This document shows, piece after piece, positions 1-64,000 of a stretch of DNA of 64,000 nucleotides; the stretch's first letter is position 1; every line of letters starts with the position of its first letter. The stretch covers positions 1-64,000 of the forward strand of contig JALHMO010000007.1 in NCBI GenBank assembly GCA_022844015.1, written 5' to 3'. This DNA is from Reyranella sp. Its GTDB lineage: Bacteria; Pseudomonadota; Alphaproteobacteria; Reyranellales; Reyranellaceae. Both the position numbers and the translations under genes were made by a program. The notes beneath the pieces are model-generated. The model made no database searches. It was not told the DNA's origin and worked only from the letters and a program-made list of their open reading frames with translations.

Positions 1-3000
1 GTCCCCGACGTGTTGACGAAGGCAAGCGCCTCGATGTCGAGGAAACCGTCGACGCCGTCGCTGGCCGCCGCGCTGAGATCGATGGCCGTGCCGGCGCCGG
101 CCGTCCCGACCTGCAGGACGTCGACGCCATCGCCGCCGTCGTAGCGGTCGGTGGCCGACACCTGGCTGGTGTTGCTGACGACGAACCGGTCGATCTGCGT
201 GCTGCCGACGAGGGTCTCCGTGCCGGTCGACCCGGTGATGGTGATGGTGTCCGTGCCCGAGGTCCAGCCGGCGAACATCCAGCCCGACAGGTCAAGCGCG
301 CCGCCGGCCGTCAGGTTGATCGCGAAAGCCTGGTTCGATGCGGTGCCCGTGACGGCGACAGCGGTCGAGATCTTGCCGGCGCCGAACTGCGCGGCGTTGA
401 AGGTCGCGGTCTGCGTCCCGGAGGTGTTGACGAAGGCGATGGCTTCGAGATTGAGGAAGCCATTGGCGCCATCGTTGGCCGCCGCGCTGAGGTCGATGCT
501 CGTGCCCGCCCCCGCCAGCCCAATCTGCAAGGTGTCGGTGCCGCCGCCGCCGTCGTACTTGTCACCGACCTGAACCTGCCCGGTCGCCGTCACGATCAGC
601 GTGTCGTCGCCGTCGCCGGCATCGATGCTGACGGCCTGGGTGGCGCCGGTGATGGTCTCGTTGCCGCCGGTACCGGTGACGTTGATCGCGTCGGTGCCCG
701 TCCCCCATGTCGCGAAGGTCCACGCCGACATGTCGAACGAGCCGCCCGACAGCAGGTTCACCGCGAGCGTCTGGTTCGAGGAGGTGCCCGTCACCGCCAC
801 CGAGGAGGAGATCTTGCCGGCGCCGAACTGGGCCGAGCTGAAGGTCGCCGTCGAGGTGCCCGAGGTGTTGGTGTAGGCGATCGCCTCGATGCTCAGGAAG
901 CCGTTGACGCCATCGGTTGCCGCAGCGCTCAGGTCGATGCTCGTGCCCACCCCCGCCACGCCGATCCGCAGGATGTCGTTGCCGGCGCCGCCGTCGTAGC
1001 GGTCGCCCGCCGACACCTGGCTGGTGTCGCTCACCACGAACCGGTCGATCTGGCCGCTGCCGGTGATCGCTTCCGTTCCGGTCGACCCGGTGACGGTTAT
1101 CGTGTCGATCCCCGAGGCCCACGTATCGAACGTCCAGCCCGACAGGTCGAGCGCGCCGTCGGCGACCAGGTTGAGGACGAGTGCCTGCGTCGAGCTCGTG
1201 CCGGTCACGCCGAGCGGCGTTGCGATCTTGCCGGCGCCGAACTGCGCCGAGCTGAACGTCGCCGTCGACGTGCCGGAGGTGTTGACGAACGCGAGCGCCT
1301 CGAGGTTCAGGAACCCGTCGACGCCGTCGCTGGCCGCCCCGCTGAGAACGACCGTCACGCCGGCGCCGGCATTGCCAATCTGCAGCGTGTCGATACCGAT
1401 GCCGCCGTCGTACTTGTCAGCCGCCTGCACCTGGCTGGTGTTGGTCACGATCAGCGTGTCGTCGCCGTCCCCGGCGTCGATGCTCGCCGCCTGCGTCGAG
1501 CCGGTGATCGTCTCGTTGCTCGCCGTGCCGCTCACCGTGATCGTGTCGGTGCCCGAGCCCCAGGTGGTGAAGGTCCAGCCGGACAGGTCGAGCGCACCGC
1601 CGGCGGTCAAGTTGGCGACGATCGCCTGGTCCGAGGCCGTGCCGGTGACCGCCACGCTGGCCGAGATGCGGCCGGCGCCGAACTGCGCCGAGCTGAAGGT
1701 CGCGGTCTGCGTACCCGATGTATTCACGAACGCCAGCGCCTCGATACTGACGAAGCCGTTGACGCCGTCGGCAGCCGCGCCGCTGAGATCGATGCTGGTG
1801 CCCGCTCCCGCGAGGCCGACCTGCAGGATGTCGTTGGCGGCGCCGCCATCGTACCTGTCTCCTGCCGATACCTGGCTGGTATCGCTCACCACGAACCGGT
1901 CGATCTGGCTCGAGCCGGCGATCGTCTCGCTGCCCGTCGACCCCGTGATCGAGATCGTGTCGGTGCCAGACACCCAGGTCGTGAAGGTCCAGCCCGACAG
2001 GTCGAGCGACCCGCCCGCAGCCAGGTTGACGATGATGCCCTGTGTCGAACTGGTGCCGGTGACGGCCAGCGCCGTGGCAATCTTGCCGGCGCCGAATTGT
2101 GCCGAGCCGAACGTCGCCGTCGAGATCCCCGACGAGTTCACGAAGGCCAGCGCCTCGATGTCGATGAAGCCGTCGACGGCGTCGGTGGCGGCCGCGGTGA
2201 GATCGACCACGACGCCGGCGCCGACCGTCCCGATCTGCAGCACGTCGTTGCCGGCCCCGCCGTCGTAGCGGTCCCCCGCCGACACCTGGTTGGTGTTGCT
2301 GACCACGAGCCGATCGATCTGGTCCGAGCCGACGATCGTCTCGTTGCCGGTCGAGCCGGTGACGGAGATGGTGTCGGTGCCCGAGGTCCAGCCGGCGAAC
2401 GTCCAACCCGACATGTCGAAGCCGCTGTCGGCCGGCACCGTGATCGCCAGCGCCTGGTTGAAGGCGGTGCCGGTGACCGCGACGCTGGTGGAGATCTTGC
2501 CGGCACCGAACTGCGCGCCGCTGAAGGTCGCCGTCGACGTGCCCGCCGTGTTGACGAAGGTGATGGCTTCCATGTCGAGGAAGCCGTTCACGCCGTCGCT
2601 GGCGGCGGCGCTGAGATTGACGCTGACGCCGGCGCCGGCATTGCCGATCTGGATCGCGTCGAGGCCGCCCAGGCCATCGAACTTGTCGGCTGCCTGGATC
2701 TGGTTGGTGTTGGTGACGATGACCGTATCGTCGCCGGCGGTGAGCGTCGGGGTGTCGGTCCCGGTCGTCGCCGTCGTGGTGTCCAGCACGCCGGCATAGG
2801 CGGCCATGCCATGCGCCGTCAGCGGGGAGCGAGCGTCGCCGGCTCCCTCGAGTTCCCAGGTGCCGCCGAGCGCCGCGGCGCCGACGAGCTTCGTCGAGGC
2901 AACGACCGTCGCACCGGTGACGCGGGCGAGCGCGGCGACGAAGGCGCTGCCGGACAGGCCCCTTCCGGCGTTGCAGGCCCACAGACAGAGAGCGCCATCC

Positions 3001-3344
3001 GGCGCGAGCGCACGGCCGATCGCGGCGAGATGGGCCTGATCGCGCGCGATCGTCGCGATCGAGAGCGTGTCGGCCGCCCAGTGCAGCGCGCCCGGCGCAC
3101 CGTGGGCGAACAGGTGGATGGCCCGCAGGTTGCTACGGCCGGCCAGCCGGCGCGCAATCCCGGCCAGCGCCGTTCCGACCTCGCCCGGCATCAGCAGCGC
3201 AGATTCGACGTCAGGTCGCAGGTGGCCGTTCAGCACACCCGCGTCGACGATCGTCGGATCGATGAAAGCGATCTCGCGCGCCGCCCATATGCCGCTCTCG
3301 GCGCCCCCGTGTAGGCAGCCGATACGGCCGATCAAATCGGTCAT
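1..3344 (-). CDS. Giant repetitive surface/secreted protein with DUF4347-like N-terminus (partial, 3' end off window)
   Basis: One minus-strand frame stays open from an ATG at 3344 to the window edge, giving over 1,110 residues with no stop. The first 170 or so residues resemble the DUF4347 domain found at the N-terminus of large RTX/cadherin-like adhesins: a hydrophobic strand followed by IHLFAHGAPGALHWA, then LCLWACNAGRG and a glycine-rich close. After it come repeats of roughly 135-149 residues, each with a YDGGAGND- or FDGLGGLD-like turn, SIDLSAAA, GFLxxEAxxFVNTSGT and FxxAQFGAGKI motifs. The D/G-rich turns recall calcium-binding RTX-type repeats, but no canonical GGxGxDxUx run is seen. 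There is no classical signal peptide, which suits type I secretion; the C-terminal export signal would lie outside the window. Exact role (adhesin, S-layer-like or matrix protein) is unknown. Confidence 0.8.
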   Translation of the reverse strand, partial: MTDLIGRIGCLHGGAESGIWAAREIAFIDPTIVDAGVLNGHLRPDVESALLMPGEVGTALAGIARRLAGRSNLRAIHLFAHGAPGALHWAADTLSIATIARDQAHLAAIGRALAPDGALCLWACNAGRGLSGSAFVAALARVTGATVVASTKLVGAAALGGTWELEGAGDARSPLTAHGMAAYAGVLDTTTATTGTDTPTLTAGDDTVIVTNTNQIQAADKFDGLGGLDAIQIGNAGAGVSVNLSAAASDGVNGFLDMEAITFVNTAGTSTATFSGAQFGAGKISTSVAVTGTAFNQALAITVPADSGFDMSGWTFAGWTSGTDTISVTGSTGNETIVGSDQIDRLVVSNTNQVSAGDRYDGGAGNDVLQIGTVGAGVVVDLTAAATDAVDGFIDIEALAFVNSSGISTATFGSAQFGAGKIATALAVTGTSSTQGIIVNLAAGGSLDLSGWTFTTWVSGTDTISITGSTGSETIAGSSQIDRFVVSDTSQVSAGDRYDGGAANDILQVGLAGAGTSIDLSGAAADGVNGFVSIEALAFVNTSGTQTATFSSAQFGAGRISASVAVTGTASDQAIVANLTAGGALDLSGWTFTTWGSGTDTITVSGTASNETITGSTQAASIDAGDGDDTLIVTNTSQVQAADKYDGGIGIDTLQIGNAGAGVTVVLSGAASDGVDGFLNLEALAFVNTSGTSTATFSSAQFGAGKIATPLGVTGTSSTQALVLNLVADGALDLSGWTFDTWASGIDTITVTGSTGTEAITGSGQIDRFVVSDTSQVSAGDRYDGGAGNDILRIGVAGVGTSIDLSAAATDGVNGFLSIEAIAYTNTSGTSTATFSSAQFGAGKISSSVAVTGTSSNQTLAVNLLSGGSFDMSAWTFATWGTGTDAINVTGTGGNETITGATQAVSIDAGDGDDTLIVTATGQVQVGDKYDGGGGTDTLQIGLAGAGTSIDLSAAANDGANGFLNLEAIAFVNTSGTQTATFNAAQFGAGKISTAVAVTGTASNQAFAINLTAGGALDLSGWMFAGWTSGTDTITITGSTGTETLVGSTQIDRFVVSNTSQVSATDRYDGGDGVDVLQVGTAGAGTAIDLSAAASDGVDGFLDIEALAFVNTSG
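130..2730 (-). repeat. Tandem coding repeats, period about 405-446 bp
   Basis: A conserved block encoding the 'DxYDGG' turn plus the preceding SNTxQV strand recurs near 142, 555, 1001, 1406, 1848, 2262 and 2680. Spacing alternates between about 405-418 bp and 442-446 bp. The longer units carry an extra SIDAGDGDDTL-type loop. The copies are similar but not identical, so the array has diverged by point change rather than being a fresh expansion. Confidence 0.75.
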
Positions 3345-3925
3345 GAAGCCTCAACCCCGTTTCCAAGGCCGACCAGCCCCGGAAACCCCAAGCCACCCAA
3401 ACCACCCTTCGGGCTGCAGCCGTTCCCACACGGCCGCGTCTCACATACGTTTGGGCGATTGCCCTACAACCCGAAAACGACAGCCATTACCTTGAAGACA
3501 ACCGATCGCCGACGTCGCGACGGCCGACCGGCTACGCCCGCATGGCTGGCTGCCATAGATACATTGTACACCATTTCGGGTGTATTCGGCACGCTAGGGC
3601 GCAACAAGGGCGAATATGCGGCGCGTCCGTTCAGGCGGCGGGTCATTTTCTTTCGTGCCCCCGCAAGACAACCGGCACCACGCGACGCCTGCCCTGCCTC
3701 GCACATGGCAACAGATATCGTCATCCCGAACGGAGCCGCCCGGAGGGCGCGCAGTCGAGCGACTTCCTTGCCGAAGCAGCAACGAGAAAGGTCCCTCCAC
3801 TACGCCTCCTTCGACTACGCTCAGGGCAGGCGCTACGCTTGGCGCCGGCGGGATGAAGGCTCTGAATGTCCTATGCGGATGCCCCCGCCAATCCCCCGCC
3901 AATCCAGGGGACGGCCCGCTCGCCC
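3345..3925. other. Intergenic region with a palindrome-ended repeat-like element
   Basis: No gene is supported in these 581 bases. The stretch from about 3720 to 3856 begins with TCATCCCG and ends with CGGGATGA and contains a CCTTCGACTACGCTCAG core, a layout seen in dispersed intergenic REP-like repeats of high-GC proteobacteria. The part from 3345 to 3600 is the upstream region of the large repeat protein gene and should hold its promoter, but no convincing -35/-10 pair stands out. Confidence 0.45.
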
Positions 3926-5755
3926 CTATTCCACCGTCACACTCTTCGCCAGGTTCCGCGGCTGGTCGACGTCCGTGCCCTTCGCGACGGCCGTGTAATA
4001 GGCGATGAGTTGGACCGGCACGGTGTAGAGGATCGGCGCCACGACCGGATCGACCGCCGGAAGCGTCACCGTCGCCGCGGCGTGCCCGCCGAGCCGGGCG
4101 GTACCGTTGGCGTCACTCAGCAGGACCAGCTTGCCGCCACGCGCGTGGACCTGCTCGAAGTTGGAGGCGGTCTTGTCGAACAGGGCGTCGCTCGGGGCGA
4201 CCACCACCACCGGCACCGATTCGTCGATCAGGGCGATCGGGCCATGCTTCATCTCGCCGCCGGCGTAGCCTTCGGCGTGGATGTACGAGATTTCCTTCAG
4301 CTTCAGCGCGCCTTCGAGAGCGATCGGGAAGGATGGGCCGCGGCCGAGATAAAGCACGTCGCGGGCAGTGGCGAGGATGTCCTCGGCAATGCGCTTGTAC
4401 TGGGGTTCCAGCGCCAGCGCCTCGTTGAGAGCGGCCGGCAGCTCGATCAGCGCGTGGGCAAGGCGTGCCTCGTCGCCGGCAGCAAGCGTTCCGCGCGCCC
4501 GGCCGGCGGCGATCGCCGCGGCGAGCAGGACCGTCAGCTGGGTGGTGAAGGCCTTGGTCGAGGCGACGCCGATCTCGGGTCCCGCCAGGGTCGGCAGCAC
4601 GGCGTCGGCTTCGCGCGCGATGGCGCTCTCGGGCACGTTGACGACGGCAAGGATCGTCTGGCCGTGACGCTTGGCGTAGCGCAGCGCTTCCAGCGTATCG
4701 ATCGTCTCGCCCGACTGGGAGATGGCGAGGCAGATGCCGCCCTTCTCCGGCAGCGGCGGCTCGCGGTAGCGCAGCTCGGACGCCACGTCGACCTCGACCG
4801 GGAGCCGGGCGAGCTTCTCGAACCAGTACTTCGCCACCAGGCCGGCATAGAAGGCGGTGCCGCAGGCGGTGATGGTGAGGCGGCTCGCGCCCTGCCAGTC
4901 GATCGGCAGGATCGCCGGGAGCCGGACGCTGCGGGTCGCGGGATCGAGGTAGGTCTGCAGGGTGTCGCCCACCACCGCCGGCTGCTCGTGGATTTCCTTC
5001 AGCATGAAGTGGCGGTGGTTGCCCTTGCCCATCATGGCGCCGGAGATGCCGCTCAACTTGATCGGCCGGCTTACTTCCTCGCGGCCGGCGTAGATCGTGG
5101 CGCCGCCTGGCTGCAGCACCACCCAGTCGTCCTCCTCAAGGTAGGTCACGCGCCGGGTGAAGGGCGCCAGCGCGAGCGCGTCGGTACCGATATACATCTC
5201 GCCGTCGCCGTAGCCGACCGCGAGCGAGCTGCCGCGGCGCGCGCCCAGGAGCAGGTCGTGGCGGCCGGCGAACAAAGCCACCAGGGCGAAGGCGCCGCGC
5301 AGGCGCTCCATCGCCGCAGCCATCGCCTCCTGGGGCGTGGCCTGGCGCTCGAGCAGCGATGTCAGGAGCTGCGCCACCACCTCGGTGTCGGTGTCGCTGT
5401 CGAAGCGGCGTCCCTCGGCGAGCAACTCGTCCTTGAGCTCCTGGTAGTTCTCGATGATGCCGTTGTGGACGACGGCGACGCGGTCCGTGGCGATCGGGTG
5501 CGCATTGCGCTCCGACGGCTTGCCGTGCGTCGCCCAGCGCGTGTGGCCGATGCCGATCGTGCCGGCGAGCGGCTCGCGCGCGAGCCGCGCCTCGAGGTTC
5601 ACCAGCTTTCCTTCGGCGCGGCGGCGATCGATGTGGCCGTTGACCAGCGTCGCGACGCCCGCCGAATCGTAGCCGCGATACTCCAGCCGCTTCAACGCCT
5701 CCACCAGCAGCGGGGTGACGGACGCCTTGCCGATGATGCCGATGATGCCACACAT
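3926..5755 (-). CDS. glmS: Glutamine--fructose-6-phosphate aminotransferase (isomerizing)
   Basis: Converts fructose-6-phosphate and glutamine to glucosamine-6-phosphate and glutamate, the first step of UDP-GlcNAc synthesis for peptidoglycan and lipid A, in the cytoplasm. The 609-residue length is typical. The start MCGIIGIIG exposes the catalytic Cys2 after Met removal, and the glutaminase domain (about 1-230) shows RLEYRGYDSAG and HTRWATHG. Two SIS domains follow, with ISQSGETIDTLEALR near residue 345 and STKAFTTQL, and the conserved tail is NLAKSVTVE. It lies 19 bp downstream of glmU on the same strand, so the two probably form an operon. No glmS ribozyme is visible, as expected outside Firmicutes. 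Confidence 0.97.
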   Translation of the reverse strand: MCGIIGIIGKASVTPLLVEALKRLEYRGYDSAGVATLVNGHIDRRRAEGKLVNLEARLAREPLAGTIGIGHTRWATHGKPSERNAHPIATDRVAVVHNGIIENYQELKDELLAEGRRFDSDTDTEVVAQLLTSLLERQATPQEAMAAAMERLRGAFALVALFAGRHDLLLGARRGSSLAVGYGDGEMYIGTDALALAPFTRRVTYLEEDDWVVLQPGGATIYAGREEVSRPIKLSGISGAMMGKGNHRHFMLKEIHEQPAVVGDTLQTYLDPATRSVRLPAILPIDWQGASRLTITACGTAFYAGLVAKYWFEKLARLPVEVDVASELRYREPPLPEKGGICLAISQSGETIDTLEALRYAKRHGQTILAVVNVPESAIAREADAVLPTLAGPEIGVASTKAFTTQLTVLLAAAIAAGRARGTLAAGDEARLAHALIELPAALNEALALEPQYKRIAEDILATARDVLYLGRGPSFPIALEGALKLKEISYIHAEGYAGGEMKHGPIALIDESVPVVVVAPSDALFDKTASNFEQVHARGGKLVLLSDANGTARLGGHAAATVTLPAVDPVVAPILYTVPVQLIAYYTAVAKGTDVDQPRNLAKSVTVE

Positions 5756-5774
5756 GGGAGAGGCTCGCTGGTTG

Positions 5775-7142
5775 CTATTTGCCGGCGCGGGCTTTCAGCC
5801 GCGCCCGAAGCTCGCCCGCCCGGCCCTTCTTTGTCACCTGTCTTGCCCGCCCGAAGGCAAGCGCACCGGCCGGCACGTCCTCGGTGATGACGCTGCCTGC
5901 CGTCACGTTGGCGCCGTTGCCGATCCGGACCGGCGCCACCAGCGAGGAGTTGGAGCCGACGAAGGCGTCGCGGCCGATGACGGTGCGGTGCTTGCCGTAG
6001 CCGTCGTAGTTCACGGCGATGGTGCCGGCGCCGATGTTGCTCGCCTCGCCGATATCGCTGTCGCCGAGATAGGCCAGGTGGTTGGCCTTGGCGGCGCGCC
6101 CCATGCGGGTCGCCTTGAGCTCGACGAAGTTGCCGATATGCACGCGCTCGCCGACCACCGAGCCCGGCCGGATGCGGGCGAACGGGCCGATGATGGCGTC
6201 ACGGCCGATCCGGGCGCCCTCGATGTCGCAGAACGCCTTGATCTCGCTGCCGGCGCCGACGCTGACGCCCGGACCGAAGCGCACGCACGGGCCGATCGAG
6301 ACGTCGGCGGCGAGCCGCGTGTCGGCGGCGAGCCACACCGAATCCGGATCCTGCATGCCGACGCCCGCATCGAGGGCGGCCCGGCGCAGGCGCTGCTGCA
6401 GGGCGCGCTCGGCGGCGGCGAGCTCGGCGCGCGAGTTGATGCCCTGGAACTCGGCCTCCTCGCCGGTGACGGCGATGGTGCGATGGCCGGCCGCGCGGGC
6501 AACCGCCACGACATCGGTGAGATAGAATTCGCGCTTGGCATTGCGCTTGCCGATGGCGCCGAGCAGCTCGGCCAGCAGCGTGCCTGCGATGCACATCACG
6601 CCGGAATTGCACAGCCTCACCTGCCTCTCGGCGAACGTGGCATCGCGGCTCTCGACGATCCTCTCGAGCTCGCCGTCGCTTAGGATCAGGCGGCCATAGG
6701 GCGCGGGATCGGCCGCCATGAACCCCAGAACGCCAACAGACGCCCTGGTGTGCATGAAGGCGAACACCAGGCGGCGGAGCGTCGCCGTCGTGATCAGCGG
6801 CGCATCGCCGAACATCACGAGAACCGGACCGCGATGCCCGGCGAGCGCCGGCAATGCCGCGCGCGCCGCATGCCCGGTGCCGAGCGGCTTGTCCTGCACG
6901 ACGACCGCGTGCGGCGCGAAGGCAGCGGCCACCTTCTCCGCACCCGGCGCCACCACGCCGACGAGGCGCGGCGTCGGCCGCAGCGCGGAAGCGTTCTCGA
7001 TCACGTGGCGCAGCATCGGCCAGCCGGCGAGCGGATGGAGAACCTTGGGCAGGCGCGACTTCATGCGCGTGCCGGCCCCGGCCGCCAGGATGACGACGGC
7101 GACGGGGGCCGCGGCAGGAGCCGCAGCACGGGACGATTTCAT
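5775..7142 (-). CDS. glmU: Bifunctional GlcNAc-1-P uridyltransferase / GlcN-1-P acetyltransferase
   Basis: Catalyses the last two steps of UDP-GlcNAc synthesis: acetylation of glucosamine-1-phosphate, then uridylyl transfer. The 455 residues hold an N-terminal nucleotidyltransferase domain with the signature LAAGAGTRMKSRLPKVLHP, KPLGTGHAARA and FGDAPLI. A C-terminal left-handed beta-helix of hexapeptide repeats begins near residue 265, and the acetyltransferase site region reads NFVELKATRMG, KANHLAYLGDSDIG, NIGAGTIAVNYDGYGKH. The Ala-rich first 13 residues precede the core, so the start could be slightly internal. It is divergent from the HAD phosphatase gene with 60 bp between them and upstream of glmS in the same pathway. 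Confidence 0.96.
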   Translation of the reverse strand: MKSSRAAAPAAAPVAVVILAAGAGTRMKSRLPKVLHPLAGWPMLRHVIENASALRPTPRLVGVVAPGAEKVAAAFAPHAVVVQDKPLGTGHAARAALPALAGHRGPVLVMFGDAPLITTATLRRLVFAFMHTRASVGVLGFMAADPAPYGRLILSDGELERIVESRDATFAERQVRLCNSGVMCIAGTLLAELLGAIGKRNAKREFYLTDVVAVARAAGHRTIAVTGEEAEFQGINSRAELAAAERALQQRLRRAALDAGVGMQDPDSVWLAADTRLAADVSIGPCVRFGPGVSVGAGSEIKAFCDIEGARIGRDAIIGPFARIRPGSVVGERVHIGNFVELKATRMGRAAKANHLAYLGDSDIGEASNIGAGTIAVNYDGYGKHRTVIGRDAFVGSNSSLVAPVRIGNGANVTAGSVITEDVPAGALAFGRARQVTKKGRAGELRARLKARAGK

Positions 7143-7202
7143 GACCGTCCGATGCCACGGCGCTGGCGGTCCTGCAAGGCGAGTGTGCTAAGGAGGGTGG
7201 GC

Positions 7203-7907
7203 ATGCACCCGAACGCCGACAATCTCATCGCCACCCGTTTCGACACCGTCATCTACGATCTCGACGGCACCCTGATCGACAGCGCGCGCGACATGTGCGT
7301 GGCGGTGAGCCGGGTGATGGCCGACCACGCCCTGCCGCCGATCAGCGACGACGATGCGCGCCTGTTCATGGGCGAAGGCAGCAAGGTCACCATCAAGCGC
7401 GCCTTCGCCAAGAACGGCATCACGCTGGACGACGCCGCGCTGAGCGCCGCGACGCGGCAGTTCGTGGATTACTACGAGGAATTCCCGGTGCGCTACACCG
7501 TGGCCTTCGACGGCGTCGCCGAGGTGGTGGCCCGCCTCGACCGGCTGGGCCTGCGGCAGGGCGTCGCCACCAACAAGTTCGAGAACCCCGCGCGCATGAT
7601 CCTGCGCGATCTCAAGCTGATGCCGCCGATCGCCGACGTCGCCGGCGCCGACACCTTCACCGTCCGCAAGCCCGACCCCGGCCACATCCTGCAGCTCATC
7701 GACCGGATCGGCGGCCGCCGCGACCGCGCCGTCATGATCGGCGATTCGATCCACGACGTCGCTGCTGCCCACGCCGGCGGTCTGCCGGCGGTGCTGGTGA
7801 GCTGGGGCTACACGGCGCGGCCGGCCAGCGAGCTCGGTGCGGAGGCGGTGATCGACCATTTCGGCCGCCTGCCCGAGGCCCTGCAGCAGATCGCCGCGCG
7901 CGGCTGA
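7203..7907 (+). CDS. HAD-family phosphatase, phosphoglycolate phosphatase-like
   Basis: A 234-residue haloacid-dehalogenase superfamily hydrolase. Motif I is YDLDGTLIDSARD near residue 17, with the nucleophile and acid/base aspartates. A helical cap covers roughly residues 30-95. KPDPGHIL supplies the motif III lysine and MIGDSIHDVAAA is motif IV. Phosphoglycolate phosphatase (Gph) acts on 2-phosphoglycolate, and the length and cap type fit, but related pyrophosphatases and sugar phosphatases look alike, so the substrate is not certain. ATG 7203 was chosen because AAGGAGGGTGGG lies directly upstream. It is divergent from glmU, a neighbourhood common in alphaproteobacteria. Confidence 0.85.
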   Translation: MHPNADNLIATRFDTVIYDLDGTLIDSARDMCVAVSRVMADHALPPISDDDARLFMGEGSKVTIKRAFAKNGITLDDAALSAATRQFVDYYEEFPVRYTVAFDGVAEVVARLDRLGLRQGVATNKFENPARMILRDLKLMPPIADVAGADTFTVRKPDPGHILQLIDRIGGRRDRAVMIGDSIHDVAAAHAGGLPAVLVSWGYTARPASELGAEAVIDHFGRLPEALQQIAARG

Positions 7908-7926
7908 CCCGCTCCGCCGGCGGGCT

Positions 7927-9495
7927 TCAGCCTCGCGAATCCCTGGAGTCGCCGGGAGACGCCACCGGCGAGGGCGTGCAATCGACGGTGATCAGCCGCG
8001 GCTCGACGCCGAAGGCCAGATGGCTGTCAGGCTGGGCGGGCGGCGGCGACCTGGGCCACGCGCCGCTGGCCAGGCGCGCCTCGATGATCGGCACGATCTG
8101 CTGCAGCACGATCCAGGCCCGCAGGTTGATGCCGGGCTGGGTGTTGTGGATGGCGTCGGCGAACAGGTCCGGATCGAGCGGCATGTGGCGCACGATGTCG
8201 ATGAACGGCACGCCGCGCGTGGCGGCATACTTCGCGAAGACGCGATTCTGGAAGGCCGCCAGCCGCGCAATGTCGCGATAGCGGAAGGGGAAGTGCCTGA
8301 CGTTGAGGTAATCGTAGATCAGCCGGTTGCGCAGCGGGTCGAGGACCATGCCGTCATGCGCCAGCCACATGAAGGATGCGACCGCGAGCTCGCTGCCGGC
8401 CTCGGCGAGCTGTTTGCGCATCCGGTCGAGGTCGGCGACGATGATAGGAAGATTGACCGGCAGGTCCGGGCTCGCGATATCCGGGTCGGCCTCGTCGACG
8501 CTGCGCGGCCATTGCAGCGTATAGTCGGGCTTGGGCGGCTCGACGCCGCCTTCGGTCACTTCCGTCATGCCGAACAGCGCGCGCGCCCGGCGCGCCAGCG
8601 CCGACCAGCCTGACGCCTCGTGCAACCAGCCGGCGACGAACTCTTGCCAACCCTGCCGATGGTCGCCCGACGGGAGCGCCGGCAGATCCCTGACCAGCGG
8701 CTTCAGCTCGAACTGGTTGGCGCCCTCGTAGTAGAGAACCAGGTCGGGGCGAAGCGGCAGCACCTCCTGACGCACGATCGCCTCGATATCGGAGGAGACC
8801 ACTGCCTCGCGGCCGGCATTGATGACCTCGAACTCGAGGCCGGGATGATTGGCGGCGGCCCACAACCCGAGCCAGTGGTGAAGCATCTCCGCGCCGGAAT
8901 ACGCCGTGGCGTGCGCCTCCGCCGTCGTCGAGGCGCCGACGAGGACGATGCGCACCGTATCGGGCCGGCGCTTGAAATCGACCGGCGGTCCGCGGAAGCC
9001 GAACTGGTTGGTCACCAGTCCGAGCGGCGTGGTCGTATCGGGCAGGTAGCGGTAGATCGGCCGGCGCTGGCCGGAAGGCGGGTCGAAGACGATCAGGCGA
9101 CCTGGCGCGCCGCTGAAGAAGGAGCTGGCGCAGGGATCGCCGACGAAGGCGGCGTTCCAGGCCTTGAAGTAGTCCGGTGGCTTGAAGTCGGTGCGAAAAT
9201 CGGCCTGCGCAAAGGGGTCGGCCGACGCCGCCCCTTCCGTCCAGGGCGAGCGCTGGCTGCGGTTCGGCAAGGGCGGCGGCGGGATGTAGAACCAGGCGCG
9301 ATCGACGCCGGCCGCACGCGGCACCGAATCGAGATGCCGGGCCGTGGTGTCGAGGCCTATCGAGCCCTTGGCTTCGGGCAGTCGGAGTTCCGCGAGCGAA
9401 TGTCCATCGATCCAGCGCGTCGCCACCTCTGCCACGAGAAGGCAGATCACGACCGATACCGTGACTAGCAATCCGTTTGCCAAAGCCCGTCGCAT
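7927..9495 (-). CDS. Membrane-anchored SGNH/GDSL-type hydrolase-like protein
   Basis: About 522 residues. An N-terminal membrane segment (residues about 4-24, LANGLLVTVSVVICLLVAEVA) is followed by a periplasmic part. An SGNH-like core starts with VRIVLVGASTTAEAHAT (block I position, with Ser in VGAST), continues with EVINAGREAV and DLVLYYEGANQF (block III-like Gly/Asn), and ends with DAIHNTQPG, which carries the Asp-x-x-His pair typical of block V. The enzyme would act as an esterase or acyl/acetyl hydrolase on a periplasmic or surface substrate; the substrate is unknown. The open frame extends to 9684, but ATG 9495 puts the membrane segment at the N-terminus and was preferred. Convergent with the HAD phosphatase gene, 19 bp away. 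Confidence 0.65.
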   Translation of the reverse strand: MRRALANGLLVTVSVVICLLVAEVATRWIDGHSLAELRLPEAKGSIGLDTTARHLDSVPRAAGVDRAWFYIPPPPLPNRSQRSPWTEGAASADPFAQADFRTDFKPPDYFKAWNAAFVGDPCASSFFSGAPGRLIVFDPPSGQRRPIYRYLPDTTTPLGLVTNQFGFRGPPVDFKRRPDTVRIVLVGASTTAEAHATAYSGAEMLHHWLGLWAAANHPGLEFEVINAGREAVVSSDIEAIVRQEVLPLRPDLVLYYEGANQFELKPLVRDLPALPSGDHRQGWQEFVAGWLHEASGWSALARRARALFGMTEVTEGGVEPPKPDYTLQWPRSVDEADPDIASPDLPVNLPIIVADLDRMRKQLAEAGSELAVASFMWLAHDGMVLDPLRNRLIYDYLNVRHFPFRYRDIARLAAFQNRVFAKYAATRGVPFIDIVRHMPLDPDLFADAIHNTQPGINLRAWIVLQQIVPIIEARLASGAWPRSPPPAQPDSHLAFGVEPRLITVDCTPSPVASPGDSRDSRG

Positions 9496-9728
9496 CACGG
9501 CCCTGTGATCTTCCGAGCCGCAGTGTCTTGTCAAGCGGCAGAACGCTGGAGGTCGATCGCTCCACCCGACCCCACCGACGGGCCGCGGATCGACCGCGGG
9601 CGCGGTGCTCCAAGCCGCCCGCTCGAGCGGCAGCGCCGGGCAGGCAGGCCGGCGCCGCACCACTTGCTGCACCACCCGCTGCACCCCAGTTGACGTGCCC
9701 CACCCGAGGTCCTATACGCGCCCCTTCC

Positions 9729-9803
9729 GGGCGCTTAGCTCAGCGGGAGAGCACACCCTTCACACGGGTGGGGTCGTAGGTTCAATCCCTACAGCGCCCA
9801 CCA
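9729..9803 (+). tRNA. tRNA-Val (anticodon CAC)
   Basis: Folds as a full cloverleaf: acceptor GGGCGCT/AGCGCCC, D-arm GCTC-GAGC, anticodon stem CACCC/GGGTG with loop TTCACAC (anticodon CAC), T-arm GTAGG-TTCAATC-CCTAC. The genome-encoded CCA is at 9801-9803. It decodes GUG. Confidence 0.96.
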
Positions 9804-9909
9804 TCTATCCCTCGGAAATCATTGAACACTTGGCGTCGATCCTCCTCGACGCCCTGTGGAAGAACCTGCGTTTGCCGGCATCAAACGGCACGCACAAGCT
9901 CGATCAGGG

Positions 9910-11208
9910 TCAGGCTGCCTGTACAGGCGGTGCGGCGCGCCTGGCGAGCCCCTGCCGGTCGGCCTCGGGACGGATGAATATCATCCCGATCAGGCCCCCC
10001 ACGGTCAGCAGGCAACCCAGGATGACGAAACCGCGGTCGTAGCCGGCAAGACGCGTGGCCGCCGTCTGGACGACGCCACCCATGAGCAGAGGTGCCGCGA
10101 CGCCGCCCAGGGTGATGATCGAGTTCACGATGGCGAGCATGGCGGCGCGCTGCGGTTGTGGCGTGAGCTCGCTCACGATCAGAGGAATGATGACGAAGGT
10201 CGTGCTGCCGATCGCCGGCCCGACGACCAGGATTGCGATCTTGAGCTCGGGTTGGGAAACCAGGGCGATGAACGGCAGGATGCATCCGCCGATCGCCATG
10301 GTGAGGCAGGGAAACACGGCACGCGCCGTGCGGCTGGACACGCCGTTCTTCATCAGGTGCTGGGAATACCAGCCGCCGGCCAGGACGATGACCATGCCCG
10401 CAAGCCAAGGCAGCACGCTCAGGTCACCGCCGACCGTCTGGCTGAAGCCAAGGCCATCGACCAGGTATGACGTGAACCAGGTCAGGCCAAGGGACAGGCC
10501 CCAGTAGCTGGCGAATCCGACGCAACACACGGCCACGATGCTTGGGCAGAGGAGAAGACGACGATAGGAGATCGCGCCACCGGGCTGGCTCGACGCGCCG
10601 GTCGTCAATTCATCGTGCGACTCGTCGACCAGGATTCCTTCGCGGCCGAACAGCGCCCACAGCACGGCCCAGGCAAGGCCGGCGATACCGAGTGCGCCGA
10701 AGGCCCAATGCCAGGAATGGTTGACGATGATCCAGTTCAGGATCGGCACGGCGACGATCACGCCGATCGACGATCCTTGGGCGATGACCGCCGTCGGCAG
10801 CCCGCGCAGTGAATCGGGAAACCACTTGTAGACGGCATGCATGGCCACCGGATAGGCCGGCCCTTCGGCGACGCCGAGCGCGATGCGACTGGCGAGCAGG
10901 ACCTCGAACGTGACGGCGCTCAGCATGGGAAACTGGATCAGCGACCACAGCACGGCCATGGCGAGCAGCGTATGACGCGCCTGAACGCGATTGGTGACGA
11001 AGCCGACCAGCACGGCCGAGACCGGGAAGAGCAGGAAGAAGGCAGAGCCGAGCAGGCCGAACTGCTCGGGTGTCATCTTCAGTTCGTCCATCATCGGCTT
11101 GGCGCACAGGCCGATCACTGCCTTGTCGGCGAAGTTGATGAGCATGAACAGGAAGATCAGGGCGGTGATGCTCCATGCCCCGGGCTGGGGCCGTTGCCGA
11201 TCGGTCAC
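9910..11208 (-). CDS. MFS transporter (anion:cation symporter / tartrate-glucarate-like group)
   Basis: A major facilitator permease with about twelve membrane segments: ITALIFLFMLINFADKA is the first, and a GFVTNRVQARHTLL loop sits in the conserved loop 2-3 position. A long cytoplasmic loop around REGILVDESHDELTTG separates the two halves. Segments such as ASRIALGVAEGPAYPVAMHAVYKWF are typical of the ACS/ phthalate-tartrate permeases that take up organic acids; the actual substrate is not predictable. The frame is open to 11286, but GTG 11208 starts just before the first hydrophobic helix and has GGAGCG upstream, while the longer version adds a basic leader overlapping a terminator-like hairpin. 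About 432 residues from the GTG. Confidence 0.82.
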   Translation of the reverse strand: MTDRQRPQPGAWSITALIFLFMLINFADKAVIGLCAKPMMDELKMTPEQFGLLGSAFFLLFPVSAVLVGFVTNRVQARHTLLAMAVLWSLIQFPMLSAVTFEVLLASRIALGVAEGPAYPVAMHAVYKWFPDSLRGLPTAVIAQGSSIGVIVAVPILNWIIVNHSWHWAFGALGIAGLAWAVLWALFGREGILVDESHDELTTGASSQPGGAISYRRLLLCPSIVAVCCVGFASYWGLSLGLTWFTSYLVDGLGFSQTVGGDLSVLPWLAGMVIVLAGGWYSQHLMKNGVSSRTARAVFPCLTMAIGGCILPFIALVSQPELKIAILVVGPAIGSTTFVIIPLIVSELTPQPQRAAMLAIVNSIITLGGVAAPLLMGGVVQTAATRLAGYDRGFVILGCLLTVGGLIGMIFIRPEADRQGLARRAAPPVQAA

Positions 11209-11239
11209 GCTCCGCTCCCCCTCGCGCGTTCGACACGAG

Positions 11240-11266
11240 AAAGGGCGCCCGCGGGCGCCCTTTTTC
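11240..11266. terminator. Strong GC hairpin with flanking A/T runs
   Basis: AAGGGCGCCC GCGGGCGCCC forms a near-perfect stem. TTTTT follows on the plus strand and a weaker TTTCTC on the minus strand. It sits 17 bp beyond the remnant of a minus-strand substrate-binding protein gene and was probably that gene's terminator. Confidence 0.7.
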
Positions 11267-11282
11267 CTCGGTGTGGAAGTGC

Positions 11283-11398
11283 TCAACCCTTCACGACGGG
11301 CACTTGCCGTCCTCGAGTGGACGATAGGCTTGATCGCCGGGTACCGTCGAGATCAACTTGTAGAAGTCGTCCTTGCCCTTGGGCTCGGACGGCAGAAG
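11283..11398 (-). pseudogene. 3' remnant of an ABC-transporter (branched-chain amino acid type) substrate-binding protein gene
   Basis: The minus frame from about 11398 reads PSEPKGKDDFYKLIST, then VPGDQAYRPLEDGKCP, which matches the conserved C-terminal end of Liv-type periplasmic substrate-binding proteins (family pattern PSESKGPWDYYKxxATIPGDxAFRPxxxxxCPLVK). The frame then closes early at 11291. One base over, the sequence reads PVVKG followed by a stop at 11283, so the native tail was CPVVKG* and one base has been lost. Nothing upstream resembles the rest of the gene. A hairpin terminator lies just downstream. This is a deletion scar, not an active gene. Confidence 0.65.
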
Positions 11399-11501
11399 GC
11401 CAGGCGCTGATCCAGCGATGGAAGTGTGCGACATCCAGGACCGCCGTCCGCACGACGTCTGCCATGCGTCCTGGCGAAGAATCCCTCGCGCGGGGCGACC
11501 G

Positions 11502-12014
11502 ATGACGTCTAGCCCGATCGCCGTTCTCGCCCATGTGACGCTCGACACCGGCGACGTCTTCCTGAGCCCGCGCAGCGCGGCCCGCGAACGCGCCGTTGCG
11601 CTCCTGCGCGCGCGCCTCGCCGGCGCGCCGCTGTCGTCCGGCAGGCTGGTGCCGGTGCCGTGCCGCAGCGACTATGCCTATCTCGCGACCGTCGAGCGAG
11701 CCGGGCTGTTGGTCACGCTGGTGCGTGTCTCCCCGCACGGCCCGGCGCCCGTCGTCACGTTCGGGGTCGCTGTCGACGACAGCTACGCCGATCTTTGGGC
11801 GCTGCTTCACCGCCGGCACAGTAGCCTCCGGGGCCTTGTGCCGTGCACCGAACCCGGCGATCCGCCCCAGCCGCCCTGGCTCGCCGTCCGGCTGGAGCCC
11901 GCGGCACCGTCCATTCCTCCTGCCGACCTGCTCTGGTTGGCCGACTTCGAACGCACCTTGGCGTGGGCGTGGATCGACCATGTCGGCGAACGGCGGAGCG
12001 AGGCGACTGCGTGA
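11502..12014 (+). CDS. Hypothetical protein, 170 residues
   Basis: I do not recognise a family. Start ATG 11502 was chosen over upstream in-frame starts because the protein then begins MTSSPIAVLAHVTLDTGDVF, a regular beta-strand pattern, while upstream sequence overlaps the antisense pseudogene scar. No signal peptide or membrane segment is seen. The sequence alternates hydrophobic strands with Pro/Ala-rich turns (LVTLVRVSPHGPAPVVTFGVAVDD) and ends in a helix ADLLWLADFERTLAWAWIDHV. It is the first gene on the plus strand after the scar; a weak inverted repeat, AAGGGAAG/CTTCCCTT, follows at 12044-12062 and may terminate it. Confidence 0.55.
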   Translation: MTSSPIAVLAHVTLDTGDVFLSPRSAARERAVALLRARLAGAPLSSGRLVPVPCRSDYAYLATVERAGLLVTLVRVSPHGPAPVVTFGVAVDDSYADLWALLHRRHSSLRGLVPCTEPGDPPQPPWLAVRLEPAAPSIPPADLLWLADFERTLAWAWIDHVGERRSEATA

Positions 12015-12224
12015 AGCAAACCCATGGCCGGCAACACGCCGCCAAGGGAAGCTCTTCCCTTTGATCGCGCATCCAAGCGCGGCACGTGAATGGCGCGCTT
12101 GCAGCGCCTTTCCTGGGACGGACTTTCGTCGAGCACGCAGCGGGCTGAGCCATTCCCCTTGTCGACCGGCGAGCGGCAACCTTATGGTGAAAGCAATCAA
12201 GCGTTACCGCCGGGGAGACAGCGC

Positions 12225-13085
12225 ATGAACAGGACCCGCAAGATGCAAGCGGCTGCCGTCAGACCAGCGTCCCCGACATCCTCGCACCCCCTGCCCGCTC
12301 CCACCCTCGTGCGCCGGGCGCGCGCCGCCGCCGTCTCCGTCCACGACATGACCGCGGCCCCGTGGACCGAGGCGGGCAAGGCCGGCATCGTCCAGAAGGT
12401 GGTGCGCGTCGACCACGCCAAGGGCCACTATCTCGGCCTGGTCGCCTTCGATCCGCTGGTGGCGAGCGGCCTGCACCAGCACCAGGGCGTCGCCACCAGC
12501 TACGTGCTGGAGGGCTCGCTGACCGACTATGCCGGCACGATCCGGCGCGGCGAGGTCGGTATCAACTTCAAGGGGTCGACGCACGACGCCATCCCGTACG
12601 AACGATGCCTGCTCGCGGCGCGGCTCGAGGGGCCGGTCACCTATCCGCTGCAGGACGGCCCGATCCATCGCCTGCACGCCGGCGCACGCCATTCCGCGAT
12701 CGTCAATCGCGCGCCCGAGGTGATGCCCGACACCAACGTCATGGTCGAGGCGCTGCCGATGGCGGTGACGGCGGTGGCGGGCGTCGGCCGCCGCCTGATC
12801 TTCGACTACCACGGCACCGGCGACGACCGTCGCCTGGTCCAGCTCCAGATCCTGCCCGGCACCGCCATCCCGGCGCACCGCACCACGGAGCTGGTCGAAT
12901 GGTTCGTGCTGGCCGGCGACGTGAGCATCGGCGACTCGACGGCGCGCGGCGGCACCTTCGTCTGCATCGAGCCCGGCACCGAAGCGATCATGACGAGCCG
13001 CTACGGCGCGCTGTTGCTCGCCTGGTCGGAGGGCCGCATCACATGGTCCGACGGCACGCCGCGTCCCGACCTCTACGGCTTCTGA
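12225..13085 (+). CDS. Cupin-domain protein, ChrR-like (two cupin folds)
   Basis: 286 residues from ATG 12225, preceded by GGGGAGA. After a basic, low-complexity leader of about 40 residues, two cupin-type beta-barrel halves follow. The first has the metal-site pattern SGLHQHQGVATSYVLEG and the second has IPAHRTTELVEWFVLAGD, both with a His-containing HxH/HR...E spacing. This resembles the C-terminal cupin domain of anti-sigma factor ChrR and of 2,4'-dihydroxyacetophenone dioxygenase-like proteins. A metal-binding regulatory or dioxygenase role is possible. There is no ECF sigma gene beside it, so an anti-sigma role is not supported by context. Confidence 0.65.
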   Translation: MNRTRKMQAAAVRPASPTSSHPLPAPTLVRRARAAAVSVHDMTAAPWTEAGKAGIVQKVVRVDHAKGHYLGLVAFDPLVASGLHQHQGVATSYVLEGSLTDYAGTIRRGEVGINFKGSTHDAIPYERCLLAARLEGPVTYPLQDGPIHRLHAGARHSAIVNRAPEVMPDTNVMVEALPMAVTAVAGVGRRLIFDYHGTGDDRRLVQLQILPGTAIPAHRTTELVEWFVLAGDVSIGDSTARGGTFVCIEPGTEAIMTSRYGALLLAWSEGRITWSDGTPRPDLYGF

Positions 13086-13197
13086 GGCGCGGCCTTCGAT
13101 CTTGCTCCCGCGATAGGGCTCGGGGCAGGGCGCGGGCGAGCCGCGTGCCCGAGTTGTCCGGATGGTCGCTCGGAGAGCGTCGGGATATGATGCCGGC

Positions 13198-13452
13198 ATG
13201 ACCAAGGAAGCCATCAGCCCCGCCCAGTTCCTGACCTCGCTGTTGCGCGCCGTGCGCGACGTCACCGGTCACCGGCAGCCTCCTGCTTGGACGCACGTGT
13301 CGAAGGTCCAGGGCAAGCTCGCGACCGACAACGTCGACGCGATCGATGCCGCCATCCGGATCGCCGTGAAGAAGGGCTGGCTGCGCGCCGACGGCGACCC
13401 CGCCTCCTCCATCACCATCACCGTTCAAGGGGTGAAGTTCCTGGAAACCTAG
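13198..13452 (+). CDS. Small hypothetical protein, 84 residues
   Basis: Starts at ATG 13198 (MTKEAISPAQFL) and ends 45 bp before recD2 on the same strand, so co-transcription with the helicase is likely. The sequence is helical with a basic centre (AIRIAVKKGWLRADGDPASSITITVQGVKFLET), compatible with a small winged-helix-like fold, but no family is recognised. A longer frame to 13162 is available; the shorter start avoids an Arg-rich leader. Confidence 0.55.
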   Translation: MTKEAISPAQFLTSLLRAVRDVTGHRQPPAWTHVSKVQGKLATDNVDAIDAAIRIAVKKGWLRADGDPASSITITVQGVKFLET

Positions 13453-13497
13453 ACCCGGCATGTCCACAGCGACGCCGGGCGCGACACCCGAGCTCCG

Positions 13498-15711
13498 ATG
13501 ACATCGTCGCCGGCCTCGATCACCTCCTCCGAAGACGTGCTCGCGGGCCTCGTCGAGCGGGTCACGTTCCACAATCCCGACTCCGGCTTCTGCGTCCTTC
13601 GGGTGAAGGCGCGCGGACACCGCGAGCTCGTGCCGGTGGTCGGGCACGCCGCGGTAATCGCCGCCGGCGAATGGGTGACGGCCTCGGGCGAATGGGTCAA
13701 CGACCGCGCCCACGGCCAGCAGTTCAAGGCGCGCTTCCTGCGTACCTCGGCGCCGACATCGATCGACGGCATCGAGAAGTACCTGGGCTCGGGCATGATC
13801 CGTGGCATCGGCCCGGTCTATGCCAAGAAGATGGTCAAGGCGTTCGGCGACAGGGTCTTCGACGTCATCGAGGCCGAGCCGGCGCGGCTGCGCGAGGTGA
13901 CCGGCATCGGCGCGGTGCGCGCCGCCAGGATCACCACGGCGTGGGCCGACCAGAAGACCGTGCGCGAGATCATGGTCTTCCTGCACAGCCATGGCGTCGG
14001 CACCGCGCGCGCCGTGCGCATCTTCAAGACCTACGGCACCGACGCCGTCCAGGTCATGAGCGAGAACCCCTATCGGCTGGCACGCGACATCCGCGGTATC
14101 GGCTTCAAGACGGCCGACGCCATCGCGCAAAGGCTCGGTATCGCCAGGACGGCCATGATCCGGGTGCGCGCCGGCATCTCGTATGCCTTGACCGAGGCGA
14201 CCAACGCCGGCCATTGCGGCTTGCCGCTGGAAGAGCTGTTGCCGCTGGCCGCCGAGCTGCTCGAGGTCGAGGCTGCCCTGGTGCAGACCGCGCTCGATCT
14301 GGAGCTGGCGGAAGGAACGGTCGTGGCCGACCACGTCGGGGACACCCGGTGCATCTTTCTCGCGAAGCTCCATCGGGCGGAGCGAGCGATCGCCGAGACC
14401 CTGCTGCGGCTGTCGTCGGGCGCCCTGCCATGGCCGCCGATCGATACGGAAAGAGCGTTGCCGTGGATCGAGGCCAGGACGGGACTTGCCCTGGCCGAAA
14501 GCCAGGCCGAGGCGATCCGCCTCGCCTTGCGATCGAAGGTGCTGGTGATCACCGGCGGCCCCGGGGTCGGAAAGACCACGATCGTGAACGCCATCCTGCG
14601 GGTTCTGGCAGCCAAGGACACGGTGCTGCAGCTCTGCGCGCCGACCGGGCGCGCCGCCAGGCGCATGACCGAGGCGACGGGCATGCCGGCCAGGACGATT
14701 CATCGCCTGCTCGAGACCGATCCGCGCGCCGGCGGCTTCAAGCGGGACGAGCACAATCCGATCGACTGCGACCTGCTGGTGATCGACGAGAGCTCGATGG
14801 TCGACGTCCTGCTGATGCAGGCGCTGCTCGCTGCCGTGCCCGGTCATGCCGCCCTGCTGATCGTGGGCGACATCGACCAATTGCCATCGGTCGGCCCGGG
14901 ACAGGTGCTGGCCGACATCATCGGCTCGGGCGCGGTGCCGGTGGTACGTCTCACCGAGATCTTCCGGCAGGCCGCCGAGAGCCGCATCATCGTCAACGCC
15001 CACCGGGTCAACCGGGGCCTGCTGCCCGACCTCGCGCGCCCGGACGGCGACAGCGATTTCTATTTCGTGCCGGCCGACGAGCCGGAGACGGCGGTGGCGC
15101 GTGTGGTCCAGCTGGTGAAGACGCGCATCCCGCACCGCTTCGGCTTCGACCCGATCCGCGACATCCAGGTTCTGTGCCCGATGAATCGCGGCGGCGTCGG
15201 CGCGCGCTCGCTCAACATCGAGCTGCAGGCGGCGCTGAACCCGGCCGGCGAGAAGAAGGTCGAACGGTTCGGCTGGACCTTCGCGCCCGGCGACAAGGTC
15301 ATGCAGATCGAGAACGACTACGACAAGGACATCTTCAACGGCGACATCGGCTACATCGACGATGTCGACCCCGCCGCGGCGGAGCTCGTCGCGAGCTTCG
15401 ACGGCCGGCCGGTCACCTTCCTGTTCGGCGAGCTCGATTCTCTGGTGCCCGCCTACGCCGCGACCATCCACAAGAGCCAGGGCTCGGAGTATCCGGCCGT
15501 CGTCATCCCGCTGCTCACCCAGCACTATGCGATGCTGCAGCGAAACCTGCTCTACACCGGCATCACGCGCGGCAAGAAGCTGGTCGTGCTGGTCGGCCAG
15601 AAGAAGGCCGTCGCGATCACGGTGAAGAACGTATCCGGGCGCCGGAGGTGGTCCAAATTGAACGAATGGCTCGCTGCCGGCGCCAGCCCCCTTCGACAGC
15701 TAACGTCATGA
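13498..15711 (+). CDS. recD2: ATP-dependent RecD2-type 5'-3' DNA helicase
   Basis: A 737-residue SF1B helicase of the RecBC-independent RecD2/TraA family, with a role in DNA repair or replication fork processing. An N-terminal OB-like domain (about 15-85) leads to tandem helix-hairpin-helix motifs: GMIRGIGPVYAKKMV, EVTGIGAVRAARI and DIRGIGFKTADAIA. The helicase core has Walker A GGPGVGKTT near residue 353, LCAPTGRAARR, Walker B LLVIDESSM, GDIDQLPSVGPG, and the C-terminal TIHKSQGSEYPAVV and LLYTGITRGKK motifs. Length and motif order match complete family members. The last 20 residues are low complexity and may vary. Confidence 0.93.
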   Translation: MTSSPASITSSEDVLAGLVERVTFHNPDSGFCVLRVKARGHRELVPVVGHAAVIAAGEWVTASGEWVNDRAHGQQFKARFLRTSAPTSIDGIEKYLGSGMIRGIGPVYAKKMVKAFGDRVFDVIEAEPARLREVTGIGAVRAARITTAWADQKTVREIMVFLHSHGVGTARAVRIFKTYGTDAVQVMSENPYRLARDIRGIGFKTADAIAQRLGIARTAMIRVRAGISYALTEATNAGHCGLPLEELLPLAAELLEVEAALVQTALDLELAEGTVVADHVGDTRCIFLAKLHRAERAIAETLLRLSSGALPWPPIDTERALPWIEARTGLALAESQAEAIRLALRSKVLVITGGPGVGKTTIVNAILRVLAAKDTVLQLCAPTGRAARRMTEATGMPARTIHRLLETDPRAGGFKRDEHNPIDCDLLVIDESSMVDVLLMQALLAAVPGHAALLIVGDIDQLPSVGPGQVLADIIGSGAVPVVRLTEIFRQAAESRIIVNAHRVNRGLLPDLARPDGDSDFYFVPADEPETAVARVVQLVKTRIPHRFGFDPIRDIQVLCPMNRGGVGARSLNIELQAALNPAGEKKVERFGWTFAPGDKVMQIENDYDKDIFNGDIGYIDDVDPAAAELVASFDGRPVTFLFGELDSLVPAYAATIHKSQGSEYPAVVIPLLTQHYAMLQRNLLYTGITRGKKLVVLVGQKKAVAITVKNVSGRRRWSKLNEWLAAGASPLRQLTS

Positions 15712-15940
15712 GGGAGATGCAGTGTCGACCTCCAATGTTTCAGCGAACTCGCGGCCGGAAGCCGGCTAGACAGCCACGCCAAGGCGGGCAGGTCGCTACC
15801 GACAGCTTTGCGAACGCGTCGCCGGGAATCCCCGAGGCCCGAGAGATCGACCGGACCAAGGGTCCTTTGTCGACCAGGCGCAGTTGCCCCCGCCGATACG
15901 CGACTCTACGATCCCCCGAAACAGCACAGGGGCAATTCCG

Positions 15941-17767
15941 GTGACGCGCGAGCAGCGCAGATTGGCGGCGATCGCCTCGGTCGACGTGGTGGGCTACTCG
16001 CGCCTGATGGGCAAGGACGAGAGCGGCACGCTGGCGGCGTTGAAGGCCATACGGCGCGAGGTGGTCGATCCGCGGATTGCAACTCACGGCGGACGTATCG
16101 TGAAGACGACTGGCGACGGTCTGCTGCTGGAGTTCCCAAGCGTCGTCGACGCGGTACGCTGCGTGGTGGAAATGCAGACGGCGATGGCTGTGAGAACAGC
16201 CGAAGTCCGGGAGGGTCGCCGGATCGCCTTCCGTATCGGTCTCCATGTCGGCGACATCATCATCGATGGCGACGACATCTTTGGCGACGGAGTGAATATC
16301 GCCGCACGCTTGCAGGAGATCGCCAAACCCGGCGGTGTGTGCGTGTCGAGCCGGGTGCACGACGACGTGCGCGATCGACTGGAGACTGCGTTCGAGGACG
16401 GAGGCGCACAAACGCTGAAGAACATCGCGCGGCCGGTACACGTGTGGCGTTGGGTTCCAAGGTCGTCTTCAGCCCGGGCGACGAGCGCGCCCTCCACAGC
16501 AGACGTGCCGCTTGCGCTACCTGACAAGCCGTCGATCGCCGTCCTTCCGTTCCAGAACATGAGCGGCGATCCCGAGCAGGAGTATTTCGCCGACGGCGTG
16601 ACCGAAGACATCATCACAGAGTTGGCTCGGTTCCACGAGCTGTTCGTGATCGCACGAAACAGCAGCTTCACCTACAAGGGCCGCTCCGTGGATGTACGCA
16701 GCGTCGCCGGCGAGCTCGGCGTTCGCTATGTGCTCGAGGGCAGCATACGACGTGCCGCACAACGAATCCGCGTGACGGGCCAGCTGATTGACGCGACCAC
16801 CGGCAACCACATCTGGGCGGAGCGCTACGACCGCGTCCTCGAGGACGTGTTCGCCGTCCAGGAGGAACTGACCCAGAGTATCGTCGGTGCCATCGCGCCC
16901 CACATCCGTGACGCAGAGGCCGCGCACGTACGGCGCCGCCCAGGCAGCCTCGGCGCCTACGAGTTCGCCGTTCGAGCGAATGCCAAGGCTTGGGAGGCTT
17001 ATGCTAAAGCGGATCGTGCATTGCGAGACGAGGCACTTGCCGATGCTCGATCGGCCCTGGCGATCGATCCGGATAGCACCATCGCACTCAACGCCATTGC
17101 GCTCGCTCAGTGCCAACAGCTCCCTCTAGGAATCGCGGCCGACCGACAAGCCGTGTGGCAAGACGGCCTGGCCGCGGCGACGCGGGCGATTGAAGTCGAC
17201 CGCAACGGCAATGTGGGTCACACGTGGAAAGGCGTCCTGCTATCCTTCGCGGTCGAGGACAAGCACCGGAACGATGCGCTTGGTCACGCACGCCGTGGTC
17301 ACGAGCTCAATCCATATGACTCGCTGTCACTGATGATGCTGGCCTTTGTAGAGATCAACGAAGGCGACGCCGAAAGTGCATTCGGCCACCTGGAGCAGGC
17401 ACTGCGCATCAGCCCGCGCGATCCCTTGCGTCATTTCATGTTCCATCAACTGTCACGGGCCTGCTTCATTACCCGTCGTTACGCTGAAGGAGAGGCGCAC
17501 GCCCTCGCAGGGATCCGTGAGGCTCCCGACTTGCCACTCAGTTATGCATTGCTTGTCAGGCACCGAGTAGGCCGAGAGGACATCGAAGGCGCCCGCGCAG
17601 CACTAGCGGAAATACTTCGACTAGATCCGAATCATCTAGACAGATGGCTGAGAACTTCTGCCCCGCCAGGGGGCTTTCGCATCGCCGAGCACCACCGCCG
17701 CTATGATGTCTTCCTGCGCGTTGCTGCCAGCCTCGAGGACCCAAGTGCTGCCGACGCGCTTCGATGA
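15941..17767 (+). CDS. Class III adenylate/guanylate cyclase with TolB-like and TPR domains
   Basis: About 608 residues from GTG 15941, where the family-typical start TREQRRLAAIASVDVVGYSRLMG begins. Residues about 5-175 form a class III nucleotide cyclase homology domain (KTTGDGLLLEF, GLHVGDIIIDGDDIFGDGVNIAARLQ). Residues about 185-310 match the TolB-like FlgO segment (SIAVLPFQNMSGDPEQEYFADGVTEDI ... GVRYVLEGSIRR). The rest is tetratricopeptide repeat. Such proteins are abundant in rhizobia and relatives and probably make a cyclic nucleotide in response to protein contacts; catalytic activity is not proven here. Its stop overlaps the start of a broken paralogue (ATGA). Confidence 0.85.
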   Translation: MTREQRRLAAIASVDVVGYSRLMGKDESGTLAALKAIRREVVDPRIATHGGRIVKTTGDGLLLEFPSVVDAVRCVVEMQTAMAVRTAEVREGRRIAFRIGLHVGDIIIDGDDIFGDGVNIAARLQEIAKPGGVCVSSRVHDDVRDRLETAFEDGGAQTLKNIARPVHVWRWVPRSSSARATSAPSTADVPLALPDKPSIAVLPFQNMSGDPEQEYFADGVTEDIITELARFHELFVIARNSSFTYKGRSVDVRSVAGELGVRYVLEGSIRRAAQRIRVTGQLIDATTGNHIWAERYDRVLEDVFAVQEELTQSIVGAIAPHIRDAEAAHVRRRPGSLGAYEFAVRANAKAWEAYAKADRALRDEALADARSALAIDPDSTIALNAIALAQCQQLPLGIAADRQAVWQDGLAAATRAIEVDRNGNVGHTWKGVLLSFAVEDKHRNDALGHARRGHELNPYDSLSLMMLAFVEINEGDAESAFGHLEQALRISPRDPLRHFMFHQLSRACFITRRYAEGEAHALAGIREAPDLPLSYALLVRHRVGREDIEGARAALAEILRLDPNHLDRWLRTSAPPGGFRIAEHHRRYDVFLRVAASLEDPSAADALR

Positions 17768-17922
17768 GCCGAGAGCAGCACCGCCTCGCCGCCATCGCGT
17801 CGGCCGACGTCGCCGGCTACTCCAGGCTGATGGGTCGCGACGAGAGCCAAGTGGGGCCCGAGCTTGAGGTCCGCTATGTTCTTGAGTTCGCAGGCTTTGC
17901 TGGTTGCGGGGGCGGGATTTGA
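17764..17922 (+). pseudogene. Collapsed second cyclase/TolB gene copy
   Basis: Immediately after the intact cyclase gene, overlapping it by ATGA, a 52-codon frame starts MSREQHRLAAIASADVAGYS, the same N-terminus as the intact gene. After residue 29 it jumps to GPELEVRYVLE, which corresponds to the AGELGVRYVLEG block about 225 residues further on in the intact copy. The frame then runs into a tRNA-like sequence. So a tandem paralogue has lost its middle and everything downstream. The end coincides with the edge of the prophage-like module, pointing to an insertion or excision event. Confidence 0.7.
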
Positions 17923-17938
17923 ACCTGCGACTTTCAGC
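17901..17938 (-). other. tRNA 3'-end-like fragment, candidate attachment-site scar
   Basis: Read on the minus strand, these 38 bases give CTGAAAGTCGCAGG, TTCAAAT, CCCGC and CCCCGCAACCA: a T-arm, acceptor 3' strand and CCA resembling the end of an initiator tRNA-Met. One T-stem pair is mismatched (A opposite C) and the 5' half of a tRNA is absent. Such 3' fragments are left at the distal end of elements integrated into tRNA genes. The intact tRNA would then lie on the minus strand beyond the far end of the element; it is not in this window. Confidence 0.5.
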
Positions 17939-17946
17939 TTGCGAGT

Positions 17947-18117
17947 TCACGAACTCCCGGCCTGCGCCAGGGTGACGAGGTGGAGCACCATGTCGAAGGT
18001 CAGGTCGTCCTTGAGCGCATGATGCTCGGCGATGTCCCGCATCGTATCGGCCGACAGGGGAGGCCTCCCCGCGGCAGCGCGTCGGCTGGCGATCAGTTCC
18101 AAAGTCTCGTCGTCCAT
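17947..18117 (-). CDS. Small hypothetical protein, 56 residues, last gene of the phage-type cluster
   Basis: Starts at ATG 18117 with GGGAGG upstream and lies 2 bp after the stop of the preceding gene, so it is translated as part of the same minus-strand operon. The sequence MDDETLELIASRRAAAGRPP then a helical segment is acidic and soluble, with no recognised domain. It is the final open frame before the tRNA-like fragment at 17.9 kb. A role is unknown; position at the element edge could suit a small accessory factor, but nothing in the sequence shows this. Confidence 0.5.
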   Translation of the reverse strand: MDDETLELIASRRAAAGRPPLSADTMRDIAEHHALKDDLTFDMVLHLVTLAQAGSS

Positions 18118-18119
18118 GA

Positions 18120-18527
18120 TCAGCCTCCCGGGGTGCCGGGCAGGAAGCAGTAGACTAGCCCCGCGAGGCTGGCGCACACATGGGCGTAGAGGGGCTCGCG
18201 GTTCAGGGCGGGATCGAGCACGACATGATGCGGCACGACCTGCCAATGACCATCGATCAGGGCCCGCCATTGGCCGTCGTCGCCCCGGAATGCCCGGGTC
18301 GGCCGGCAGTCACCCTCGACACCTCCGTCCGGCGCCACCCGTCGCCCGCTGCAACACGACAGTCCCGTGCCCGGCTGCTCGAGAGCCCGGTACCAGTCAT
18401 GACGCTCGCCGTGGCCCTGCCCGTGCCCGCCGTCTTGCGCACGCGCCGGCCTGGCAATCCCGATGGCTCCGATCAGGGCAATCACCAGAAGCAATACTCC
18501 AACTGCCAATATGCTCGGTTGCCGCAT
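18120..18527 (-). CDS. Small exported protein with SCC...DC cysteine motif
   Basis: 135 residues from ATG 18527, preceded by AAGGAGGGTGGA. A clear signal peptide (MRQPSILAVGVLLLVIALIGAIGIARPARAQ) ends in a signal-peptidase I site ARA|Q. The mature part has HDWYRALEQPGTGLSCCSGR, then GDCRPTRAF, GQWRALIDGHWQVVPHH and a C-terminal CASLAGLVYCF. This W-Y-x2-L-x2-P-x-T-G-x-S-C-C pattern recurs in small exported proteins of alphaproteobacteria and their phages whose function is unknown. The paired cysteines suggest disulphides or metal binding in the periplasm. It lies in a compact minus-strand operon of the phage-type module. Confidence 0.65.
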   Translation of the reverse strand: MRQPSILAVGVLLLVIALIGAIGIARPARAQDGGHGQGHGERHDWYRALEQPGTGLSCCSGRRVAPDGGVEGDCRPTRAFRGDDGQWRALIDGHWQVVPHHVVLDPALNREPLYAHVCASLAGLVYCFLPGTPGG

Positions 18528-18597
18528 TCCACCCTCCTTGGTGTCTGCGTCGGTTAAACGGGCTTCGCTGCGCGTCGGCGGCGTGATCGCTCGCCGG

Positions 18598-18852
18598 TCA
18601 GTGCCTGGGGGGCTCGTCGGGAAATACCGCCGTGTCGCCGCGAAGGGGTTGCAGCGCGCGGGCATTGCCGGGCTCGGCCGCGCTATCGTGGCCGCCGACC
18701 CCGAGGATCCACACGACATACTCCTCGGCCAGCCGGATGGCGTCCTGCGGATTGATCGTGCCGGCGTCACAGTAAGCCAGCATCCGAACGGCGAGATGCA
18801 GGCACTCACTGCGCAGGGCAGCCAACGGCGAAATCTCCTCGTTTGTACTCAT
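18598..18852 (-). CDS. Hypothetical protein, 84 residues
   Basis: Begins at ATG 18852, overlapping the stop of the preceding gene by 4 bases (ATGA), a strong sign of translational coupling. The protein is acidic and helical (PLAALRSECLHLAVRMLAYC ... PQDAIRLAEEYVVWILG) with no membrane segment or signal peptide. I recognise no family. Its place between two other small phage-type genes suggests an early-region accessory protein. Confidence 0.55.
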   Translation of the reverse strand: MSTNEEISPLAALRSECLHLAVRMLAYCDAGTINPQDAIRLAEEYVVWILGVGGHDSAAEPGNARALQPLRGDTAVFPDEPPRH

Positions 18853-19691
18853 CGGTCCTCCTGGGTTGGATCGTGTGGATGATCGCCTTCCGGGCGATTC
18901 GCCTCGACCTTGAGGTCGGCCTCGGGAAAGCTTCGTTCGAGCAGCGACAGGGCGCCAACCAGGCCGATCGCCGCGAGGTGACGCTCGACCACCTTGCCGG
19001 GCGGGCCGAGGTAGTTCCGCGCGACATGCGCCAGGGCGGTCGAATCGTCGGCACTTCCGGCGTCTGCCCTCGCCTTCGCCAGGGCCTGGTCCAGGAGTCG
19101 CAGCTGCTCGTCATCGAGAGCAAACGTGCGGACCGTGGTTCGACTAGGCGCGACATCCTCGAAGCGCGACGGAGGCTCGTCTCGGCATGCCTGGACGAGG
19201 TCGCGCAGCCTCGCCACCGTCATGCCGGGCGCAGCTGCGCGCTCGAGCCACTCCGCGGCATTGCCGCTCTCCAGGACGGGTGCCAGTTCCTTGAGCTTGG
19301 TCCAGCCAATCGGCTTCAGCTCGTCCCAGCCGAGCCCCAGGCCCGACACCGTGTTGTAAATCTGGACGAGATAGTAGGCCTTGCGCCGCTTGAAGCCGTG
19401 GCGCCTCTCGACATAGGACGCGAAATCGACGTAGCCCGCGCCAGCATACCATCTCTCGGCAAGAATCCTGGCCAGGACCCCGCCCAGCCTGAAGGCATTG
19501 TAGTCGGAGGCATCGGCGAGCTCGCCCACCAGCGCGTCCGCGCGCGCGGCGGTCAGGTCCTCGATCTCGCGTGCCGTTCGAGCCAAGGCATCGGGCCCGA
19601 GCACCTCGCCGTCGAGGCCGGCCAGCGACACGATCTCGGGTTCCGGCGAATCGGCATTTCTCGGCAGGGCCAGCGGCGAACTGGTGGTCAT
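18849..19691 (-). CDS. Phage/plasmid-type protein, putative HTH-like, 280 residues
   Basis: A soluble protein of 280 residues. The middle (about 65-150) reads GGVLARILAERWYAGAGYV, then SYVERRHGFKRRKAYYLVQIYNTV, then WTKLKELAPVLESG, an arrangement of short helices seen in ParB-like or replication-accessory proteins that gauge DNA through helix-turn-helix modules. I cannot name the family with certainty. The C-terminal third is acidic helix. It is co-oriented and coupled with 18598-18852 downstream and lies 27 bp after the gene at 19719-20039. A role in element maintenance or early gene control is inference. Confidence 0.5.
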   Translation of the reverse strand: MTTSSPLALPRNADSPEPEIVSLAGLDGEVLGPDALARTAREIEDLTAARADALVGELADASDYNAFRLGGVLARILAERWYAGAGYVDFASYVERRHGFKRRKAYYLVQIYNTVSGLGLGWDELKPIGWTKLKELAPVLESGNAAEWLERAAAPGMTVARLRDLVQACRDEPPSRFEDVAPSRTTVRTFALDDEQLRLLDQALAKARADAGSADDSTALAHVARNYLGPPGKVVERHLAAIGLVGALSLLERSFPEADLKVEANRPEGDHPHDPTQEDR

Positions 19692-19718
19692 GCGGCGGCT
19701 CTCCTCACCGGTCGGATC

Positions 19719-20039
19719 TCAGCCGACGAAAGCCTGCGTCGGTGCGGCGAATGCCGGCGGACAGCGAACGACGCCGTGCGCGGACTTGAACTGATCCAGC
19801 GCCTCGAGCTCCTGGTCGCGCGTAAGGCGGGGGAAAGCCTGAAGCCGCAGCAGCCGTGCCCGATGAATGAGCAGCAGGGACGAGCGGCGCTTGAACTCCA
19901 CGGTTCCCTGTCGCTCGCTCAGGTTGCGCGCGCTCCACGAGAGCTGGGTCGACGGAAGTGGCGCAGGCAGGTCCGGCTCTTGCCAATCGAGCAGCATGAT
20001 GAAGCGCCCCTCCTTGGGCTGTTCGAGCACGGGCAGCAC
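19719..20039 (-). CDS. Hypothetical phage-type protein, about 92-106 residues
   Basis: The frame opens at GTG 20039, but an internal ATG at 19997 (MLLDWQEPDLPAPLPS) has GGAGGGG upstream at a usable distance and may be the true start, giving 92 residues. The protein is soluble with a basic helical centre (FKRRSSLLLIHRARLLRLQAFPRLTRDQELEALDQFK) and no recognised domain. It is the first gene of the leftmost minus-strand operon of the module. The upstream 260 bases contain only promoter-like sequence. Confidence 0.5.
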   Translation of the reverse strand: MLPVLEQPKEGRFIMLLDWQEPDLPAPLPSTQLSWSARNLSERQGTVEFKRRSSLLLIHRARLLRLQAFPRLTRDQELEALDQFKSAHGVVRCPPAFAAPTQAFVG

Positions 20040-20135
20040 GCGTCGGCGTGCTTCTACCGGGCGATGATGTCGGTGCGATGGCGTGCAAGGCTGCTCGCTG
20101 ACAGCCTACAAACGACCCTCCTTGGTCTGCCGATC

Positions 20136-20163
20136 ACTCTGTCCAACCGGGACGCCAAGTCAA
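20136..20163 (-). promoter_or_regulatory. Weak promoter candidate for the leftmost minus-strand operon
   Basis: On the minus strand TTGACT (20163-20158) is followed after 16 bases by CAGAGT (20141-20136). The -35 is good, the -10 poor. A Shine-Dalgarno-like AAGGAGGG follows at 20123-20116 without an obvious start codon. This is the only promoter-like pair seen between the operon and cassette 1. Confidence 0.3.
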
Positions 20164-20227
20164 GAGCTTCCGGGAGCAATCGGGATCAGTGTCCACAACC
20201 AAGCCTGATCCGCAGGCCTCTGCCTCC

Positions 20228-20239
20228 AAATGCGCATTT
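20228..20239. promoter_or_regulatory. Palindrome AAATGCGCATTT upstream of the Rrf2 gene
   Basis: A perfect 12-base palindrome lies 61 bases before the Rrf2-type regulator's start. The TGC/GCA cores resemble the NsrR half-site TGCAT only partly. It could be an autoregulatory operator of cassette 1. Confidence 0.3.
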
Positions 20240-20299
20240 CGGATGTTTGTTAGGCAGGCTCTTTGCTAGAAGCTCAGCACCGACCCCGGCGGAGATCCG

Positions 20300-20785
20300 A
20301 TGCGCCTTACCTTCTACACCGACTACGCGCTCCGGATGCTGCTCTATCTCGGGACGCGGCCGAACCGGACCGTGACGATCAGCGAGGTCGCCGAGGCCTA
20401 CGGTGTCTCGAAGAACCATCTCATGAAGGTCGCCACGCATCTCGCCGCCGGCGGCTACGTCACCGCCACCCGCGGCAATGGCGGCGGGATGCGGCTCGCC
20501 CAGAAGCCCGAGGACATCGTCGTCGGCGAGGTCGTGCGCCACACCGAGAACGATTTCGACCTGGTCGGGTGCTTCGAGGCCGGCGGGCCGGGATGCCGCA
20601 TCGAGTCGGCCTGCCTGCTGCGAACATCGCTGCGCAAGGCGCTGGAAGCGTTCTTCCGCGTGCTCGACGACTACACGCTGGCCGACCTCCTGGTCACGCG
20701 GCCGCTGATGGCCGAGTTGTTCCATCTCGACGAGCCGGCGGAAGGCCCGGCCAGCCCGGTGCTCGGCAAGCGCCGCGCCTGGTGA
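20300..20785 (+). CDS. Rrf2-family regulator, NsrR-like (nitric-oxide sensing Fe-S repressor)
   Basis: 161 residues. The N-terminal winged helix starts MRLTFYTDYALRMLLYLG, contains ISEVAEAYGVSKNHLMKVATHL as recognition helix region and GGYVTATRGNGGGMRLA as the wing. Three cysteines, C91, C99 and C105 (in the CFEAGGPGC ... C loop), match the Fe-S ligand cluster of NsrR, which releases DNA on reaction with NO. The first gene of a seven-gene plus-strand cassette inserted between minus-strand phage-type genes; it probably controls the cassette. A candidate operator follows its stop codon. Other Rrf2 members (IscR, RsrR) have different cysteine spacing. Confidence 0.82.
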   Translation: MRLTFYTDYALRMLLYLGTRPNRTVTISEVAEAYGVSKNHLMKVATHLAAGGYVTATRGNGGGMRLAQKPEDIVVGEVVRHTENDFDLVGCFEAGGPGCRIESACLLRTSLRKALEAFFRVLDDYTLADLLVTRPLMAELFHLDEPAEGPASPVLGKRRAW

Positions 20786-20790
20786 ACTCA

Positions 20791-20813
20791 AAGTGGCATA
20801 ATTGATGCATCTA
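20791..20813. promoter_or_regulatory. Candidate NsrR operator
   Basis: Between the regulator's stop and the Rieske gene lie AAGTGGCAT and, after a 5-base spacer (AATTG), ATGCATCTA. This approximates the inverted NsrR consensus (AAGATGCAT / ATGCATCTT), with the right half better conserved. It starts 6 bases after the nsrR-like stop codon and 46 bases before the oxygenase start. Confidence 0.45.
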
Positions 20814-20858
20814 TGATTTCGCCGGTCGCGAGGCCGGCGGTCTCATGGAGCCGCGTCA

Positions 20859-22124
20859 ATGTCAGCCAGCGCCAGACACCCGCATCCCGACGTCGCCGCC
20901 GTCCTCGATGGGCTCGACGCCTCCGACCAGCCGGTCGAGGATGCCCGAGTCTTGCCGCCCGAAGCCTACAGGTCGGCCGCCTTCTACGAGTTCGAGAGGG
21001 AGGCGGTGTACATGCGCTCGTGGCTGTGCGTCGGGCGCGCCCAGCAGATTCCCGAGCCGGGCGACTACATGGCCCTCACCCTGGCCGACGAGCCGATCCT
21101 GGTGGTGCGCGGCGCCGACCGCGCGATCCGCGCCATGTCGGCCGTTTGCCGTCACCGCGGTCACACCCTGAGGGAAGAGTGCACCGGCAATACCCGCCTC
21201 TTCACCTGCCCCTACCATCGCTGGAGCTACGACCTCGCCGGCGCGTTCGCCGGCGCGCCCCACATGGCGAAGACCGTGGCCCTGGCTGAGCTGAAGAGCG
21301 AGGCGGGCCTGCCGCAGCTGCTTGTCGAGCTGTGGTACGGCTTCATCTTCGTGAACTTCGATCCGGCGGCGCGGCCGCTCGCCCCGACCATGGCCAAGCT
21401 CGAGCCTTACATGGCGGGATACGACCTCGACAACATGGCCACGGTCGAGCCCGAGATCACGACCAAGCCGTTGCCGTGGAACTGGAAGATGCTGCTCGAG
21501 AACTACATCGAGCCCTATCACACCCAGTTCGTCCATCCGGTCATCCACGACTTCGCGCCGAGCGTGGGCGTCGAGTTCGACCCCTGGCGCGGGCCGGACG
21601 ACAACGTGATCGTGCGCTACGTGCCCTTCCTCGAGCGCGACGGCAGCCTCACAGAGAAAGGGTGGGCGGCACCGGCACTGTTCCCGATCATCGAGACGCT
21701 GAGCGATAAGCAAAGGAACCGGGTCGGCTTCGGCATGGTGCCGCCCAACATGAACATCATCTTCATGCCCGACATGCTGTGCTACGGGCTGGTCTTCCCG
21801 CAGGGCCCGAGCAGCCTGAAGGTCGGCGGCGGCCTGTTCACCGCCGGCGGCTGGTGCATGCCGAAGAGCACGGTCGCCTTGCCCGACTTCCATGCCCGCG
21901 CCGGCCGGATGATGGAAGGCTCGCGGCAGCTCGGCGAGCAGGACACCACGGTCAACCTCGCCATGCAGCGCTCCAAGCACTCGCGTTTCGCGCCGCGCGG
22001 CCGCTTCAGCTACCTCGAGGAGACATTGAGCCAGTTCAATCGCTGGCTCGCCGTGCGCTACCGCGCCGAGGCGCGACGGCGCGGCTATCCGATGTCCGCG
22101 CCGACGCGGGCCGCCGCCGAATGA
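20859..22124 (+). CDS. Rieske-type aromatic-ring-hydroxylating oxygenase, alpha subunit
   Basis: A 421-residue Rieske non-heme iron oxygenase alpha subunit. The [2Fe-2S] Rieske ligands are C97-x-H99 (VCRHRGH) and C117-x2-H120 (CPYHRW). The mononuclear iron motif is ENYIEPYHTQFVH, giving H221 and H226, with the third acidic ligand expected near the C-terminal third. Family members hydroxylate or demethylate aromatic, heterocyclic or quaternary-amine compounds using electrons from a separate reductase. No reductase or beta subunit is next to it, so it would borrow a reductase from elsewhere or belong to a class of alpha-only monooxygenases. Its stop overlaps the amidase start (ATGA). Confidence 0.9.
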   Translation: MSASARHPHPDVAAVLDGLDASDQPVEDARVLPPEAYRSAAFYEFEREAVYMRSWLCVGRAQQIPEPGDYMALTLADEPILVVRGADRAIRAMSAVCRHRGHTLREECTGNTRLFTCPYHRWSYDLAGAFAGAPHMAKTVALAELKSEAGLPQLLVELWYGFIFVNFDPAARPLAPTMAKLEPYMAGYDLDNMATVEPEITTKPLPWNWKMLLENYIEPYHTQFVHPVIHDFAPSVGVEFDPWRGPDDNVIVRYVPFLERDGSLTEKGWAAPALFPIIETLSDKQRNRVGFGMVPPNMNIIFMPDMLCYGLVFPQGPSSLKVGGGLFTAGGWCMPKSTVALPDFHARAGRMMEGSRQLGEQDTTVNLAMQRSKHSRFAPRGRFSYLEETLSQFNRWLAVRYRAEARRRGYPMSAPTRAAAE

Positions 22125-23329
22125 CCTCGCCGGCCGATTTCGACGATTTCGCCGGCGCCTTCTGCCCGCACGGCCGCTTCGCCCTCGCGGGGGCGGCGAG
22201 CGGCCCGCTGGCCGGCCTCACCTTCGGCGTGAAGGACTTCATCGACATCGAGGGCCATGTCACCGGCGCCGGCAATCCGCGCTGGCTGGAGACACACCCA
22301 CCGGCGTCGGCGACGGCACCGTGCGTTCGGACGCTGCTCGCCGCCGGCGCCACCATGATCGGCAAGACGATCAGCGACGAGCTCGCCTACAGCCTGAACG
22401 GCGACAATTTCCACTACGGCACGCCGAGGAACAGCGCGGCACCCGACCGCGTGCCGGGCGGCTCGTCGAGCGGCTCGGCCTCGGCGGTTGCGGCGGGACT
22501 GTGCGACTTCGCGCTGGGAACCGACTCGGGCGGCTCGGTACGCATTCCCGCGAGCTACTGCGGCGTCTACGGAATACGAACCACGCAGGATCTCATCCCG
22601 CTCGACGGCATCGTGCCGTTCATGCCGAGCCTCGACACGCTGGGCTGGTTCACCCGCGACGCGCGCCTGTTCGCCGGGATCGGCCGGCTGCTGTTGCCGC
22701 CGGCGCCGGCCGACGCACCGCCCTTGCGCCGACTGATGCGGTCGAGCGACGCCGAGGCCGAAACCGACGCGGCCTCGCTCGAAGCGCTGCAGCACGCCTT
22801 CGCCGCCGTCACGGTCCGGCTCGGAAGCGCCGAGGCAGTGCGCGTGGCACCCGACGGCCTGGAAGCCTGGCGCAACCAGTTTCGCCTGCTGTCGGCGGCC
22901 GAGACATGGTCGATCCACGGCGCCTGGATCGAGACCGCGAAGCCGGTATTCGGGCCGGCGATCGCCGACCGCTTCGCATTCGCCCGCGAGGCGTCGGGCC
23001 TCGACGTCGCTCCGGTGCACGCGGCACGCGACGCAATCCGCCGGCGCCTGCGCGAGATCGTGCAGCACGACGGCGTGGTCTGCCTGCCGACCTCTCCCGG
23101 CCCCGCCCCGTTGCGCTCGGCAACCGGCGAGGCGGTCGAATCCTTCCGGCAGCGCGCGCAACGCCTGACCTGCATCGCCGGGCTGAGCGGGCTGCCGCAG
23201 GTCAGCCTGCCCGTCGCCACGGTCGACGGCGCACCACTCGGACTTTCCCTGATCGGCCCGCCGGGCCGAGACCTCGACCTGCTGGCGCTCGCCGTCGAGC
23301 TCGCAGGGTCCCCCATCGCCGCTCACTGA
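22121..23329 (+). CDS. Amidase-signature family hydrolase
   Basis: About 402 residues from ATG 22121, translationally coupled to the oxygenase gene. The Ser-cisSer-Lys triad is visible: Lys38 in FGVKDFID, the cis-Ser within GGSSSGSA (115-117) and the nucleophile Ser139 in TDSGGSVRIP. YCGVYGIRTT follows as in other family members. It hydrolyses a C-N amide bond, and the length is shorter than GatA (about 480). With the oxygenase and the importer downstream, a substrate such as a ring-cleavage amide is plausible, but its identity cannot be read from the sequence. Confidence 0.88.
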   Translation: MTSPADFDDFAGAFCPHGRFALAGAASGPLAGLTFGVKDFIDIEGHVTGAGNPRWLETHPPASATAPCVRTLLAAGATMIGKTISDELAYSLNGDNFHYGTPRNSAAPDRVPGGSSSGSASAVAAGLCDFALGTDSGGSVRIPASYCGVYGIRTTQDLIPLDGIVPFMPSLDTLGWFTRDARLFAGIGRLLLPPAPADAPPLRRLMRSSDAEAETDAASLEALQHAFAAVTVRLGSAEAVRVAPDGLEAWRNQFRLLSAAETWSIHGAWIETAKPVFGPAIADRFAFAREASGLDVAPVHAARDAIRRRLREIVQHDGVVCLPTSPGPAPLRSATGEAVESFRQRAQRLTCIAGLSGLPQVSLPVATVDGAPLGLSLIGPPGRDLDLLALAVELAGSPIAAH

Positions 23330-23342
23330 AAACGGAGGCATC

Positions 23343-24326
23343 ATGCGCAGCGACCGCAGACGACTTCTCACCGCTCTCGCAACGGGCACGGCCCTGGGCA
23401 TCCTGATCGGCGCCGGGGCACCGGCGGGCGCCCAGGACATCAAGGTTGGCATCCTCGTGCCGGGCTCGCAGACCGACAAGGGCTTCATGCAGTCGGCCTA
23501 TGGCGGCGCGAAGAAGGTCGAGCAGAACTATGGCGCCAAGGGCAAGGTGCAGCTGATCGAGAACATCAACTACGCCGACATGGAACAGGCGCTGACGCAA
23601 CTCGCCACCGACAACAAGTTCGTCGTCTCGGTGAGCGGCGCCTCGCAGGCGGCCATGACCAAGGTGTCCAAGCGCTTCCCCGGCGTGAAGTTCAACCTGG
23701 TGGGCGGCGCCAAGATCAGCGAGGCGACCAACATGGCGCAGTACGACATGCGCCAGGCCGAGATCAACTTCATCTCGGGCGCGGTCGCGGCCCTGTCGAG
23801 CAAGTCCGGGACCGTGAGCTTCGTGGCCGGCCTCGAGATTCCGGGCGTCGTCAATGCCAGCAAGGAATTCGAGAAGGGCGCCAAGTACGCGCGGCCCGAC
23901 ATCAAGACCATCGTGGTCTTCACCGGCAGCTTCGACGACGTGGCCAAGGCCAAGGAAGCCACCCTGGCGACCATCTCGCAGGGCGCCGACGTGCACGTCC
24001 ATGTCATGAACAAGGGCCTGCCCGGCATCGAGCAGGCCGCGCGCGAGAAGGGCACGCGCATGATCGGCGGCCCGTTGCCGGCATGCGGCAGCGATCCGCT
24101 CTACATCGCCTATTCACGCACCGGCGTCGGCTATCTCGTCGACTACGCGGTGAAGGCCTTTGTCGACGGCACCTGGAAGCCGGGTCCTGCCTCGTTCGGC
24201 CTCAAGGCCGGCCCGGAGGCGAGCGACATGGTGCTGTGCGGCACCCCCGACCCGGCGATCAAGGCCAAGGTCGACGAGATCAAGAAGGCGATCATCGGCG
24301 GCCAGATCGTCACCCTGGATGGTTGA
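23343..24326 (+). CDS. BMP-family ABC transporter substrate-binding protein
   Basis: A 327-residue periplasmic lipoprotein-like/Sec- or Tat-type exported protein: MRSDRRRLLTALATGTALG with adjacent arginines before the hydrophobic stretch, cleaved near AGAQ. The mature protein has the Bmp/PnrA/Med fold signatures KVGILVPGSQTDKGFMQSAYGG, VVSVSGASQAAMTKVSKRFP and SFVAGLEIPGVVNA. Members of this family bind purine nucleosides and related bases. It is the first component of a full ABC importer whose ATPase and two permeases follow. A strong hairpin directly after its stop codon probably boosts its expression over the rest. Confidence 0.9.
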   Translation: MRSDRRRLLTALATGTALGILIGAGAPAGAQDIKVGILVPGSQTDKGFMQSAYGGAKKVEQNYGAKGKVQLIENINYADMEQALTQLATDNKFVVSVSGASQAAMTKVSKRFPGVKFNLVGGAKISEATNMAQYDMRQAEINFISGAVAALSSKSGTVSFVAGLEIPGVVNASKEFEKGAKYARPDIKTIVVFTGSFDDVAKAKEATLATISQGADVHVHVMNKGLPGIEQAAREKGTRMIGGPLPACGSDPLYIAYSRTGVGYLVDYAVKAFVDGTWKPGPASFGLKAGPEASDMVLCGTPDPAIKAKVDEIKKAIIGGQIVTLDG

Positions 24327-24330
24327 CCTC

Positions 24331-24390
24331 GTCTCGCGGCCCGGTCTGTCGCAGCCGCCTGATCCCGGCTGCGACAGACCGAGCCGAGAC
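24331..24390 (+). promoter_or_regulatory. Large intra-operon stem-loop between binding protein and ATPase genes
   Basis: CGGTCTGTCGCAGCCG (24342-24357) pairs perfectly with CGGCTGCGACAGACCG (24366-24381) around an 8-base loop, and outer GTCTCG (24331-24336) pairs with CGAGAC (24385-24390). It begins 4 bases after the binding-protein stop and ends 9 bases before the ATPase ATG. There is no T-run, so it is more likely an mRNA stabiliser or partial terminator that lowers downstream expression. Confidence 0.8.
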
Positions 24391-24399
24391 GAGGCGCGA

Positions 24400-25929
24400 A
24401 TGCCGCTCCTGCTTGCGGCATACGGCGTCGGCAAGCGTTTCGGATCGCTCTCCGCGCTTGCCGACGTCGACCTCGCGCTGCGCGCCGGCGAGATCCACTG
24501 CCTGCTGGGCGAGAACGGTGCCGGCAAGTCCACGCTGTGCAATCTGCTGTTCGGCCTGCAGGCGCCGGACACTGGCCGCCTGGAGCTTCTCGACCGGCTC
24601 TATCGGCCGCGCCGGCCGGCCGATGCCCTGGCGGCCGGAATCGCCATGGTGCATCAGCATTTCAGCCTCGTCCCCGAGCTGACGGTGCTCGAGAACCTCT
24701 GCCTCGGCAGCGGCTGGCGCCGCTTCGACCGGGCGCGCGAACGCTCCCGAATGGCGGCGACGGCCGAGCGCTTCGCGATCGACGTGCCGTTCGATGTCCT
24801 GGTCGAGACCCTGTCGGTCGGCGAGCGCCAGAAGGTCGAGATCCTGCGGTGCCTGGTGCAGGAGCCCGAGATCGTCGTCCTCGACGAGCCGACCGCGGTG
24901 CTGCCGCCCGGCGAGATCGACGCGCTGCTCGGGTTGATCAGACGGATGGCCGAGACCGGCAAGGCGATCCTGCTGGTGACACACAAGCTCGCCGAGATCG
25001 AGCGCGTCGCCGACCGCATCACCGTGCTGCGACGGGGGCGGGTGACGCTGCAGGCGGCCGGCCGGGAGGTCGGCCGGCAAGCGCTGGCAACCGCCATCGT
25101 CGGCGACGCCGTCGCCGGGATCGACGTGACCGCCGACCGCGGGCCGCACCGCATCGTCCGCGGCCAGTCCGGCGTCGCCGTGCCGCCAGCCGCCCTGATG
25201 CTGGACGGCGTCGTTCTCCTCGATCGCCTTGGCAGCCGACGGGTCGACAACCTGACGCTGATCGTCGCCGCCGGCGAGATCGTCGGCGTCGCCGGTGTCG
25301 AGGGCAATGGCCAGAACGAGCTGGCGCTCGCCCTTTCCGGGCTGATGCTCTTCGCCCGCGGCCGCTACTTCGTTGCCGATACCGAGCTCACCGCCGCGTC
25401 TCCGGCGATGGTCTCGGCGGCCGGCGTCGGCATCATTCCCGAGGATCGCCACGCGCTCGGCTGTATCCTCGGCATGGCAGTCGACGAGAACATTTTCCTC
25501 GGCGCCCTCGGCGAGTACCGGCTCGGCCCCTTCGTGAATCGCAAGGCGATGCGGCAGGCGACTGGCGAGCTGATCCAGCGCTTCGACATTCGCTGCGAAG
25601 GCCCCGCCGCGCCGTTCGCCAGCCTGTCCGGCGGCAACCAGCAGAAGGTCGTGCTGGCTCGCGAGATCACGCTCAACACGCGGCGCCTGCTGGTCGCCGC
25701 GCAGCCGACACGCGGCCTCGACATCGGCGCCACCCGCGCGACCTACGGCCACATCCAGTCCGCGGCGCGCGACGGCGCGGGCGTGCTGCTCGTCTCGAGC
25801 GAGCTCGACGACCTGATGGCGATCTGTGATCGCATCGTGGTGATGTATCGTGGCCGCATCATCGGCGAGCAGACTGCTGGCGCCTACGATCGCACGGCGC
25901 TGGGTGCCCTTATGGCAGGGCACGCGTGA
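24400..25929 (+). CDS. ABC transporter ATP-binding protein with two nucleotide-binding domains (BMP/nucleoside type)
   Basis: 509 residues from ATG 24400 (an in-frame ATG at 24319 would read through the hairpin and is less likely). Two fused ABC domains, as in the ribose/purine-nucleoside importer class. Domain 1 has Walker A GENGAGKST (38-46), the Q-loop VHQHFSLV, signature LSVGERQKV and Walker B IVVLDEPTAVL. Domain 2 has the degenerate P-loop GVEGNGQNE, signature LSGGNQQKV and TRGLDIGAT, typical of the second half in this class. It energises import by the two permeases downstream. Its stop overlaps the next gene by GTGA. Confidence 0.9.
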   Translation: MPLLLAAYGVGKRFGSLSALADVDLALRAGEIHCLLGENGAGKSTLCNLLFGLQAPDTGRLELLDRLYRPRRPADALAAGIAMVHQHFSLVPELTVLENLCLGSGWRRFDRARERSRMAATAERFAIDVPFDVLVETLSVGERQKVEILRCLVQEPEIVVLDEPTAVLPPGEIDALLGLIRRMAETGKAILLVTHKLAEIERVADRITVLRRGRVTLQAAGREVGRQALATAIVGDAVAGIDVTADRGPHRIVRGQSGVAVPPAALMLDGVVLLDRLGSRRVDNLTLIVAAGEIVGVAGVEGNGQNELALALSGLMLFARGRYFVADTELTAASPAMVSAAGVGIIPEDRHALGCILGMAVDENIFLGALGEYRLGPFVNRKAMRQATGELIQRFDIRCEGPAAPFASLSGGNQQKVVLAREITLNTRRLLVAAQPTRGLDIGATRATYGHIQSAARDGAGVLLVSSELDDLMAICDRIVVMYRGRIIGEQTAGAYDRTALGALMAGHA

Positions 25930-26981
25930 CGGCGCTCGCCGCCATCCTGCGCCGCGCGTCGACCTCCTCGGCGGGGGCCGTCCTGGTTGCGCTGCTCGCC
26001 GGCCTGCTCCTGATGGCCCTGCTCGCGCCGTCGCTCCCCAACGCGCTGGCAGCGTTCGCCCGCGGCGCCTTCGGCACGACCTACGCCGTCGGCGCTTCGG
26101 TCAACCGCGCCGCCGTGCTCGCGCTGGTCGGCCTCGGGTTCATCCTGGCCTTTCGCGCCAACCTCACGAACATCGGCGGCGAGGGCCAGCTTGCGATGGG
26201 CGGCATGGTTGCTGCCGCCGTGGCCTTGAAGACCGATGTCGCTGGCCTGCCGCTCGGGCTCGCCGTCGTGCTGCCGGCGCTGGCCGGCGCCTGTGCCGGC
26301 GGCCTGTGGGCCGGCGTAGCTGGCTGGCTTCGTGTGCGGCGGGGCACCAACGAGGTCATCAGCACGCTGCTGCTGAGCTTCATTGCCCTGTGGCTCGTCT
26401 ACTGGTCGGTCCACAGCGATGCGCTGCTGCGCCAGCCGCGCACCAGCGCGACCTCGCTGCCCGAGTCCGAGGACATCCCCGACGGCACCATGATCGGCAT
26501 GCTGGTGCCGCCGATGCACCAGGGCATCGTCGTGGTGATCCTGCTGGTCGGGCTCGTCCATCTGGCGATGACGCGGACGGTCTGGGGCATGCGGCTGCAG
26601 GCGATCGGCCTCAACGCCGCCTCGGCGCGGCGCGCCGGGCTGTCGATCCCGCGCCTGACCATCGGTGCCATGCTGGCGAGCGGCGCGCTCGCGGGCCTCG
26701 CCGGCGCCTTCATGATCCAGGGCGAGCAGTACAACCTCAAGGCCGGCTTCAGCTCCGGCTATGGCATCGACGGGCTGGTGGTCGGCCTGCTGGCGCGCGG
26801 TTCGGCACCGACCGTGCTGGTGTTCGCCCTGCTCTTCGGCTTCCTGCGCTCGGGCGGAATCGGCATGGAGATCGGGGCCGGCGTGCCGTCGGCCGTCGTG
26901 CTCACCATGCAGGGCCTGGTCATCCTGGCGGTCGCCGGCATGGAATTCCTGCGCCAGAGGCAGGCCCGGGGCGTGCCATGA
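25926..26981 (+). CDS. ABC transporter permease, BMP/nucleoside type, first subunit
   Basis: 351 residues from GTG 25926, overlapping the ATPase stop. About nine to ten membrane helices. The family motif region FRANLTNIGGEGQLAMGG sits near residue 80, followed by RRGTNEVISTLLLSFIALWLVYW and the EAA-like loop GLNAASARRAGLSI. This is the nupB/yufP-like subunit of nucleoside importers. A periplasmic loop with PRTSATSLPESEDIPDG lies mid-protein, as in homologues. It pairs with the next permease, which overlaps it by ATGA. Confidence 0.9.
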   Translation: MTALAAILRRASTSSAGAVLVALLAGLLLMALLAPSLPNALAAFARGAFGTTYAVGASVNRAAVLALVGLGFILAFRANLTNIGGEGQLAMGGMVAAAVALKTDVAGLPLGLAVVLPALAGACAGGLWAGVAGWLRVRRGTNEVISTLLLSFIALWLVYWSVHSDALLRQPRTSATSLPESEDIPDGTMIGMLVPPMHQGIVVVILLVGLVHLAMTRTVWGMRLQAIGLNAASARRAGLSIPRLTIGAMLASGALAGLAGAFMIQGEQYNLKAGFSSGYGIDGLVVGLLARGSAPTVLVFALLFGFLRSGGIGMEIGAGVPSAVVLTMQGLVILAVAGMEFLRQRQARGVP

Positions 26982-27898
26982 CCGACGCCATCCTGGTGGT
27001 GCTCGCGGCGTCGACCGTCAGGCTTGCGATCCCGCTCCTGTTCGCCGCCCTGGGCGAGCTGGTCAGCGAGAAGGCCGGGCTGCTGAACCTCAGCCTGGAG
27101 GGCATGATGCTGGCGGCCGCATTCGGCGGCGCGCTCGGCTGCTTCGCCAGCGGCTCGCCGGTCGTCGGCCTGGTGGTCGCTCTGGCCTGCTCGACCGTGG
27201 TCGCCGGCCTGCAGGGCCTGTTCAGCATCGTCCTGCGGGCCAACCAGATCGTGAGCGGGATCGGCCTGAACATCGCGGTGCTCGGCGTGACGACGATCGC
27301 CGCACGCGCCCTGTTCGGGCGCGACGCCGGCTTCACCATCCCGGGCTTCGGCAAGCTCGCCATTCCCAGGTTCGCCGACCTCCCCTTCTTCGGGCCGGTG
27401 CTGTTCTCCCAGTCAGGTTTCGTCTATGCCGCACCGGCGGTCGCGCTGCTGATCGCCCTCCTCCTCTATCGCACGACTCCCGGTCTGGCCTTGCGCGCCG
27501 CCGGCGACGAGCCGCGCGCCGTCGACAAGAGCGGCGCCTCGATCGCCGCCATTCGCTGGCTGGCGATCCTCGTCACCGGCCTCGCCGCCGGGCTGGGCGG
27601 CGCCGTGTACTCGCTCGCCGACATCCATACCTTCACCGAGAACATGACCTCAGGCGCGGGCTACCTCGCGCTCGCCGCGGTCATATTCGGCCGTTGGCGG
27701 GTCGTCGGCACGATCGTCGCCAGCCTCGTGTTCGGCGCGGCCGCCTCCCTGCAGTTCCAGCTGCCGGCGCTCGGCGTCGATTTCCTGCCGCCAGCCCTGC
27801 TGATCATGATGCCCTATGTCCTGGCGCTGCTGGCGGTCTCCGGGTTGGTCGGCCGTCAATCGCCGCCGCGCGCGCTCGCCCTGCCATTTCACCGGTAG
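26978..27898 (+). CDS. ABC transporter permease, BMP/nucleoside type, second subunit
   Basis: 306 residues from ATG 26978 (ATGA overlap with the first permease). Eight or nine membrane helices with the nupC/yufQ-like motifs LGELVSEKAGLLNLSLEGMML, ANQIVSGIGLNIAVLGVTT and GDEPRAVDKSGASI. It is the last gene of cassette 1. The end of the coding region (27650-27898) lies opposite the 3' extension of the minus-strand dNMP kinase frame, marking the junction between cassette and phage-type DNA. The final residues ALALPFHR end directly at the junction, but the protein has normal family length, so it is probably complete. Confidence 0.9.
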   Translation: MTDAILVVLAASTVRLAIPLLFAALGELVSEKAGLLNLSLEGMMLAAAFGGALGCFASGSPVVGLVVALACSTVVAGLQGLFSIVLRANQIVSGIGLNIAVLGVTTIAARALFGRDAGFTIPGFGKLAIPRFADLPFFGPVLFSQSGFVYAAPAVALLIALLLYRTTPGLALRAAGDEPRAVDKSGASIAAIRWLAILVTGLAAGLGGAVYSLADIHTFTENMTSGAGYLALAAVIFGRWRVVGTIVASLVFGAAASLQFQLPALGVDFLPPALLIMMPYVLALLAVSGLVGRQSPPRALALPFHR

Positions 27899-28471
27899 GG
27901 AGTCGCCGTGCCGAGCCCGGCCGCGGCGATAGTCGCGCAGCAGCTGATCGATCCGGCGCAGCAGCGCGTTGATGGAGCTGTTGTTCAGCAGATTGGCGTC
28001 GCACTCGAATCCCGGCAGCCCTTCTTCCAATGTTCCCTGAAGCCCAGAGACGTCGCGGGCGACTCGCCAGACCAGGCCGCCGAGGTCATGCACGGCGTCG
28101 TACTCGTTGCCCGACCGGCAATCGTCAGCCACCACAGGCCCCTTCGGCAACGCCTGCAAGACGGCTCCGCGCCAGCAGGTGACCCACAGGTCCGGGTGAA
28201 GCCTCCATCCCCAGCTGCTGGCCAGGGTCGACATCGCGAGCCGCGGCGTGCGGCCCGCCAGCTCGGGCACCGGCACCATCTTGAGATCGCCCTCGATGCA
28301 GCGCTTGACATAGTCCGGCGGGCAGCCCTGGCGGGCCAGCATGCCGGACATCATCTGCTTCAAGGGATCGGAGAAGCGCAGGCGCTGAAAGCCGTGGCGC
28401 AGGACAAGATGATCGGCCACCGTCGTCTTTCCCACGCCGGTCGTGCCGGTCAGGGCAATCACCAGACTCAT
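27650..28471 (-). CDS. Phage-type deoxynucleoside monophosphate kinase with readthrough C-terminus
   Basis: A P-loop kinase of the phage dNMP kinase type: MSLVIALTGTTGVGKTTVADHL (Walker A at 9-17), RLRFSDPLKQMM, DDCRSGNEYDAV in place of the lid/DVR(F)xNE motif common in this family, and a helical end at about residue 185 (DQLLRDYRRGRA). It would phosphorylate dNMPs for phage DNA synthesis. The natural family length is about 190; after about residue 194 the frame continues for 79 residues antisense to the permease gene, with no natural sequence pattern. Its own stop codon therefore seems to have been removed at about 27.89-27.91 kb when cassette 1 arrived. Strong SD GGAGGGTGG precedes ATG 28471. 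Confidence 0.72.
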   Translation of the reverse strand: MSLVIALTGTTGVGKTTVADHLVLRHGFQRLRFSDPLKQMMSGMLARQGCPPDYVKRCIEGDLKMVPVPELAGRTPRLAMSTLASSWGWRLHPDLWVTCWRGAVLQALPKGPVVADDCRSGNEYDAVHDLGGLVWRVARDVSGLQGTLEEGLPGFECDANLLNNSSINALLRRIDQLLRDYRRGRARHGDSLPVKWQGERARRRLTADQPGDRQQRQDIGHHDQQGWRQEIDAERRQLELQGGGRAEHEAGDDRADDPPTAEYDRGEREVARA

Positions 28472-28582
28472 CGATCCACCCTCCTCGGTGTCACGTCGGC
28501 GCGCGCAGCGCCTTCATCCTGAGTAGCCGACATCCGGACGATGGCAATCGAAATCGCGGTGGGCGATTCACGATTCCTGTTG

Positions 28583-29584
28583 TCACGCCTTCGCCTTCAA
28601 CCCCGCAATCTCCGCCTTGAGCTTGGCGACGTCTGCCGCCAGCGCCTGCACGGCGGCCGTCAGCACCGGCACGAGATTGGCAGGGTTCATGCCCTGCGGC
28701 CTGATGGTGCCGGGACGGTGCAGATGCTCTCCGTCGGGGCCCTTCGGCCCGTCATGACCCCAGATATCGTCCTTCCGGCCGGTCGCCGCGAAGGGCAGGA
28801 CGGCCTGCACCTCGTGCGCCAGGAAGCCCATGGAGCGCTCGCGCGACTGCTTCCAGGTGAACCAGCCCGGGCGAAGCTGCGCCACCAGGGCGACAGCGTT
28901 CTCGATCGCCGCGAAGTCCTCCTTCAGCCGGTAGTCCGACGGCGGGTTGGCATGGCCGTTGAAGGTAACCGCGGCCGCGCCGATGGTGACGCTGCCGACC
29001 GGCGTGCCCTGATAGGCGAAAATCTGGATGGCGTCGCCGCCGCCGCTGTTGTTGTTCAGCAGCAGCGACCAGAACTGCCCCTTGGACAGGAACAGGGACG
29101 AGCCGCCGATCCCCGCCGTGGCATCGAAGGTCATCGCTCCGCCGACGATCGCATTGCCCGAACCCGGCTGGTCCGTGGTGTTCTGCCCGTGGCGGAAACT
29201 GTTGATCTGAGTGGCCGTGACCGTGGTGAACCGGCCGGTCGACGGCACCGTGGCTCCGATCGCCGTGCCGTCGATCGCGCCGCCCGAGACGGAGAGCGCG
29301 CTCGCCGATTGGGTGGCAAGGCCGCCCAGCCCCAGATTGGCGCGCGCTCCGGCCGCCGTCGCCGCGCCGGTTCCGCCGCCCGCGACGGAGATCGCCTGAT
29401 CGACAAAGGTCGTGCCGTTGTAGCGCTGCAGCTTCTGCGCCGCGACGTCGTAGCGGATGGCGCCGGTCGGCGTGTTGGTGACCGCGGCATCGAACATGGT
29501 CGCCGACGCCAGATCGCGATCGGCGAGAAGGCCCGGCCAGCTCACATAGAGGTCGGAGGCCGTCGGCTTGCTCCAGTCGGGCAT
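28583..29584 (-). CDS. Tail fibre protein with C-terminal S74 intramolecular chaperone
   Basis: 333 residues. The N-terminal part contains phage-fibre sequence (YDVAAQKLQRYNGTTFVDQAISVAGGGTGA and shaft-like AGARANLGLGGLATQS). The C-terminal region SDYRLKEDF, LRPGWFTWK, RSMGFLAHEVQAVLP is the Peptidase_S74 chaperone/autoprotease of endosialidase-type fibres, where Ser-Asp before YRLKE is the self-cleavage site. A final coiled coil (AALAADVAKLKAEIAGLKAK) trimerises. It starts 3 bp after the host-specificity protein gene and would extend from the tail tip. Confidence 0.88.
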   Translation of the reverse strand: MPDWSKPTASDLYVSWPGLLADRDLASATMFDAAVTNTPTGAIRYDVAAQKLQRYNGTTFVDQAISVAGGGTGAATAAGARANLGLGGLATQSASALSVSGGAIDGTAIGATVPSTGRFTTVTATQINSFRHGQNTTDQPGSGNAIVGGAMTFDATAGIGGSSLFLSKGQFWSLLLNNNSGGGDAIQIFAYQGTPVGSVTIGAAAVTFNGHANPPSDYRLKEDFAAIENAVALVAQLRPGWFTWKQSRERSMGFLAHEVQAVLPFAATGRKDDIWGHDGPKGPDGEHLHRPGTIRPQGMNPANLVPVLTAAVQALAADVAKLKAEIAGLKAKA

Positions 29585-29587
29585 GGA

Positions 29588-32500
29588 TCACACTCCTCTC
29601 GCCGTCCAGCTGACGGTGCCATTTGCACGCGTGCCGCTGCTGTCGAACAGCAGCACCTTGAAGGTGGTTGGATTGGCGCCGCCCGCGAAGCTGTAGACCG
29701 CCGTCAGAGGCGTCGTGCCGGCCGGCGTCAGCGTGATCGCCGTGACCGCGGCAAAGGCCTGGGCGAAGGCGACGGCGGTGCCACCCGGGTCGCTCGCGAC
29801 GGCGGCGACGCTTCCCGAATCGGTCTTGAGCTTGGCCGCAAGCTTGAGCGACAGGCCGGCAAGGATGCAGAACGCCGCGGCGCTGCCGGCGAGATCGACC
29901 GTCACCCGCACATAGCGGAAATTGGACACATACTGCTGGCTTCCGGTGCCGACCGTGGTCCAGCTCGCCGCGTCGAGGCTGGTCTCGATGGTGATCGTGC
30001 TGGCGACCACGCCGTGGAAGTCCGCCTTGCTCGAGGTCACCGTGGCCAGGTCGGTGGCAATGACGCTACCGAAATCGAAGGTCTCCCGGTACTGTGCCGT
30101 CGTCTGTGATGGCTCGATGAAGTGGATGTAGCCGGCATTGATCTGGTCCTGCGGCGAGCTCCAGCCGCGCGCACTGAAGTGCGATGCCCAGCTCTCGCCG
30201 GTGGCGACCGGCCCGATCAACCGGCCGTTCTCGAGATGTAGATTGGTCTTCGTGCCGGCGAAGCTCGACTGCCACTCGTTGTGCAGCACGTAGTCGGGCG
30301 GTGCGCCGACGATGGCGACGACCGAGGCCGGCGCCCCTTCGTTGCCGGCCGAATCGATTGCCGCGATCCAGTAGGTGAAGGTGCCGCCTGCCGTTTCCGA
30401 CGTCGAGGTGAACGTGCCCTGCTTCTGACCGACTACAGTGCCGCCGGCCCACGACGTGCCGCGCTTCACCAGGTAGTGCGCAATGGGCAACGCCGAAGAT
30501 CCAGCCGTCCACCTCAGCAGCACGTTGTTGTCGATCACCTGCGCGGCGAGTCCCGACACGGCACCGGGCGCCGACACGAGCACGGTGGTCGCCACGGCCG
30601 GCCCGACGGCGCCCGAGACGTCGATCGCCGCGATCCAGAACAGCCGGGCCCCCACCCACGTGACCGGCCCCTGCAGCGTCGTCGCCTTGGTCGTGCCGAC
30701 CAGGGTGCCGGCAGCGAACGATGCGCCCTGGCGAATCTCGTAGCGATCGACGATGAGGGTGGACGATACGGCCGGCCAGCTCAGCCGATAGTCGGCGCCA
30801 TCGATGACACCCGCGACCGAGGGCGAGCCGGGCACGGTCACGCTGACCGTGAGGCTTGCCGGATGAGCGCTGTAGACTCCTTGCGGCGCCGTCACCGCCG
30901 CCACCCAGTACGTATAGGTCCCGACGGGAAGACCCTGGCGGGCGAACAAGGCCTCGACCGTGGTCGCCACCACAGTGCCGCTCGCCCACGATGCGCCCTG
31001 ACGAACCTCGTAGCGGCTGACATTGAGGTCCGGCACAGGCGTCCACTTGAAGGCGACGCCGGTCGTGTCGGTCAGCAGCGTCAGGCCGGTCACGTCGGAT
31101 GGCTGGATCTGCGAGGTGAGCGCAACGGCGAGCAGCTCCGCCCAGGCGCTCACCTTGCCATTCAGCGACTTCGCGCGGACCCTGAAATCGTACACGCCCT
31201 CGACCGAGTCCTGGTACTCGATGCTGGTCGTCGAGCTGACGCCGACGTCGACGTACTGCGAGTCGTCGGGCCCGCGCACCTGGATGTCGAAGGCATAGAC
31301 CCTTGCATCGTCCGGCCTCGACCACGACACGATGATCGAGGTGCCGATCGCGGAGCCGGCGACGTAGTTGCTCAGGACGGCGCTCAAACCGGTCGGCGGC
31401 GCGACGGGCCCCGTCGGAACGACATTGTAGGGAAGCGACGTCGTGACGATGCCGGCCTCGACGCGGCCGAACTTGTCGGCGTCGTGGAAGACCGCCATGA
31501 CCTCGAACGTTGCCGGCCCGACCTCGACGTTGGACACCACCAGGAAGTCGCGCGTGGCGAGCGCGGTCGACGTCACCACCCAGACGGCACTGACCAGCGG
31601 GAGGGTCGGCAAGGCTGTCGACCAGATGAACAGGCTCGTGCTGCCCGGCGCGTTGGCGAGCGTACGGCTCGCCATCGTGCCGTCGGGCAACATGACCCGC
31701 AGCGTGTAGATGCGGCCGGCAACGATGGTGTAGGGCGCGTCGATGGCGAGGCTCGTCGCGCTCGCCGACGCGGCGCGGCCGCCGAACACGGACTGGGCAT
31801 AGTTCTCGTCGGCAATCGAGATGACATCGCCCGGGAACTTGTCGGCCATGTCGAGGCCGGCCCGGAAATGGACCGTCTCGGTCGCCGTGCGCTCGGTGTC
31901 GAGCACCCACTTGCCGGCCCGGATCGCCTGGCCGCGGCTCGTGCAGCCGGACGCCACGACATCGATCTGCCGCACGCCGTACAGCCCGACGCCGGCCGGG
32001 TCCTCGACGAACTCCGCCGCCGATCGGTAGCCGTCGAGGGGATCGTTCCAGATCACCTTGGCGACCGTGTGCCGTGCCTTCTGCGAGGTGCCCTCGTATT
32101 TGAACTCGCCGCCGATCACGTTGCTGTTGGTGAACAGGGCGACCGGCGCCTTGGGCATGTCGGCCGTCGCCCGCACCGCGCCGGAGCTCCAGAACGGCAT
32201 GCCGCGGAAGATCGACGCCATGGTGTTGATGGCGGCGTAGGCTTCCTGGCGACTGTTCAGGCAGATGTTGCAGGTGAAGCGCGGCTCGACGCCGCCATTG
32301 CCGTCGTCGACGCCCTGGAACACCATGTTGGCGCCGCTGGCGACCACGGCATCGCAGTACTGGGCGATGGTGTAGAGGTCCCACTTCCAGGGATCGACGG
32401 CGCTCGACGGCAGGCCGAGCCCGTATCGCGTGTTGGTCAGCAGGTCGTAGAAGCACCAGGCGGGATTGTCCGTCCAGCCGACCAACCAGGTGCCGTTCCA

Positions 32501-33361
32501 GGCCCCGGTGTACTGGCGGGTAAGCGGGTCGTAGTTGGCCGGATGCCTGACCTTCAAGCCATGGATGTCGTAGGACCGGGTCGGCGCGCTGCCGCTGAAC
32601 TGGGCGGTGTCGATCTGGATGCCGCAATAGGCGACATTGGGATGGGCGAGCTTGCCGTCGGTCACCAGGGTGTACGAGGTGAGGTAGAACTCGTCCTTGA
32701 TGCGGGACTGGTCGATGTCGACGCCGGGCCGCTCGACCTTGAGCTGCCACGACGTGCCGGCCGGCAGGGCGATGCGATGATCGCGCTGGTAGGGACTGGT
32801 GCACTTGCCGTCGAACGCGCTCCCGACCTGCAGCACGAACGGCCCGGCTCCGGTTTTCAGGTGGATGTTGTAGGCGGCGGCTCGCGTCTTCACCGAGCCA
32901 TCGGCGTCGGTCTGGTCGTAGAGCGCCGGGATCGAGAGCTTGACGATCACCGCGCTGCGGGTGGCGCTCGGATCAGTGAAGCTCACCGTCACTGGCGCAG
33001 AATGCGTGACCTTGATCCCGAGCCCGCTGCCGACCTGGACCACGCTGCGGCTCGAGGGGAAGCCCGCCATGTAGGGCTGCGCGCCCCACGGCAATCCGTA
33101 GCGCGTGTCCCACGAGATGCCGGTGAAGTTGAACGTGCCGTCGGCATTCTGCAGCGGCGTGTCGTTGAAGAAGATCGACTGGTCCTCGGCCACCAGGCCG
33201 CGGATCTCGCCCTCGCACCAGACGTCGAGGAAGCGGGCGATCGAGCGCGACTGCAGCGAGTTGGGCGCCTCGCTCGGCACGCGGCCCATCGGCTGCGTGC
33301 CCTGTCCCTTGCCGAGCACGCCGCCCCGCCCGAAGACGGCTCGCTTCTCCACGATCGCCAT
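29588..33361 (-). CDS. Tail tip host-specificity protein (lambda J-like)
   Basis: About 1,257 residues from ATG 33361, where TGATG overlaps the stop of the I-like gene. The N-terminus (GQGTQPMGRVPSEAPNSLQSR, VVDLLCEGEI-like FLDVWCEGEIRGL, SIFFNDTPLQNADGTFNF, GISWDTRYGLP) is characteristic of phage central tail fibre/J proteins that form the tip and cover the tape measure. From about residue 560 a series of fibronectin type III-like modules follows (PTGLSAVLSNYVAGSAIGTSIIVSW..., RYEVRQGASWASGT repeated three times). A C-terminal discoidin-like or carbohydrate-binding segment is possible. The protein would bind the host receptor. Confidence 0.93.
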   Translation of the reverse strand: MAIVEKRAVFGRGGVLGKGQGTQPMGRVPSEAPNSLQSRSIARFLDVWCEGEIRGLVAEDQSIFFNDTPLQNADGTFNFTGISWDTRYGLPWGAQPYMAGFPSSRSVVQVGSGLGIKVTHSAPVTVSFTDPSATRSAVIVKLSIPALYDQTDADGSVKTRAAAYNIHLKTGAGPFVLQVGSAFDGKCTSPYQRDHRIALPAGTSWQLKVERPGVDIDQSRIKDEFYLTSYTLVTDGKLAHPNVAYCGIQIDTAQFSGSAPTRSYDIHGLKVRHPANYDPLTRQYTGAWNGTWLVGWTDNPAWCFYDLLTNTRYGLGLPSSAVDPWKWDLYTIAQYCDAVVASGANMVFQGVDDGNGGVEPRFTCNICLNSRQEAYAAINTMASIFRGMPFWSSGAVRATADMPKAPVALFTNSNVIGGEFKYEGTSQKARHTVAKVIWNDPLDGYRSAAEFVEDPAGVGLYGVRQIDVVASGCTSRGQAIRAGKWVLDTERTATETVHFRAGLDMADKFPGDVISIADENYAQSVFGGRAASASATSLAIDAPYTIVAGRIYTLRVMLPDGTMASRTLANAPGSTSLFIWSTALPTLPLVSAVWVVTSTALATRDFLVVSNVEVGPATFEVMAVFHDADKFGRVEAGIVTTSLPYNVVPTGPVAPPTGLSAVLSNYVAGSAIGTSIIVSWSRPDDARVYAFDIQVRGPDDSQYVDVGVSSTTSIEYQDSVEGVYDFRVRAKSLNGKVSAWAELLAVALTSQIQPSDVTGLTLLTDTTGVAFKWTPVPDLNVSRYEVRQGASWASGTVVATTVEALFARQGLPVGTYTYWVAAVTAPQGVYSAHPASLTVSVTVPGSPSVAGVIDGADYRLSWPAVSSTLIVDRYEIRQGASFAAGTLVGTTKATTLQGPVTWVGARLFWIAAIDVSGAVGPAVATTVLVSAPGAVSGLAAQVIDNNVLLRWTAGSSALPIAHYLVKRGTSWAGGTVVGQKQGTFTSTSETAGGTFTYWIAAIDSAGNEGAPASVVAIVGAPPDYVLHNEWQSSFAGTKTNLHLENGRLIGPVATGESWASHFSARGWSSPQDQINAGYIHFIEPSQTTAQYRETFDFGSVIATDLATVTSSKADFHGVVASTITIETSLDAASWTTVGTGSQQYVSNFRYVRVTVDLAGSAAAFCILAGLSLKLAAKLKTDSGSVAAVASDPGGTAVAFAQAFAAVTAITLTPAGTTPLTAVYSFAGGANPTTFKVLLFDSSGTRANGTVSWTARGV

Positions 33362-34125
33362 CACAGTTCCCCGCCGGAGAAGCTCGCGCGCGCCGTCGTG
33401 CCGGTTACCGCGCCGGCGCTTTGGGCGCCCTCGACCTGGTCGGTGCTGACCGATGACGACACCAGCGCCGAACCGACGCGCATGCGCCCATAGACGATCG
33501 GGATCGGCCCGCCCTGCTCGGCGGTGTTGGTCGGGCCGTTGTAGATGAAGGAAGGCCGCGCCTCGGGTCTTTCCGCGGAGTAGCTCGGCGCGACCTGCGG
33601 CGTCGGTGACAGGAGCTGGGATACCCCGCCCAGCGCGATCATGGCGCCGATGCCGGCGATGCGGCCATAGGTGACGGCGCCGATCAGCGGCAGCTCGACC
33701 GAAAGTCCCAACCCGAGGCCGGCCGCCGAGGCGCCGAGGCCCTCCGAACCGGCCGCTACCGCGGCCGTGCCTGCTGCCGCGGCACCGGCCGTGAAGAACG
33801 CGCCGGCGACCATGGCGACGCCGAGCACGATCTTGCCCACGGCCAGGCCGCCGTTGCCGCCGCCCTGACCATAGGCGGCAGGCACGATGTGCAGGTCGTG
33901 GCGGCTGAGCGGCATCGCCACCTCGACCAGCGCGATCGGCGCCCCCGCGCGACGCGTCGCGCCCTTGACGAAGGAATAGGCCGGCCCGCGCAGGAAATCG
34001 CGCTTGAATCCCGGATGGTTGGCGTCGAGCGCCCACACCGCCTCCGGCAGGGATTCGATGTCGAGCTCGTGGCGCCAGCCGTAGCGGCGTCCCAGCCCGC
34101 CATAGAGGTAGACCTTGCGAAGCAT
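33361..34125 (-). CDS. Tail tip assembly protein (lambda I-like)
   Basis: 254 residues from ATG 34125, overlapping the K-like gene's stop (ATGA). The N-terminal domain (MLRKVYLYGGLGRRYGWRHEL, EAVWALDANHPGFKRDFL) matches lambda tail assembly protein I. The centre is a long Gly/Ala-rich hydrophobic region (VLGVAMVAGAFFTAGAAAAGTAAVAAG) as in family members, and the end has PIPIVYGRMRVGSALVSSS. Order M-L-K-I-J is kept. It helps build the tail tip and may enter the host membrane during infection. Confidence 0.88.
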   Translation of the reverse strand: MLRKVYLYGGLGRRYGWRHELDIESLPEAVWALDANHPGFKRDFLRGPAYSFVKGATRRAGAPIALVEVAMPLSRHDLHIVPAAYGQGGGNGGLAVGKIVLGVAMVAGAFFTAGAAAAGTAAVAAGSEGLGASAAGLGLGLSVELPLIGAVTYGRIAGIGAMIALGGVSQLLSPTPQVAPSYSAERPEARPSFIYNGPTNTAEQGGPIPIVYGRMRVGSALVSSSVSTDQVEGAQSAGAVTGTTARASFSGGEL

Positions 34126-34859
34126 CACAAGAATCCCGGTTCGACCATCGAGCGCAGGCGCATTGTCTTGCGGTGGAACTTCTGGCGCCACGGCCCGAGC
34201 ACGTCGACGCGAGAGAGCCGATTGCCGAGATGGTGCAGGATCAGGCCGTGACCGAGGTAGATGCCAGTGTGGTTGATCACCCTGGCCGCAACCTGGAACA
34301 GCGGCACGTCGCCGACCTCGAGCTCGGCTTCCGGGCCAAGCGCATCGAACTCGAACTCCCCGAGATTGTCCTCGATGACGTTCTGGCCGATGTCCCACCA
34401 GCCGGGATCGCGCGGCGTCAACGGCAGGGTCAGGGCCTTTTCCCGACGGTACCAGTCGCGCACCAGCGCGTAGCAGTCGGCGACGCCGTGACGGAACACG
34501 CGGCCCTCGTAGGGAGCGATGGGCAGGCCGTCGCCGAAGAAGAACAGCTCGGCGCCGTGCACCGGGCTCAGGGCCACGATCCCCCAGGGAATCTCCCCTT
34601 CCGCCTGATAGGCCATGTCCGTGCGTGTCGGGCAGGCAGGCCCGTCGGGATGGGAATGGATGACGGCACGCAGTCGACCGGATTGCCTGGCAAGCAAGAT
34701 TGTCGCGGCGTCGATCTGGAAGGAGCGGACCGGATCGTCGGCGACATTGCGGCACGGCGCGTAGTCGTCGCCGAGGACCAGGCCGCAGGACTCGCGCGGC
34801 GCCTCGGCTCTGGCGTGCGCGATCAAGTCGTCGCGGCACTGCGGAGAGATGTCGAGCAT
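34125..34859 (-). CDS. Tail tip JAMM/NlpC-P60 protein (lambda K-like)
   Basis: 244 residues with the two domains of lambda gpK. The JAMM/MPN+ metallopeptidase half has Glu23 and H68-x-H70-x10-D81 (VIHSHPDGPACPTRTD). The NlpC/P60 cysteine peptidase half has the nucleophile in ADCYALVRDWY (Cys129) and a His-rich NHTGIYLGHGLILHH. Such proteins process tail tip proteins or open peptidoglycan at entry. Ends by ATGA overlap with the I-like gene. Both catalytic sets look complete. Confidence 0.92.
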   Translation of the reverse strand: MLDISPQCRDDLIAHARAEAPRESCGLVLGDDYAPCRNVADDPVRSFQIDAATILLARQSGRLRAVIHSHPDGPACPTRTDMAYQAEGEIPWGIVALSPVHGAELFFFGDGLPIAPYEGRVFRHGVADCYALVRDWYRREKALTLPLTPRDPGWWDIGQNVIEDNLGEFEFDALGPEAELEVGDVPLFQVAARVINHTGIYLGHGLILHHLGNRLSRVDVLGPWRQKFHRKTMRLRSMVEPGFL

Positions 34860-34863
34860 CGCC

Positions 34864-35574
34864 TCACCGTGTCCTGGAGATGCCGGGAAAGCCCGAGAAG
34901 GGCAGCTCGCTGGCGGCGCCGAAGCGGGCCTGACAGCCGGTCAGGCGCTTGCTGCAGCGGTCGGCCGCCGGATCGCTGGTCGGCGCATCCTTGCTGGTGA
35001 ACCTCGCCACGCCGGCATAAGGGCAGGTGCCGTAGACGAAGGCCGTTCCGTTCCAGCGCCGATAGGTCTCGCTGCAATTGTCGCGGATCAGCTGGCGGCG
35101 GGGCAGCATGACGCCCTGCTGGTCGAGCGCGGCCGCGAGCTCGAACTCGATCAGGCCCTTGGTCTGCTGCGACTTGCGATCGATGAAATAGATGTCGGGA
35201 ATGAAGCACGAGTTCGGGTCGGCGGCAGGCTGGCCGTCGAGGTACTTCACCAGCGTCTTCCAGCGCGTCACCCTGGCGCCGACGAGATCGTTGTATTGGA
35301 TCACCGCCGGCAGCAGCAGCCCGGCGACATTGCCCACCGTGAGCCTGGGCTTGGGCAGGGCTCCGCGCCCGGCCCACTCGAAGCCCGAGGCTTCGAGCGG
35401 AAAGGGCGTGTAGACGTGCCCGCGCCACGCCGGCAAGGCGCCGTTGATCGTGCCGGCGCAGAGGTACCACACGTCGCTGCCGCCCAACGGCGCGGTGTCG
35501 ATGTCGAACAGCACGACGACGTCGCCCGGTGCCAGCGACTGTGCATCGGCAGAGAGCGCGGCCGAGAGGGTCAC
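34864..35574 (-). CDS. Minor tail protein L-like (tail tip, Cys-rich C-terminus)
   Basis: 236 residues from GTG 35574, which overlaps the M-like gene stop. The N-terminal part (SADAQSLAPGDVVVLFDIDTAPLGGSDVWYLC) and the sequence GLLLPAVIQYNDLVGARVTRWKTLVKYLDG match phage minor tail protein L. The C-terminal domain has four cysteines, in RDNCSETY, GTCPY, DRCSKR and TGCQ, equivalent to the iron-sulphur-binding cysteines of lambda gpL. It joins the tube end to the tip. Confidence 0.88.
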   Translation of the reverse strand: MTLSAALSADAQSLAPGDVVVLFDIDTAPLGGSDVWYLCAGTINGALPAWRGHVYTPFPLEASGFEWAGRGALPKPRLTVGNVAGLLLPAVIQYNDLVGARVTRWKTLVKYLDGQPAADPNSCFIPDIYFIDRKSQQTKGLIEFELAAALDQQGVMLPRRQLIRDNCSETYRRWNGTAFVYGTCPYAGVARFTSKDAPTSDPAADRCSKRLTGCQARFGAASELPFSGFPGISRTR

Positions 35575-35921
35575 AGGTCGAACACCTGCTCGAAGCGCGC
35601 CTTCACCATCCCGGTGTTGCCGCTGGTCTTGGTGACCGACCAGGTCTCGCACTTGAACTGCAGCGCGCCGGCGGCGCCGGGCGGGGTCCACAGGAAGGCG
35701 AGATAGCCTTTCTGCGCGGCGAGAAACGAGTCGATCGTGCTGCACTCGGCAAAGGCAATGCCCTCCCACACGACCTGCCAGCTCTGGGGCGTCGCGTTCA
35801 GGCCATCGCCGGCACGCTGCTCGTAGCCGTTGCCGAACGCGTTCTTCAGCGTTCGCGGCGACCGCGACAGCTCGCTGCCGAACGACGCGGCGATGCCCGG
35901 GAAGGCGGTGGTCGTCGGCAT
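35571..35921 (-). CDS. Minor tail protein M-like
   Basis: 116 residues from ATG 35921 with TGATG overlap to the tape-measure stop. The region FGNGYEQRAGDGLNATPQSW, FLAAQKGYLAFLWTPPGAAG and KCETWSVTKTS matches the lambda gpM/phage minor tail protein family (Phage_min_tail). It sits in the exact lambda position between tape measure and L. It forms the ring where the tube meets the tail tip. Confidence 0.88.
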   Translation of the reverse strand: MPTTTAFPGIAASFGSELSRSPRTLKNAFGNGYEQRAGDGLNATPQSWQVVWEGIAFAECSTIDSFLAAQKGYLAFLWTPPGAAGALQFKCETWSVTKTSGNTGMVKARFEQVFDL

Positions 35922-37768
35922 CAGTGAACCAGGCCGCTGCCGAGATAGCCGGCAGGATTGAGGAGCCCGCCTGGCCTCATCTGCTCGGCGAGATTGCGAT
36001 TGAACGCCGCGCTCACCATGGCGCCGATGTTGCGCGCCTGCTCGGCCGGATCGGGACCGGCGACGGCCTCGGCGGCAGCACCCCCACCGCCACCTCCCGT
36101 CACGTTGATCACGATGCTGGTGGCGATGCTGCCGATGCCCGAATTGCCGCCCCGCAGCGTCACAGGAATGCGGCCATTGGGCACGGGAACGTAGGCCTCC
36201 GGGGTCGACCCCTCGCCGAACAGCGCGAGCTGCGGGCTGGTGGCGATGCCACCGGATGCATAGGTGCGCAGCGGCACGGGGCCGCGACTCGTCATGACTC
36301 CGCCGCCGGCGAACAGGGAGGTCATCCAGCCGAAGGCGCGGCCCAGGAGGCCGGCGTCGCCGGTGCTGCGGCCGCCGCCAAAAACCGCGTCGGCCAGAGG
36401 CCCGGTGACGTTCTGCCGAATGGCAATCCGCGCAAAGTCGGTCACGACGGAGCTGATCAGGCTGTGCATGGCAGACCGCCAATCCCGGGTCTGTGTCAGG
36501 ATGCCAGCCAGGACGTGATCGGTGGCCCCGAGCGCCTTGGCGATCCCGCTCCCGTAGGCCTGCCAGTCCGCGGTGACATCGCGCAGGGGCGAGCCGATTG
36601 CACCGTGCTCGGGGTAAGTCGATCCGATCCAGCCGGGCCCCATCGCGACCGACGGTCGCCGACCCTCCGCGGCCGCGACAGAAGGAGCGCCGCGCTCCGG
36701 CAACCAGGCCGCGCGATCCGCGGCAGCCCCTTCGATCTGCCGGCCGGCCGGTACGAGGCGCTTCAGGGCGAGCGTCAGCCGCTCGAGGATGCGCTCCTCT
36801 CTGTCCCCGCCGTCCTCGATTTGCGGCCGTTCCCCGACCTGCATCGTCGCCCGGGCCACCTCCCGCAACAGCGACGTGAAGCAGGCGCTGATCTCGGCGA
36901 TGAGCGCGCGCCGCTCCTCGGTGATTGCGGCGACATCGGAGGACACGTCGAGCACGGATCGCGCGAGAGCATCCCGAATGGGATACCCCGGCATGAGCTC
37001 GGTGGACGGGTCTGCCCGCCTGCTCGCCGCGCCCGGTACCGGGACGACAGGCCTGGTCTCCTCCGTCCCTTGCTCGATCGGCCTGCCGGAAGAACGCTCG
37101 AGGGCCATGCCGGGCATACCGCTGCCCTCTCGCCAGAAGGACGCACCGGGATGACTGCGTATCAGGAGGACCTGATTGCGCAGGGTCGCATCGACCGCCG
37201 CCTTCAGCTCACGGATGGTCGCCAGGTCCGGCAGATCGAACGCGGCCGCGCTGGGGCGGCCTTCGCGCAGCCCGAAAGGAGGATCGTCCACGCTGAAAGG
37301 TCGGTGGTTGCGATGGCCTCGCCACCCGGTCGCCTCCCGATCATCTGCTGCTGGCGATCGTCCGCGCGAGGAGGCAATCCTTATTGCTGCGTCCCGGTCG
37401 GCCGCGTCGACCTGGTCGAGCACCCTGCTCCGCAGAATAATGATCGGCTCATCCCGCTCGGTGCGACGCACGGTCCTCTCGCGGACGACGTCCCCTTCCG
37501 CCTCCGGGGCCCGGACACCATCGCCGGCCACCCACGCCAACAGCGCAGGATTTTCCGCGACATCGGCCCTCACGTCCCGCACGATTCCGGTCAGGGACGC
37601 CATTCCCCTCGCCGTCTGCTGCAACGACTCGCGAAACGCCTCGACTTGGCGGGCCGCCAGCCGATAGGCCGCGCCGACGCGGTTCGTCGCTTCGCCGTGC
37701 TTCCTGAGGAGTTCCGCCGCTTCGTTGCGCATCCTGAGCACGAGGGTCAGCTCGGTCTGGGCATTCAT
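35921..37768 (-). CDS. Tail tape measure protein
   Basis: 615 residues from ATG 37768, preceded by AGGAAGAGATC and overlapping the chaperone fusion's stop by ATGA. The N-terminal half is helical and charged. The C-terminal part (AFGWMTSLFAGGGVMTSRGPVPLRTYASGGIATSPQLALFGEGSTPEAYVPVP) is the conserved lambda-tape end that binds the tube initiator. A membrane-like stretch is weak. The length implies a short siphovirus tail. Position between chaperones and M-like protein fixes the identity. Confidence 0.85.
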   Translation of the reverse strand: MNAQTELTLVLRMRNEAAELLRKHGEATNRVGAAYRLAARQVEAFRESLQQTARGMASLTGIVRDVRADVAENPALLAWVAGDGVRAPEAEGDVVRERTVRRTERDEPIIILRSRVLDQVDAADRDAAIRIASSRGRSPAADDREATGWRGHRNHRPFSVDDPPFGLREGRPSAAAFDLPDLATIRELKAAVDATLRNQVLLIRSHPGASFWREGSGMPGMALERSSGRPIEQGTEETRPVVPVPGAASRRADPSTELMPGYPIRDALARSVLDVSSDVAAITEERRALIAEISACFTSLLREVARATMQVGERPQIEDGGDREERILERLTLALKRLVPAGRQIEGAAADRAAWLPERGAPSVAAAEGRRPSVAMGPGWIGSTYPEHGAIGSPLRDVTADWQAYGSGIAKALGATDHVLAGILTQTRDWRSAMHSLISSVVTDFARIAIRQNVTGPLADAVFGGGRSTGDAGLLGRAFGWMTSLFAGGGVMTSRGPVPLRTYASGGIATSPQLALFGEGSTPEAYVPVPNGRIPVTLRGGNSGIGSIATSIVINVTGGGGGGAAAEAVAGPDPAEQARNIGAMVSAAFNRNLAEQMRPGGLLNPAGYLGSGLVH

Positions 37769-38558
37769 GATCTCTTCCTGGCTTCCTCTCGCTGTTGCGC
37801 CTGGCACTCCGCGACGACCGAGTGCACCAGCCGCATGAGGGTCACGTACTTGACGGCCTGGCCCATGAGCGCGCCGTCGTCGGCCAGCACGCCTTCCGTG
37901 TAGAGCGCATAAAGTCCCAAGAGCTCCGCAAAGGCGGCGGGCTCATCCTTCACCGGGCGGCGCGGACAGGCCCACGATTCCGCTCCATCGAAGACCACCG
38001 GCGCCACCGCCTTGTCGATCCACGCCCCGGTCTCGTCCTGCCGTGCGTTGCAGCCGTACTCCTTCTGTCGACGCGTCGAGCAGCTGCTGCAGACACGTTC
38101 CGGCAGCAGGACGAGCGCGGCTACGCCGCGACGGACTTTTTTGCGTCGTCGGGCGTCACCTCGTTGATCCTGCGAATGGCATTGGCGAGCTCGCGCACCA
38201 GATCCTGGCCCAACACGGCGAGGCATTCGTCGGCGACGGCGACATACCTCTTGCCCAGGACGATGCGGTCGGTGGTCGTGAACGGCACGTCGTTGCCGCG
38301 ATCGTCCCTGAAATTCTCCCAACCGCGCAGGCCGAAGCGGACGGCCTCGAGGTTGGCCTCGCTCATCTTCACCTGGGCCATCGCGATGCCGCCGGCGTCG
38401 CTGTCGCTGAAGGTGAGCGTGCGGTCGAAGACGTAGGCCGATACGAAAGCGTCGATCGCGCCGATCGTGAACTTCGTGGCGTCTGCCGAGCCCCTGGCCG
38501 GATCGCTGTCCGATTCGATCACCTGCACGGACGACAATGTGAGAGCCCTGATCGCCAT
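37765..38558 (-). CDS. Tail assembly chaperone fusion made by -1 frameshift (lambda GT-like)
   Basis: The downstream frame (about 38136-37765) has no ATG, GTG or TTG start between the upstream gene and its conserved part, yet encodes a coherent 123-residue segment (CSSCSTRRQKEYGCNARQDETG, KDEPAAFAELLGLYALYTEGV). It can be joined to the upstream chaperone by a -1 slip at A AAA AAG (38142-38136), giving a fusion of about 264 residues. Codon 141 of the first gene is followed by GTC CGT in the shifted frame. This is the arrangement of lambda gpG-gpGT. The fusion ends in ATGA overlap with the tape measure. Coordinates span both parts; translation changes frame at 38136. Confidence 0.72.
38121..38558 (-). 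CDS. Tail assembly chaperone (lambda G-like)
   Basis: 145 residues from ATG 38558, preceded by GGAGAGGGTGG. It starts MAIRALTLSSVQVIESDSDP and contains FVFDRTL-like AYVFDRTLTFSDSD, QVKMSEANLEAVRFGLRGWENF and ADECLAVLGQDLVRELANAIRRIN, a soluble alpha/beta chaperone-like sequence. It ends 15 bases after the slippery run with VAA and a TAG stop. Position directly before the tape measure and the frameshift structure identify it. The cassette 2 genes start 285 bp upstream on the other strand. Confidence 0.75.
   Translation of the reverse strand: MAIRALTLSSVQVIESDSDPARGSADATKFTIGAIDAFVSAYVFDRTLTFSDSDAGGIAMAQVKMSEANLEAVRFGLRGWENFRDDRGNDVPFTTTDRIVLGKRYVAVADECLAVLGQDLVRELANAIRRINEVTPDDAKKSVAA
38136..38142 (-). 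promoter_or_regulatory. Slippery heptamer A AAA AAG (programmed -1 frameshift site)
   Basis: On the minus strand the zero frame reads GCA AAA AAG TCC, so the heptamer fits X XXY YYZ and equals the E. coli dnaX slip sequence. The zero-frame stop lies 12 bases downstream. It connects the two chaperone frames. Confidence 0.75.
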
Positions 38559-38842
38559 TCCACCCTCTCCGGGTTGCTGCTCGACTGTACGAGCACGATA
38601 GTGACCGCGTTCACGGCGCCTACCCGGGGCAAACGGCCTGGATCGCCATTGCGGCCACCGACCTGTCGTGCCGGCCGTCGACGGTGCGGCTACTCGAGAT
38701 GGCAGGCGTCGCGCAGCGCGGCCGCATCCTCCTCGAGACCGTCGAGGCGAAACCCGAGGCGTGCGGCAACCTCGGTGCCGCCCGGCGCCGCGTGACAGGC
38801 ATGGCGCACGCAACCTAAGCTCGGCGCAGGAGGAGACCACGC
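38559..38842. other. Junction region between phage tail genes and cassette 2
   Basis: 284 bases without a supported gene. It contains the Shine-Dalgarno region of the minus-strand chaperone gene at its left edge and that of the plus-strand hydroxylase small subunit (AGGAGGA at 38829-38835) at its right. A plus-strand frame stays open through most of it, ending near 38818, but its translation resembles no family I know. Promoters for both directions should lie here. Confidence 0.4.
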
Positions 38843-39352
38843 TTGACCCAGACCATCGAGCTCAACGTCAATGGCGCGCGCAGGGCCGTCACGGCAGACC
38901 CGGCCACGCCGCTCATCTACGTCCTGCGCAACGACCTGAAGCTCAAGGGCACCCGGTTCGGCTGCGGCGCCGGCGTGTGCGGATGCTGCACCGTGCTGCT
39001 GGACGGGCGCGGCATCCAATCCTGCAACACCCCGCTATCGGCGGCGGACGGGCGCGAGGTCACCACGATCGAGGGCCTGGGCGGCGAAGGCCAGAGCGGC
39101 GAGCGGATGGGCGGCAAGGCGGCGGCGCATCCGCTGCAGCAGGCCTTCGTCGACGAGCAGGCGGGCCAATGCGGCTACTGCCTGACTGGCATCGTCATGG
39201 GTGCCGCGGCGCTGCTCCGCCGCAATCCGTCGCCCACGGAGGCAGAGATCCGGTCCGAGCTCGACATCCATCTCTGCCGCTGCGGCGCCTACGACCGCAT
39301 CCTGCGCGCGATCCGGCGCGCCAGCGAGACGATGGGCAAGAGGAGCGGGTGA
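38843..39352 (+). CDS. Molybdo-hydroxylase small [2Fe-2S] subunit (IorA/NicA-like)
   Basis: 169 residues from a TTG start at 38843, chosen because AGGAGGA lies 7 bases upstream and no ATG is near. The plant-type [2Fe-2S] domain has C41, C46, C48/C49 and C61 (GCGAGVCGCCTVLLDG). The second all-helical [2Fe-2S] domain has CGYCLTG and HLCRCGAY. This is the electron-transfer subunit of xanthine-dehydrogenase-family enzymes. Only one base separates it from the large subunit. There is no FAD subunit, as in isoquinoline oxidoreductase and nicotinate dehydrogenase, which pass electrons to cytochrome or another acceptor. Confidence 0.93.
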   Translation: MTQTIELNVNGARRAVTADPATPLIYVLRNDLKLKGTRFGCGAGVCGCCTVLLDGRGIQSCNTPLSAADGREVTTIEGLGGEGQSGERMGGKAAAHPLQQAFVDEQAGQCGYCLTGIVMGAAALLRRNPSPTEAEIRSELDIHLCRCGAYDRILRAIRRASETMGKRSG

Positions 39353-39353
39353 G

Positions 39354-41492
39354 ATGACGTCCGAACCGCTTCCCCCGAGCCTCGCCCGCAACCGCCGGCT
39401 CGACCGCTGGGTCGAGATCAGGACCGACGGCGTCGTCGAGGTCCGCACCGGCAAGGTCGAGATCGGCCAGGGCATCGTTTCCGCCCTGGCGCAGATCGCG
39501 GCGGAAGAGCTGGATGTCGACTACACCCGCATCCGCATGATCCCGGCCGATACCGGCCGCAGCCCGAACGAGGGCGTCACCGCCGGCAGCCGGTCGACGA
39601 TGGACGGCGGCGGCGCGCTGCGGCAGGCCTGCGCCGAGGTACGCGACGCTTTCCTGCAGGCCGCGGCGCGGCGACTCGACGCCGGAATCGACGAGCTGTT
39701 CGTGCGCGACGGTACCATCCACCGCAAGGCGAGCAACGAGAGCGCGACCTATTGGGAGCTGAGCGCCGAGGTCGATCTCGCCCGCGACGCCGATGGTCGC
39801 GCGGCGCCCAAGCGCGCCGATCAGCTGACGCTGGTCGGCAAGCCCCTGCCGCGGCTCGACCTGCCGGACAAGGTTACGGGCGCCGGCGTCTACGTGCACG
39901 ACCTCGAGCTGCCGGGCATGCTGCACGGCCGGGTCGTGCGCCCACCCTCCTATGGCGCGGTGCTGAAAGCCTTCGACGGCACGCGGATCGAGACGATGCC
40001 GGGCGTGCGCGCCGTGGTGCGCGACGGGCGCTTCCTGGGCGTCGTCGCCGCCCGCGAGGAGCAGGCCGTCGCCGCAGCGGCGGCATTGGCCAGATGCGCC
40101 GCCTGGCAGGAGGCCGCCGACCTGCCGGACGTCGATGCCTTGCCCACCTTCTTGCGATCGCGGCCCTCTCAGGTGAAGGTCCTGAGCGAGAAGGGCGTGC
40201 CGCAGGATAAGGGCGCGCACGCCGTGAGCGCCAGCTATTCACGGCCGTTCCTGGCGCACGCCTCGATCGGGCCGGCCTGCGCGGTGGCGCGGGTGCAGGC
40301 CGGCGCAATCGAGGTGTGGTGCCAGAGCCAGTCGATCCACCCGACCCGGCTGGACATCGCCAAGACGCTCGGCGTCGCGCCCGACACGATCACCGTTCGC
40401 CATGTGCAGGGCGCCGGATGCTACGGCCACAACGCGGCCGACGATGCGGCGCTCGACGCGGTGCTGCTCGCCCGCGCCGTGCAGGGCCACCCCGTGCGGC
40501 TGCAATGGTCGCACGAGGACGAGCTGGCCTGGTCGCCGTTCGGGCCGGCGATGCTGGTCGCCATGAACGGCACGGTCGATGATGCCGGTCGCATCGTCAA
40601 CTGGCGCCATGAGCTGTGGAGCAATCCGCACATCGCGCGACCGGGCTTGCAGGAAAGCCCGTCCCTGCTGGCGGCATGGCACCTCGGCCAGCCGTTCGCG
40701 CAGCCGCCCGGCATCGACTCCCTGCCCGGCATCCAGCCGACCAGCGAGCGCAACGCGGTGCCGATCTACGATTTCGCCAACCAGCGGGTCGTGCTGAACG
40801 CGCTGGACCGCCTGCCGGTCCGCACCGGCACCCTGCGGGCGATCGGCGGTTTCCTCAATACCTTCGCGATCGAGTGCTTCATGGACGAGCTGGCGCACGC
40901 CGCCGGTATCGAGCCGGTCGAGCTGCGCCTGAAACACTTGAGCGACGCGCGGGCGATTGCCGTTATCGAGGCGGCGCGCGAGCGGTCGGGGCTCGCGTCG
41001 CGGTCGCGGCACGACGGGTCGGGGCGCGACGGATCGCGCGGCATGGGCCTGGGCTTTGCACGTTACAGCAACGAAGCCGCCTACGCCGCGGTGGTGGCCG
41101 AGGTCGAGGCCGGCGAGACGATCAGGGTAGTGCGCGTCGTCGCCGCCGTGGATTGCGGCCGCACGATCAACCCGAATGGCGTCGCCAACCAGGTCGAGGG
41201 CGGCATCGTGCAGACGGTGAGCTGGGTCCTGAAAGAACAGGTGCGATTCGACCGGACCCGCATAACCACCAGGACGTGGGACGACTATCCGATCCTGCGC
41301 TTCAGCGAAGCGCCACCGGTCGAGGTCTCCATCATCGACCGGCCGGACCAGCCGTCGCTCGGTGTCGGCGAGGCGGTGGCCGGCCCGGTCGCGGCAGCGA
41401 TCGCCAACGCGGTGTTCGACGCCATCGGCGTGCGCGTGCGCGACCTGCCGTTGACGCGCGAGCGCCTGCTGGCAGCGATCGACGACACCTGA
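39354..41492 (+). CDS. Molybdo-hydroxylase large subunit, permuted domain order (IorB/NicB-like)
   Basis: 712 residues from ATG 39354. The domain order is permuted relative to classic xanthine dehydrogenase: first a molybdopterin-binding segment (GKVEIGQGIVSALAQIAAEEL, GVTAGSRSTMDGGGALR), then the aldehyde-oxidase/xanthine-dehydrogenase a/b hammerhead (LDLPDKVTGAGVYVHDLELPGMLHGRVVRPP), then the rest (VQGAGCYGHNAADDAALDAVLLAR, GAIGGFxN-like LRAIGGFLNTFAIECFMDELAHAAG, GVGEAVAGPVAAAIANAVFDA with the catalytic Glu). This matches IorB/NicB. It hydroxylates a carbon next to a ring nitrogen or an aldehyde. No signal peptide is evident. Substrate is not predictable. Confidence 0.92.
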   Translation: MTSEPLPPSLARNRRLDRWVEIRTDGVVEVRTGKVEIGQGIVSALAQIAAEELDVDYTRIRMIPADTGRSPNEGVTAGSRSTMDGGGALRQACAEVRDAFLQAAARRLDAGIDELFVRDGTIHRKASNESATYWELSAEVDLARDADGRAAPKRADQLTLVGKPLPRLDLPDKVTGAGVYVHDLELPGMLHGRVVRPPSYGAVLKAFDGTRIETMPGVRAVVRDGRFLGVVAAREEQAVAAAAALARCAAWQEAADLPDVDALPTFLRSRPSQVKVLSEKGVPQDKGAHAVSASYSRPFLAHASIGPACAVARVQAGAIEVWCQSQSIHPTRLDIAKTLGVAPDTITVRHVQGAGCYGHNAADDAALDAVLLARAVQGHPVRLQWSHEDELAWSPFGPAMLVAMNGTVDDAGRIVNWRHELWSNPHIARPGLQESPSLLAAWHLGQPFAQPPGIDSLPGIQPTSERNAVPIYDFANQRVVLNALDRLPVRTGTLRAIGGFLNTFAIECFMDELAHAAGIEPVELRLKHLSDARAIAVIEAARERSGLASRSRHDGSGRDGSRGMGLGFARYSNEAAYAAVVAEVEAGETIRVVRVVAAVDCGRTINPNGVANQVEGGIVQTVSWVLKEQVRFDRTRITTRTWDDYPILRFSEAPPVEVSIIDRPDQPSLGVGEAVAGPVAAAIANAVFDAIGVRVRDLPLTRERLLAAIDDT

Positions 41493-41592
41493 TCGGAGAC
41501 GGGGGAGGCGGGGCACGAGCAACAGGCAACGTCTCGCGGCGTCACGGGGCGCGGACGGGGCGCCGACGCATAGGCATCAGAATGCAAAGGGA

Positions 41593-41756
41593 CCTCACCC
41601 TGAAGAGCGGCCTGGAGGGCCGCGTCTCGATTAGGGCGAAGTAACCCTCGCCCCTTGGTCGGCCACAGTGAAGAGCGCCGCGACACGACTTTTTTTGACG
41701 ATCTCTGTGTGGCCCATCCTTCGAGACGCGGCCTGCGGCCGCTCCTCAGGATGAGG
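41593..41756. repeat. REPIN-like paired repeat, copy 1
   Basis: A CCTCACCCTGAAGAGCGG...GTCTCGA arm (41593-41630) and an inverted CATCCTTCGAGACGCGG...GATGAGG arm (41715-41756) enclose about 85 bases. The left arm plus its inner flank (to about 41650, GGGCGAAGTAA) matches, inverted, the right arm of copy 3 at 48.2 kb. It sits between cassette 2 and the tail tube gene. Confidence 0.75.
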
Positions 41757-41871
41757 TTTCCTTCTATTTTGACGCCTATAGGGCGCCGACGGACGTGTGC
41801 ACCGAAAAGTAGGGGCCGCACCGTCGCCGGTGCGGCCCCAGTCGCCCGCTTCTTCTGTTTCGAGCGGTTGG

Positions 41872-43137
41872 TCAGCAGGCGTAGAGCAGGATTTCGTCGT
41901 CGCCGTTGAGGCGATTGAACTGCAGCGCCGCATCGAGCGCGGCGAGGCCGTTGCGATCCTTGTAGGCGAGGCCTGTGTACTGCACCGCGGGCGCGTGGAT
42001 CGCCCACATGTTGCCCGCCGCCGTTCCGACACGCATGCCGAACGGCATTTGCCGCCCGTTGGCGAGCTTGGACCAGAAATCCTGCTGGGCGACCAGGGTG
42101 GCCTCGGGATCGACGCCGCCGGTCGAGCTGCGCTCGGTGACGCGAATGCCGGTGAAGCCGTCGGCGGCGTTGATCGACATGCGCGGGTCGATCCGGTTGC
42201 CGATGTCGTAGGAGAAGGTGTCGACGGCACAGATGTTGCCGATCGGGCCCGCCACGCCGAAGCCGTCGAGATGCAGGCGGCCGAGCTCGCACTGCTGCGG
42301 CAGCGTCGTCTCGAACACCGGGTTGGCCGGCAGCGGCACATCGGTCGGTGCGTTGTAGAAGCCGGTGAACTCGAACTCGACGGTGGCGCGCTGTCCCGCC
42401 TGGGCGTTGATCCTGAACGAGCCGTAGGCGCCGGTCAGCAGATGCGCCATGCCGTCCTTGAACATGCGGATGGTCAGGCTGCCGTAGTCGGAATCGTCCG
42501 ACGAGGGCAGATACTGGATCCCGGGCGGCCAGGCCGTCGCCACCCAGGCCTGCCCCGCCGCCAGCGTGCCTGACCAGGTCGGCGTGATCGTTGCCGCGGC
42601 AAGGCCGCCGCCGAGCGTCATCGCAGCGCCCGAGATCATGGTGACGTTGCTCTGTGTCGCCGTGCCATCGTCGTAGCCGATCGAGCAGCGCGCCACGCCC
42701 GACGCGCCGCTGGTGGTGACCTGGACATGGATCGTCTTGGGCTCGGCGAGCGTGGACAGGCTTCCGCCGCCGTTCCAGCCGACCGCCGGCGTGTTGGGCT
42801 GCGCGGCGGCGAGGAAGGCGCCCCACCAGGCCGTGCCGCGGCTGGTGGCGACCATGGTGCAGCCGCGCAGCAGGCGGCCCATCCGGCATTCCGTGCCGAC
42901 CGACCCGCCGCCGCGCAGCTCGTGCTTGAACGACATCCTGCCCATCTTGCGGGTGATGATGTCGGCGCTCGGCGACAGGTCGTTGCGGTAGAGGTTGCGC
43001 TGGATGTTGCTGACATCGAGCTTGTAGTCGGCGTCCTCCACCAGCATCGGGCTCGTCGAGTCGGAGAGTGTCGCGGCGATGCCGTAGCTGCCTTCGAGCT
43101 CGGCGTACACCAGGGTCTTGCGCGTCAGGATCGACAT
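41872..43137 (-). CDS. Major tail tube protein
   Basis: 421 residues. Begins MSILTRKTLVYAELEGSYGIAAT and includes the motifs common to siphovirus tail tube proteins: DYKLDVSNIQRNLYRNDLSPSADIITRKMGRMSFKHELRG, FKDGMAHLLTGAYGSFRINAQAGQRATVEFEFTGFYNAPTD and LQFNRLNGDDEILLY at the end. The first and last parts are the conserved beta-sandwich; the centre carries an Ig-like insertion (IHVQVTTSGASGVARCSIGYDD). It is unusually long for a tube protein, which suggests a decorated tube. It comes directly before the tail chaperones in transcription order, except for cassette 2. Confidence 0.8.
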   Translation of the reverse strand: MSILTRKTLVYAELEGSYGIAATLSDSTSPMLVEDADYKLDVSNIQRNLYRNDLSPSADIITRKMGRMSFKHELRGGGSVGTECRMGRLLRGCTMVATSRGTAWWGAFLAAAQPNTPAVGWNGGGSLSTLAEPKTIHVQVTTSGASGVARCSIGYDDGTATQSNVTMISGAAMTLGGGLAAATITPTWSGTLAAGQAWVATAWPPGIQYLPSSDDSDYGSLTIRMFKDGMAHLLTGAYGSFRINAQAGQRATVEFEFTGFYNAPTDVPLPANPVFETTLPQQCELGRLHLDGFGVAGPIGNICAVDTFSYDIGNRIDPRMSINAADGFTGIRVTERSSTGGVDPEATLVAQQDFWSKLANGRQMPFGMRVGTAAGNMWAIHAPAVQYTGLAYKDRNGLAALDAALQFNRLNGDDEILLYAC

Positions 43138-43152
43138 GTCAGGGCTCCCGGC

Positions 43153-43911
43153 TCAGGCGGCAATGACGAGAGCCGTGCCGCCGGTGGCCGATCGGCAGGC
43201 CTCGAGCTTGGCCGCCAGCTCCTTGATCGCGGCGGCGACGCTCGTCATCACCGCGGTGGCGTTGGCCGCCTTGACGATGGCATTGGCCGCGCCGGCGTCG
43301 GCACCCGAGGCAGCCGCCCCGGTCGAGACCGCGACGTCGGCGACGATCAGCGAGGTCGAGTCGAGGCCACCGGAATTGTCGACCAGGGGCGGCACGCCAC
43401 AGGCGACCGCGAGCGTGTCGACCGCGTAGCCCAGCTGCGCGATCCGGTTGCGGATGCCCGCCAGGACCGCATTGGCGCCGGCGGCCGACGCCATGGATGC
43501 TCCCACACCGTTGTACGAGGTCGTGATTGCGCCGATCGTGCCGTCGGCTGCCGTTCCCGACAGGGCGTCGACCAGCACGCCGGCGAGCGCCGGCACCCTG
43601 CCGTGCAATTGGTTGCACTGGGCGAGGACTTCCTTCAGCGCATCGACCGCGGTGGCGAAGCCCGCTTCGAGCGCGGCCTTCTGCGCGGCGTCGTTCGTGC
43701 CGAGCGCGGCCGGCGTGAACGCCGCGATGGGGTCGAGCGTGCCATCGGCCGTTGCGCCGCCCGAATTGTCGATCAGCGCCGGCACGGCCGAGGCGGCGAT
43801 GCGGGCGACGCTCTGCGCCAGGCCGCGCAGGGCCGGCGTCAGGCCATTCTGATCGACGCGATAGACCTGCGACGCGGCCGAGAAATGATTGGCATAGATC
43901 CGTACGGGCAT
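43153..43911 (-). CDS. Phage structural protein with internal duplication, 252 residues
   Basis: Starts MPVRIYANHFSAASQVYRVDQNG and is 15 bp upstream of the tail tube gene. The body is Ala-rich helix with two related blocks, ALIDNSGGATADGTLDPIAAFTP and PLVDNSGGLDSTSLIVADVAVS, which suggests an internal duplication. No signal peptide or membrane segment. The position between the neck gene and tail tube fits a tail terminator, completion or decoration protein; the exact role is not known. Confidence 0.65.
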   Translation of the reverse strand: MPVRIYANHFSAASQVYRVDQNGLTPALRGLAQSVARIAASAVPALIDNSGGATADGTLDPIAAFTPAALGTNDAAQKAALEAGFATAVDALKEVLAQCNQLHGRVPALAGVLVDALSGTAADGTIGAITTSYNGVGASMASAAGANAVLAGIRNRIAQLGYAVDTLAVACGVPPLVDNSGGLDSTSLIVADVAVSTGAAASGADAGAANAIVKAANATAVMTSVAAAIKELAAKLEACRSATGGTALVIAA

Positions 43912-44083
43912 CGGGGCGCACCTTCTGGTCGTGCGAGGCCACGATCGGCCTCTCCATGGCGGGATGAATAGGCGGCCGCCGCGCCAGGCGGGACGGCCCT
44001 CAGCCAGAGTGGCTCGCTTCTGCCGCCACCACCCGGGGCCGTCGGGACACAGGCGTCAACTCTTGCGGAGCCCGAAGCAAAGT

Positions 44084-44221
44084 CCTCATCCTGCGGAGGC
44101 CGCGAAGCGGCCGTCTCGAAGGATGGGCTGCACAAAAATTCGTAGAGTAAGCTGGCTTGCAGCGTCCATCGTGTTGCCACCCTTCGAGACGCGGCCCTCC
44201 GGGCCGCTCCTCAGGGTGAGG
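44084..44221. repeat. REPIN-like paired repeat, copy 2
   Basis: CCTCATCCTGCGGAGGC...GAAGGATG (44084-44125) and an inverted CACCCTTCGAGACGCGG...GGGTGAGG (44178-44221), in the 347-base gap between two phage genes. Each arm is itself partly palindromic. Confidence 0.75.
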
Positions 44222-44258
44222 CCCATGAGAGGTTCCCGCCACCAACTGGCCGCCGCGT

Positions 44259-44744
44259 TCACGCCAGGCGACGCGGGTCCTGGACGGCGTGGCGGTAGGT
44301 CATGTCGAGGAGGACGACGCCGCGAACGTGCGTCTGGTTGTCGTCGCTGACCTTGTGGTCGTTGCCGGCCTCCTGGAGATCGATGACCAGCCCGCCGAGG
44401 GACGGATCTTCCGACACCCGCCGCTGCAGCGCGCCGAAGGCCCGGTTCATCTCGGCCGAAGGCCCGTCGCCGGACTGGATGACGAGGGCGACCTCGAGCG
44501 CGACGCGCAGCACGCAGTGCCTGACCATGAGGCGGCTCGTCTTGCTCTCGTGACCGTCGAACAGGCCGATCGTTCGTTGCTTCCTGAAGGTCCACTTGCC
44601 CGCCGGCGCCCACAGGACCTGGTCCCAGGCGAAACCGTAGGGGTCGCCGACCGGCAGATGAGCGCGCTGGGAGCGCAGGCGCTCCACCAGCGCCTCGAGG
44701 GCACGCTGCCGGATGGTGCGCTCGTCGGGCACGAAGTCAGCCAC
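44259..44744 (-). CDS. Neck / minor tail protein, 161 residues
   Basis: From GTG 44744, preceded by GGGAGA. Sequence ADFVPDERTIRQRALEALVERLRSQR then WAPAGKWTFRKQRTIGLFDGHESKTS, VALVIQSGDG and DLTYRHA-like LDMTYRHAVQDPRRLA matches a group of phage proteins found after the head-tail connector, probably tail terminator or head closure. I cannot assign it more exactly. It follows the connector gene by 29 bp. Confidence 0.6.
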   Translation of the reverse strand: MADFVPDERTIRQRALEALVERLRSQRAHLPVGDPYGFAWDQVLWAPAGKWTFRKQRTIGLFDGHESKTSRLMVRHCVLRVALEVALVIQSGDGPSAEMNRAFGALQRRVSEDPSLGGLVIDLQEAGNDHKVSDDNQTHVRGVVLLDMTYRHAVQDPRRLA

Positions 44745-44773
44745 GGTTCGTCTCCCTCGGCCGGGCCGCCGGC

Positions 44774-45370
44774 TCAGAGCGTACGGCTTGCCCTGGGGAT
44801 CCGTGCCCAGGGCAGATAGCGCATCCTCGACTCGACGATCCGGTCGAGCTGGGTCTGCAGCGCTGATGCATCGGTGGTCGACAGGTTGGTCACGAACGCC
44901 GGGTGGGCGTTGAGCGCGATGCGGGCCGCGAGCTGCGCGGCGAGCGACAGCCAGGCCGGGACGTCCCTGTAGGTCTCGCCGTCCTCGGTGGTGAAGCCCG
45001 CCTGGTAGGCGACGCGCAGCCACAACGGCTGCCCGCCGGGCGGGCAAATCGCGCTGACCACGCCCCGCTCGCGATCGACGTCGACCTCGTCCGAGATTTC
45101 CCGGGCCGACACGCCGAGCGCACGGCGATCTTGTGCCGCCCATACGGTCGGCGCGGCACGGACGAACCCGCGGGAGAGCGCGAAGGCCGCCGAGCTCTCG
45201 CAGAGCCGAAAGTCGTCCTCGCGCGCGGCAAGGTCGAGCGTGCCGCAGCGCAGGCGCGCGGCGAGATCGAGCGTGGCGGCCTCGAGAGCGGCGAGAATGG
45301 CATTCTCGCCGTCGCGGCCGTTGTCCACGCCGATCGCCTCCTGGACCGATTGGAGCGAGGCCAGGCGCAT
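44774..45370 (-). CDS. Head-tail connector (gp6-like) protein
   Basis: 198 residues. The start MRLASLQSVQEAIGVDNGRDGENAILAALEAATLDLAARL forms the helical core of gp6-like connectors, followed by beta-rich insertion (REDDFRLCESSAAFALSRG, AICPPGGQPLWLRVAYQAGFTTEDGETY) and the helical tail PAWLSLAAQLAARIALNAHP. The 'YxAGF' plus 'P.WL...A..AA' pattern is typical of the adaptor that stacks on the portal. It lies 2 bp from the preceding gene. Confidence 0.7.
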   Translation of the reverse strand: MRLASLQSVQEAIGVDNGRDGENAILAALEAATLDLAARLRCGTLDLAAREDDFRLCESSAAFALSRGFVRAAPTVWAAQDRRALGVSAREISDEVDVDRERGVVSAICPPGGQPLWLRVAYQAGFTTEDGETYRDVPAWLSLAAQLAARIALNAHPAFVTNLSTTDASALQTQLDRIVESRMRYLPWARIPRASRTL

Positions 45371-45372
45371 GG

Positions 45373-45663
45373 CTAGATCGACACCGAAGGTTCGGCAGGT
45401 GCCTCCGGCGGCGGCGTCCGCCGGGCACCGGCCCCGAGGCCGTCGAAGGCCACGGTGAAGTAGTGCGGCAGGCCGGCGAGCGCCTCGGCCACCTCGTCGA
45501 CCACCACGACGGGCTCGTTCGCGGTGAACACGAGCCCGTCCAGGCGGTAGGTCCTCGCGCCGTGCAGCGTTGCTGTAGCTGTCGCCATCGCCGCCGTCCC
45601 AGGAGCGCCACTCGCGTGGCGCGCTCCCGGCATCCTCGCGCCGTGCGGGATTACTGTCGCCAT
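45373..45663 (-). CDS. Small phage head protein, 71-96 residues
   Basis: The frame starts at ATG 45663 (GAGGGGAC upstream), with an internal ATG at 45588 also possible. The leader MATVIPHGAR resembles the internal MATATATLHGAR, as if duplicated. The core LDGLVFTANEPVVVVDEVAEALAGLPHYFTV is a short beta-alpha fold found in small proteins just after major capsid genes (head completion or stabilising proteins). Function is inferred from position only. Confidence 0.5.
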   Translation of the reverse strand: MATVIPHGARMPGARHASGAPGTAAMATATATLHGARTYRLDGLVFTANEPVVVVDEVAEALAGLPHYFTVAFDGLGAGARRTPPPEAPAEPSVSI

Positions 45664-45670
45664 CGTCCCC

Positions 45671-46666
45671 TCACACCGACGCGATGTTGGTGAACTTGAC
45701 CAGCGCGTCGACCTCCTCGACCTGCACGGCGACGCGCGCCGTCAGGACGACGATGTAGACACGCTCGGTGATGCTCTTGTCGAACTCCAGGCTGACCTGG
45801 CGCTGGATGCCGAAGATCAGGTTCTTGGGGTTGGTGAACAGGCCGGTGGATTCTGGCATCAGCTGGACGGACTCCAGCGGCACGCCGAACGGCGACAGGC
45901 TGCTGCGCCCCTGGACCTGCGAATCGCCCAAGGTGCCGACCCGGTTCGCGATGGTGTCGCGGTACTCGATCTCCTGGTTCACCGAGACGAGGTGCTTCAT
46001 CAGGTTGAGGTTGCGCTGGTACGGGCCCGGCATCGCCTTCATGCCGGCCTTGAACAGCTCCTTGGAGATGGCGGCGTTGCTCCAGTCGACCACGTGGCCG
46101 CCGGCCGCGAGCTTGAGCCAGCCGTTGAACATCGACAGGTAGGCCTGGTCGTCGGCGTCGGCGCCGTTGGTGTAGGCCGTGTCGGCGAGCAGGCACAGCT
46201 CCTCGAGGTCGAGCGCGGCGCGCTCGGCGATCAGGGTCACGATGGTCTCCTGGAGGCCCGAGCTCCACGGCGTGTTGGGTGCCGCGTTCTCGGCCACCGT
46301 CATACGCTCGATATTGTCCTCGAGGACGTCGTAGGGCAGCCGGACCTCGGCGATCACTTCCTGCGTCGTCATGGTGATCTGCTCGGTCGCCGGCTTGGCG
46401 CGGCCGCCGAGCCCGGTCGTCGACACATTGTCGAGCGCGACGCCCTGGGTCGCCTTGCGGAGGATGCGCTTGGCGAAGCCGATCTTGTTGATCCGGCGCT
46501 GCGGCGCGGTCATCTCGACCACGCGGGCCTGCCGGATCAGCGTCGGCTCCTTGATCAGCTTGCGGATGAACGCCGCACCCTGCTCGGGCTGCAGGAGCCC
46601 GCCATTGGCGCTGAGGTCGGCGAGCGCCAGGTCGGCCTTGCCGAGAAGGGCTGCGTTGGCAGTCAT
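45671..46666 (-). CDS. Major capsid protein (HK97-fold type)
   Basis: 331 residues. LGKADLALADLSANGGLLQPEQGAAFIRKLIKEPTLIRQARVVEM is the N-arm; TEQITMTTQEVIAEVRLPYDVLEDNIE, ERAALDLEELCLLADTAYTNG (E-loop/spine helix region), NPKNLIFGIQRQVSLEFDKSITERVYIVVLTARVAVQVEEVDALVKFTNI (P-domain end) follow. This is the common phage major capsid family of PBSX-like and lambdoid-tail phages. No delta-domain is present, so a separate scaffold is likely from the neighbouring gene. It is the central gene of the head module. Confidence 0.87.
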   Translation of the reverse strand: MTANAALLGKADLALADLSANGGLLQPEQGAAFIRKLIKEPTLIRQARVVEMTAPQRRINKIGFAKRILRKATQGVALDNVSTTGLGGRAKPATEQITMTTQEVIAEVRLPYDVLEDNIERMTVAENAAPNTPWSSGLQETIVTLIAERAALDLEELCLLADTAYTNGADADDQAYLSMFNGWLKLAAGGHVVDWSNAAISKELFKAGMKAMPGPYQRNLNLMKHLVSVNQEIEYRDTIANRVGTLGDSQVQGRSSLSPFGVPLESVQLMPESTGLFTNPKNLIFGIQRQVSLEFDKSITERVYIVVLTARVAVQVEEVDALVKFTNIASV

Positions 46667-46752
46667 TGTGTTGGCCCCTCCTTGGGGCGCGCCGCGTATG
46701 CGGCAATCTAGAGGGAAACGACGAGATCGAACGGCGAAGCCGGCGGCCGCGA

Positions 46753-47238
46753 TCAGCCCTGGCGGCCGAAGCCCGCCATGCCGGTATCGAGCAATGGCGG
46801 CAGGCCGACGGCCTTGCCGGCGCGTGCCGGCGACGCCGGCGGGTCGCCATAGGCAATGCCGATGACGGCCCCCTTCATGCTGGCCTCGGTCTTCCTGACC
46901 GTAGCCTCGACGGCGTCGAACCGGACATCGATCGCGTCGAGCCTCGACTGCACGAGTCCCGACAGCGCGTCGAGCGACTTCACGAGGGCATCGAGCTTCG
47001 CCGCGACCGTGGCGTCGCCCGCTTCCGTCTCGCGCCCGGGCGCGGGCACGGGCTCGAGCGCCGGCTCGGGTTCCGGCGGCAGGGCTGCTTCCGACTTGTG
47101 AAAGAACCTGAAGAAATCCACGGGACCTTTATCCTTCTTGGTGAAGCGGAAAGGGATGCGGTTGGCGCCGCGCCGCACGAGCGAGACGAACCGCACATCG
47201 ACGTCGCTCAGCGCGTGGGCGCGGATTCTACGGAACAC
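46753..47238 (-). CDS. Putative scaffold / protease-partner protein, 161 residues
   Basis: Starts MFRRIRAHALSDVDVRFVSLVRRGANRIPFRFTKKDK, a sequence usually found at the N-terminus of XkdF-like head proteins. A Pro/Glu-rich linker leads to a coiled coil (AKLDALVKSLDALSGLVQSRLDAIDVRFDAVEATV), as in scaffolding proteins. It overlaps the protease gene by 11 bases and precedes the major capsid gene, so a scaffold role is likely. In some phages the two parts are one protein. Confidence 0.6.
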   Translation of the reverse strand: MFRRIRAHALSDVDVRFVSLVRRGANRIPFRFTKKDKGPVDFFRFFHKSEAALPPEPEPALEPVPAPGRETEAGDATVAAKLDALVKSLDALSGLVQSRLDAIDVRFDAVEATVRKTEASMKGAVIGIAYGDPPASPARAGKAVGLPPLLDTGMAGFGRQG

Positions 47239-47821
47239 CGAGCAGGTGCTCCGCGAACGAGTAGCGGTGAAAGTGGCCGGCAGCGTCCTCGGTCACCGTC
47301 CCCTTCCGGATGCCGTGCCTGTGGCCCGCGACCTCGTCGGTCTCGCCGCCGAGGAAGCGGCCGGCCTCGTCGAAGGCGACGACGAAACGATGGCAGTGGC
47401 CCGCCGCCTCCTGCGACCGTCCCGACACGCTGTCGGGGATGTCGAGCTGAACGGTCGTGGCGGCGCGCAGGCCCATGCCCTCGAACGAGAAGCCGTTCAG
47501 CTCGCCCTTCTTGATCCTGGCCCACAGGCCGGGGTCGGGCACCCTCACGCCGATCACCCAGGCGCCGGGGATGAAAGTCGGATCGCCGTCGCGGGCGATG
47601 AAGCTCTCGACGACGTGGCTGCCGTTCAGCGCCCGGTCATGGTCGGTGTCGACGGCAGCCTGCCGGCCCTTCTGCAGGAACCGATACGCCGTCCTGGCGA
47701 TCTCCGCGGCCGACATGCAATCGCCCTGGGCGTCGACCAGGCCTGGCGCGAGAACCTCGCCGAACACGATCTGCAGCTCCGCGTCTGTCTTCTTGATCTC
47801 GACTTCGACTCGATTGGACAT
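47228..47821 (-). CDS. XkdF-like phage head protein / putative prohead protease
   Basis: 197 residues from ATG 47821. APGLVDAQGDCMSAAEIARTAYRFL, VDTDHDRA, VVESFIARDGDPTFIPGAWVIGVRVPDPGLWARIKKGELNGFSFEGM is the pattern of PBSX XkdF, regarded as a prohead-processing serine protease. A C-terminal part with two HRH/HxHxxxx segments (GHCHRFVVAF, GHRHGI, GHFHRYSF) is His-rich and may bind metal. The frame is open upstream to 47971, but the ATG fits the family start. Confidence 0.7.
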   Translation of the reverse strand: MSNRVEVEIKKTDAELQIVFGEVLAPGLVDAQGDCMSAAEIARTAYRFLQKGRQAAVDTDHDRALNGSHVVESFIARDGDPTFIPGAWVIGVRVPDPGLWARIKKGELNGFSFEGMGLRAATTVQLDIPDSVSGRSQEAAGHCHRFVVAFDEAGRFLGGETDEVAGHRHGIRKGTVTEDAAGHFHRYSFAEHLLGVP

Positions 47822-48111
47822 GTGATCCCGTGCTGGTTGCCGGATGACCCGGACGATAGCGAGGGTGCGAAGCCGTGCGAGGGACTGACTCCACCGAACC
47901 TGCGATCTGGCGGCAAAAGCGATCCACCCGTCGCGCTGATGCCGGAGTGGCTTCCGCCAGCACGGCAGCACACGTCCCGGGCCGGGCCGAGCGCACGACT
48001 CTCGACCCGATCGAGCCCGGGCGGCTGCTCCCGGATCGAGGGATTTCGGCAGGGCGCATCGAGGCCGGGCACTGGCCTAAGTCACCTAAACTTTGGCCGG
48101 TCCAGCAAAGT

Positions 48112-48272
48112 CCTCATCCTGAGGAGGTCGCGTAGCGACCGTCTCGAAGGATGGGCGACACACGACATCGTCGCAAAATAGATGTCGCGACACTCGGTTT
48201 GTTGCGGAACAAAGGGAAGGTTACTTCGCCCGAATCGAGACGCCGCGCTCCGCGCGGCTCCTCAGGGTGAGG
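48112..48272. repeat. REPIN-like paired repeat, copy 3
   Basis: CCTCATCCTGAGGAGGTCG...GAAGGATG (48112-48153) and an inverted arm TCGAGACGCCGCGCTCCGC...GGGTGAGG (48235-48272). The inner part TTACTTCGCCCGAATCGAGA matches the inverted inner part of copy 1 with one difference in about 20. A further related half-arm is at 48281-48311. The gap from 47822 to 48422 holds only these repeats and no gene. Confidence 0.75.
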
Positions 48273-48422
48273 AGGGGAGCGCGTCGAAGGACGGGCCGCT
48301 CCTCAAGGTGAGATCTTCGGTAAGGCTGCTAGCGCCTATGGGCGCTTCGCTCTCGCCCGTCGGACCGCGGCTTGCTTGCGGCATCCCTGCCCTCGGCTCA
48401 CGTCGGCCGAGCGAAGGGTGGC

Positions 48423-50300
48423 TCACTCGGGTCGCGCGTGAGGCGAGGTGTACTCGACCCGCGCGCGGCGGCGCTCGAAGGTGACCCTGGCGGTGTTGTA
48501 GGCATGAACGGCGGGGTCGAAAGGCACGTGTGCCTGGCTGGCGTCGAGGAGTTGCGCGGCCTCGTCGATTGTCGTGGCCGCCATCGCCAGGGCGAGGTCG
48601 GTGGGCAAGGCTTGCTCGCCGACGCCACCCGCGACCGAACGTCCGCGGTCGCTGTGATCGACGGCGCCGGCCACGTCGCCCGCCGACACGGCGGCGAGCA
48701 CGCCGCAAGCGGTCGCCTCGGCGATGGTCGACGCTTCGAGGCCGGCCGCGATCGCGGTCGCCGACGCGGCCCCGGCGGCGGTTGCCGGGATCGTCTCGAG
48801 CGTTGCCACCACGAGCGTGCCCAGGGCCGCCGCTTCCTCGGTCGCCGGGGTGCCCTCGTCGCTGCCCGCCAGATACGCCGGCAAGCCCGTTGCATCGTCG
48901 GTCGCCGCGCCGACCGCGTCGCAGGCGGCCGCCAGGATGGCGCTTCCCTCCAGCGAATCGGCGAGGGCCTGCAGCTCATCGACCGACCCGACGCCCGCCG
49001 TGCCGGCAAGCGAGGAGTCGACGGCGCCGCCCGCTTCGCCGATCGTCGAGCCGCGCACCAGGCTGGCGACGGCATTGCCTGTCGCGGAGCCCGCTTCCAG
49101 GACGATGGCGACGCGCGAGGCGACGGCGACGGCGTCGTCACCCGCCGCCCCGGATTCGGCGGCGTGCACCGCTCCCGAGACCACGGCCCAGACCGCAATG
49201 GTCGTCGCTTCACTCTCGGCGACGGCTCCGCCCGCGATCCAGTCGGCGGCGCTGTAGTCCAGCGCGGCCACATGCTCCTGTGGATCGGCGCCGAAATAGA
49301 CCAGGCTGCACGCGGCCAGCTCGGCGGCGTTCCCCGCTTCCGCGCCATCCGCGCTTTCGGCGAACAGGCGGCCTGCGTCGGTCGATTCCCCGGCAGCCGT
49401 AGCCTCACCGCCGGCCGCGTGGCCATCGCATGCGGCTTCCGCGAGATCCAGGCCCGCTACGCTTTCCGCGGCGCTGCCGCCCAGCTCCGCCGACCTTACG
49501 GGCAAGTCCGCGGCCACCGCGCTTTCGGCTGCCGCGGTGGACAGCGTCACGGCAGCTCCGGCCACGTCACCCGCCGCAGCGGTCTCACCACCGAGGCCGA
49601 CCGCGATCGACGCAGCCGGCGCGTCATCCTCCGCCGCGGCGAGCTCGTCGCAGCCGGCGCTCATCGACGAGGATCGATCGCATTCGTCGACGGCGTCGGC
49701 CAGAGTCTCACAACTCGCCCACAGGGCTGCGCTGCACGCGCTCACCTGCACGGCGTCCGCCGCCTCGACGACCGTCGGCCAGGCAGCCAGGGTCGCCGCC
49801 GGATTGTCACTGGCCGAGGCCAGTTCCTCCCCCGCGCCGTGAAGGGTCAGGACTGCCTGCGCGACCTCGATCGCCCCGGCGAGCTCGCCGCTGCCGGCGG
49901 ACAGGCTCGCTGCCGCAGCCGCAACCTCCCCTGCTGCCGCCGCGTCGTCGAGCGACGGGACGAACGTCGCCGTGGCGCTTCTGACATCGTTGACGCCCGA
50001 CGCTTCGCCGATCGCGACGGGCCGGACGGCCACGCCATCCGAGGCGTCCAGCACGGCGGCAGACTCGCTTCGTCCTGCAGCCTGCACCTGACCGGCGACG
50101 TACCGGTGCCGCGTCAGACGGGCAATGCGGCGCTCCAGGGACGGAGACGGCTCGTGAAGCAGCCAGGCGTGGGTCCGCTTCTGGGCGAGCGGGACTGCCG
50201 GCAAGCGACGCGCCGCCCCATCGGGGCTTCCGCGCGTTCGCCGCAGCAGGTTCACCCGCTGCGCCGCCGCCGGGCTGCGAAAGACGTGCGCCTTGGGCAT
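48423..50300 (-). CDS. Ala-rich repeat protein of the virion module (fibre/rod-like)
   Basis: 625 residues. After a basic N-terminal leader (about 1-75), residues about 95-590 are an Ala/Glu/Asp/Ser-rich array with a loose period near 19-20 residues (for example ETAAAGDVAGAAVTLSTAA, then ESAVAADLP..., then EATAAGESTDAGRLFAES). Most units have A-A-x-[GDE]-[DE] turns and alternate with hydrophobic helix faces. A short conserved tail (HAYNTARVTFERRRARVEYTSPHARPE) ends it. Similar repeat proteins occur in phages of rhizobia-like hosts. A solvent-exposed rod or fibre is likely; function is unknown. Confidence 0.65.
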   Translation of the reverse strand: MPKAHVFRSPAAAQRVNLLRRTRGSPDGAARRLPAVPLAQKRTHAWLLHEPSPSLERRIARLTRHRYVAGQVQAAGRSESAAVLDASDGVAVRPVAIGEASGVNDVRSATATFVPSLDDAAAAGEVAAAAASLSAGSGELAGAIEVAQAVLTLHGAGEELASASDNPAATLAAWPTVVEAADAVQVSACSAALWASCETLADAVDECDRSSSMSAGCDELAAAEDDAPAASIAVGLGGETAAAGDVAGAAVTLSTAAAESAVAADLPVRSAELGGSAAESVAGLDLAEAACDGHAAGGEATAAGESTDAGRLFAESADGAEAGNAAELAACSLVYFGADPQEHVAALDYSAADWIAGGAVAESEATTIAVWAVVSGAVHAAESGAAGDDAVAVASRVAIVLEAGSATGNAVASLVRGSTIGEAGGAVDSSLAGTAGVGSVDELQALADSLEGSAILAAACDAVGAATDDATGLPAYLAGSDEGTPATEEAAALGTLVVATLETIPATAAGAASATAIAAGLEASTIAEATACGVLAAVSAGDVAGAVDHSDRGRSVAGGVGEQALPTDLALAMAATTIDEAAQLLDASQAHVPFDPAVHAYNTARVTFERRRARVEYTSPHARPE

Positions 50301-50303
50301 CGT

Positions 50304-51359
50304 TCAACGCCTGATGTAGGTCAGGCGGACCCGCCGGTCGCCGGTCGCTGGCACGATGGGGGCGACGATCGACCAGCCGCTGTTGCCGCCCGCGTCCGTG
50401 GAACTCGTCGCCGTGAAGCTCGCCCCGCCCGAGGCATGCGAGTCCTTCAGGACCAGCCACTCGCAGGTGATGTCGCCGTCCGGGCACGACAGGTACCAGG
50501 CGACCCCGCTGGTCCCGCTTCTCAGCGTCGTCCGGGTGCCCGCGCCGGTACCTCCCAGCGTCACGGTCGTCGCAGTCTGGGTGGTACCCGCCGCGAGCTC
50601 GATCACATGCAGGCCGGCGTCCGACCTGAGATCATCGAAGGTATTGGACCCGGAGATGCGCAGCGTCCCCGTGTAGGCGCCGGAGAACCAGACGTTGCAG
50701 TAGGTCTTGCCGCCGCCATTGAACGCGCGGTCCGCCCCGGATCCGTCGGTGAACTTGATCGTCGAGGTCCCTGCCGCCAGGCCGCCAGCCACGAAATCCC
50801 ACGCAGTGCCGGCTCCGGTGACCGTGACCAGGGACCCGTTCAGAACCGTCGAGGCGCCGGCCCCGGTGCTCCTGAACTGCCCCACCGTCACGGCGTACCC
50901 TGCGGTATCGAGCACGCCAGTGGAGGAGCAGACCAGCGACGCGCTGCACCACAGCGCATCGGCCAATGTCGTCGTCCCGCCCGCGATGACCACGCCCCGG
51001 GCGTCGTAGCCATGCGACCTGAAGGTACAGTCGCCCGTGACGACGAAGACACCCGTCGCCGGAGGGTCGACGATGGTGACGCGAAACAACGTGACGTCCC
51101 CGGCGACGCTGATGTCGTACGTGCCCTGGAGGTCGAGGGCGACCGTGGGGCCGCTAAACCGAATCGACCTGCAGAACGTGTCCACCCCTAATGTGATGAC
51201 GAGAGGTACATCAGTACTACCGGTGTTATTATCGAACACCACATCATCAACCGCGGTAGGAACGGACGCTCCAGGCGAGCCACCTGGAGTGTGGGCCCAG
51301 TGGGACGTGTCCGACGCATCCCACTGACTTGAGTTTCCAACCCAGTATCGAAGAGCCAT
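50304..51359 (-). CDS. Phage beta-helix (G8/adhesin-like) surface protein, 351 residues
   Basis: From ATG 51359, starting MALRYWVGNSSQWDASDTSHWAHTPGGSPGASVPTAVDDVVFDNNTGS, the opening of a family with the motif W-G-x2-W-x6-W followed by a right-handed beta helix of short strands with repeating T/V/S (TFRSHGYDARGVVIAGGTTTL and so on). The C-terminal part is longer beta sandwich. A fibre or receptor-binding role is likely. The first 60 codons are visibly AT-richer than the rest, so the recombination boundary of the mosaic region runs through this gene. Confidence 0.65.
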   Translation of the reverse strand: MALRYWVGNSSQWDASDTSHWAHTPGGSPGASVPTAVDDVVFDNNTGSTDVPLVITLGVDTFCRSIRFSGPTVALDLQGTYDISVAGDVTLFRVTIVDPPATGVFVVTGDCTFRSHGYDARGVVIAGGTTTLADALWCSASLVCSSTGVLDTAGYAVTVGQFRSTGAGASTVLNGSLVTVTGAGTAWDFVAGGLAAGTSTIKFTDGSGADRAFNGGGKTYCNVWFSGAYTGTLRISGSNTFDDLRSDAGLHVIELAAGTTQTATTVTLGGTGAGTRTTLRSGTSGVAWYLSCPDGDITCEWLVLKDSHASGGASFTATSSTDAGGNSGWSIVAPIVPATGDRRVRLTYIRR

Positions 51360-51376
51360 GCAAGCCTCATCTCGGC

Positions 51377-51841
51377 CTATAGGCCCAGTTCCTCGTACGT
51401 TATCGTACCGGAAACGACCATCGCTGCAGATGGCGCCGCCGCCAGCGACACAATAAACCCCGTCCCGGGCGCCACGAAGATCCGATCCTCTGGTGCGGGC
51501 ATCCAGAAGAAGCCATTCAGAAACTGCCATACATCGGCATGAAGAGTCGCCAGAGTTCCTGCCGAGGCTTGGCTCGTGTCGTTCATATGAATGGTGCAAC
51601 CCGATGATGCACCACCCGGCGCAATGTTCTGGGGCGTCGGCGTTGATCCACCCGATCCCTGGGTAACCGTCGCAGTGTGTCGAACCAGCTTCAAGTCTCT
51701 GCCTTCGACGGCCACGAGGGTCTTCTGACTCAGCACAATTTCGTGAATCAGGAGCGGATAGGTAGCACCTGCTTTGATGTGCCAAAGATCCTGCACTGTC
51801 GAGATGGACACGGCACTCATTGGAATCTTGAAGATGGCCAT
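51377..51841 (-). CDS. Conserved phage structural protein, 154 residues
   Basis: From ATG 51841 (MAIFKIPMSAVSISTVQDLWHIKAGATYPLLIHEI). It begins with the pattern found in phage proteins that follow tail-fibre-related genes and contains a beta-sandwich-like end (FVAPGTGFIVSLAAAPSAAMVVSGTITYEELGL). The frame is open upstream, but this start lies next to GGAATC-type leader and conserved beginnings. Structural component, probably fibre-associated; no function known. Confidence 0.6.
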   Translation of the reverse strand: MAIFKIPMSAVSISTVQDLWHIKAGATYPLLIHEIVLSQKTLVAVEGRDLKLVRHTATVTQGSGGSTPTPQNIAPGGASSGCTIHMNDTSQASAGTLATLHADVWQFLNGFFWMPAPEDRIFVAPGTGFIVSLAAAPSAAMVVSGTITYEELGL

Positions 51842-51926
51842 ACTACTGGTCCTCATGCATGCGTCTTCCAACAGTCTCGAAGCAAGCACCGTTGGTCGCC
51901 AATCCGGGAAACCGAACCGATTGCAA

Positions 51927-52505
51927 CTACAATGCTAACGAGTAGCTGACGTTCAATGTGTCACCATTGGCGACGGTCTTGTCGCCTCCAGAGAACAGGC
52001 CTGCGCTCAACAGAACACCGGCCGTTCCGTCGACAGCATTCGTTGCCGCAGAGCCGAGAACCATAAAGCATCCCTTCACGATGCCGCTGCCCGTGATCGC
52101 GAACGAGAGGGGAGCAGAAAGCGCCTTCGACCCGCCGGAGGCACTTGCCCATGCTGCTGTCTTGCGATTGCCGGAATAGGTCGGCGCGTTAGCATTCCCA
52201 GCCTCCGTCCACCCACCATGACTCGACATCGTGTCCGTGGCAGCGACGGCCGAATACGACGTGCTCGATATCAAGCCCCAAAAGGGGCCGGTCACTGTAT
52301 AGCCCGACCCAGCCAAAGCCTTGTCAAGCAGCTCGTTCTTGCCCACCGTCGTGACGAGGTTCCGCGCTTTGTCTTGCCACTTGCTCCTTCCACTCACGTC
52401 GACGCATTCAACCAGGTAGACTCCCTTCGCTTCGACACGCTCTTCGTTTGCCGAACCACGAACCACGGCAGCACCACCCAAATCTGCCACATTAAGCAGT
52501 TCCAT
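51927..52505 (-). CDS. Conserved phage structural protein, 192 residues
   Basis: From ATG 52505 with GGAGGACGAG upstream. The central region DKARNLVTTVGKNELLDKALAGSGYTVTGPFWGLISSTSY, MSSHGGWTEAGNANAPTYSG and KALSAPLSFAITGSG is shared by many tailed phages of proteobacteria and is a putative fibre-linked beta protein. The base composition is AT-richer than the tail genes. No specific function can be named. Confidence 0.65.
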   Translation of the reverse strand: MELLNVADLGGAAVVRGSANEERVEAKGVYLVECVDVSGRSKWQDKARNLVTTVGKNELLDKALAGSGYTVTGPFWGLISSTSYSAVAATDTMSSHGGWTEAGNANAPTYSGNRKTAAWASASGGSKALSAPLSFAITGSGIVKGCFMVLGSAATNAVDGTAGVLLSAGLFSGGDKTVANGDTLNVSYSLAL

Positions 52506-52641
52506 TTCTCGTCCTCCATTAACAGTGTTCGTGATAGCTGGCGGCGACAGCTGGCTATCACAAAAGACTTATAAGTCCGATTACGGAATCGACCAGTTGT
52601 GAATCCCCTGGCCACAACGCTTTGGCTCTACTCGCGAGCCA

Positions 52642-52998
52642 CTACCTGGTTATTTGCTGCGTTACTCGGAACCTCCCCTCGATGACACGGCTAGTTCGGC
52701 CCGCGGCATCTACATACTGCAGATCGTAAACAGCCTCACGCGTGGGACTGAACGTTGCCGTCACAGTGGCAGGAACAAATACCAGAAACTGTCCGCTAGG
52801 ACCTTCGATTTGGATCCCACCCTTATTGCCACTATCTATATCGAGAAAGTACGACTGCGCACTAATGCTCCAGCGCACTTGCATGCGAGCAAACCCGCTT
52901 GTGATGTCAACGGGGATGTCCGTGTCACCGCGTCGATAGTTCACGACGAAGGCCAGATCGGCACCCTGTTCACAGACCAAGTCAAACTTCGTTGCCAT
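52642..52998 (-). CDS. Ig-like phage structural protein, 118 residues
   Basis: FDLVCEQGADLAFVVNYRRGDTDIPVDITSGFARMQVRWS then GGIQIEGPSGQFLVFVPATVTATF and YDLQYVDAAGRTSRVIEGRFRVTQQ form an Ig/BppU-like beta-sandwich seen in phage fibre attachment and baseplate proteins. Starts at ATG 52998, 2 bases after the endolysin stop (TAACATGG). Proposed to link fibres to the virion; not proven. Confidence 0.6.
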   Translation of the reverse strand: MATKFDLVCEQGADLAFVVNYRRGDTDIPVDITSGFARMQVRWSISAQSYFLDIDSGNKGGIQIEGPSGQFLVFVPATVTATFSPTREAVYDLQYVDAAGRTSRVIEGRFRVTQQITR

Positions 52999-52999
52999 G

Positions 53000-54088
53000 T
53001 TAGGCTATGCCTTTCCGGTGCATCTCCACACGCTTCTTTTCAATCCTTCGGAAGTAGACAAAGGCAACGACAGCAAGAAGGACGGCAACTCCCCCAAATC
53101 CCATAAGTAGCGCTGGCGTGACACCGGCAAACATGCCTACAAATGCCTCCTTTAGGGCTTGAAGGCCTGTCATGATGCCAGTTGCAATGCCAGCGCCCCA
53201 CGCGATTCGTTGTCCTACTCGCGCGCTCTTGAGAATTGCGCTTTCCGATAGATGCGCCCGCACTACATTGCCGGTGTCGGTCATCTCATAGCCAGGTGGC
53301 GGCACGGGGACCATTGGTGGAATCGGCTCCAGCACTGCGTGCGGACGGTCTCCTGTTTCACCGTGGATATTGCCCGTCGAGGGATCTTCGACCGGCCTCG
53401 GAATCGCGGCAACTGCCGTTGGTCGAGCACTGGTTTGGATCAGATTGGAGTGCGTCAAGGCATCCCGAAGTCGTCTGAGATAGGTGTGACGCGATGCAAG
53501 GCCGATCGTTCCACCATTCACCTTGATCACGCAGCGGACAAAGTCACCCGCGTCTGCGAGCTCGTTGCATCCCATACGAGACCAGTACTCCGCGGCTGAC
53601 ATTGCGCCGTAGTCAGGTTGCAGAAGCAGATCGGGGTCACTTTCGTCCGGCAGTCCCAGCGCTCTAAAGAACCGAAGATAGTTGGTTCGCCCAGTGATCT
53701 GCATAGGCCCGCGACCGCGATACTTCCAGCCGTCCCCCGGCTGAACGTTTCCCATGCGATAGCCAGGCGGCCGATGGATGTCTGCGTAGATGTAGTTTCC
53801 AATTGCTTCAGCACCTAACCGAGCCAAGTCGTACGCTTTCTTTGGATTCGCCTTGAACATGGATGGAAAAACCTCGATGAGGCGCTCACCTGAGTAATTG
53901 AGATTCTCCTGCTTGGCTTGGAGTTGTCCGGTTTCCTCAGCCACGTTCGCCAAGAAGTAGGTGATTCGATCTGGAGTAGTTATGCCATAGGACTCCATTG
54001 CCCTAACTAGAGCCGGATACCAGGTATGCAAACGCCCTAAGGATCGAGCAATGGGAAAGGCGAGGCCCAGTTGATACTCGGTAATCAT
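53000..54088 (-). CDS. GH19-type endolysin with C-terminal membrane segments
   Basis: 362 residues. Residues about 1-200 match GH19 chitinase-like endolysins: RITYFLANVAEETGQLQAKQENLNYSGERLIEVFP, then GWKYRGRGPMQITGRTNYLRFFRALG and DFVRCVIKVNGGTIGLASRHTYLRRLRDAL. The catalytic acid is within ANVAEETG. A Pro-rich linker (PIPPMVPVPPPGYE) leads to two hydrophobic segments near residues 295-315 and 325-345 (GIATGIMTGLQAL; PALLMGFGGVAVLLAVVAFVYF). A fused holin-like or membrane anchoring part is unusual for this family. It degrades host peptidoglycan at lysis. Confidence 0.82.
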   Translation of the reverse strand: MITEYQLGLAFPIARSLGRLHTWYPALVRAMESYGITTPDRITYFLANVAEETGQLQAKQENLNYSGERLIEVFPSMFKANPKKAYDLARLGAEAIGNYIYADIHRPPGYRMGNVQPGDGWKYRGRGPMQITGRTNYLRFFRALGLPDESDPDLLLQPDYGAMSAAEYWSRMGCNELADAGDFVRCVIKVNGGTIGLASRHTYLRRLRDALTHSNLIQTSARPTAVAAIPRPVEDPSTGNIHGETGDRPHAVLEPIPPMVPVPPPGYEMTDTGNVVRAHLSESAILKSARVGQRIAWGAGIATGIMTGLQALKEAFVGMFAGVTPALLMGFGGVAVLLAVVAFVYFRRIEKKRVEMHRKGIA

Positions 54089-54172
54089 GGAAGATCCTGT
54101 CTTGGTGAGGGAGGCGCTCGCCGACGCATCAAGACTTCACGGCGTGCTGGTTCACGCCGTGAACAAACAGCC

Positions 54173-54406
54173 CTACCTCGCGCAGGTCTTGTCCCAGACG
54201 TCGTTGTGCGCGTTCAGCTGATCGAAGAGCGGTCGCCACACGGTGCGCGAGTCGGGGGAGCGCTTGGCGTCGTCGACCTGGGCGTCGGTGCCGTGGATGC
54301 GGTTGAACGAGGCGCAGGGATCGGGGGCCGCGACGATGCGGCTATCGGCGGCCGGGCCGCAGCCGGTCGAAAGCATCGTCGTCAGGCAGAGCAGCAGCAT
54401 CGGCAT
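54173..54406 (-). CDS. Rz1-like outer-membrane spanin lipoprotein
   Basis: 77 residues from ATG 54406: MPMLLLCLTTMLSTGCGPAAD has a short signal and a lipobox LSTG|C at Cys16. The mature part is small and Pro/Asp-containing. It starts inside the upstream gene in a different frame and extends past it, the embedded layout of lambda Rz1 in Rz. It would pair with the inner-membrane spanin to disrupt the outer membrane at lysis. Confidence 0.65.
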   Translation of the reverse strand: MPMLLLCLTTMLSTGCGPAADSRIVAAPDPCASFNRIHGTDAQVDDAKRSPDSRTVWRPLFDQLNAHNDVWDKTCAR

Positions 54407-54572
54407 TAGCCTTTGCCCGGCGCTTGATGGCCTCATTGGTCCTCTCCAGGGTTGCCGAGGCGTTGCGGGCGACGCCCGCCGACTTTCCCTCGTGGTAGAT
54501 CCAGCCCGCGCCTGCCAGCGCGACCAGGACGGCGACGGCGGCAAGGGCCGCCTTGGGGTGAAGGGCGAGCAC
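54342..54572 (-). CDS. Rz-like inner-membrane spanin
   Basis: 76 residues from GTG 54572 with a single N-terminal membrane segment (KAALAAVAVLVALAGAGWIYHEG) and a charged helix (GVARNASATLERTNEAIKRRAKANADAA) typical of an i-spanin. Its 3' end overlaps the Rz1-like gene for 65 bases in a different frame. It lies upstream of the endolysin gene in the lysis cluster. It is smaller than lambda Rz (about 150). Confidence 0.6.
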   Translation of the reverse strand: MLALHPKAALAAVAVLVALAGAGWIYHEGKSAGVARNASATLERTNEAIKRRAKANADAAALPDDDAFDRLRPGRR

Positions 54573-54581
54573 CTCGGGCTC

Positions 54582-54665
54582 CTACGAGCGGGCCGGCCGG
54601 CGGGTCGCCGTTGCTGCGGTGGCTTGGCCCTGCCGCAGGGCGGGCCGGGCTCTCGGGTCCTTCAT
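54582..54665 (-). CDS. Very small ORF with strong ribosome-binding site, 27 residues
   Basis: The frame at 54665 has GAGGAGGAG 5 bases upstream of ATG, among the strongest sites in the window. It encodes MKDPRARPALRQGQATAATA and ends 9 bases before the Rz-like start. It has no signal or membrane segment. It could be a leader that couples translation to Rz or a real micro-protein. Confidence 0.3.
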   Translation of the reverse strand: MKDPRARPALRQGQATAATATRRPARS

Positions 54666-54680
54666 GCTCTCCTCCTCGAT

Positions 54681-54795
54681 CCGTGGTGTCGTGAAGCCGT
54701 AGTGTCGGAATGCCGTGGTGCCGTGGTGCCGTGGTGCCGTGGTGTCGTCATGCCGTGGTGCCGTAGCGCCGGATTGCCGTAGTGTCGTGATGCCA
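54681..54795. repeat. 8-bp tandem repeat array (GCCGTGGT)
   Basis: About 14 units of 8 bases with the main form GCCGTGGT and variants GTCGTCAT, GCCGTAGT, GCCGGATT. The centre has four perfect copies. It lies between the portal gene and the lysis cluster. Unit length is not a multiple of three, and the array is non-coding. Confidence 0.85.
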
Positions 54796-54877
54796 GCCAC
54801 TTGGCCGGTCCTGCTCGCCGGCACGACGATGCCATCGCCGTGCAGCGCGACAGCGCGCGGCCCGTGCGAGCCCATCC

Positions 54878-56350
54878 TCATCCGGTCGCCGCCTCGCCTG
54901 GATGGCCGGCGCCCTCCGCTCCGGCCCGGGAGAACTCGACATCGAGGCCGGCCACCCGGTTGACGGCCTCGATCAGGCTTTGCGGCTCGACGCCCGGGAG
55001 CTTCGCGGCCAGCCCGAGGGCGGCGATCTGCTGGGAGACGTCGGTGAGCTGTAGCGGCCGCGACCTGAAGACATAGCCGGCGCCGCCCAGCGCCGGCAGG
55101 AGCTTGCGCGTCACGATCTCGTCGAAGTGCGCGCGCTCCGGCCCGAACACCTGGGCCTCCGCCGCCAGACAGCTCGCATAGGCCGTGGCGAAGTTGAAGT
55201 CGGCGGACTTGCCGAGGAACAGCGGCGAGAAGCGGAACGCCCGCAGGATCCGCTCGAAGCATTTGTCGTCGTACCTCTCGAACATCGCATCGCCCGAACG
55301 CTCGTGCCCGAACCGCTCGACCGCGACGCTGACCCCGCCGGCGCGGTCGAGCATGCCCTCGCTCGACGGTACCTCGATGATGGCGACACGCTGCTTGTGG
55401 CCCGGCGCGAACTGCTGCTCGAGCGCCTGGCGGGCGTCGCGCGCCACCGAGCCGCCCTGCACGATCAGCAGCGCCGGCGGCAGGCCGCCCGCCCGTAGGT
55501 AGGCGATGTTGGCTTCCTCGGCGGCGCGCGAGCCGATCACCGAGGGGATCTGGCCCTCCCAGCGCGGCACGCCGTACGGGCTGTCGGGATCCTGCCCGGT
55601 CTGGAAATAGATCAGCTCGGTGGCGCGGTCCTGCGGCGCGACGGGCTGGTCGGCCGACGCCCATCGCCCGCTATGCTTGTCGAGCTCGCGCGAGGCGCCG
55701 AACTCCCGGAAGAACAGCAGCTTGCCGCCCATCACCTGGCAGAAGCGCCGCTCGCGCAGCATGACCTCGTAGGAAGCGGCGGCGCCGTTGCGCGTCACCG
55801 TCCGCGCGACCGCGACCGGCGCGTCGAGCCGGACGATGCGAAAGGTGCGCGCCGGCGTGCTGCGCAGGAAGACGACCTCGCCCTCGAGGTTGCGCATGAC
55901 CTCGAGGAAGCCGTAGCCCACCCGCTCGAGATCGCGGCGGAGGTCGCGCCGCATGGTGACGAACGACTGCCCCGGAAACGGCTCGTCGAAGAAGGCGGCC
56001 AGCCGCGCGACGACAGGGTCGTCCCGCTCGTTGGCGTCGAGGTCGGGGTCCTTGTTCGCCTTCTCGATCGCATGGCCGGTCCCGTCCGTGTTGACGACCA
56101 TCGCCTCGATGCAGGCCCCCAGCACGTTGCTTTCCTGCGTCAGCCGCTCCAGCACGCGCGGCTCGTAGGGCGGCCTCAGCACCTGGCCCGACGCCTCCAG
56201 GCTGCTGCCGTAGAACGGGCTGAACTCGTCCTCGACCTCGCGCGTGTTGGTGGCGATGACCGGCCGTGCGGCCGTATCCAGCATTCGCACCCTCACCTCG
56301 CGCTTGCCGCGGGTGGGCGCCGTCCGCCTCGAGCTGCTGTCGTCGGTCAC
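54878..56350 (-). CDS. Portal protein (PBSX/HK97-type)
   Basis: 490 residues from GTG 56350. Features of the PBSX-type portal family: EDEFSPFYGSSLEASGQVLRPPYEPRVLERLTQESNVLGACIEAM near the start, FFREFG, PYGVPRWEGQIPSVIGSRAAEEANIAYL and RFSPLFLGKSADFNFATAYASCLAAEAQVFGPERAHFDEIV. It forms the twelve-fold vertex ring through which terminase pumps DNA. Between it and the major capsid gene lie lysis, fibre and rod genes, so the usual portal-protease-capsid order is broken by insertion. Confidence 0.9.
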   Translation of the reverse strand: MTDDSSSRRTAPTRGKREVRVRMLDTAARPVIATNTREVEDEFSPFYGSSLEASGQVLRPPYEPRVLERLTQESNVLGACIEAMVVNTDGTGHAIEKANKDPDLDANERDDPVVARLAAFFDEPFPGQSFVTMRRDLRRDLERVGYGFLEVMRNLEGEVVFLRSTPARTFRIVRLDAPVAVARTVTRNGAAASYEVMLRERRFCQVMGGKLLFFREFGASRELDKHSGRWASADQPVAPQDRATELIYFQTGQDPDSPYGVPRWEGQIPSVIGSRAAEEANIAYLRAGGLPPALLIVQGGSVARDARQALEQQFAPGHKQRVAIIEVPSSEGMLDRAGGVSVAVERFGHERSGDAMFERYDDKCFERILRAFRFSPLFLGKSADFNFATAYASCLAAEAQVFGPERAHFDEIVTRKLLPALGGAGYVFRSRPLQLTDVSQQIAALGLAAKLPGVEPQSLIEAVNRVAGLDVEFSRAGAEGAGHPGEAATG

Positions 56351-56365
56351 CGGTCCATCCCCTTC

Positions 56366-56424
56366 GCGTCGGCCCCTTGCGTGTTGGGGCCCATGCGTGT
56401 CGGCCCCCTGCGTATCGGGACGTT
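56366..56424. repeat. Short degenerate tandem repeat between portal and the 56.5-kb gene
   Basis: Four GCGT-start units of about 13-16 bases (GCGTCGGCCCCTT, GCGTGTTGGGGCCCAT, GCGTGTCGGCCCCCT, GCGTATCGGGACGTT). It lies directly before the portal gene's start and is partly within its leader; function unknown. Confidence 0.4.
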
Positions 56425-56508
56425 AGGCAGGCGGTGCGGCCGCTTGCACCGCCGCCGGCTGCGCCGGTGCGGTTCTGCCGCCATGTCGAGGGGATGCAGC
56501 CGGGCGGG

Positions 56509-56820
56509 CTATCGTCGCTTCGTGCGCTCCACGATGGCCTCGCCCGGCGCGCCATCGCTTTCATCTGCCTTGCGCTCGTCGTAGCTGCGCTGGCCGAAGT
56601 AGCTCGCCTCGCCTTCGTCCATCGCGGCGATCATCGTCACGACGTCGTCCGGCGTGACGAACAGGATGAAGTTCCGGTAGCGCCGGTTGGCCACGGGATG
56701 GGTGATGCGCGAGGCGCGGCGCGCCATGTCCGCGATGATCTGCCCGGCGTCGGCGGAGCCGAGACCGAGGCGTTCCGCCTGTCTCAGGGCGTCCGGCGTG
56801 ACCGTGAAGCTGCGCGCCAT
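56509..56820 (-). CDS. Hypothetical phage head-region protein, 103 residues
   Basis: Starts MARSFTVTPDALRQAERLGLGSADAGQIIADMARRASRITHPVANRRYRNFILFV, an alpha/beta small protein, and ends with charged helix (YDERKADESDG). It lies 26 bases after the CsrA-like gene and 158 bases before the portal. No family is recognised. It is not a known terminase or portal partner. Confidence 0.5.
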   Translation of the reverse strand: MARSFTVTPDALRQAERLGLGSADAGQIIADMARRASRITHPVANRRYRNFILFVTPDDVVTMIAAMDEGEASYFGQRSYDERKADESDGAPGEAIVERTKRR

Positions 56821-56845
56821 GCGAGCCGTCCCCGCCGACCGGCTG

Positions 56846-57124
56846 TCACGTCTTGCGCGCCATGCGATACTTCGGCCCGATCAGGATGGTCTTGCTGCGC
56901 GGCGCATCGATGCGCACCCGGGCGGCGCGGGTCGTCATGCGATCGCCGGTCTGGACCAGGACGTCGGGCTCGATCTCGCGCATCTCGTCGTTGGTGATCT
57001 CGAAGGCGGCACCATCGCGCGGGCGCTCGAGGCGCACCGTCGTCCCGGCGATCCCGGACAGCACGTAGCGCTCGTCGGCGATGAAGAAATCCTCGCCCGT
57101 GCGAAGCGAAATGACCAAGCCCAT
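56846..57124 (-). CDS. CsrA-like protein in phage head module, 92 residues
   Basis: The first 50 residues (MGLVISLRTGEDFFIADERYVLSGIAG, then TTVRLERPRDGAAFEITNDEM) align by eye with CsrA: the G-E-x3-I-x-D-E start, G-x2-G-x2-V-R-[LI] and an acidic N-D-E end. The second half (about 52-92) is basic and different, so the protein is longer than CsrA (about 60). CsrA binds GGA-containing RNA and changes translation. If real, a phage-encoded relative could act on host or phage RNA, but it may simply share the fold as a structural adaptor. Confidence 0.45.
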   Translation of the reverse strand: MGLVISLRTGEDFFIADERYVLSGIAGTTVRLERPRDGAAFEITNDEMREIEPDVLVQTGDRMTTRAARVRIDAPRSKTILIGPKYRMARKT

Positions 57125-57266
57125 CGGGTCCCCGGGACTCCTGCGCTGCAGATCGACACGAGGCGCTCGCGGACGGAGCCGCGCACTTGCCTCGTGCCGA
57201 CACTACACGATTTTGCGCCGGCCATCACACACCTGTTCCTCCTCGCGATGGAGGTCGCTCATTGGG

Positions 57267-57297
57267 TCCTCTCCGCCCGCGTAAGCGGGGGGAGAGG
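57267..57297. repeat. Hairpin repeat left of the DUF559 remnant
   Basis: CCTCTCCGCCCGCG...GGGGGAGAGG is an imperfect hairpin; an inverted relative lies at 57522-57550 on the other side of the broken gene. Confidence 0.6.
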
Positions 57298-57338
57298 AAG
57301 GGGCCCCGCGCAGAGCGTGGGGGAGGATAGGTGGGTGA

Positions 57339-57507
57339 ATGCCCCAGCCCCGAACCGAGCGAGCGCGCGACCTTCGCCGCAATGGTGCGCCCTGGCGAAA
57401 AGATCGTCTGGGAGCTGCTCCGTGCCGAGCGCATGGACGGCATCAAGTTCCGCCGCCAGCATCCGATCGGTCCCTGCTTCGCCGATTTCGCCTGCATCTC
57501 GACATGA
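57339..57507 (+). pseudogene. Frameshifted, truncated DUF559 (PDDEXK-like) gene
   Basis: Frame 1 from 57339 reads MPQPRTERARDLRRNG, the start of DUF559 proteins. About 57390 the reading must shift by one base to continue as GEKIVWELLRAERMDGIKFRRQHPIGPCFADFACIST and a stop at 57507. The motifs LWxxLRxxRLxGxKFRRQxPIGPYxADFxC identify the family. The core after ADFxC, with the last catalytic residues, is missing. It lies between phage terminase and CsrA-like genes on the opposite strand, flanked by inverted hairpin repeats, and is inactive. Confidence 0.8.
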
Positions 57508-57521
57508 CCCACCTCTCCTGG

Positions 57522-57550
57522 CCTCTCCCCCCGCTACGCGGGCGGAGAGG
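57522..57550. repeat. Hairpin repeat right of the DUF559 remnant
   Basis: CCTCTCCCCCCGCTACGCGGGCGGAGAGG is a near-perfect hairpin matching the one at 57267-57297 in inverted form. Confidence 0.6.
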
Positions 57551-57731
57551 AACATGAGGCTTCGCATCTTGTCCGCCCGCGATCAGCGGGAGAAACGTGA
57601 GTTGATCCACTCCGTAGCAGCTTCGCTGGGGAGACCCCAAGCACGCCGGCGCGCACCACGATGCTGAGAAGATCGGGGCGGTACCCGCCCTGATCTTCAT
57701 AGGACGAGAACCGAGAAGGAGTCTCCGGGGG

Positions 57732-59672
57732 TCAGCCCGCGTCGGTCGCGATCGACAGGCCGTGCCTCTCCGAGCCGGCGCGGCCGGCGGCCAGGGAGCG
57801 GGCGTCCCGGTCGGCCAGCCTGCCGGCGATCTGCGCGAGGGCGCCGCGCATCGGCACGCCATGGCGCACCCATGTCTCGCGGCGATAGCTGAGGCCGAAA
57901 ACGACGCCCGCCATGGCGTCGGCGCAGTCCTTCGAGAAATGGGGCGGGTGGTCGATCCGGCCGGTCCGCGGGTCGCGTTCCAGCCTGACCAGCTCGGCCT
58001 GGGCCCGGGCATGCGCCGGCGCGGCGACCCGTCCGTCGTACAGCGCCGTCTTGGTCACGTCGTAGGGCAACGGGTCGGCATCGACCGACTGGGGGCCGGT
58101 GCAGAACCCCTGCTGGCGCAGCAGCTGCATGCTGTCGCGCGACTGGAAGGTGTCGAAGGTGATCCATTTCACGGTCACGCCGAGCTCGGCCAGCCGGTAG
58201 AACAGCCGACGGATGCTCTCGAGCTCGATCTCGCCATTGCGCGGCGGCGCGACCTCGAGGACGGCATCGAAGCAGACATGCGGCAGGATCTCGGCGACGC
58301 CCTCGCCGCGCGCCACCTCGACGAAGCGATCGACATGGCCGATGGCGATGCCCGCGCTGTCGCCCGACACCGCGAGATCGACATGGGCGAACCGCGGCTC
58401 GCCCGGGCGCTCGATGCGCCCGGGATAGATCTCCAGCCGCGAGGTGACGAAGTCCGTGCGCTCCAGCGAGAGGATCGACCGGCGCACGCCGAACACCCGC
58501 GCGACGGCGGCGGTGTCGACCAGGAACGGATGCAGCGCGAAGGTCGAGGCGCCGGCGATGTCGCGGATGGCCGACAGCAGGTCGTGCTCGAACTCGGAGC
58601 GAAACTCCACCGGGATGCGCTTCACCAGGTGCCGGTCCGCGTCCGCCACCGGCTCGCCCGGCTCCATCAGGCGCGGCTTGCGCGCGAGGTCGCCGAGGAA
58701 CAGCCGGAAGCGCTTTCCGCCGTAGGTGCCGGGCGGCTTTATCTCGAACACCGTCTTGTCGTAGACGAAGATCCGCGTGCGCCCGGTCTCGGCGATCTCG
58801 CGCCCGGCCTCGGCGATCTTGAGGTCGGTGAACTCTCCGGGATAACGCTTCGAGGAGACGAGGCAGACCATGCCGGGCAGCCGCTCCGCCGTCAGGAACC
58901 GGCTCTTCCGGCGGCGCACCAGGCCGTTGTACATCTCGAGCGCCTGGTCGAAGACGCCGCCGTCGGCGGCCTGCGCCGAGCGCCCGACGACGCGCATGAA
59001 GTTGATCTCGTCGATCAGCGCGTTCAGCACGTTGGCGCCGATCGCGGCGTGCACGCTGCCGCTCAGCGGCCGCACCACGATGCGGCCGGGAAAGATCATC
59101 TCCGCTTCCAGCCCGCGATCGAACGGAAAGCAGCGCATGAAGTAGGGCGAGCTCGCGATCATGGCGCGAAAGCGCGCGTAGTCGTTGCTCTTCGCCACCT
59201 GGGCGTTGAGCGACTGGAACACGGTCAAGAGCTCGGCCGCCGGATCCTGGGCGAAGGTGCGATGCGGGTCCTTCAGGCGCGACAGGACATAGATCTGGTA
59301 GGCCATGGTGAGCAGCGCCGCGGTCGTCTTGCCGGAGCCGATGCCGCCGGTCAGCACGCTCTCGACATAGCGGCCCGAGTTGAGCTCGATCAGGGCGGCC
59401 ATGATCGCCGGGTAGACGATGCCGCGCCGGCCGAGGAAGCGGCGGCCCTCGACGAAGGTCTGGATGTCGACCGGCAGGCTGGCATAGTGCGACGCCGTCG
59501 CCTCGAGGCCGCGGAAGTGCGTGGCGGCACGGACGATGTAGTCGTGGCGCTCACCGGGCGGCACGATCCGGTGGCCTGCAGCATCGATGTCCACGGAGTG
59601 CGCCAGGACCTCCGGGCCGTTCTCGACCTCGTCCTGGAGCAGGGCGTGGGCCGCGCGGAACTCAGGCGTCAT
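57732..59672 (-). CDS. Terminase large subunit
   Basis: 646 residues. The ATPase half has Walker A TGGIGSGKTT (109-117) and an IDEINFM Walker B near residue 238. The nuclease half shows acidic motifs HVDLAVSGDSAGIAIGH, WITFDTFQSRDSMQLLRQQG and KDCADAMAGVVFGL, the RNase H-like pattern. It powers DNA packaging and cuts concatemers. Its start overlaps the small subunit gene by 11 bases. The large size and extended N-terminus are common in terminases of large tailed phages. It is the best marker of a real phage module. Confidence 0.92.
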   Translation of the reverse strand: MTPEFRAAHALLQDEVENGPEVLAHSVDIDAAGHRIVPPGERHDYIVRAATHFRGLEATASHYASLPVDIQTFVEGRRFLGRRGIVYPAIMAALIELNSGRYVESVLTGGIGSGKTTAALLTMAYQIYVLSRLKDPHRTFAQDPAAELLTVFQSLNAQVAKSNDYARFRAMIASSPYFMRCFPFDRGLEAEMIFPGRIVVRPLSGSVHAAIGANVLNALIDEINFMRVVGRSAQAADGGVFDQALEMYNGLVRRRKSRFLTAERLPGMVCLVSSKRYPGEFTDLKIAEAGREIAETGRTRIFVYDKTVFEIKPPGTYGGKRFRLFLGDLARKPRLMEPGEPVADADRHLVKRIPVEFRSEFEHDLLSAIRDIAGASTFALHPFLVDTAAVARVFGVRRSILSLERTDFVTSRLEIYPGRIERPGEPRFAHVDLAVSGDSAGIAIGHVDRFVEVARGEGVAEILPHVCFDAVLEVAPPRNGEIELESIRRLFYRLAELGVTVKWITFDTFQSRDSMQLLRQQGFCTGPQSVDADPLPYDVTKTALYDGRVAAPAHARAQAELVRLERDPRTGRIDHPPHFSKDCADAMAGVVFGLSYRRETWVRHGVPMRGALAQIAGRLADRDARSLAAGRAGSERHGLSIATDAG

Positions 59673-60066
59673 CGTCGGCAGGGTCGGAAGCCGCTGCCCC
59701 TTTGGACTCGGTCTCCGGAGCCATGTCGCTGGTGACCGATGAATAGCTCATTCGCTCCAGATCGGCCTGCGAGAACGCCGGCAAGGACCTTCGGGAAGGA
59801 CCCGGCTCGGTGGCCCAGCGACCCGCCGCGACCCGTTCGAGATGGCCGAGGTCGAACTGGAGCTTGGTGAGGCCGTCGAGCGCCTTCGAGTAGACGCCGA
59901 GGTGCTTCGTCGCGTCGCCGCCCGACGGCGGCTCGCCCGCTTCCGCCTCCAGCGCGTCGAGGAACCGCAGACGCAGGCGCTGGCAGAGCTCTTCCTGCGC
60001 GGCCAGGACGTCGAGCGGCTTGGCTCCGTCGGGCCTGGTTGGCCACTCTCTGTCGGTTCGCGACAT
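59662..60066 (-). CDS. Putative terminase small subunit, 134 residues
   Basis: Contains LDVLAAQEELCQRLRLRFLDALEAEAG, KHLGVYSKALDGLTKLQFDLGHLER and a Ser/Pro-rich acidic tail. No clear DNA-binding family is recognised, but the gene overlaps the large terminase gene by 11 bases and has the expected size. The identification rests on position. Confidence 0.5.
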   Translation of the reverse strand: MSRTDREWPTRPDGAKPLDVLAAQEELCQRLRLRFLDALEAEAGEPPSGGDATKHLGVYSKALDGLTKLQFDLGHLERVAAGRWATEPGPSRRSLPAFSQADLERMSYSSVTSDMAPETESKGAAASDPADDDA

Positions 60067-60069
60067 GGA

Positions 60070-60558
60070 TCAGAATGCAACGACGTTGGTACGGTAGACG
60101 AAGCTGGGACCGGCCGCGTCGGCGGCGACGAGCGTCGCCGGCAGCGCAACGAAGCCGTGCGGCCGGATCAATCCCAGCACGCCGAGACCGCGCTCCGGGC
60201 GGCTGCTGCAGTCGACCGCGACGACCGATGCGCTCAACACCGGCTCCCTGCCCGTCAGCCCGCGGTGGCGCAGGCAGAACGGACGAAAAGCGATCTCGTA
60301 CCAGAAATCGACGCCGCGGCGGCGCAGCTCCGCCCGGGACAGGCCGATGCCGTGGCGGGCCAGCGGCTTGCCGAGGTCGCGGGCGAAGCGCAGCGAGCCG
60401 GCCCGGCTGTAGCCGACGGCGATGCTGTCGAAGCGGCGGCGCCGCAACGAGCCGTGGAGCGTGTCGAACGCCGCCGACAGCATCGCCTCGAGGGTGAAGT
60501 CGCGCGGCACCACATGGGCCACGCCGCCCGAGCCGCCATCCTGTGCAATTGATTGCAC
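60070..60558 (-). CDS. Hypothetical phage protein, 162 residues
   Basis: From GTG 60558, ending 3 bases before the terminase small subunit ATG, hence co-translated. The sequence (PRDFTLEAMLSAAFDTLHGSLRRRRFDSIAVGYSRAGSLRFARD) suggests an alpha/beta DNA-binding-like protein with an Arg-rich centre. No family is recognised. The start codon lies in a 16-base palindrome. Confidence 0.5.
   Translation of the reverse strand: MQSIAQDGGSGGVAHVVPRDFTLEAMLSAAFDTLHGSLRRRRFDSIAVGYSRAGSLRFARDLGKPLARHGIGLSRAELRRRGVDFWYEIAFRPFCLRHRGLTGREPVLSASVVAVDCSSRPERGLGVLGLIRPHGFVALPATLVAADAAGPSFVYRTNVVAF
60543..60558. promoter_or_regulatory. 16-base palindrome over a phage gene's start codon
   Basis: GTGCAAT TG ATTGCAC, with 7-base arms. 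The second arm includes the GTG start on the minus strand. It could be an operator or an RNA hairpin hiding the start codon. Confidence 0.35.
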
Positions 60559-60567
60559 GGCCGCGCC

Positions 60568-60819
60568 CTAGGGCCGGAACCAGAAGTAGGCGACCAGGGC
60601 GGACACGACGGCGAGCGCCATCGCCTTGCCGAAGGTCACCAGCATGCTGCGCTTGATGGCGCGGTAGGCGTCGATCAGGGAACGCAGCTCGGTCAGGTCG
60701 CGCAGCGCGTGCTGGTCGCCGAGGCCGATGGCGGCGAGCGCCTGCCGAGCGCCGCGCTGCGAGGCCTCCTCCATCAGCGAATGGAGCTGCGTCTGGGTGA
60801 AGGTGTAGGATTGGTCCAT
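60568..60819 (-). CDS. DUF6127-like membrane protein, first gene of the packaging operon
   Basis: 83 residues from ATG 60819 (MDQSYTFTQTQLHSLMEEASQRGARQALAAIGLGDQHALRDLTELRSLIDAYRAIKRS). The pattern matches the phage DUF6127 family: an N-terminal helix with QxGAxxALxxxGLxDxxAxxDLxELRxLL, then one C-terminal membrane segment (KAMALAVVSALVAYFWF). Such proteins are suspected of a holin-like or membrane-related role. It is the 5'-most gene seen of the rightmost phage operon. Confidence 0.65.
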   Translation of the reverse strand: MDQSYTFTQTQLHSLMEEASQRGARQALAAIGLGDQHALRDLTELRSLIDAYRAIKRSMLVTFGKAMALAVVSALVAYFWFRP

Positions 60820-60928
60820 GACGGGCGCCAGTGATACCTGGAGCGCTCCGAAGCGACAGGGCACCCGGCGGCGGTGGCTGCATTCTGCGGCCATCCCGCG
60901 AACGGCCATGGGCGGGGCTGTTCCGATA

Positions 60929-60955
60929 CGCCCGCCCCTCGGCGAGGGGCGGGCG
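60929..60955. terminator. Strong GC hairpin after the Cys-rich gene
   Basis: CGCCCGCCCCTC GGC GAGGGGCGGGCG, a perfect 12-bp stem, 11 bases beyond the minus-strand stop at 60967. No clear T-run, so it may act with Rho or as a boundary to the phage operon. Confidence 0.5.
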
Positions 60956-60966
60956 CCACGGCTAGA

Positions 60967-61089
60967 TCACTCGTCGCAGCAGGAATTGCCCTCGTCGCAG
61001 CACGGCTGGTCGTCACAGCAAGGCTGTGCAGCGTGCGCCGTTGCGCCGAAGGCAAGCAGCAGCAACAGGGTCGTCAGGAACGTACGCAT
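60967..61089 (-). CDS. Very small exported Cys-rich protein, 40 residues
   Basis: MRTFLTTLLLLLAFGATAHAAQPCCDDQPCCDEGNSCCDE. It has a signal peptide cleaved at AHA|A and a mature part of about 20 residues with three vicinal Cys pairs, each followed by Asp or Glu. The start is preceded by GGAGA. The pattern suggests metal binding (copper, mercury or similar) or a stress peptide. The upstream gene encodes another exported Cys-rich protein; the two may be co-transcribed. Confidence 0.6.
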   Translation of the reverse strand: MRTFLTTLLLLLAFGATAHAAQPCCDDQPCCDEGNSCCDE

Positions 61090-61135
61090 TGAGAGTCTCC
61101 GTTGAGAGGTTGAAGGACTCGATCGACAACGGAGG

Positions 61136-61444
61136 TCATCGGGGAGGCGGGTCGGCGGGCTGCAGGTCGAACCCTCGAAAGGCGGCCCGAGCACGGCCCG
61201 ACCACGAAAACGACACGACGAGCAGCGGCCCGGGTGCGCTGGCCTGCTCGGCGGGCGCGGTCTGGCAACCGGCGCAGCCGAGCCCGCCGGCAACGGAGGC
61301 GAAGCCATCGCAGCAAGGACACGAATCGCTTTCGCCCGTCTGCTGAGACTTTGGCCACGCAGCAGCGACGGCTGGCGCGGCAACCCAGACGAGGGTCGCA
61401 ACCAGGCCGAGGCATGCCATAAGGCGGGCAACCAGCGTGAGCAC
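61136..61444 (-). CDS. Small exported protein with CPCCxG and CxxC motifs
   Basis: Start uncertain; GTG 61444 puts the hydrophobic stretch (VARLMACLGLVATLVWVAAPAVAAAW) at the N-terminus; the frame opens to 61636. The mature part has SDSCPCCDGFASVAGGLGCAGC and a tail FSWSGRARAAFRGFDLQPADPPPR. A CPCC...CAGC arrangement and C-terminal DPPPR resemble small proteins near copper and mercury resistance genes. No specific family can be named. It lies 46 bases upstream of the Cys-rich peptide gene. Confidence 0.55.
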   Translation of the reverse strand: MLTLVARLMACLGLVATLVWVAAPAVAAAWPKSQQTGESDSCPCCDGFASVAGGLGCAGCQTAPAEQASAPGPLLVVSFSWSGRARAAFRGFDLQPADPPPR

Positions 61445-61544
61445 GTCCCAACCATACCTGCGGCAGCGTTGGACGGCTATCGGCTCGCCGTTTCGTGAAG
61501 CGCGGCGGTTCTTGGGGACCCTTCCAGCGAGCTGTCCGGCATGA

Positions 61545-61593
61545 ATCAGACTATGGTCTGATCTGATCAGATACATATCAGTGCATAGACTGA
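61545..61593. promoter_or_regulatory. Operator-like inverted repeat cluster upstream of the Cys-rich genes
   Basis: A perfect inverted repeat ATCAGAC-TATG-GTCTGAT (61545-61562) is followed by CTGATCAG and then TGATATG- and CTGAT-like half-sites, within 49 bases and about 100 bases upstream of the gene at 61136-61444. This resembles a metal-sensor operator. No regulator gene is nearby in the window. Confidence 0.5.
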
Positions 61594-61715
61594 TAAATGG
61601 CAGGCGCGACCTCCCGCCATCCTGAGCATCATCCAAGCGTCACCAGGCAAAGGCTGACGACGGCATGAGCGCCAGATCGATGGACCCGGCCCATTTTCTT
61701 GGATTGTCTTCCATT

Positions 61716-61734
61716 ATCGTAGTTCAGCTACGAT
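61716..61734. promoter_or_regulatory. AbiEi operator candidate 1
   Basis: ATCGTAG TTCAG CTACGAT, a perfect 7-bp inverted repeat with a 5-base spacer, 56 bases before the abiEi start. AbiEi antitoxins are known to repress their own operon by binding such inverted repeats. Confidence 0.7.
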
Positions 61735-61781
61735 TTATCGCTATCTCCTAAGCCTTTCCTCACTTTGGAATCATCTGTAAA

Positions 61782-61799
61782 ATCGTAATATGGCTACGA
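61782..61799. promoter_or_regulatory. AbiEi operator candidate 2, over the start codon
   Basis: ATCGTAA TATGG CTACGA, the same arm and spacer design as candidate 1, with the ATG start at 61790 inside the spacer. Centre-to-centre spacing is about 66 bases. Confidence 0.65.
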
Positions 61800-62542
61800 C
61801 TATCAGGAATAAGCTAAAGCGGCTCCAGTCCCGCCTGGCGCCCGGGACCCCGGTGACTTCCGAGGATCTTGCCGACCTCGGGATATCGGCCGATCTCGCC
61901 GTGCACTACGTGCGGGCGGGCTGGCTGGAGCGGCTGGCGCGCGGGGTCTATTGCCGCCCCGGCGATCCGCCTGCCTTGCACCCGAGCCTCACCCTGCTGC
62001 AACGCAGCCTGCAGGGCCTGCATGTCGGCGGCAAGTCGGCGCTCGACTGGCATGGCATCCGCCAATACGTCTCCCCGCGCCCGATGCTCCATCTCTACGG
62101 CTGGCAGGCCGGGCGTCTGCCCGAGTGGTTCACTCTGCGGTTTCCCGCCGAGTACCATCGCAAGCGATTGTTCCGGGAGCGTCCCGACGCGCTGATGCAT
62201 GTTCGGCCTTTCGAGAACCGCCAGGGCGCATCGCGCCAAGGCGCACCGCTCGTCTCGGCGCCGGAGCGCGCGCTGCTCGAGGTGTTGAGCGAGGTTGGCG
62301 TTCGCCAGCCACTGCAGGAAGCCCGCGAGCTCGTCGAGAGCACCTACAGCCTGCGCGCCGCCGTGCTGCGCGATCTGCTGAAGCGCTGCACCAGCGTCAA
62401 GACCGTGCGCCTCTGCCTGCAGCTCGGCCGCGAGCTGTCGCAGCCCTGGGTCGGCAAGCTCGACCCTTCCCAGCTCCCCATGGGCAGCGGGCGGCCCTGG
62501 GTGTCCCGCTCCGCCGAGGGCCTCCTCGTGCTCAAACCATGA
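61790..62542 (+). CDS. AbiEi-type antitoxin / transcription regulator
   Basis: 250 residues with an N-terminal winged helix (PVTSEDLADLGISADLAVHYVRAGWLERLARGVYCRPGD) and the AbiEi C-terminal domain (SLQGLHVGGKSALDWHGIRQYVSP, SAPERALLEVLSEVG). AbiEi is the antitoxin of a type IV system that counters the AbiEii nucleotidyltransferase without binding it and represses the operon. Two operator palindromes lie at its promoter and start. Its stop overlaps the toxin start by ATGA, as usual. Confidence 0.88.
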   Translation: MATTIRNKLKRLQSRLAPGTPVTSEDLADLGISADLAVHYVRAGWLERLARGVYCRPGDPPALHPSLTLLQRSLQGLHVGGKSALDWHGIRQYVSPRPMLHLYGWQAGRLPEWFTLRFPAEYHRKRLFRERPDALMHVRPFENRQGASRQGAPLVSAPERALLEVLSEVGVRQPLQEARELVESTYSLRAAVLRDLLKRCTSVKTVRLCLQLGRELSQPWVGKLDPSQLPMGSGRPWVSRSAEGLLVLKP

Positions 62543-62904
62543 ACCAGGTCTTTCTCGACAGTGCACGATTGTTGACGCGCGTGGCGCCGCTCGTGCTGGT
62601 CGGCGACACATTCGCGCTCAAGGGAGGCACCGCCATCAATCTCTTCGTGCGCGACATGCCGCGGCTCTCGGTCGACCTCGACCTGGTGTTTCCCGACCAT
62701 GCCTTGCCGCGGGCCCAGGCGCTCCAGCGCATCAACGAGGCCATACGCCAATCGGTCGCGCGCCTGAAGAAGCAAGGTTTCCAGAGCCATGCCCCGCCTT
62801 CGGATGCCGGGGAGACGAAGTTGACGGCCGCGTGCTGCAGCGGCTTTCCGGCGTCGTCGGCGCCAGGGGCCATCGATTGCCGGAAGCTTCTCGCCGCCGG
62901 GTGA
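62539..62904 (+). pseudogene. Truncated AbiEii nucleotidyltransferase toxin gene
   Basis: Starts MNQVFLDSARLLTRVAPLVL and has the first catalytic motif, ALKGGTAINLFVRDMPRLSVDLDLVF (GGT...S-x-D-x-D). After about residue 95 (GETKL) the sequence no longer resembles the family and stops at residue 121. Complete AbiEii proteins are near 300 residues with further motifs in the missing part. The toxin is very likely inactive, leaving an antitoxin without its full toxin. Confidence 0.75.
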
Positions 62905-62944
62905 CGAGTGGGCGACGCGACCCGCACGACCGGATACGTCGGCC

Positions 62945-63742
62945 TCAGTTCATGGGGGCGACATGCTTTCGAATGTCGGCCAGGAGCGGCTCGACGCGAT
63001 CCAGGTCGTAAAGTCGAACCTGATGATCGGAGAGAATCTGCCTTACCGCACCGCTGTGCCGTTCGGTCTCCCTGGCGAATCGCCCGACCACCACCAGGGT
63101 CATTCGACCATGTTCAGGATGCTCGGTACCGTGGAGAGCCTGCCCTTCGACGGCGCGAGCGCTTGCAGCCTTGAACCAACCATCTGCAGACGAGAAGTCG
63201 ACAGGCGCAATCACATTGAAGCGCCCGTTCCTGTATCCGAAGTCCGCCTCGAAAGTCGTCCCGATGTCAGGAAGTTTCTGCTTGATGGGACGGTGAACTT
63301 GCTCGAACAGGTGCTCCTTCCGCAGAATCGAGGTGAGCAGGGTCTTGGCCCGCGGGCCGCGCCTCCTCGTGGGTTCCTGAGGGCCGACGAGTCTCTGGAA
63401 CAGCTCTGCCAACTCGTCCTCCGGATCGGCAACCTGCATGGGACGGACGACCGAGAAGCGCAGCGCACCGCCACGCCGATCGATGAAGTCCTGCAAGTCC
63501 TCCAGGCGCCCGAACTCGGAAGCGTTGCCGAGACGCGCTCCAATGGCGTCTCGTTGCATTTCCAGCAAAGCCTCGTCGACGCTTCCAAACAGCTTCTTCG
63601 CCCGACGGAAGTCGGACGCAAACTGCGCCCGAAGAAATCGCTTCTCCGGACAGAACAGCACCGCGCCGATATTCACCGTCTCGAGTCGCGTCGGGTCCGG
63701 GCTCACCTGAATCGCCGCGTAGTACCCCTTGCTCGTGGTCAT
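62945..63742 (-). CDS. DUF3037-family protein, 265 residues
   Basis: MTTSKGYYAAIQVSPDPTRLETVNIGAVLFCPEKRFLRAQF then RRAKKLFGSVDEALLEMQRDAIGARL and GRFNVIAPVDFS, VVVGRFARETERHSGAVRQILSDHQVRLYDLDRVEPLLADI matches DUF3037, whose members often lie next to HipA-like kinases and in defence-rich regions. Function unknown. The start has AGAGAGGCCA upstream. Confidence 0.7.
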   Translation of the reverse strand: MTTSKGYYAAIQVSPDPTRLETVNIGAVLFCPEKRFLRAQFASDFRRAKKLFGSVDEALLEMQRDAIGARLGNASEFGRLEDLQDFIDRRGGALRFSVVRPMQVADPEDELAELFQRLVGPQEPTRRRGPRAKTLLTSILRKEHLFEQVHRPIKQKLPDIGTTFEADFGYRNGRFNVIAPVDFSSADGWFKAASARAVEGQALHGTEHPEHGRMTLVVVGRFARETERHSGAVRQILSDHQVRLYDLDRVEPLLADIRKHVAPMN

Positions 63743-64000
63743 TGGCCTCTCTTCCGATGCCTGCGGCCGCTTGGTTTCTATCGCGGCCTGGAAATCGTCC
63801 TGGCCCCAATCTGGTCCCCCCGGTCATCCTCGCCTTACGCAATTCCTCACTCGACAATCGGTTGCCGCGGCGTTCAGTTCGCCCGCGCGAGTTGGCAGCC
63901 GGGCCTCCACGAAGGCCCGATAGTCATTGCGGGGCTAAACAGAAACCCGGCTGCTCGTATCACCTGAAGCGAATGCGCGCATGTAAGCGACGATCATCTC
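63743..64000. other. Unassigned right edge
   Basis: 258 bases in which I see no supported gene. In the minus-strand frame of the DUF3037 gene the sequence just upstream reads GPDWGQDDFQAAIETKRPQAS without a start codon and stops further upstream. Another minus frame is open from the window edge to about 63939. Either could be the end of a gene outside or a remnant. Confidence 0.3.

Follow-up and report, generated by a model that had tools for sequence, protein, structure and literature searches.

A probable long-resident prophage of Reyranella that retains virion genes and is interleaved with host operons

The first 64,000 bases of a 73-kb contig of a Reyranella genome, hereafter called the window, contain virion genes related to those of Rhodobacter phage RcZahn, between which lie two host-type metabolic operons. 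The genome (G000) comprises 6.76 Mb in 240 contigs and is 83% complete. The region is best explained as a long-resident, non-autonomous prophage that derives from an RcZahn-like siphovirus of about 70–100 kb and was infiltrated by host operons while its virion genes were retained. We assign this explanation a probability of about 0.7.

The siphovirus module

The window contains a single colinear siphovirus module on the minus strand, which extends from the terminase gene at 59.7 kb to the dNMP kinase gene at 27.9 kb and includes an end gene pair at 18.8–20.0 kb. Searches against PHROGs provided matches for the terminase, portal, head protease, virion protein (the major capsid protein, MCP), head-tail adaptor, tail protein, tape measure protein and J, and furthermore for minor tail proteins, a fibre and the dNMP kinase. 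According to tblastn with RcZahn and the 70-kb viral contig G423, the module genes are colinear, on one strand and in the same order. The homologues of MCP, terminase, portal, tube, chaperone and J keep the RcZahn/Delepquintavirus-like order. The initial annotation placed the phage between 60.8 and 17.9 kb. Phage homology was found from ~60.9 to 27.9 kb and at ~18.85–20.04 kb, but the ORFs at 17.6–18.8 kb had no phage match.

The phage end carries a gene for a DUF6127 protein (60568–60909, minus strand, as are all the phage genes below; Pfam PF19622), orthologues of which are located near the same phage end in two other Reyranella genomes, G035 (165732–166028) and G021 (2703977). The terminase large subunit (57732–59672; PHROG 2) matches those of G423, RcZahn and G035 at 62%, 52% and 67%, respectively. 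It is followed by two small phage genes (56509–57124), which have homologues at 12776–13394 of G423, and by the portal protein (54878–56350; PHROG 12; 69% to G423). A module of low GC content (56%) at 51377–54088 contains three tail or unknown genes and an endolysin-like gene, and was delineated from its composition, homologues in the contig G422 and PHROGs 8123 and 1084. The low GC content suggests that the module was exchanged with another phage fairly recently. The gene at 53.0–54.1 kb, previously annotated as a lysis gene, has a homologue in G423 (25185–26318) but no Pfam match. The remaining head genes encode the capsid maturation protease, together with an adjoining small head gene (46753–47881; PHROG 15223), and MCP (45671–46666; PHROG 1623; 63% to the RcZahn MCP).

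The head-tail adaptor and a minor tail gene (44259–45370) were recognized by PHROGs and tblastn. The tail tube (41872–43137) and the tail gene upstream of it, which together span 41872–43911, correspond to PHROG 290 and to RcZahn genes 24 and 25. The tail assembly chaperone genes (37774–38558) match those of L016 at 60% and 55%, and RcZahn genes 27 and 28 at 34% and 32%. They are followed by the shortened tape measure ORF (35921–37807; PHROG 1292) and by distal tail genes of the DUF2460-like, DUF2163-like, JAB/NlpC-P60, TipI-like, J and fibre types (28583–35918; PHROGs, Pfam and tblastn). The dNMP kinase (27650–28471) belongs to PHROG 139. The two end genes (18849–20039), an RcZahn gene 66-like gene and its small neighbour, match G423_d at 42% and RcZahn gene 66 at 35%, and the same pair is present in G035 at 47.5–48.5 kb. 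A scan of the genome contigs for J proteins recovered no relatives, and a search of phage records for near matches to the window returned none.

Two host operons between phage genes

The initial annotation described two host-type plus-strand cassettes among the minus-strand phage genes, which was borne out by Pfam, PHROGs and tblastn colinearity. Cassette 1 (20223–27902, plus strand; Pfam), with genes at 20300–27898, encodes an Rrf2 regulator, a Rieske oxygenase, an amidase and a BMP-type ABC importer made of the BMP binding protein, an ABC ATPase and two permeases. The regulator had been called NsrR-like, which is not established, because the RirA and NsrR models match the protein about equally and below both cut-offs. 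The cassette shares 79–81% DNA identity with a locus in a congener (G447:C23:198540-207029), with borders at 20223 and 27902. The 32 kb read around the congener locus contain no phage gene, and we take the neighbours there, named by eye from translations, to be pcm-surE-serS-tatCBA.

Cassette 2 (38812–41505, plus strand; Pfam) consists of a 2Fe-2S subunit (38843–39352) and a molybdopterin subunit (about 39351–41492), which at the family level form a xanthine-dehydrogenase-family pair; the initial annotation named the pair an IorAB/NicAB-like hydroxylase, which would be a candidate assignment within this family. It shares 87–89% DNA identity with loci in G011, G004, G445 and G438, with borders at ~38812 and ~41505. 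As noted initially, it splits the tail cluster, separating the tube (41872–43137) from the chaperone at 38124–38558. Close orthologues of both cassettes are present in congeners, and the homology starts and stops at whole-operon borders. Gene content and borders indicate that the cassettes are complete host-type operons. Judging from the protein families, they probably serve nutrition, by the uptake and oxidation of an N-containing compound and the hydroxylation of a heteroaromatic or aldehyde.

The right edge of cassette 2 is adjoined by a MITE-like host repeat (41558–41790) with inverted ends, which is present in about 40 copies or more. Three copies of a MITE-like host repeat lie between phage genes of the window. 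Host-type palindromic repeats are located between phage genes at 48104–48272 and between tail genes at 44074–44224. Ten of the sixteen repeat copies in 140 kb of G035 lie in gaps bordered by at least one phage gene, as read from coordinates. The possibility that the window and its nearest relative L013 share the repeat at 44.1 kb, which would have marked joint residence, was rejected, since the aligned gap sequence differs.

Cargo of such size between structural genes, regarded as unusual in the initial annotation, could have been produced by an assembly error. A chimeric assembly would be consistent with the high-copy repeat that abuts cassette 2 in an assembly of 240 contigs, and with a second, partial terminase of 88% identity at the contig end of C202. 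However, the known repeats have no copy at the other three cassette junctions, phage gene order and strand are kept on either side of both cassettes, the tube–chaperone site is empty in relatives, and the homology of the cassettes to congeners stops at operon borders. Furthermore, the like architecture with other genes recurs in the independent genomes G035 and G021 (a single contig), and in L093 and G422. Therefore, misassembly of the window is very unlikely.

Interrupted loci in other Reyranella

The gap between the tube and chaperone genes measures 3317 bp in the window, 5332 bp in G035 and 1956 bp in L093, versus 351 bp in the cargo-free phage L015 and 334 bp in RcZahn. It is mostly 85–450 bp in the family, and 800–1430 bp in some phages. 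The site is likewise empty in G423. In G422, at least 10 kb of host genes follow the tube, and the contig contains no chaperone. We infer that the tube–chaperone gap is a recurrent insertion site that accepts differing cargo.

The colinear phage genes of G035 are distributed over a single contig between 47.5 and about 159 kb, or 166 kb including the DUF6127 gene, and are separated by host blocks of about 24, 25 and 13 kb. From their translations, the genes in the gaps are presumably DinB/EthD, DUF2628/Bug/MFS/XRE at the tube–chaperone site, and DoxX-MerR-DoxX, with a presumed LysR gene adjoining the DNA polymerase and a presumed host pair before J. L093, a sibling of G035 at 88%, has the LysR and DUF2628 genes in common with it, but lacks Bug/MFS/XRE and contains a single DoxX. 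The differences between the two indicate the stepwise gain or loss of host genes. The host gene pair before J is present in G035 and L167, and absent from L166, L168, L170 and the window; L167 is part of G021, as both give identical blast segments against G035. The inserts of the relatives (LysR, DoxX, MFS, GroEL, DinB and others) lack a common theme and do not support the catabolic island proposed in the initial annotation.

G021 and G035, which represent two other Reyranella species, have in common one orthologous locus of ~110 kb that is made up of alternating phage and host genes. Its place in the chromosome is identical in the two genomes, as evidenced by the flanks, the phage genes, host genes such as the GroEL homologue, and the terminase. 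A deletion of ~15.5 kb, from TAC2 to the portal, removed the capsid, protease and tube genes from G021, whereas its terminase and portal are kept and constrained. The capsid gene is present in two of the 65 genomes of the genus. Lone terminases in G004, G013 and G020 were set aside; they lie beside ParB-like genes and seem to be part of other elements.

In the MCP tree, the window groups with L013 and L014 beside the cargo-free phage L015, apart from G035 and L093. The infiltration by host genes therefore probably occurred in at least two phage lineages of the genus. The window copy may be a younger, separate lysogen. The flanks in G000 are not common to the loci of the relatives. The empty chromosomal site of the window was sought among congeners, none of which aligned to both flanks, and the recD2 and cyclase neighbourhoods differ.

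Gene losses from the window copy

The DNA polymerase, which neighbours the portal in relatives, is absent from that position in the window. Cassette 1 occupies the interval between the dNMP kinase and the gene-66 pair, from which the helicase, primase and SSB genes are absent. A search of G000 for the replication genes of G035 returned one weak helicase match of 30% identity, which is probably the host DnaB, and because the assembly is 83% complete the absence of replication genes is firm for the window locus only. In this the window is unlike G035 and G021, which retain their DNA polymerase, primase and helicase. The HK97-gp10-like tail gene, located in relatives between the adaptor and the minor tail gene, is missing from the window and L013, and reduced to a fragment in G035. 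The tape measure ORF of the window has 628 codons, versus about 861–1254 residues in relatives and 1678 in RcZahn. The homology of the dNMP kinase ends at 27923, and the frame then reads ~90 codons into cassette 1.

No match to tyrosine integrase (PF00589) was found on the window contig (G000:C7) or on G035:C42, and no att-like direct repeat of at least 12 bp was detected between the ends of the window. These results bear on the suggestion, made in the initial annotation, of a cargo-carrying element. A transmissible temperate phage whose late genes carry unusually large cargo of the moron or auxiliary metabolic kind, and which may resemble a plasmid in the manner of its relative DLP5, would accord with relatives that are complete phages of about 96–102 kb, with the description of DLP5 as a phagemid (PMC5834331), with the location of the cargo in separate gaps and on the other strand, with the existence of cargo-free relatives and with the patchy distribution. 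Nevertheless, a transmissible phage is quite unlikely, given that no tyrosine integrase, no att-like repeat and, in the incomplete G000 assembly, no replication genes were found, and given the host blocks of tens of kilobases between phage genes and the vertical inheritance of the sister loci, which share chromosomal place, flanks and host-like dS.

Inheritance and selection

Substitution rates were calculated by the NG86 method with Jukes-Cantor correction and a gene bootstrap, leaving out the mis-framed host gene TonB129. Between G035 and G021, 14 phage genes have a dS of 0.326 [0.265–0.384] and an omega of 0.216 [0.168–0.244], and 15 host genes a dS of 0.282 [0.226–0.353] and an omega of 0.206 [0.159–0.262]. 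The equal dS and omega and the same chromosomal place show that the phage genes descended together with the adjoining host genes, under the same degree of constraint. This evidence of vertical inheritance covers the G035/G021 locus; the G000 locus may have been inherited in like manner. In the comparison of G035 with L093, phage genes have an omega of 0.157, and the flanking LysR gene has the same dS (0.286 versus 0.279).

Seven head and tail genes of the window and L013 have an omega of 0.173 [0.137–0.211]; however, the nearest relatives of the window are short metagenome contigs, and L013 is short with no host gene visible, so that its omega alone is no proof of residence of the window copy since the split of the two. 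The dN/dS of the window versus G035 was left out of the conclusions because synonymous sites look saturated (GC3 ~0.9). No relaxed selection or pseudogenes were found among the remaining phage genes, which have omega values of 0.16–0.22 and intact ORFs. The virion genes are under purifying selection while resident, a statement that for the window does not extend to residence since the L013 split.

The selection also limits the description of the locus as a decayed prophage. The locus is resident, non-autonomous and has lost some essential-type genes, but most of its remaining genes are intact, with an omega of 0.17–0.22. An ordinary cryptic prophage subject to neutral decay and random host insertions would explain the loss of the DNA polymerase and HK97-gp10-like genes from the window, the clipped dNMP kinase and the removal of capsid genes from G021 by the 15.5-kb deletion, and 'grounded prophages' were proposed to be hotspots of gene insertion (PMC6379469). 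Such an origin is unlikely in view of the constraint (omega 0.16–0.22) and of ORFs that have been intact since before G035 and G021 split.

Discussion

Based on the window and its relatives, the following course of infiltration is the most likely. A large RcZahn-type phage would have become resident in the Reyranella chromosome and then lost functions required for autonomy. Host operons would have entered the intergenic gaps piecemeal, as self-contained units, while insertions that broke virion genes would have been selected against. Cassette 1 probably displaced the replication arm from between the dNMP kinase gene, whose 3' end it clipped, and the gene-66 pair, and cassette 2 probably entered the tube–chaperone gap. 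Each cassette probably works like any other independent operon of the host, encoded on the strand that does not carry the phage genes.

It is probable that the retained virion genes still serve the cell, either as particles or as a domesticated gene set. Such a function is favoured by the host-level constraint, whereas the loss of the capsid from G021 and the patchy occurrence show that virion function is dispensable. The window prophage is probably partly domesticated, and may produce particles in a role similar to that of a gene transfer agent (GTA).

A domesticated GTA-like locus would keep its virion genes because the particles of the cell package host DNA, and the locus, freed from the need to fit into its own capsid, would accumulate host operons. 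The vertical inheritance in G035 and G021, with omega of about 0.2 equal to that of neighbouring host genes, is in agreement with this, as are the replication genes missing from the window locus, the phage genes dispersed among host genes, the shortened tape measure, and a GC3 of 0.90–0.91 in the G035, L093, L014 and window loci, versus 0.81–0.82 in RcZahn and L015. However, G035 and G021 keep DNA polymerase, primase and helicase, and constraint is measurable on the first and the last of these; G021 lacks capsid, tube and protease, yet its terminase and portal are constrained; the HK97-gp10-like gene is missing from the window and reduced in G035; and the locus is not broadly conserved in the genus. 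A GTA-like locus is therefore doubtful, albeit an appreciable possibility. We consider it rather doubtful that a Reyranella lineage is converting RcZahn-type phages into an independently arisen GTA-like system that mobilises flanking host operons. Such a conversion would involve a phage genome spread over ~110 kb by host operons, in which virion genes, and replication genes in some species, are selected as strongly as host genes.

We therefore file the window as a resident, partly domesticated prophage, neither a GTA nor an active cargo phage. The conversion of a phage to a host asset is usually visible only at its end point, whereas the related loci show stages: the cargo-free G423, the siblings L093 and G035, which differ from each other by single inserts, the vertically inherited interleaved G035/G021 locus, the capsid-less G021, and the window with virion genes but no replication genes at the locus. 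Because phage and host genes have equal dS and omega, the claim of domestication can be tested. The loci are also a warning for prophage callers, as viral-contig pipelines break them into fragments, and several of the IMG/VR records used look like pieces of this kind.

Relation to known systems

Prophages of this type in Reyranella were not described in any paper recovered by our literature search. The scale of interleaving, the recurrent tube–chaperone site with different cargo, and the co-divergence of phage and interposed host genes under equal constraint are new. The closest phages are RcZahn (MW677529), Rhizobium phage RHph_TM16 and Stenotrophomonas phages DLP_3 and DLP_5 (Delepquintavirus), with MCPs 50–63% identical to that of the window. 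RcZahn has terminase, portal, protease, MCP, adaptor, tail tube, chaperone, tape measure and J in the same order. Unlike the window locus, these are complete phages of 96–102 kb, and RcZahn has a full replication module and lacks host operons where the two cassettes are located in the window.

The insertion of foreign genes into immobile, grounded or cryptic prophages was proposed in general (PMC6379469), and the window resembles them as an immobile prophage that gains genes. It differs in that its virion genes are intact and constrained, and in that the phage genes of relatives are interspersed with large operons over ~110 kb. Morons, for example HK97 gp15 (PMC6379469), are likewise host-like genes between phage genes, whereas here multi-gene metabolic operons of 2.7–7.7 kb occupy several gaps, and the cargo of relatives differs at the same gap. 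GTAs, or viriforms, are phage-derived and vertically inherited (PMC9662315), features which the G035/G021 locus shares, together with constrained head–tail genes. However, the phage type appears to differ from that of the structural cluster of RcGTA, replication genes are kept in relatives, and the locus is not genus-wide. As regards a recognized GTA family such as Rhodogtaviriformidae, the MCP and terminase of the window are of RcZahn type, and RcZahn is reported to share only tail-tip genes with RcGTA (PMC8601537).

The orthologous locus of approximately 110 kb in which phage and host genes are interleaved differs between two other Reyranella genomes, as G021 carries a deletion of approximately 15.5 kb relative to G035 (C1:2661411–2661938, L178). 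The genes for chaperone 1, the tail tube, capsid, and protease were lost with it. Despite the deletion, the portal, terminase, and DNA polymerase of G021 are still intact and constrained. A host sensor-like gene adjoins the tail fiber of a phage fragment (L005:9919–12051), and its orthologue (84% DNA identity) lies amid the interleaved host genes of G035 (134146–136245). In the more distant viral contig L122, a 6-kb gap separates the tail tube from the chaperone.

Intact terminases of the window's type (60–62% identity) occur in three genomes (G004:C236, G013:C11:91717–95554, and G020:C58:23594–27302), each preceded by a ParB-like gene and small genes; the remaining phage genes are absent around them within the stretches read. 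The window's own genome contains a second, partial terminase at a contig end (G000:C202:1–369), 88% identical to residues 523–645. Therefore, it may harbor a second related element.

The start of the window's contig is occupied by a long ORF of internally repeated units sharing 70–79% DNA identity (1–3344). The phage end is adjoined by genes for an AbiEi-type antitoxin, a DUF3037 protein, and a HipB-like regulator (61790–62542 and, on the same contig, C7:63935–71670), possibly a defense-type neighborhood. A high-copy palindromic element with inverted ends, up to 233 bp long, is located at 41558–41790, 44074–44224, and 48104–48272; the genome contains about 40 or more copies, and related copies are present in congeners. 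The module at 51377–54088 has a GC content of 56%, compared to approximately 69%, and its homologues in the relative G422 are higher in GC, which suggests a recent exchange with another phage.
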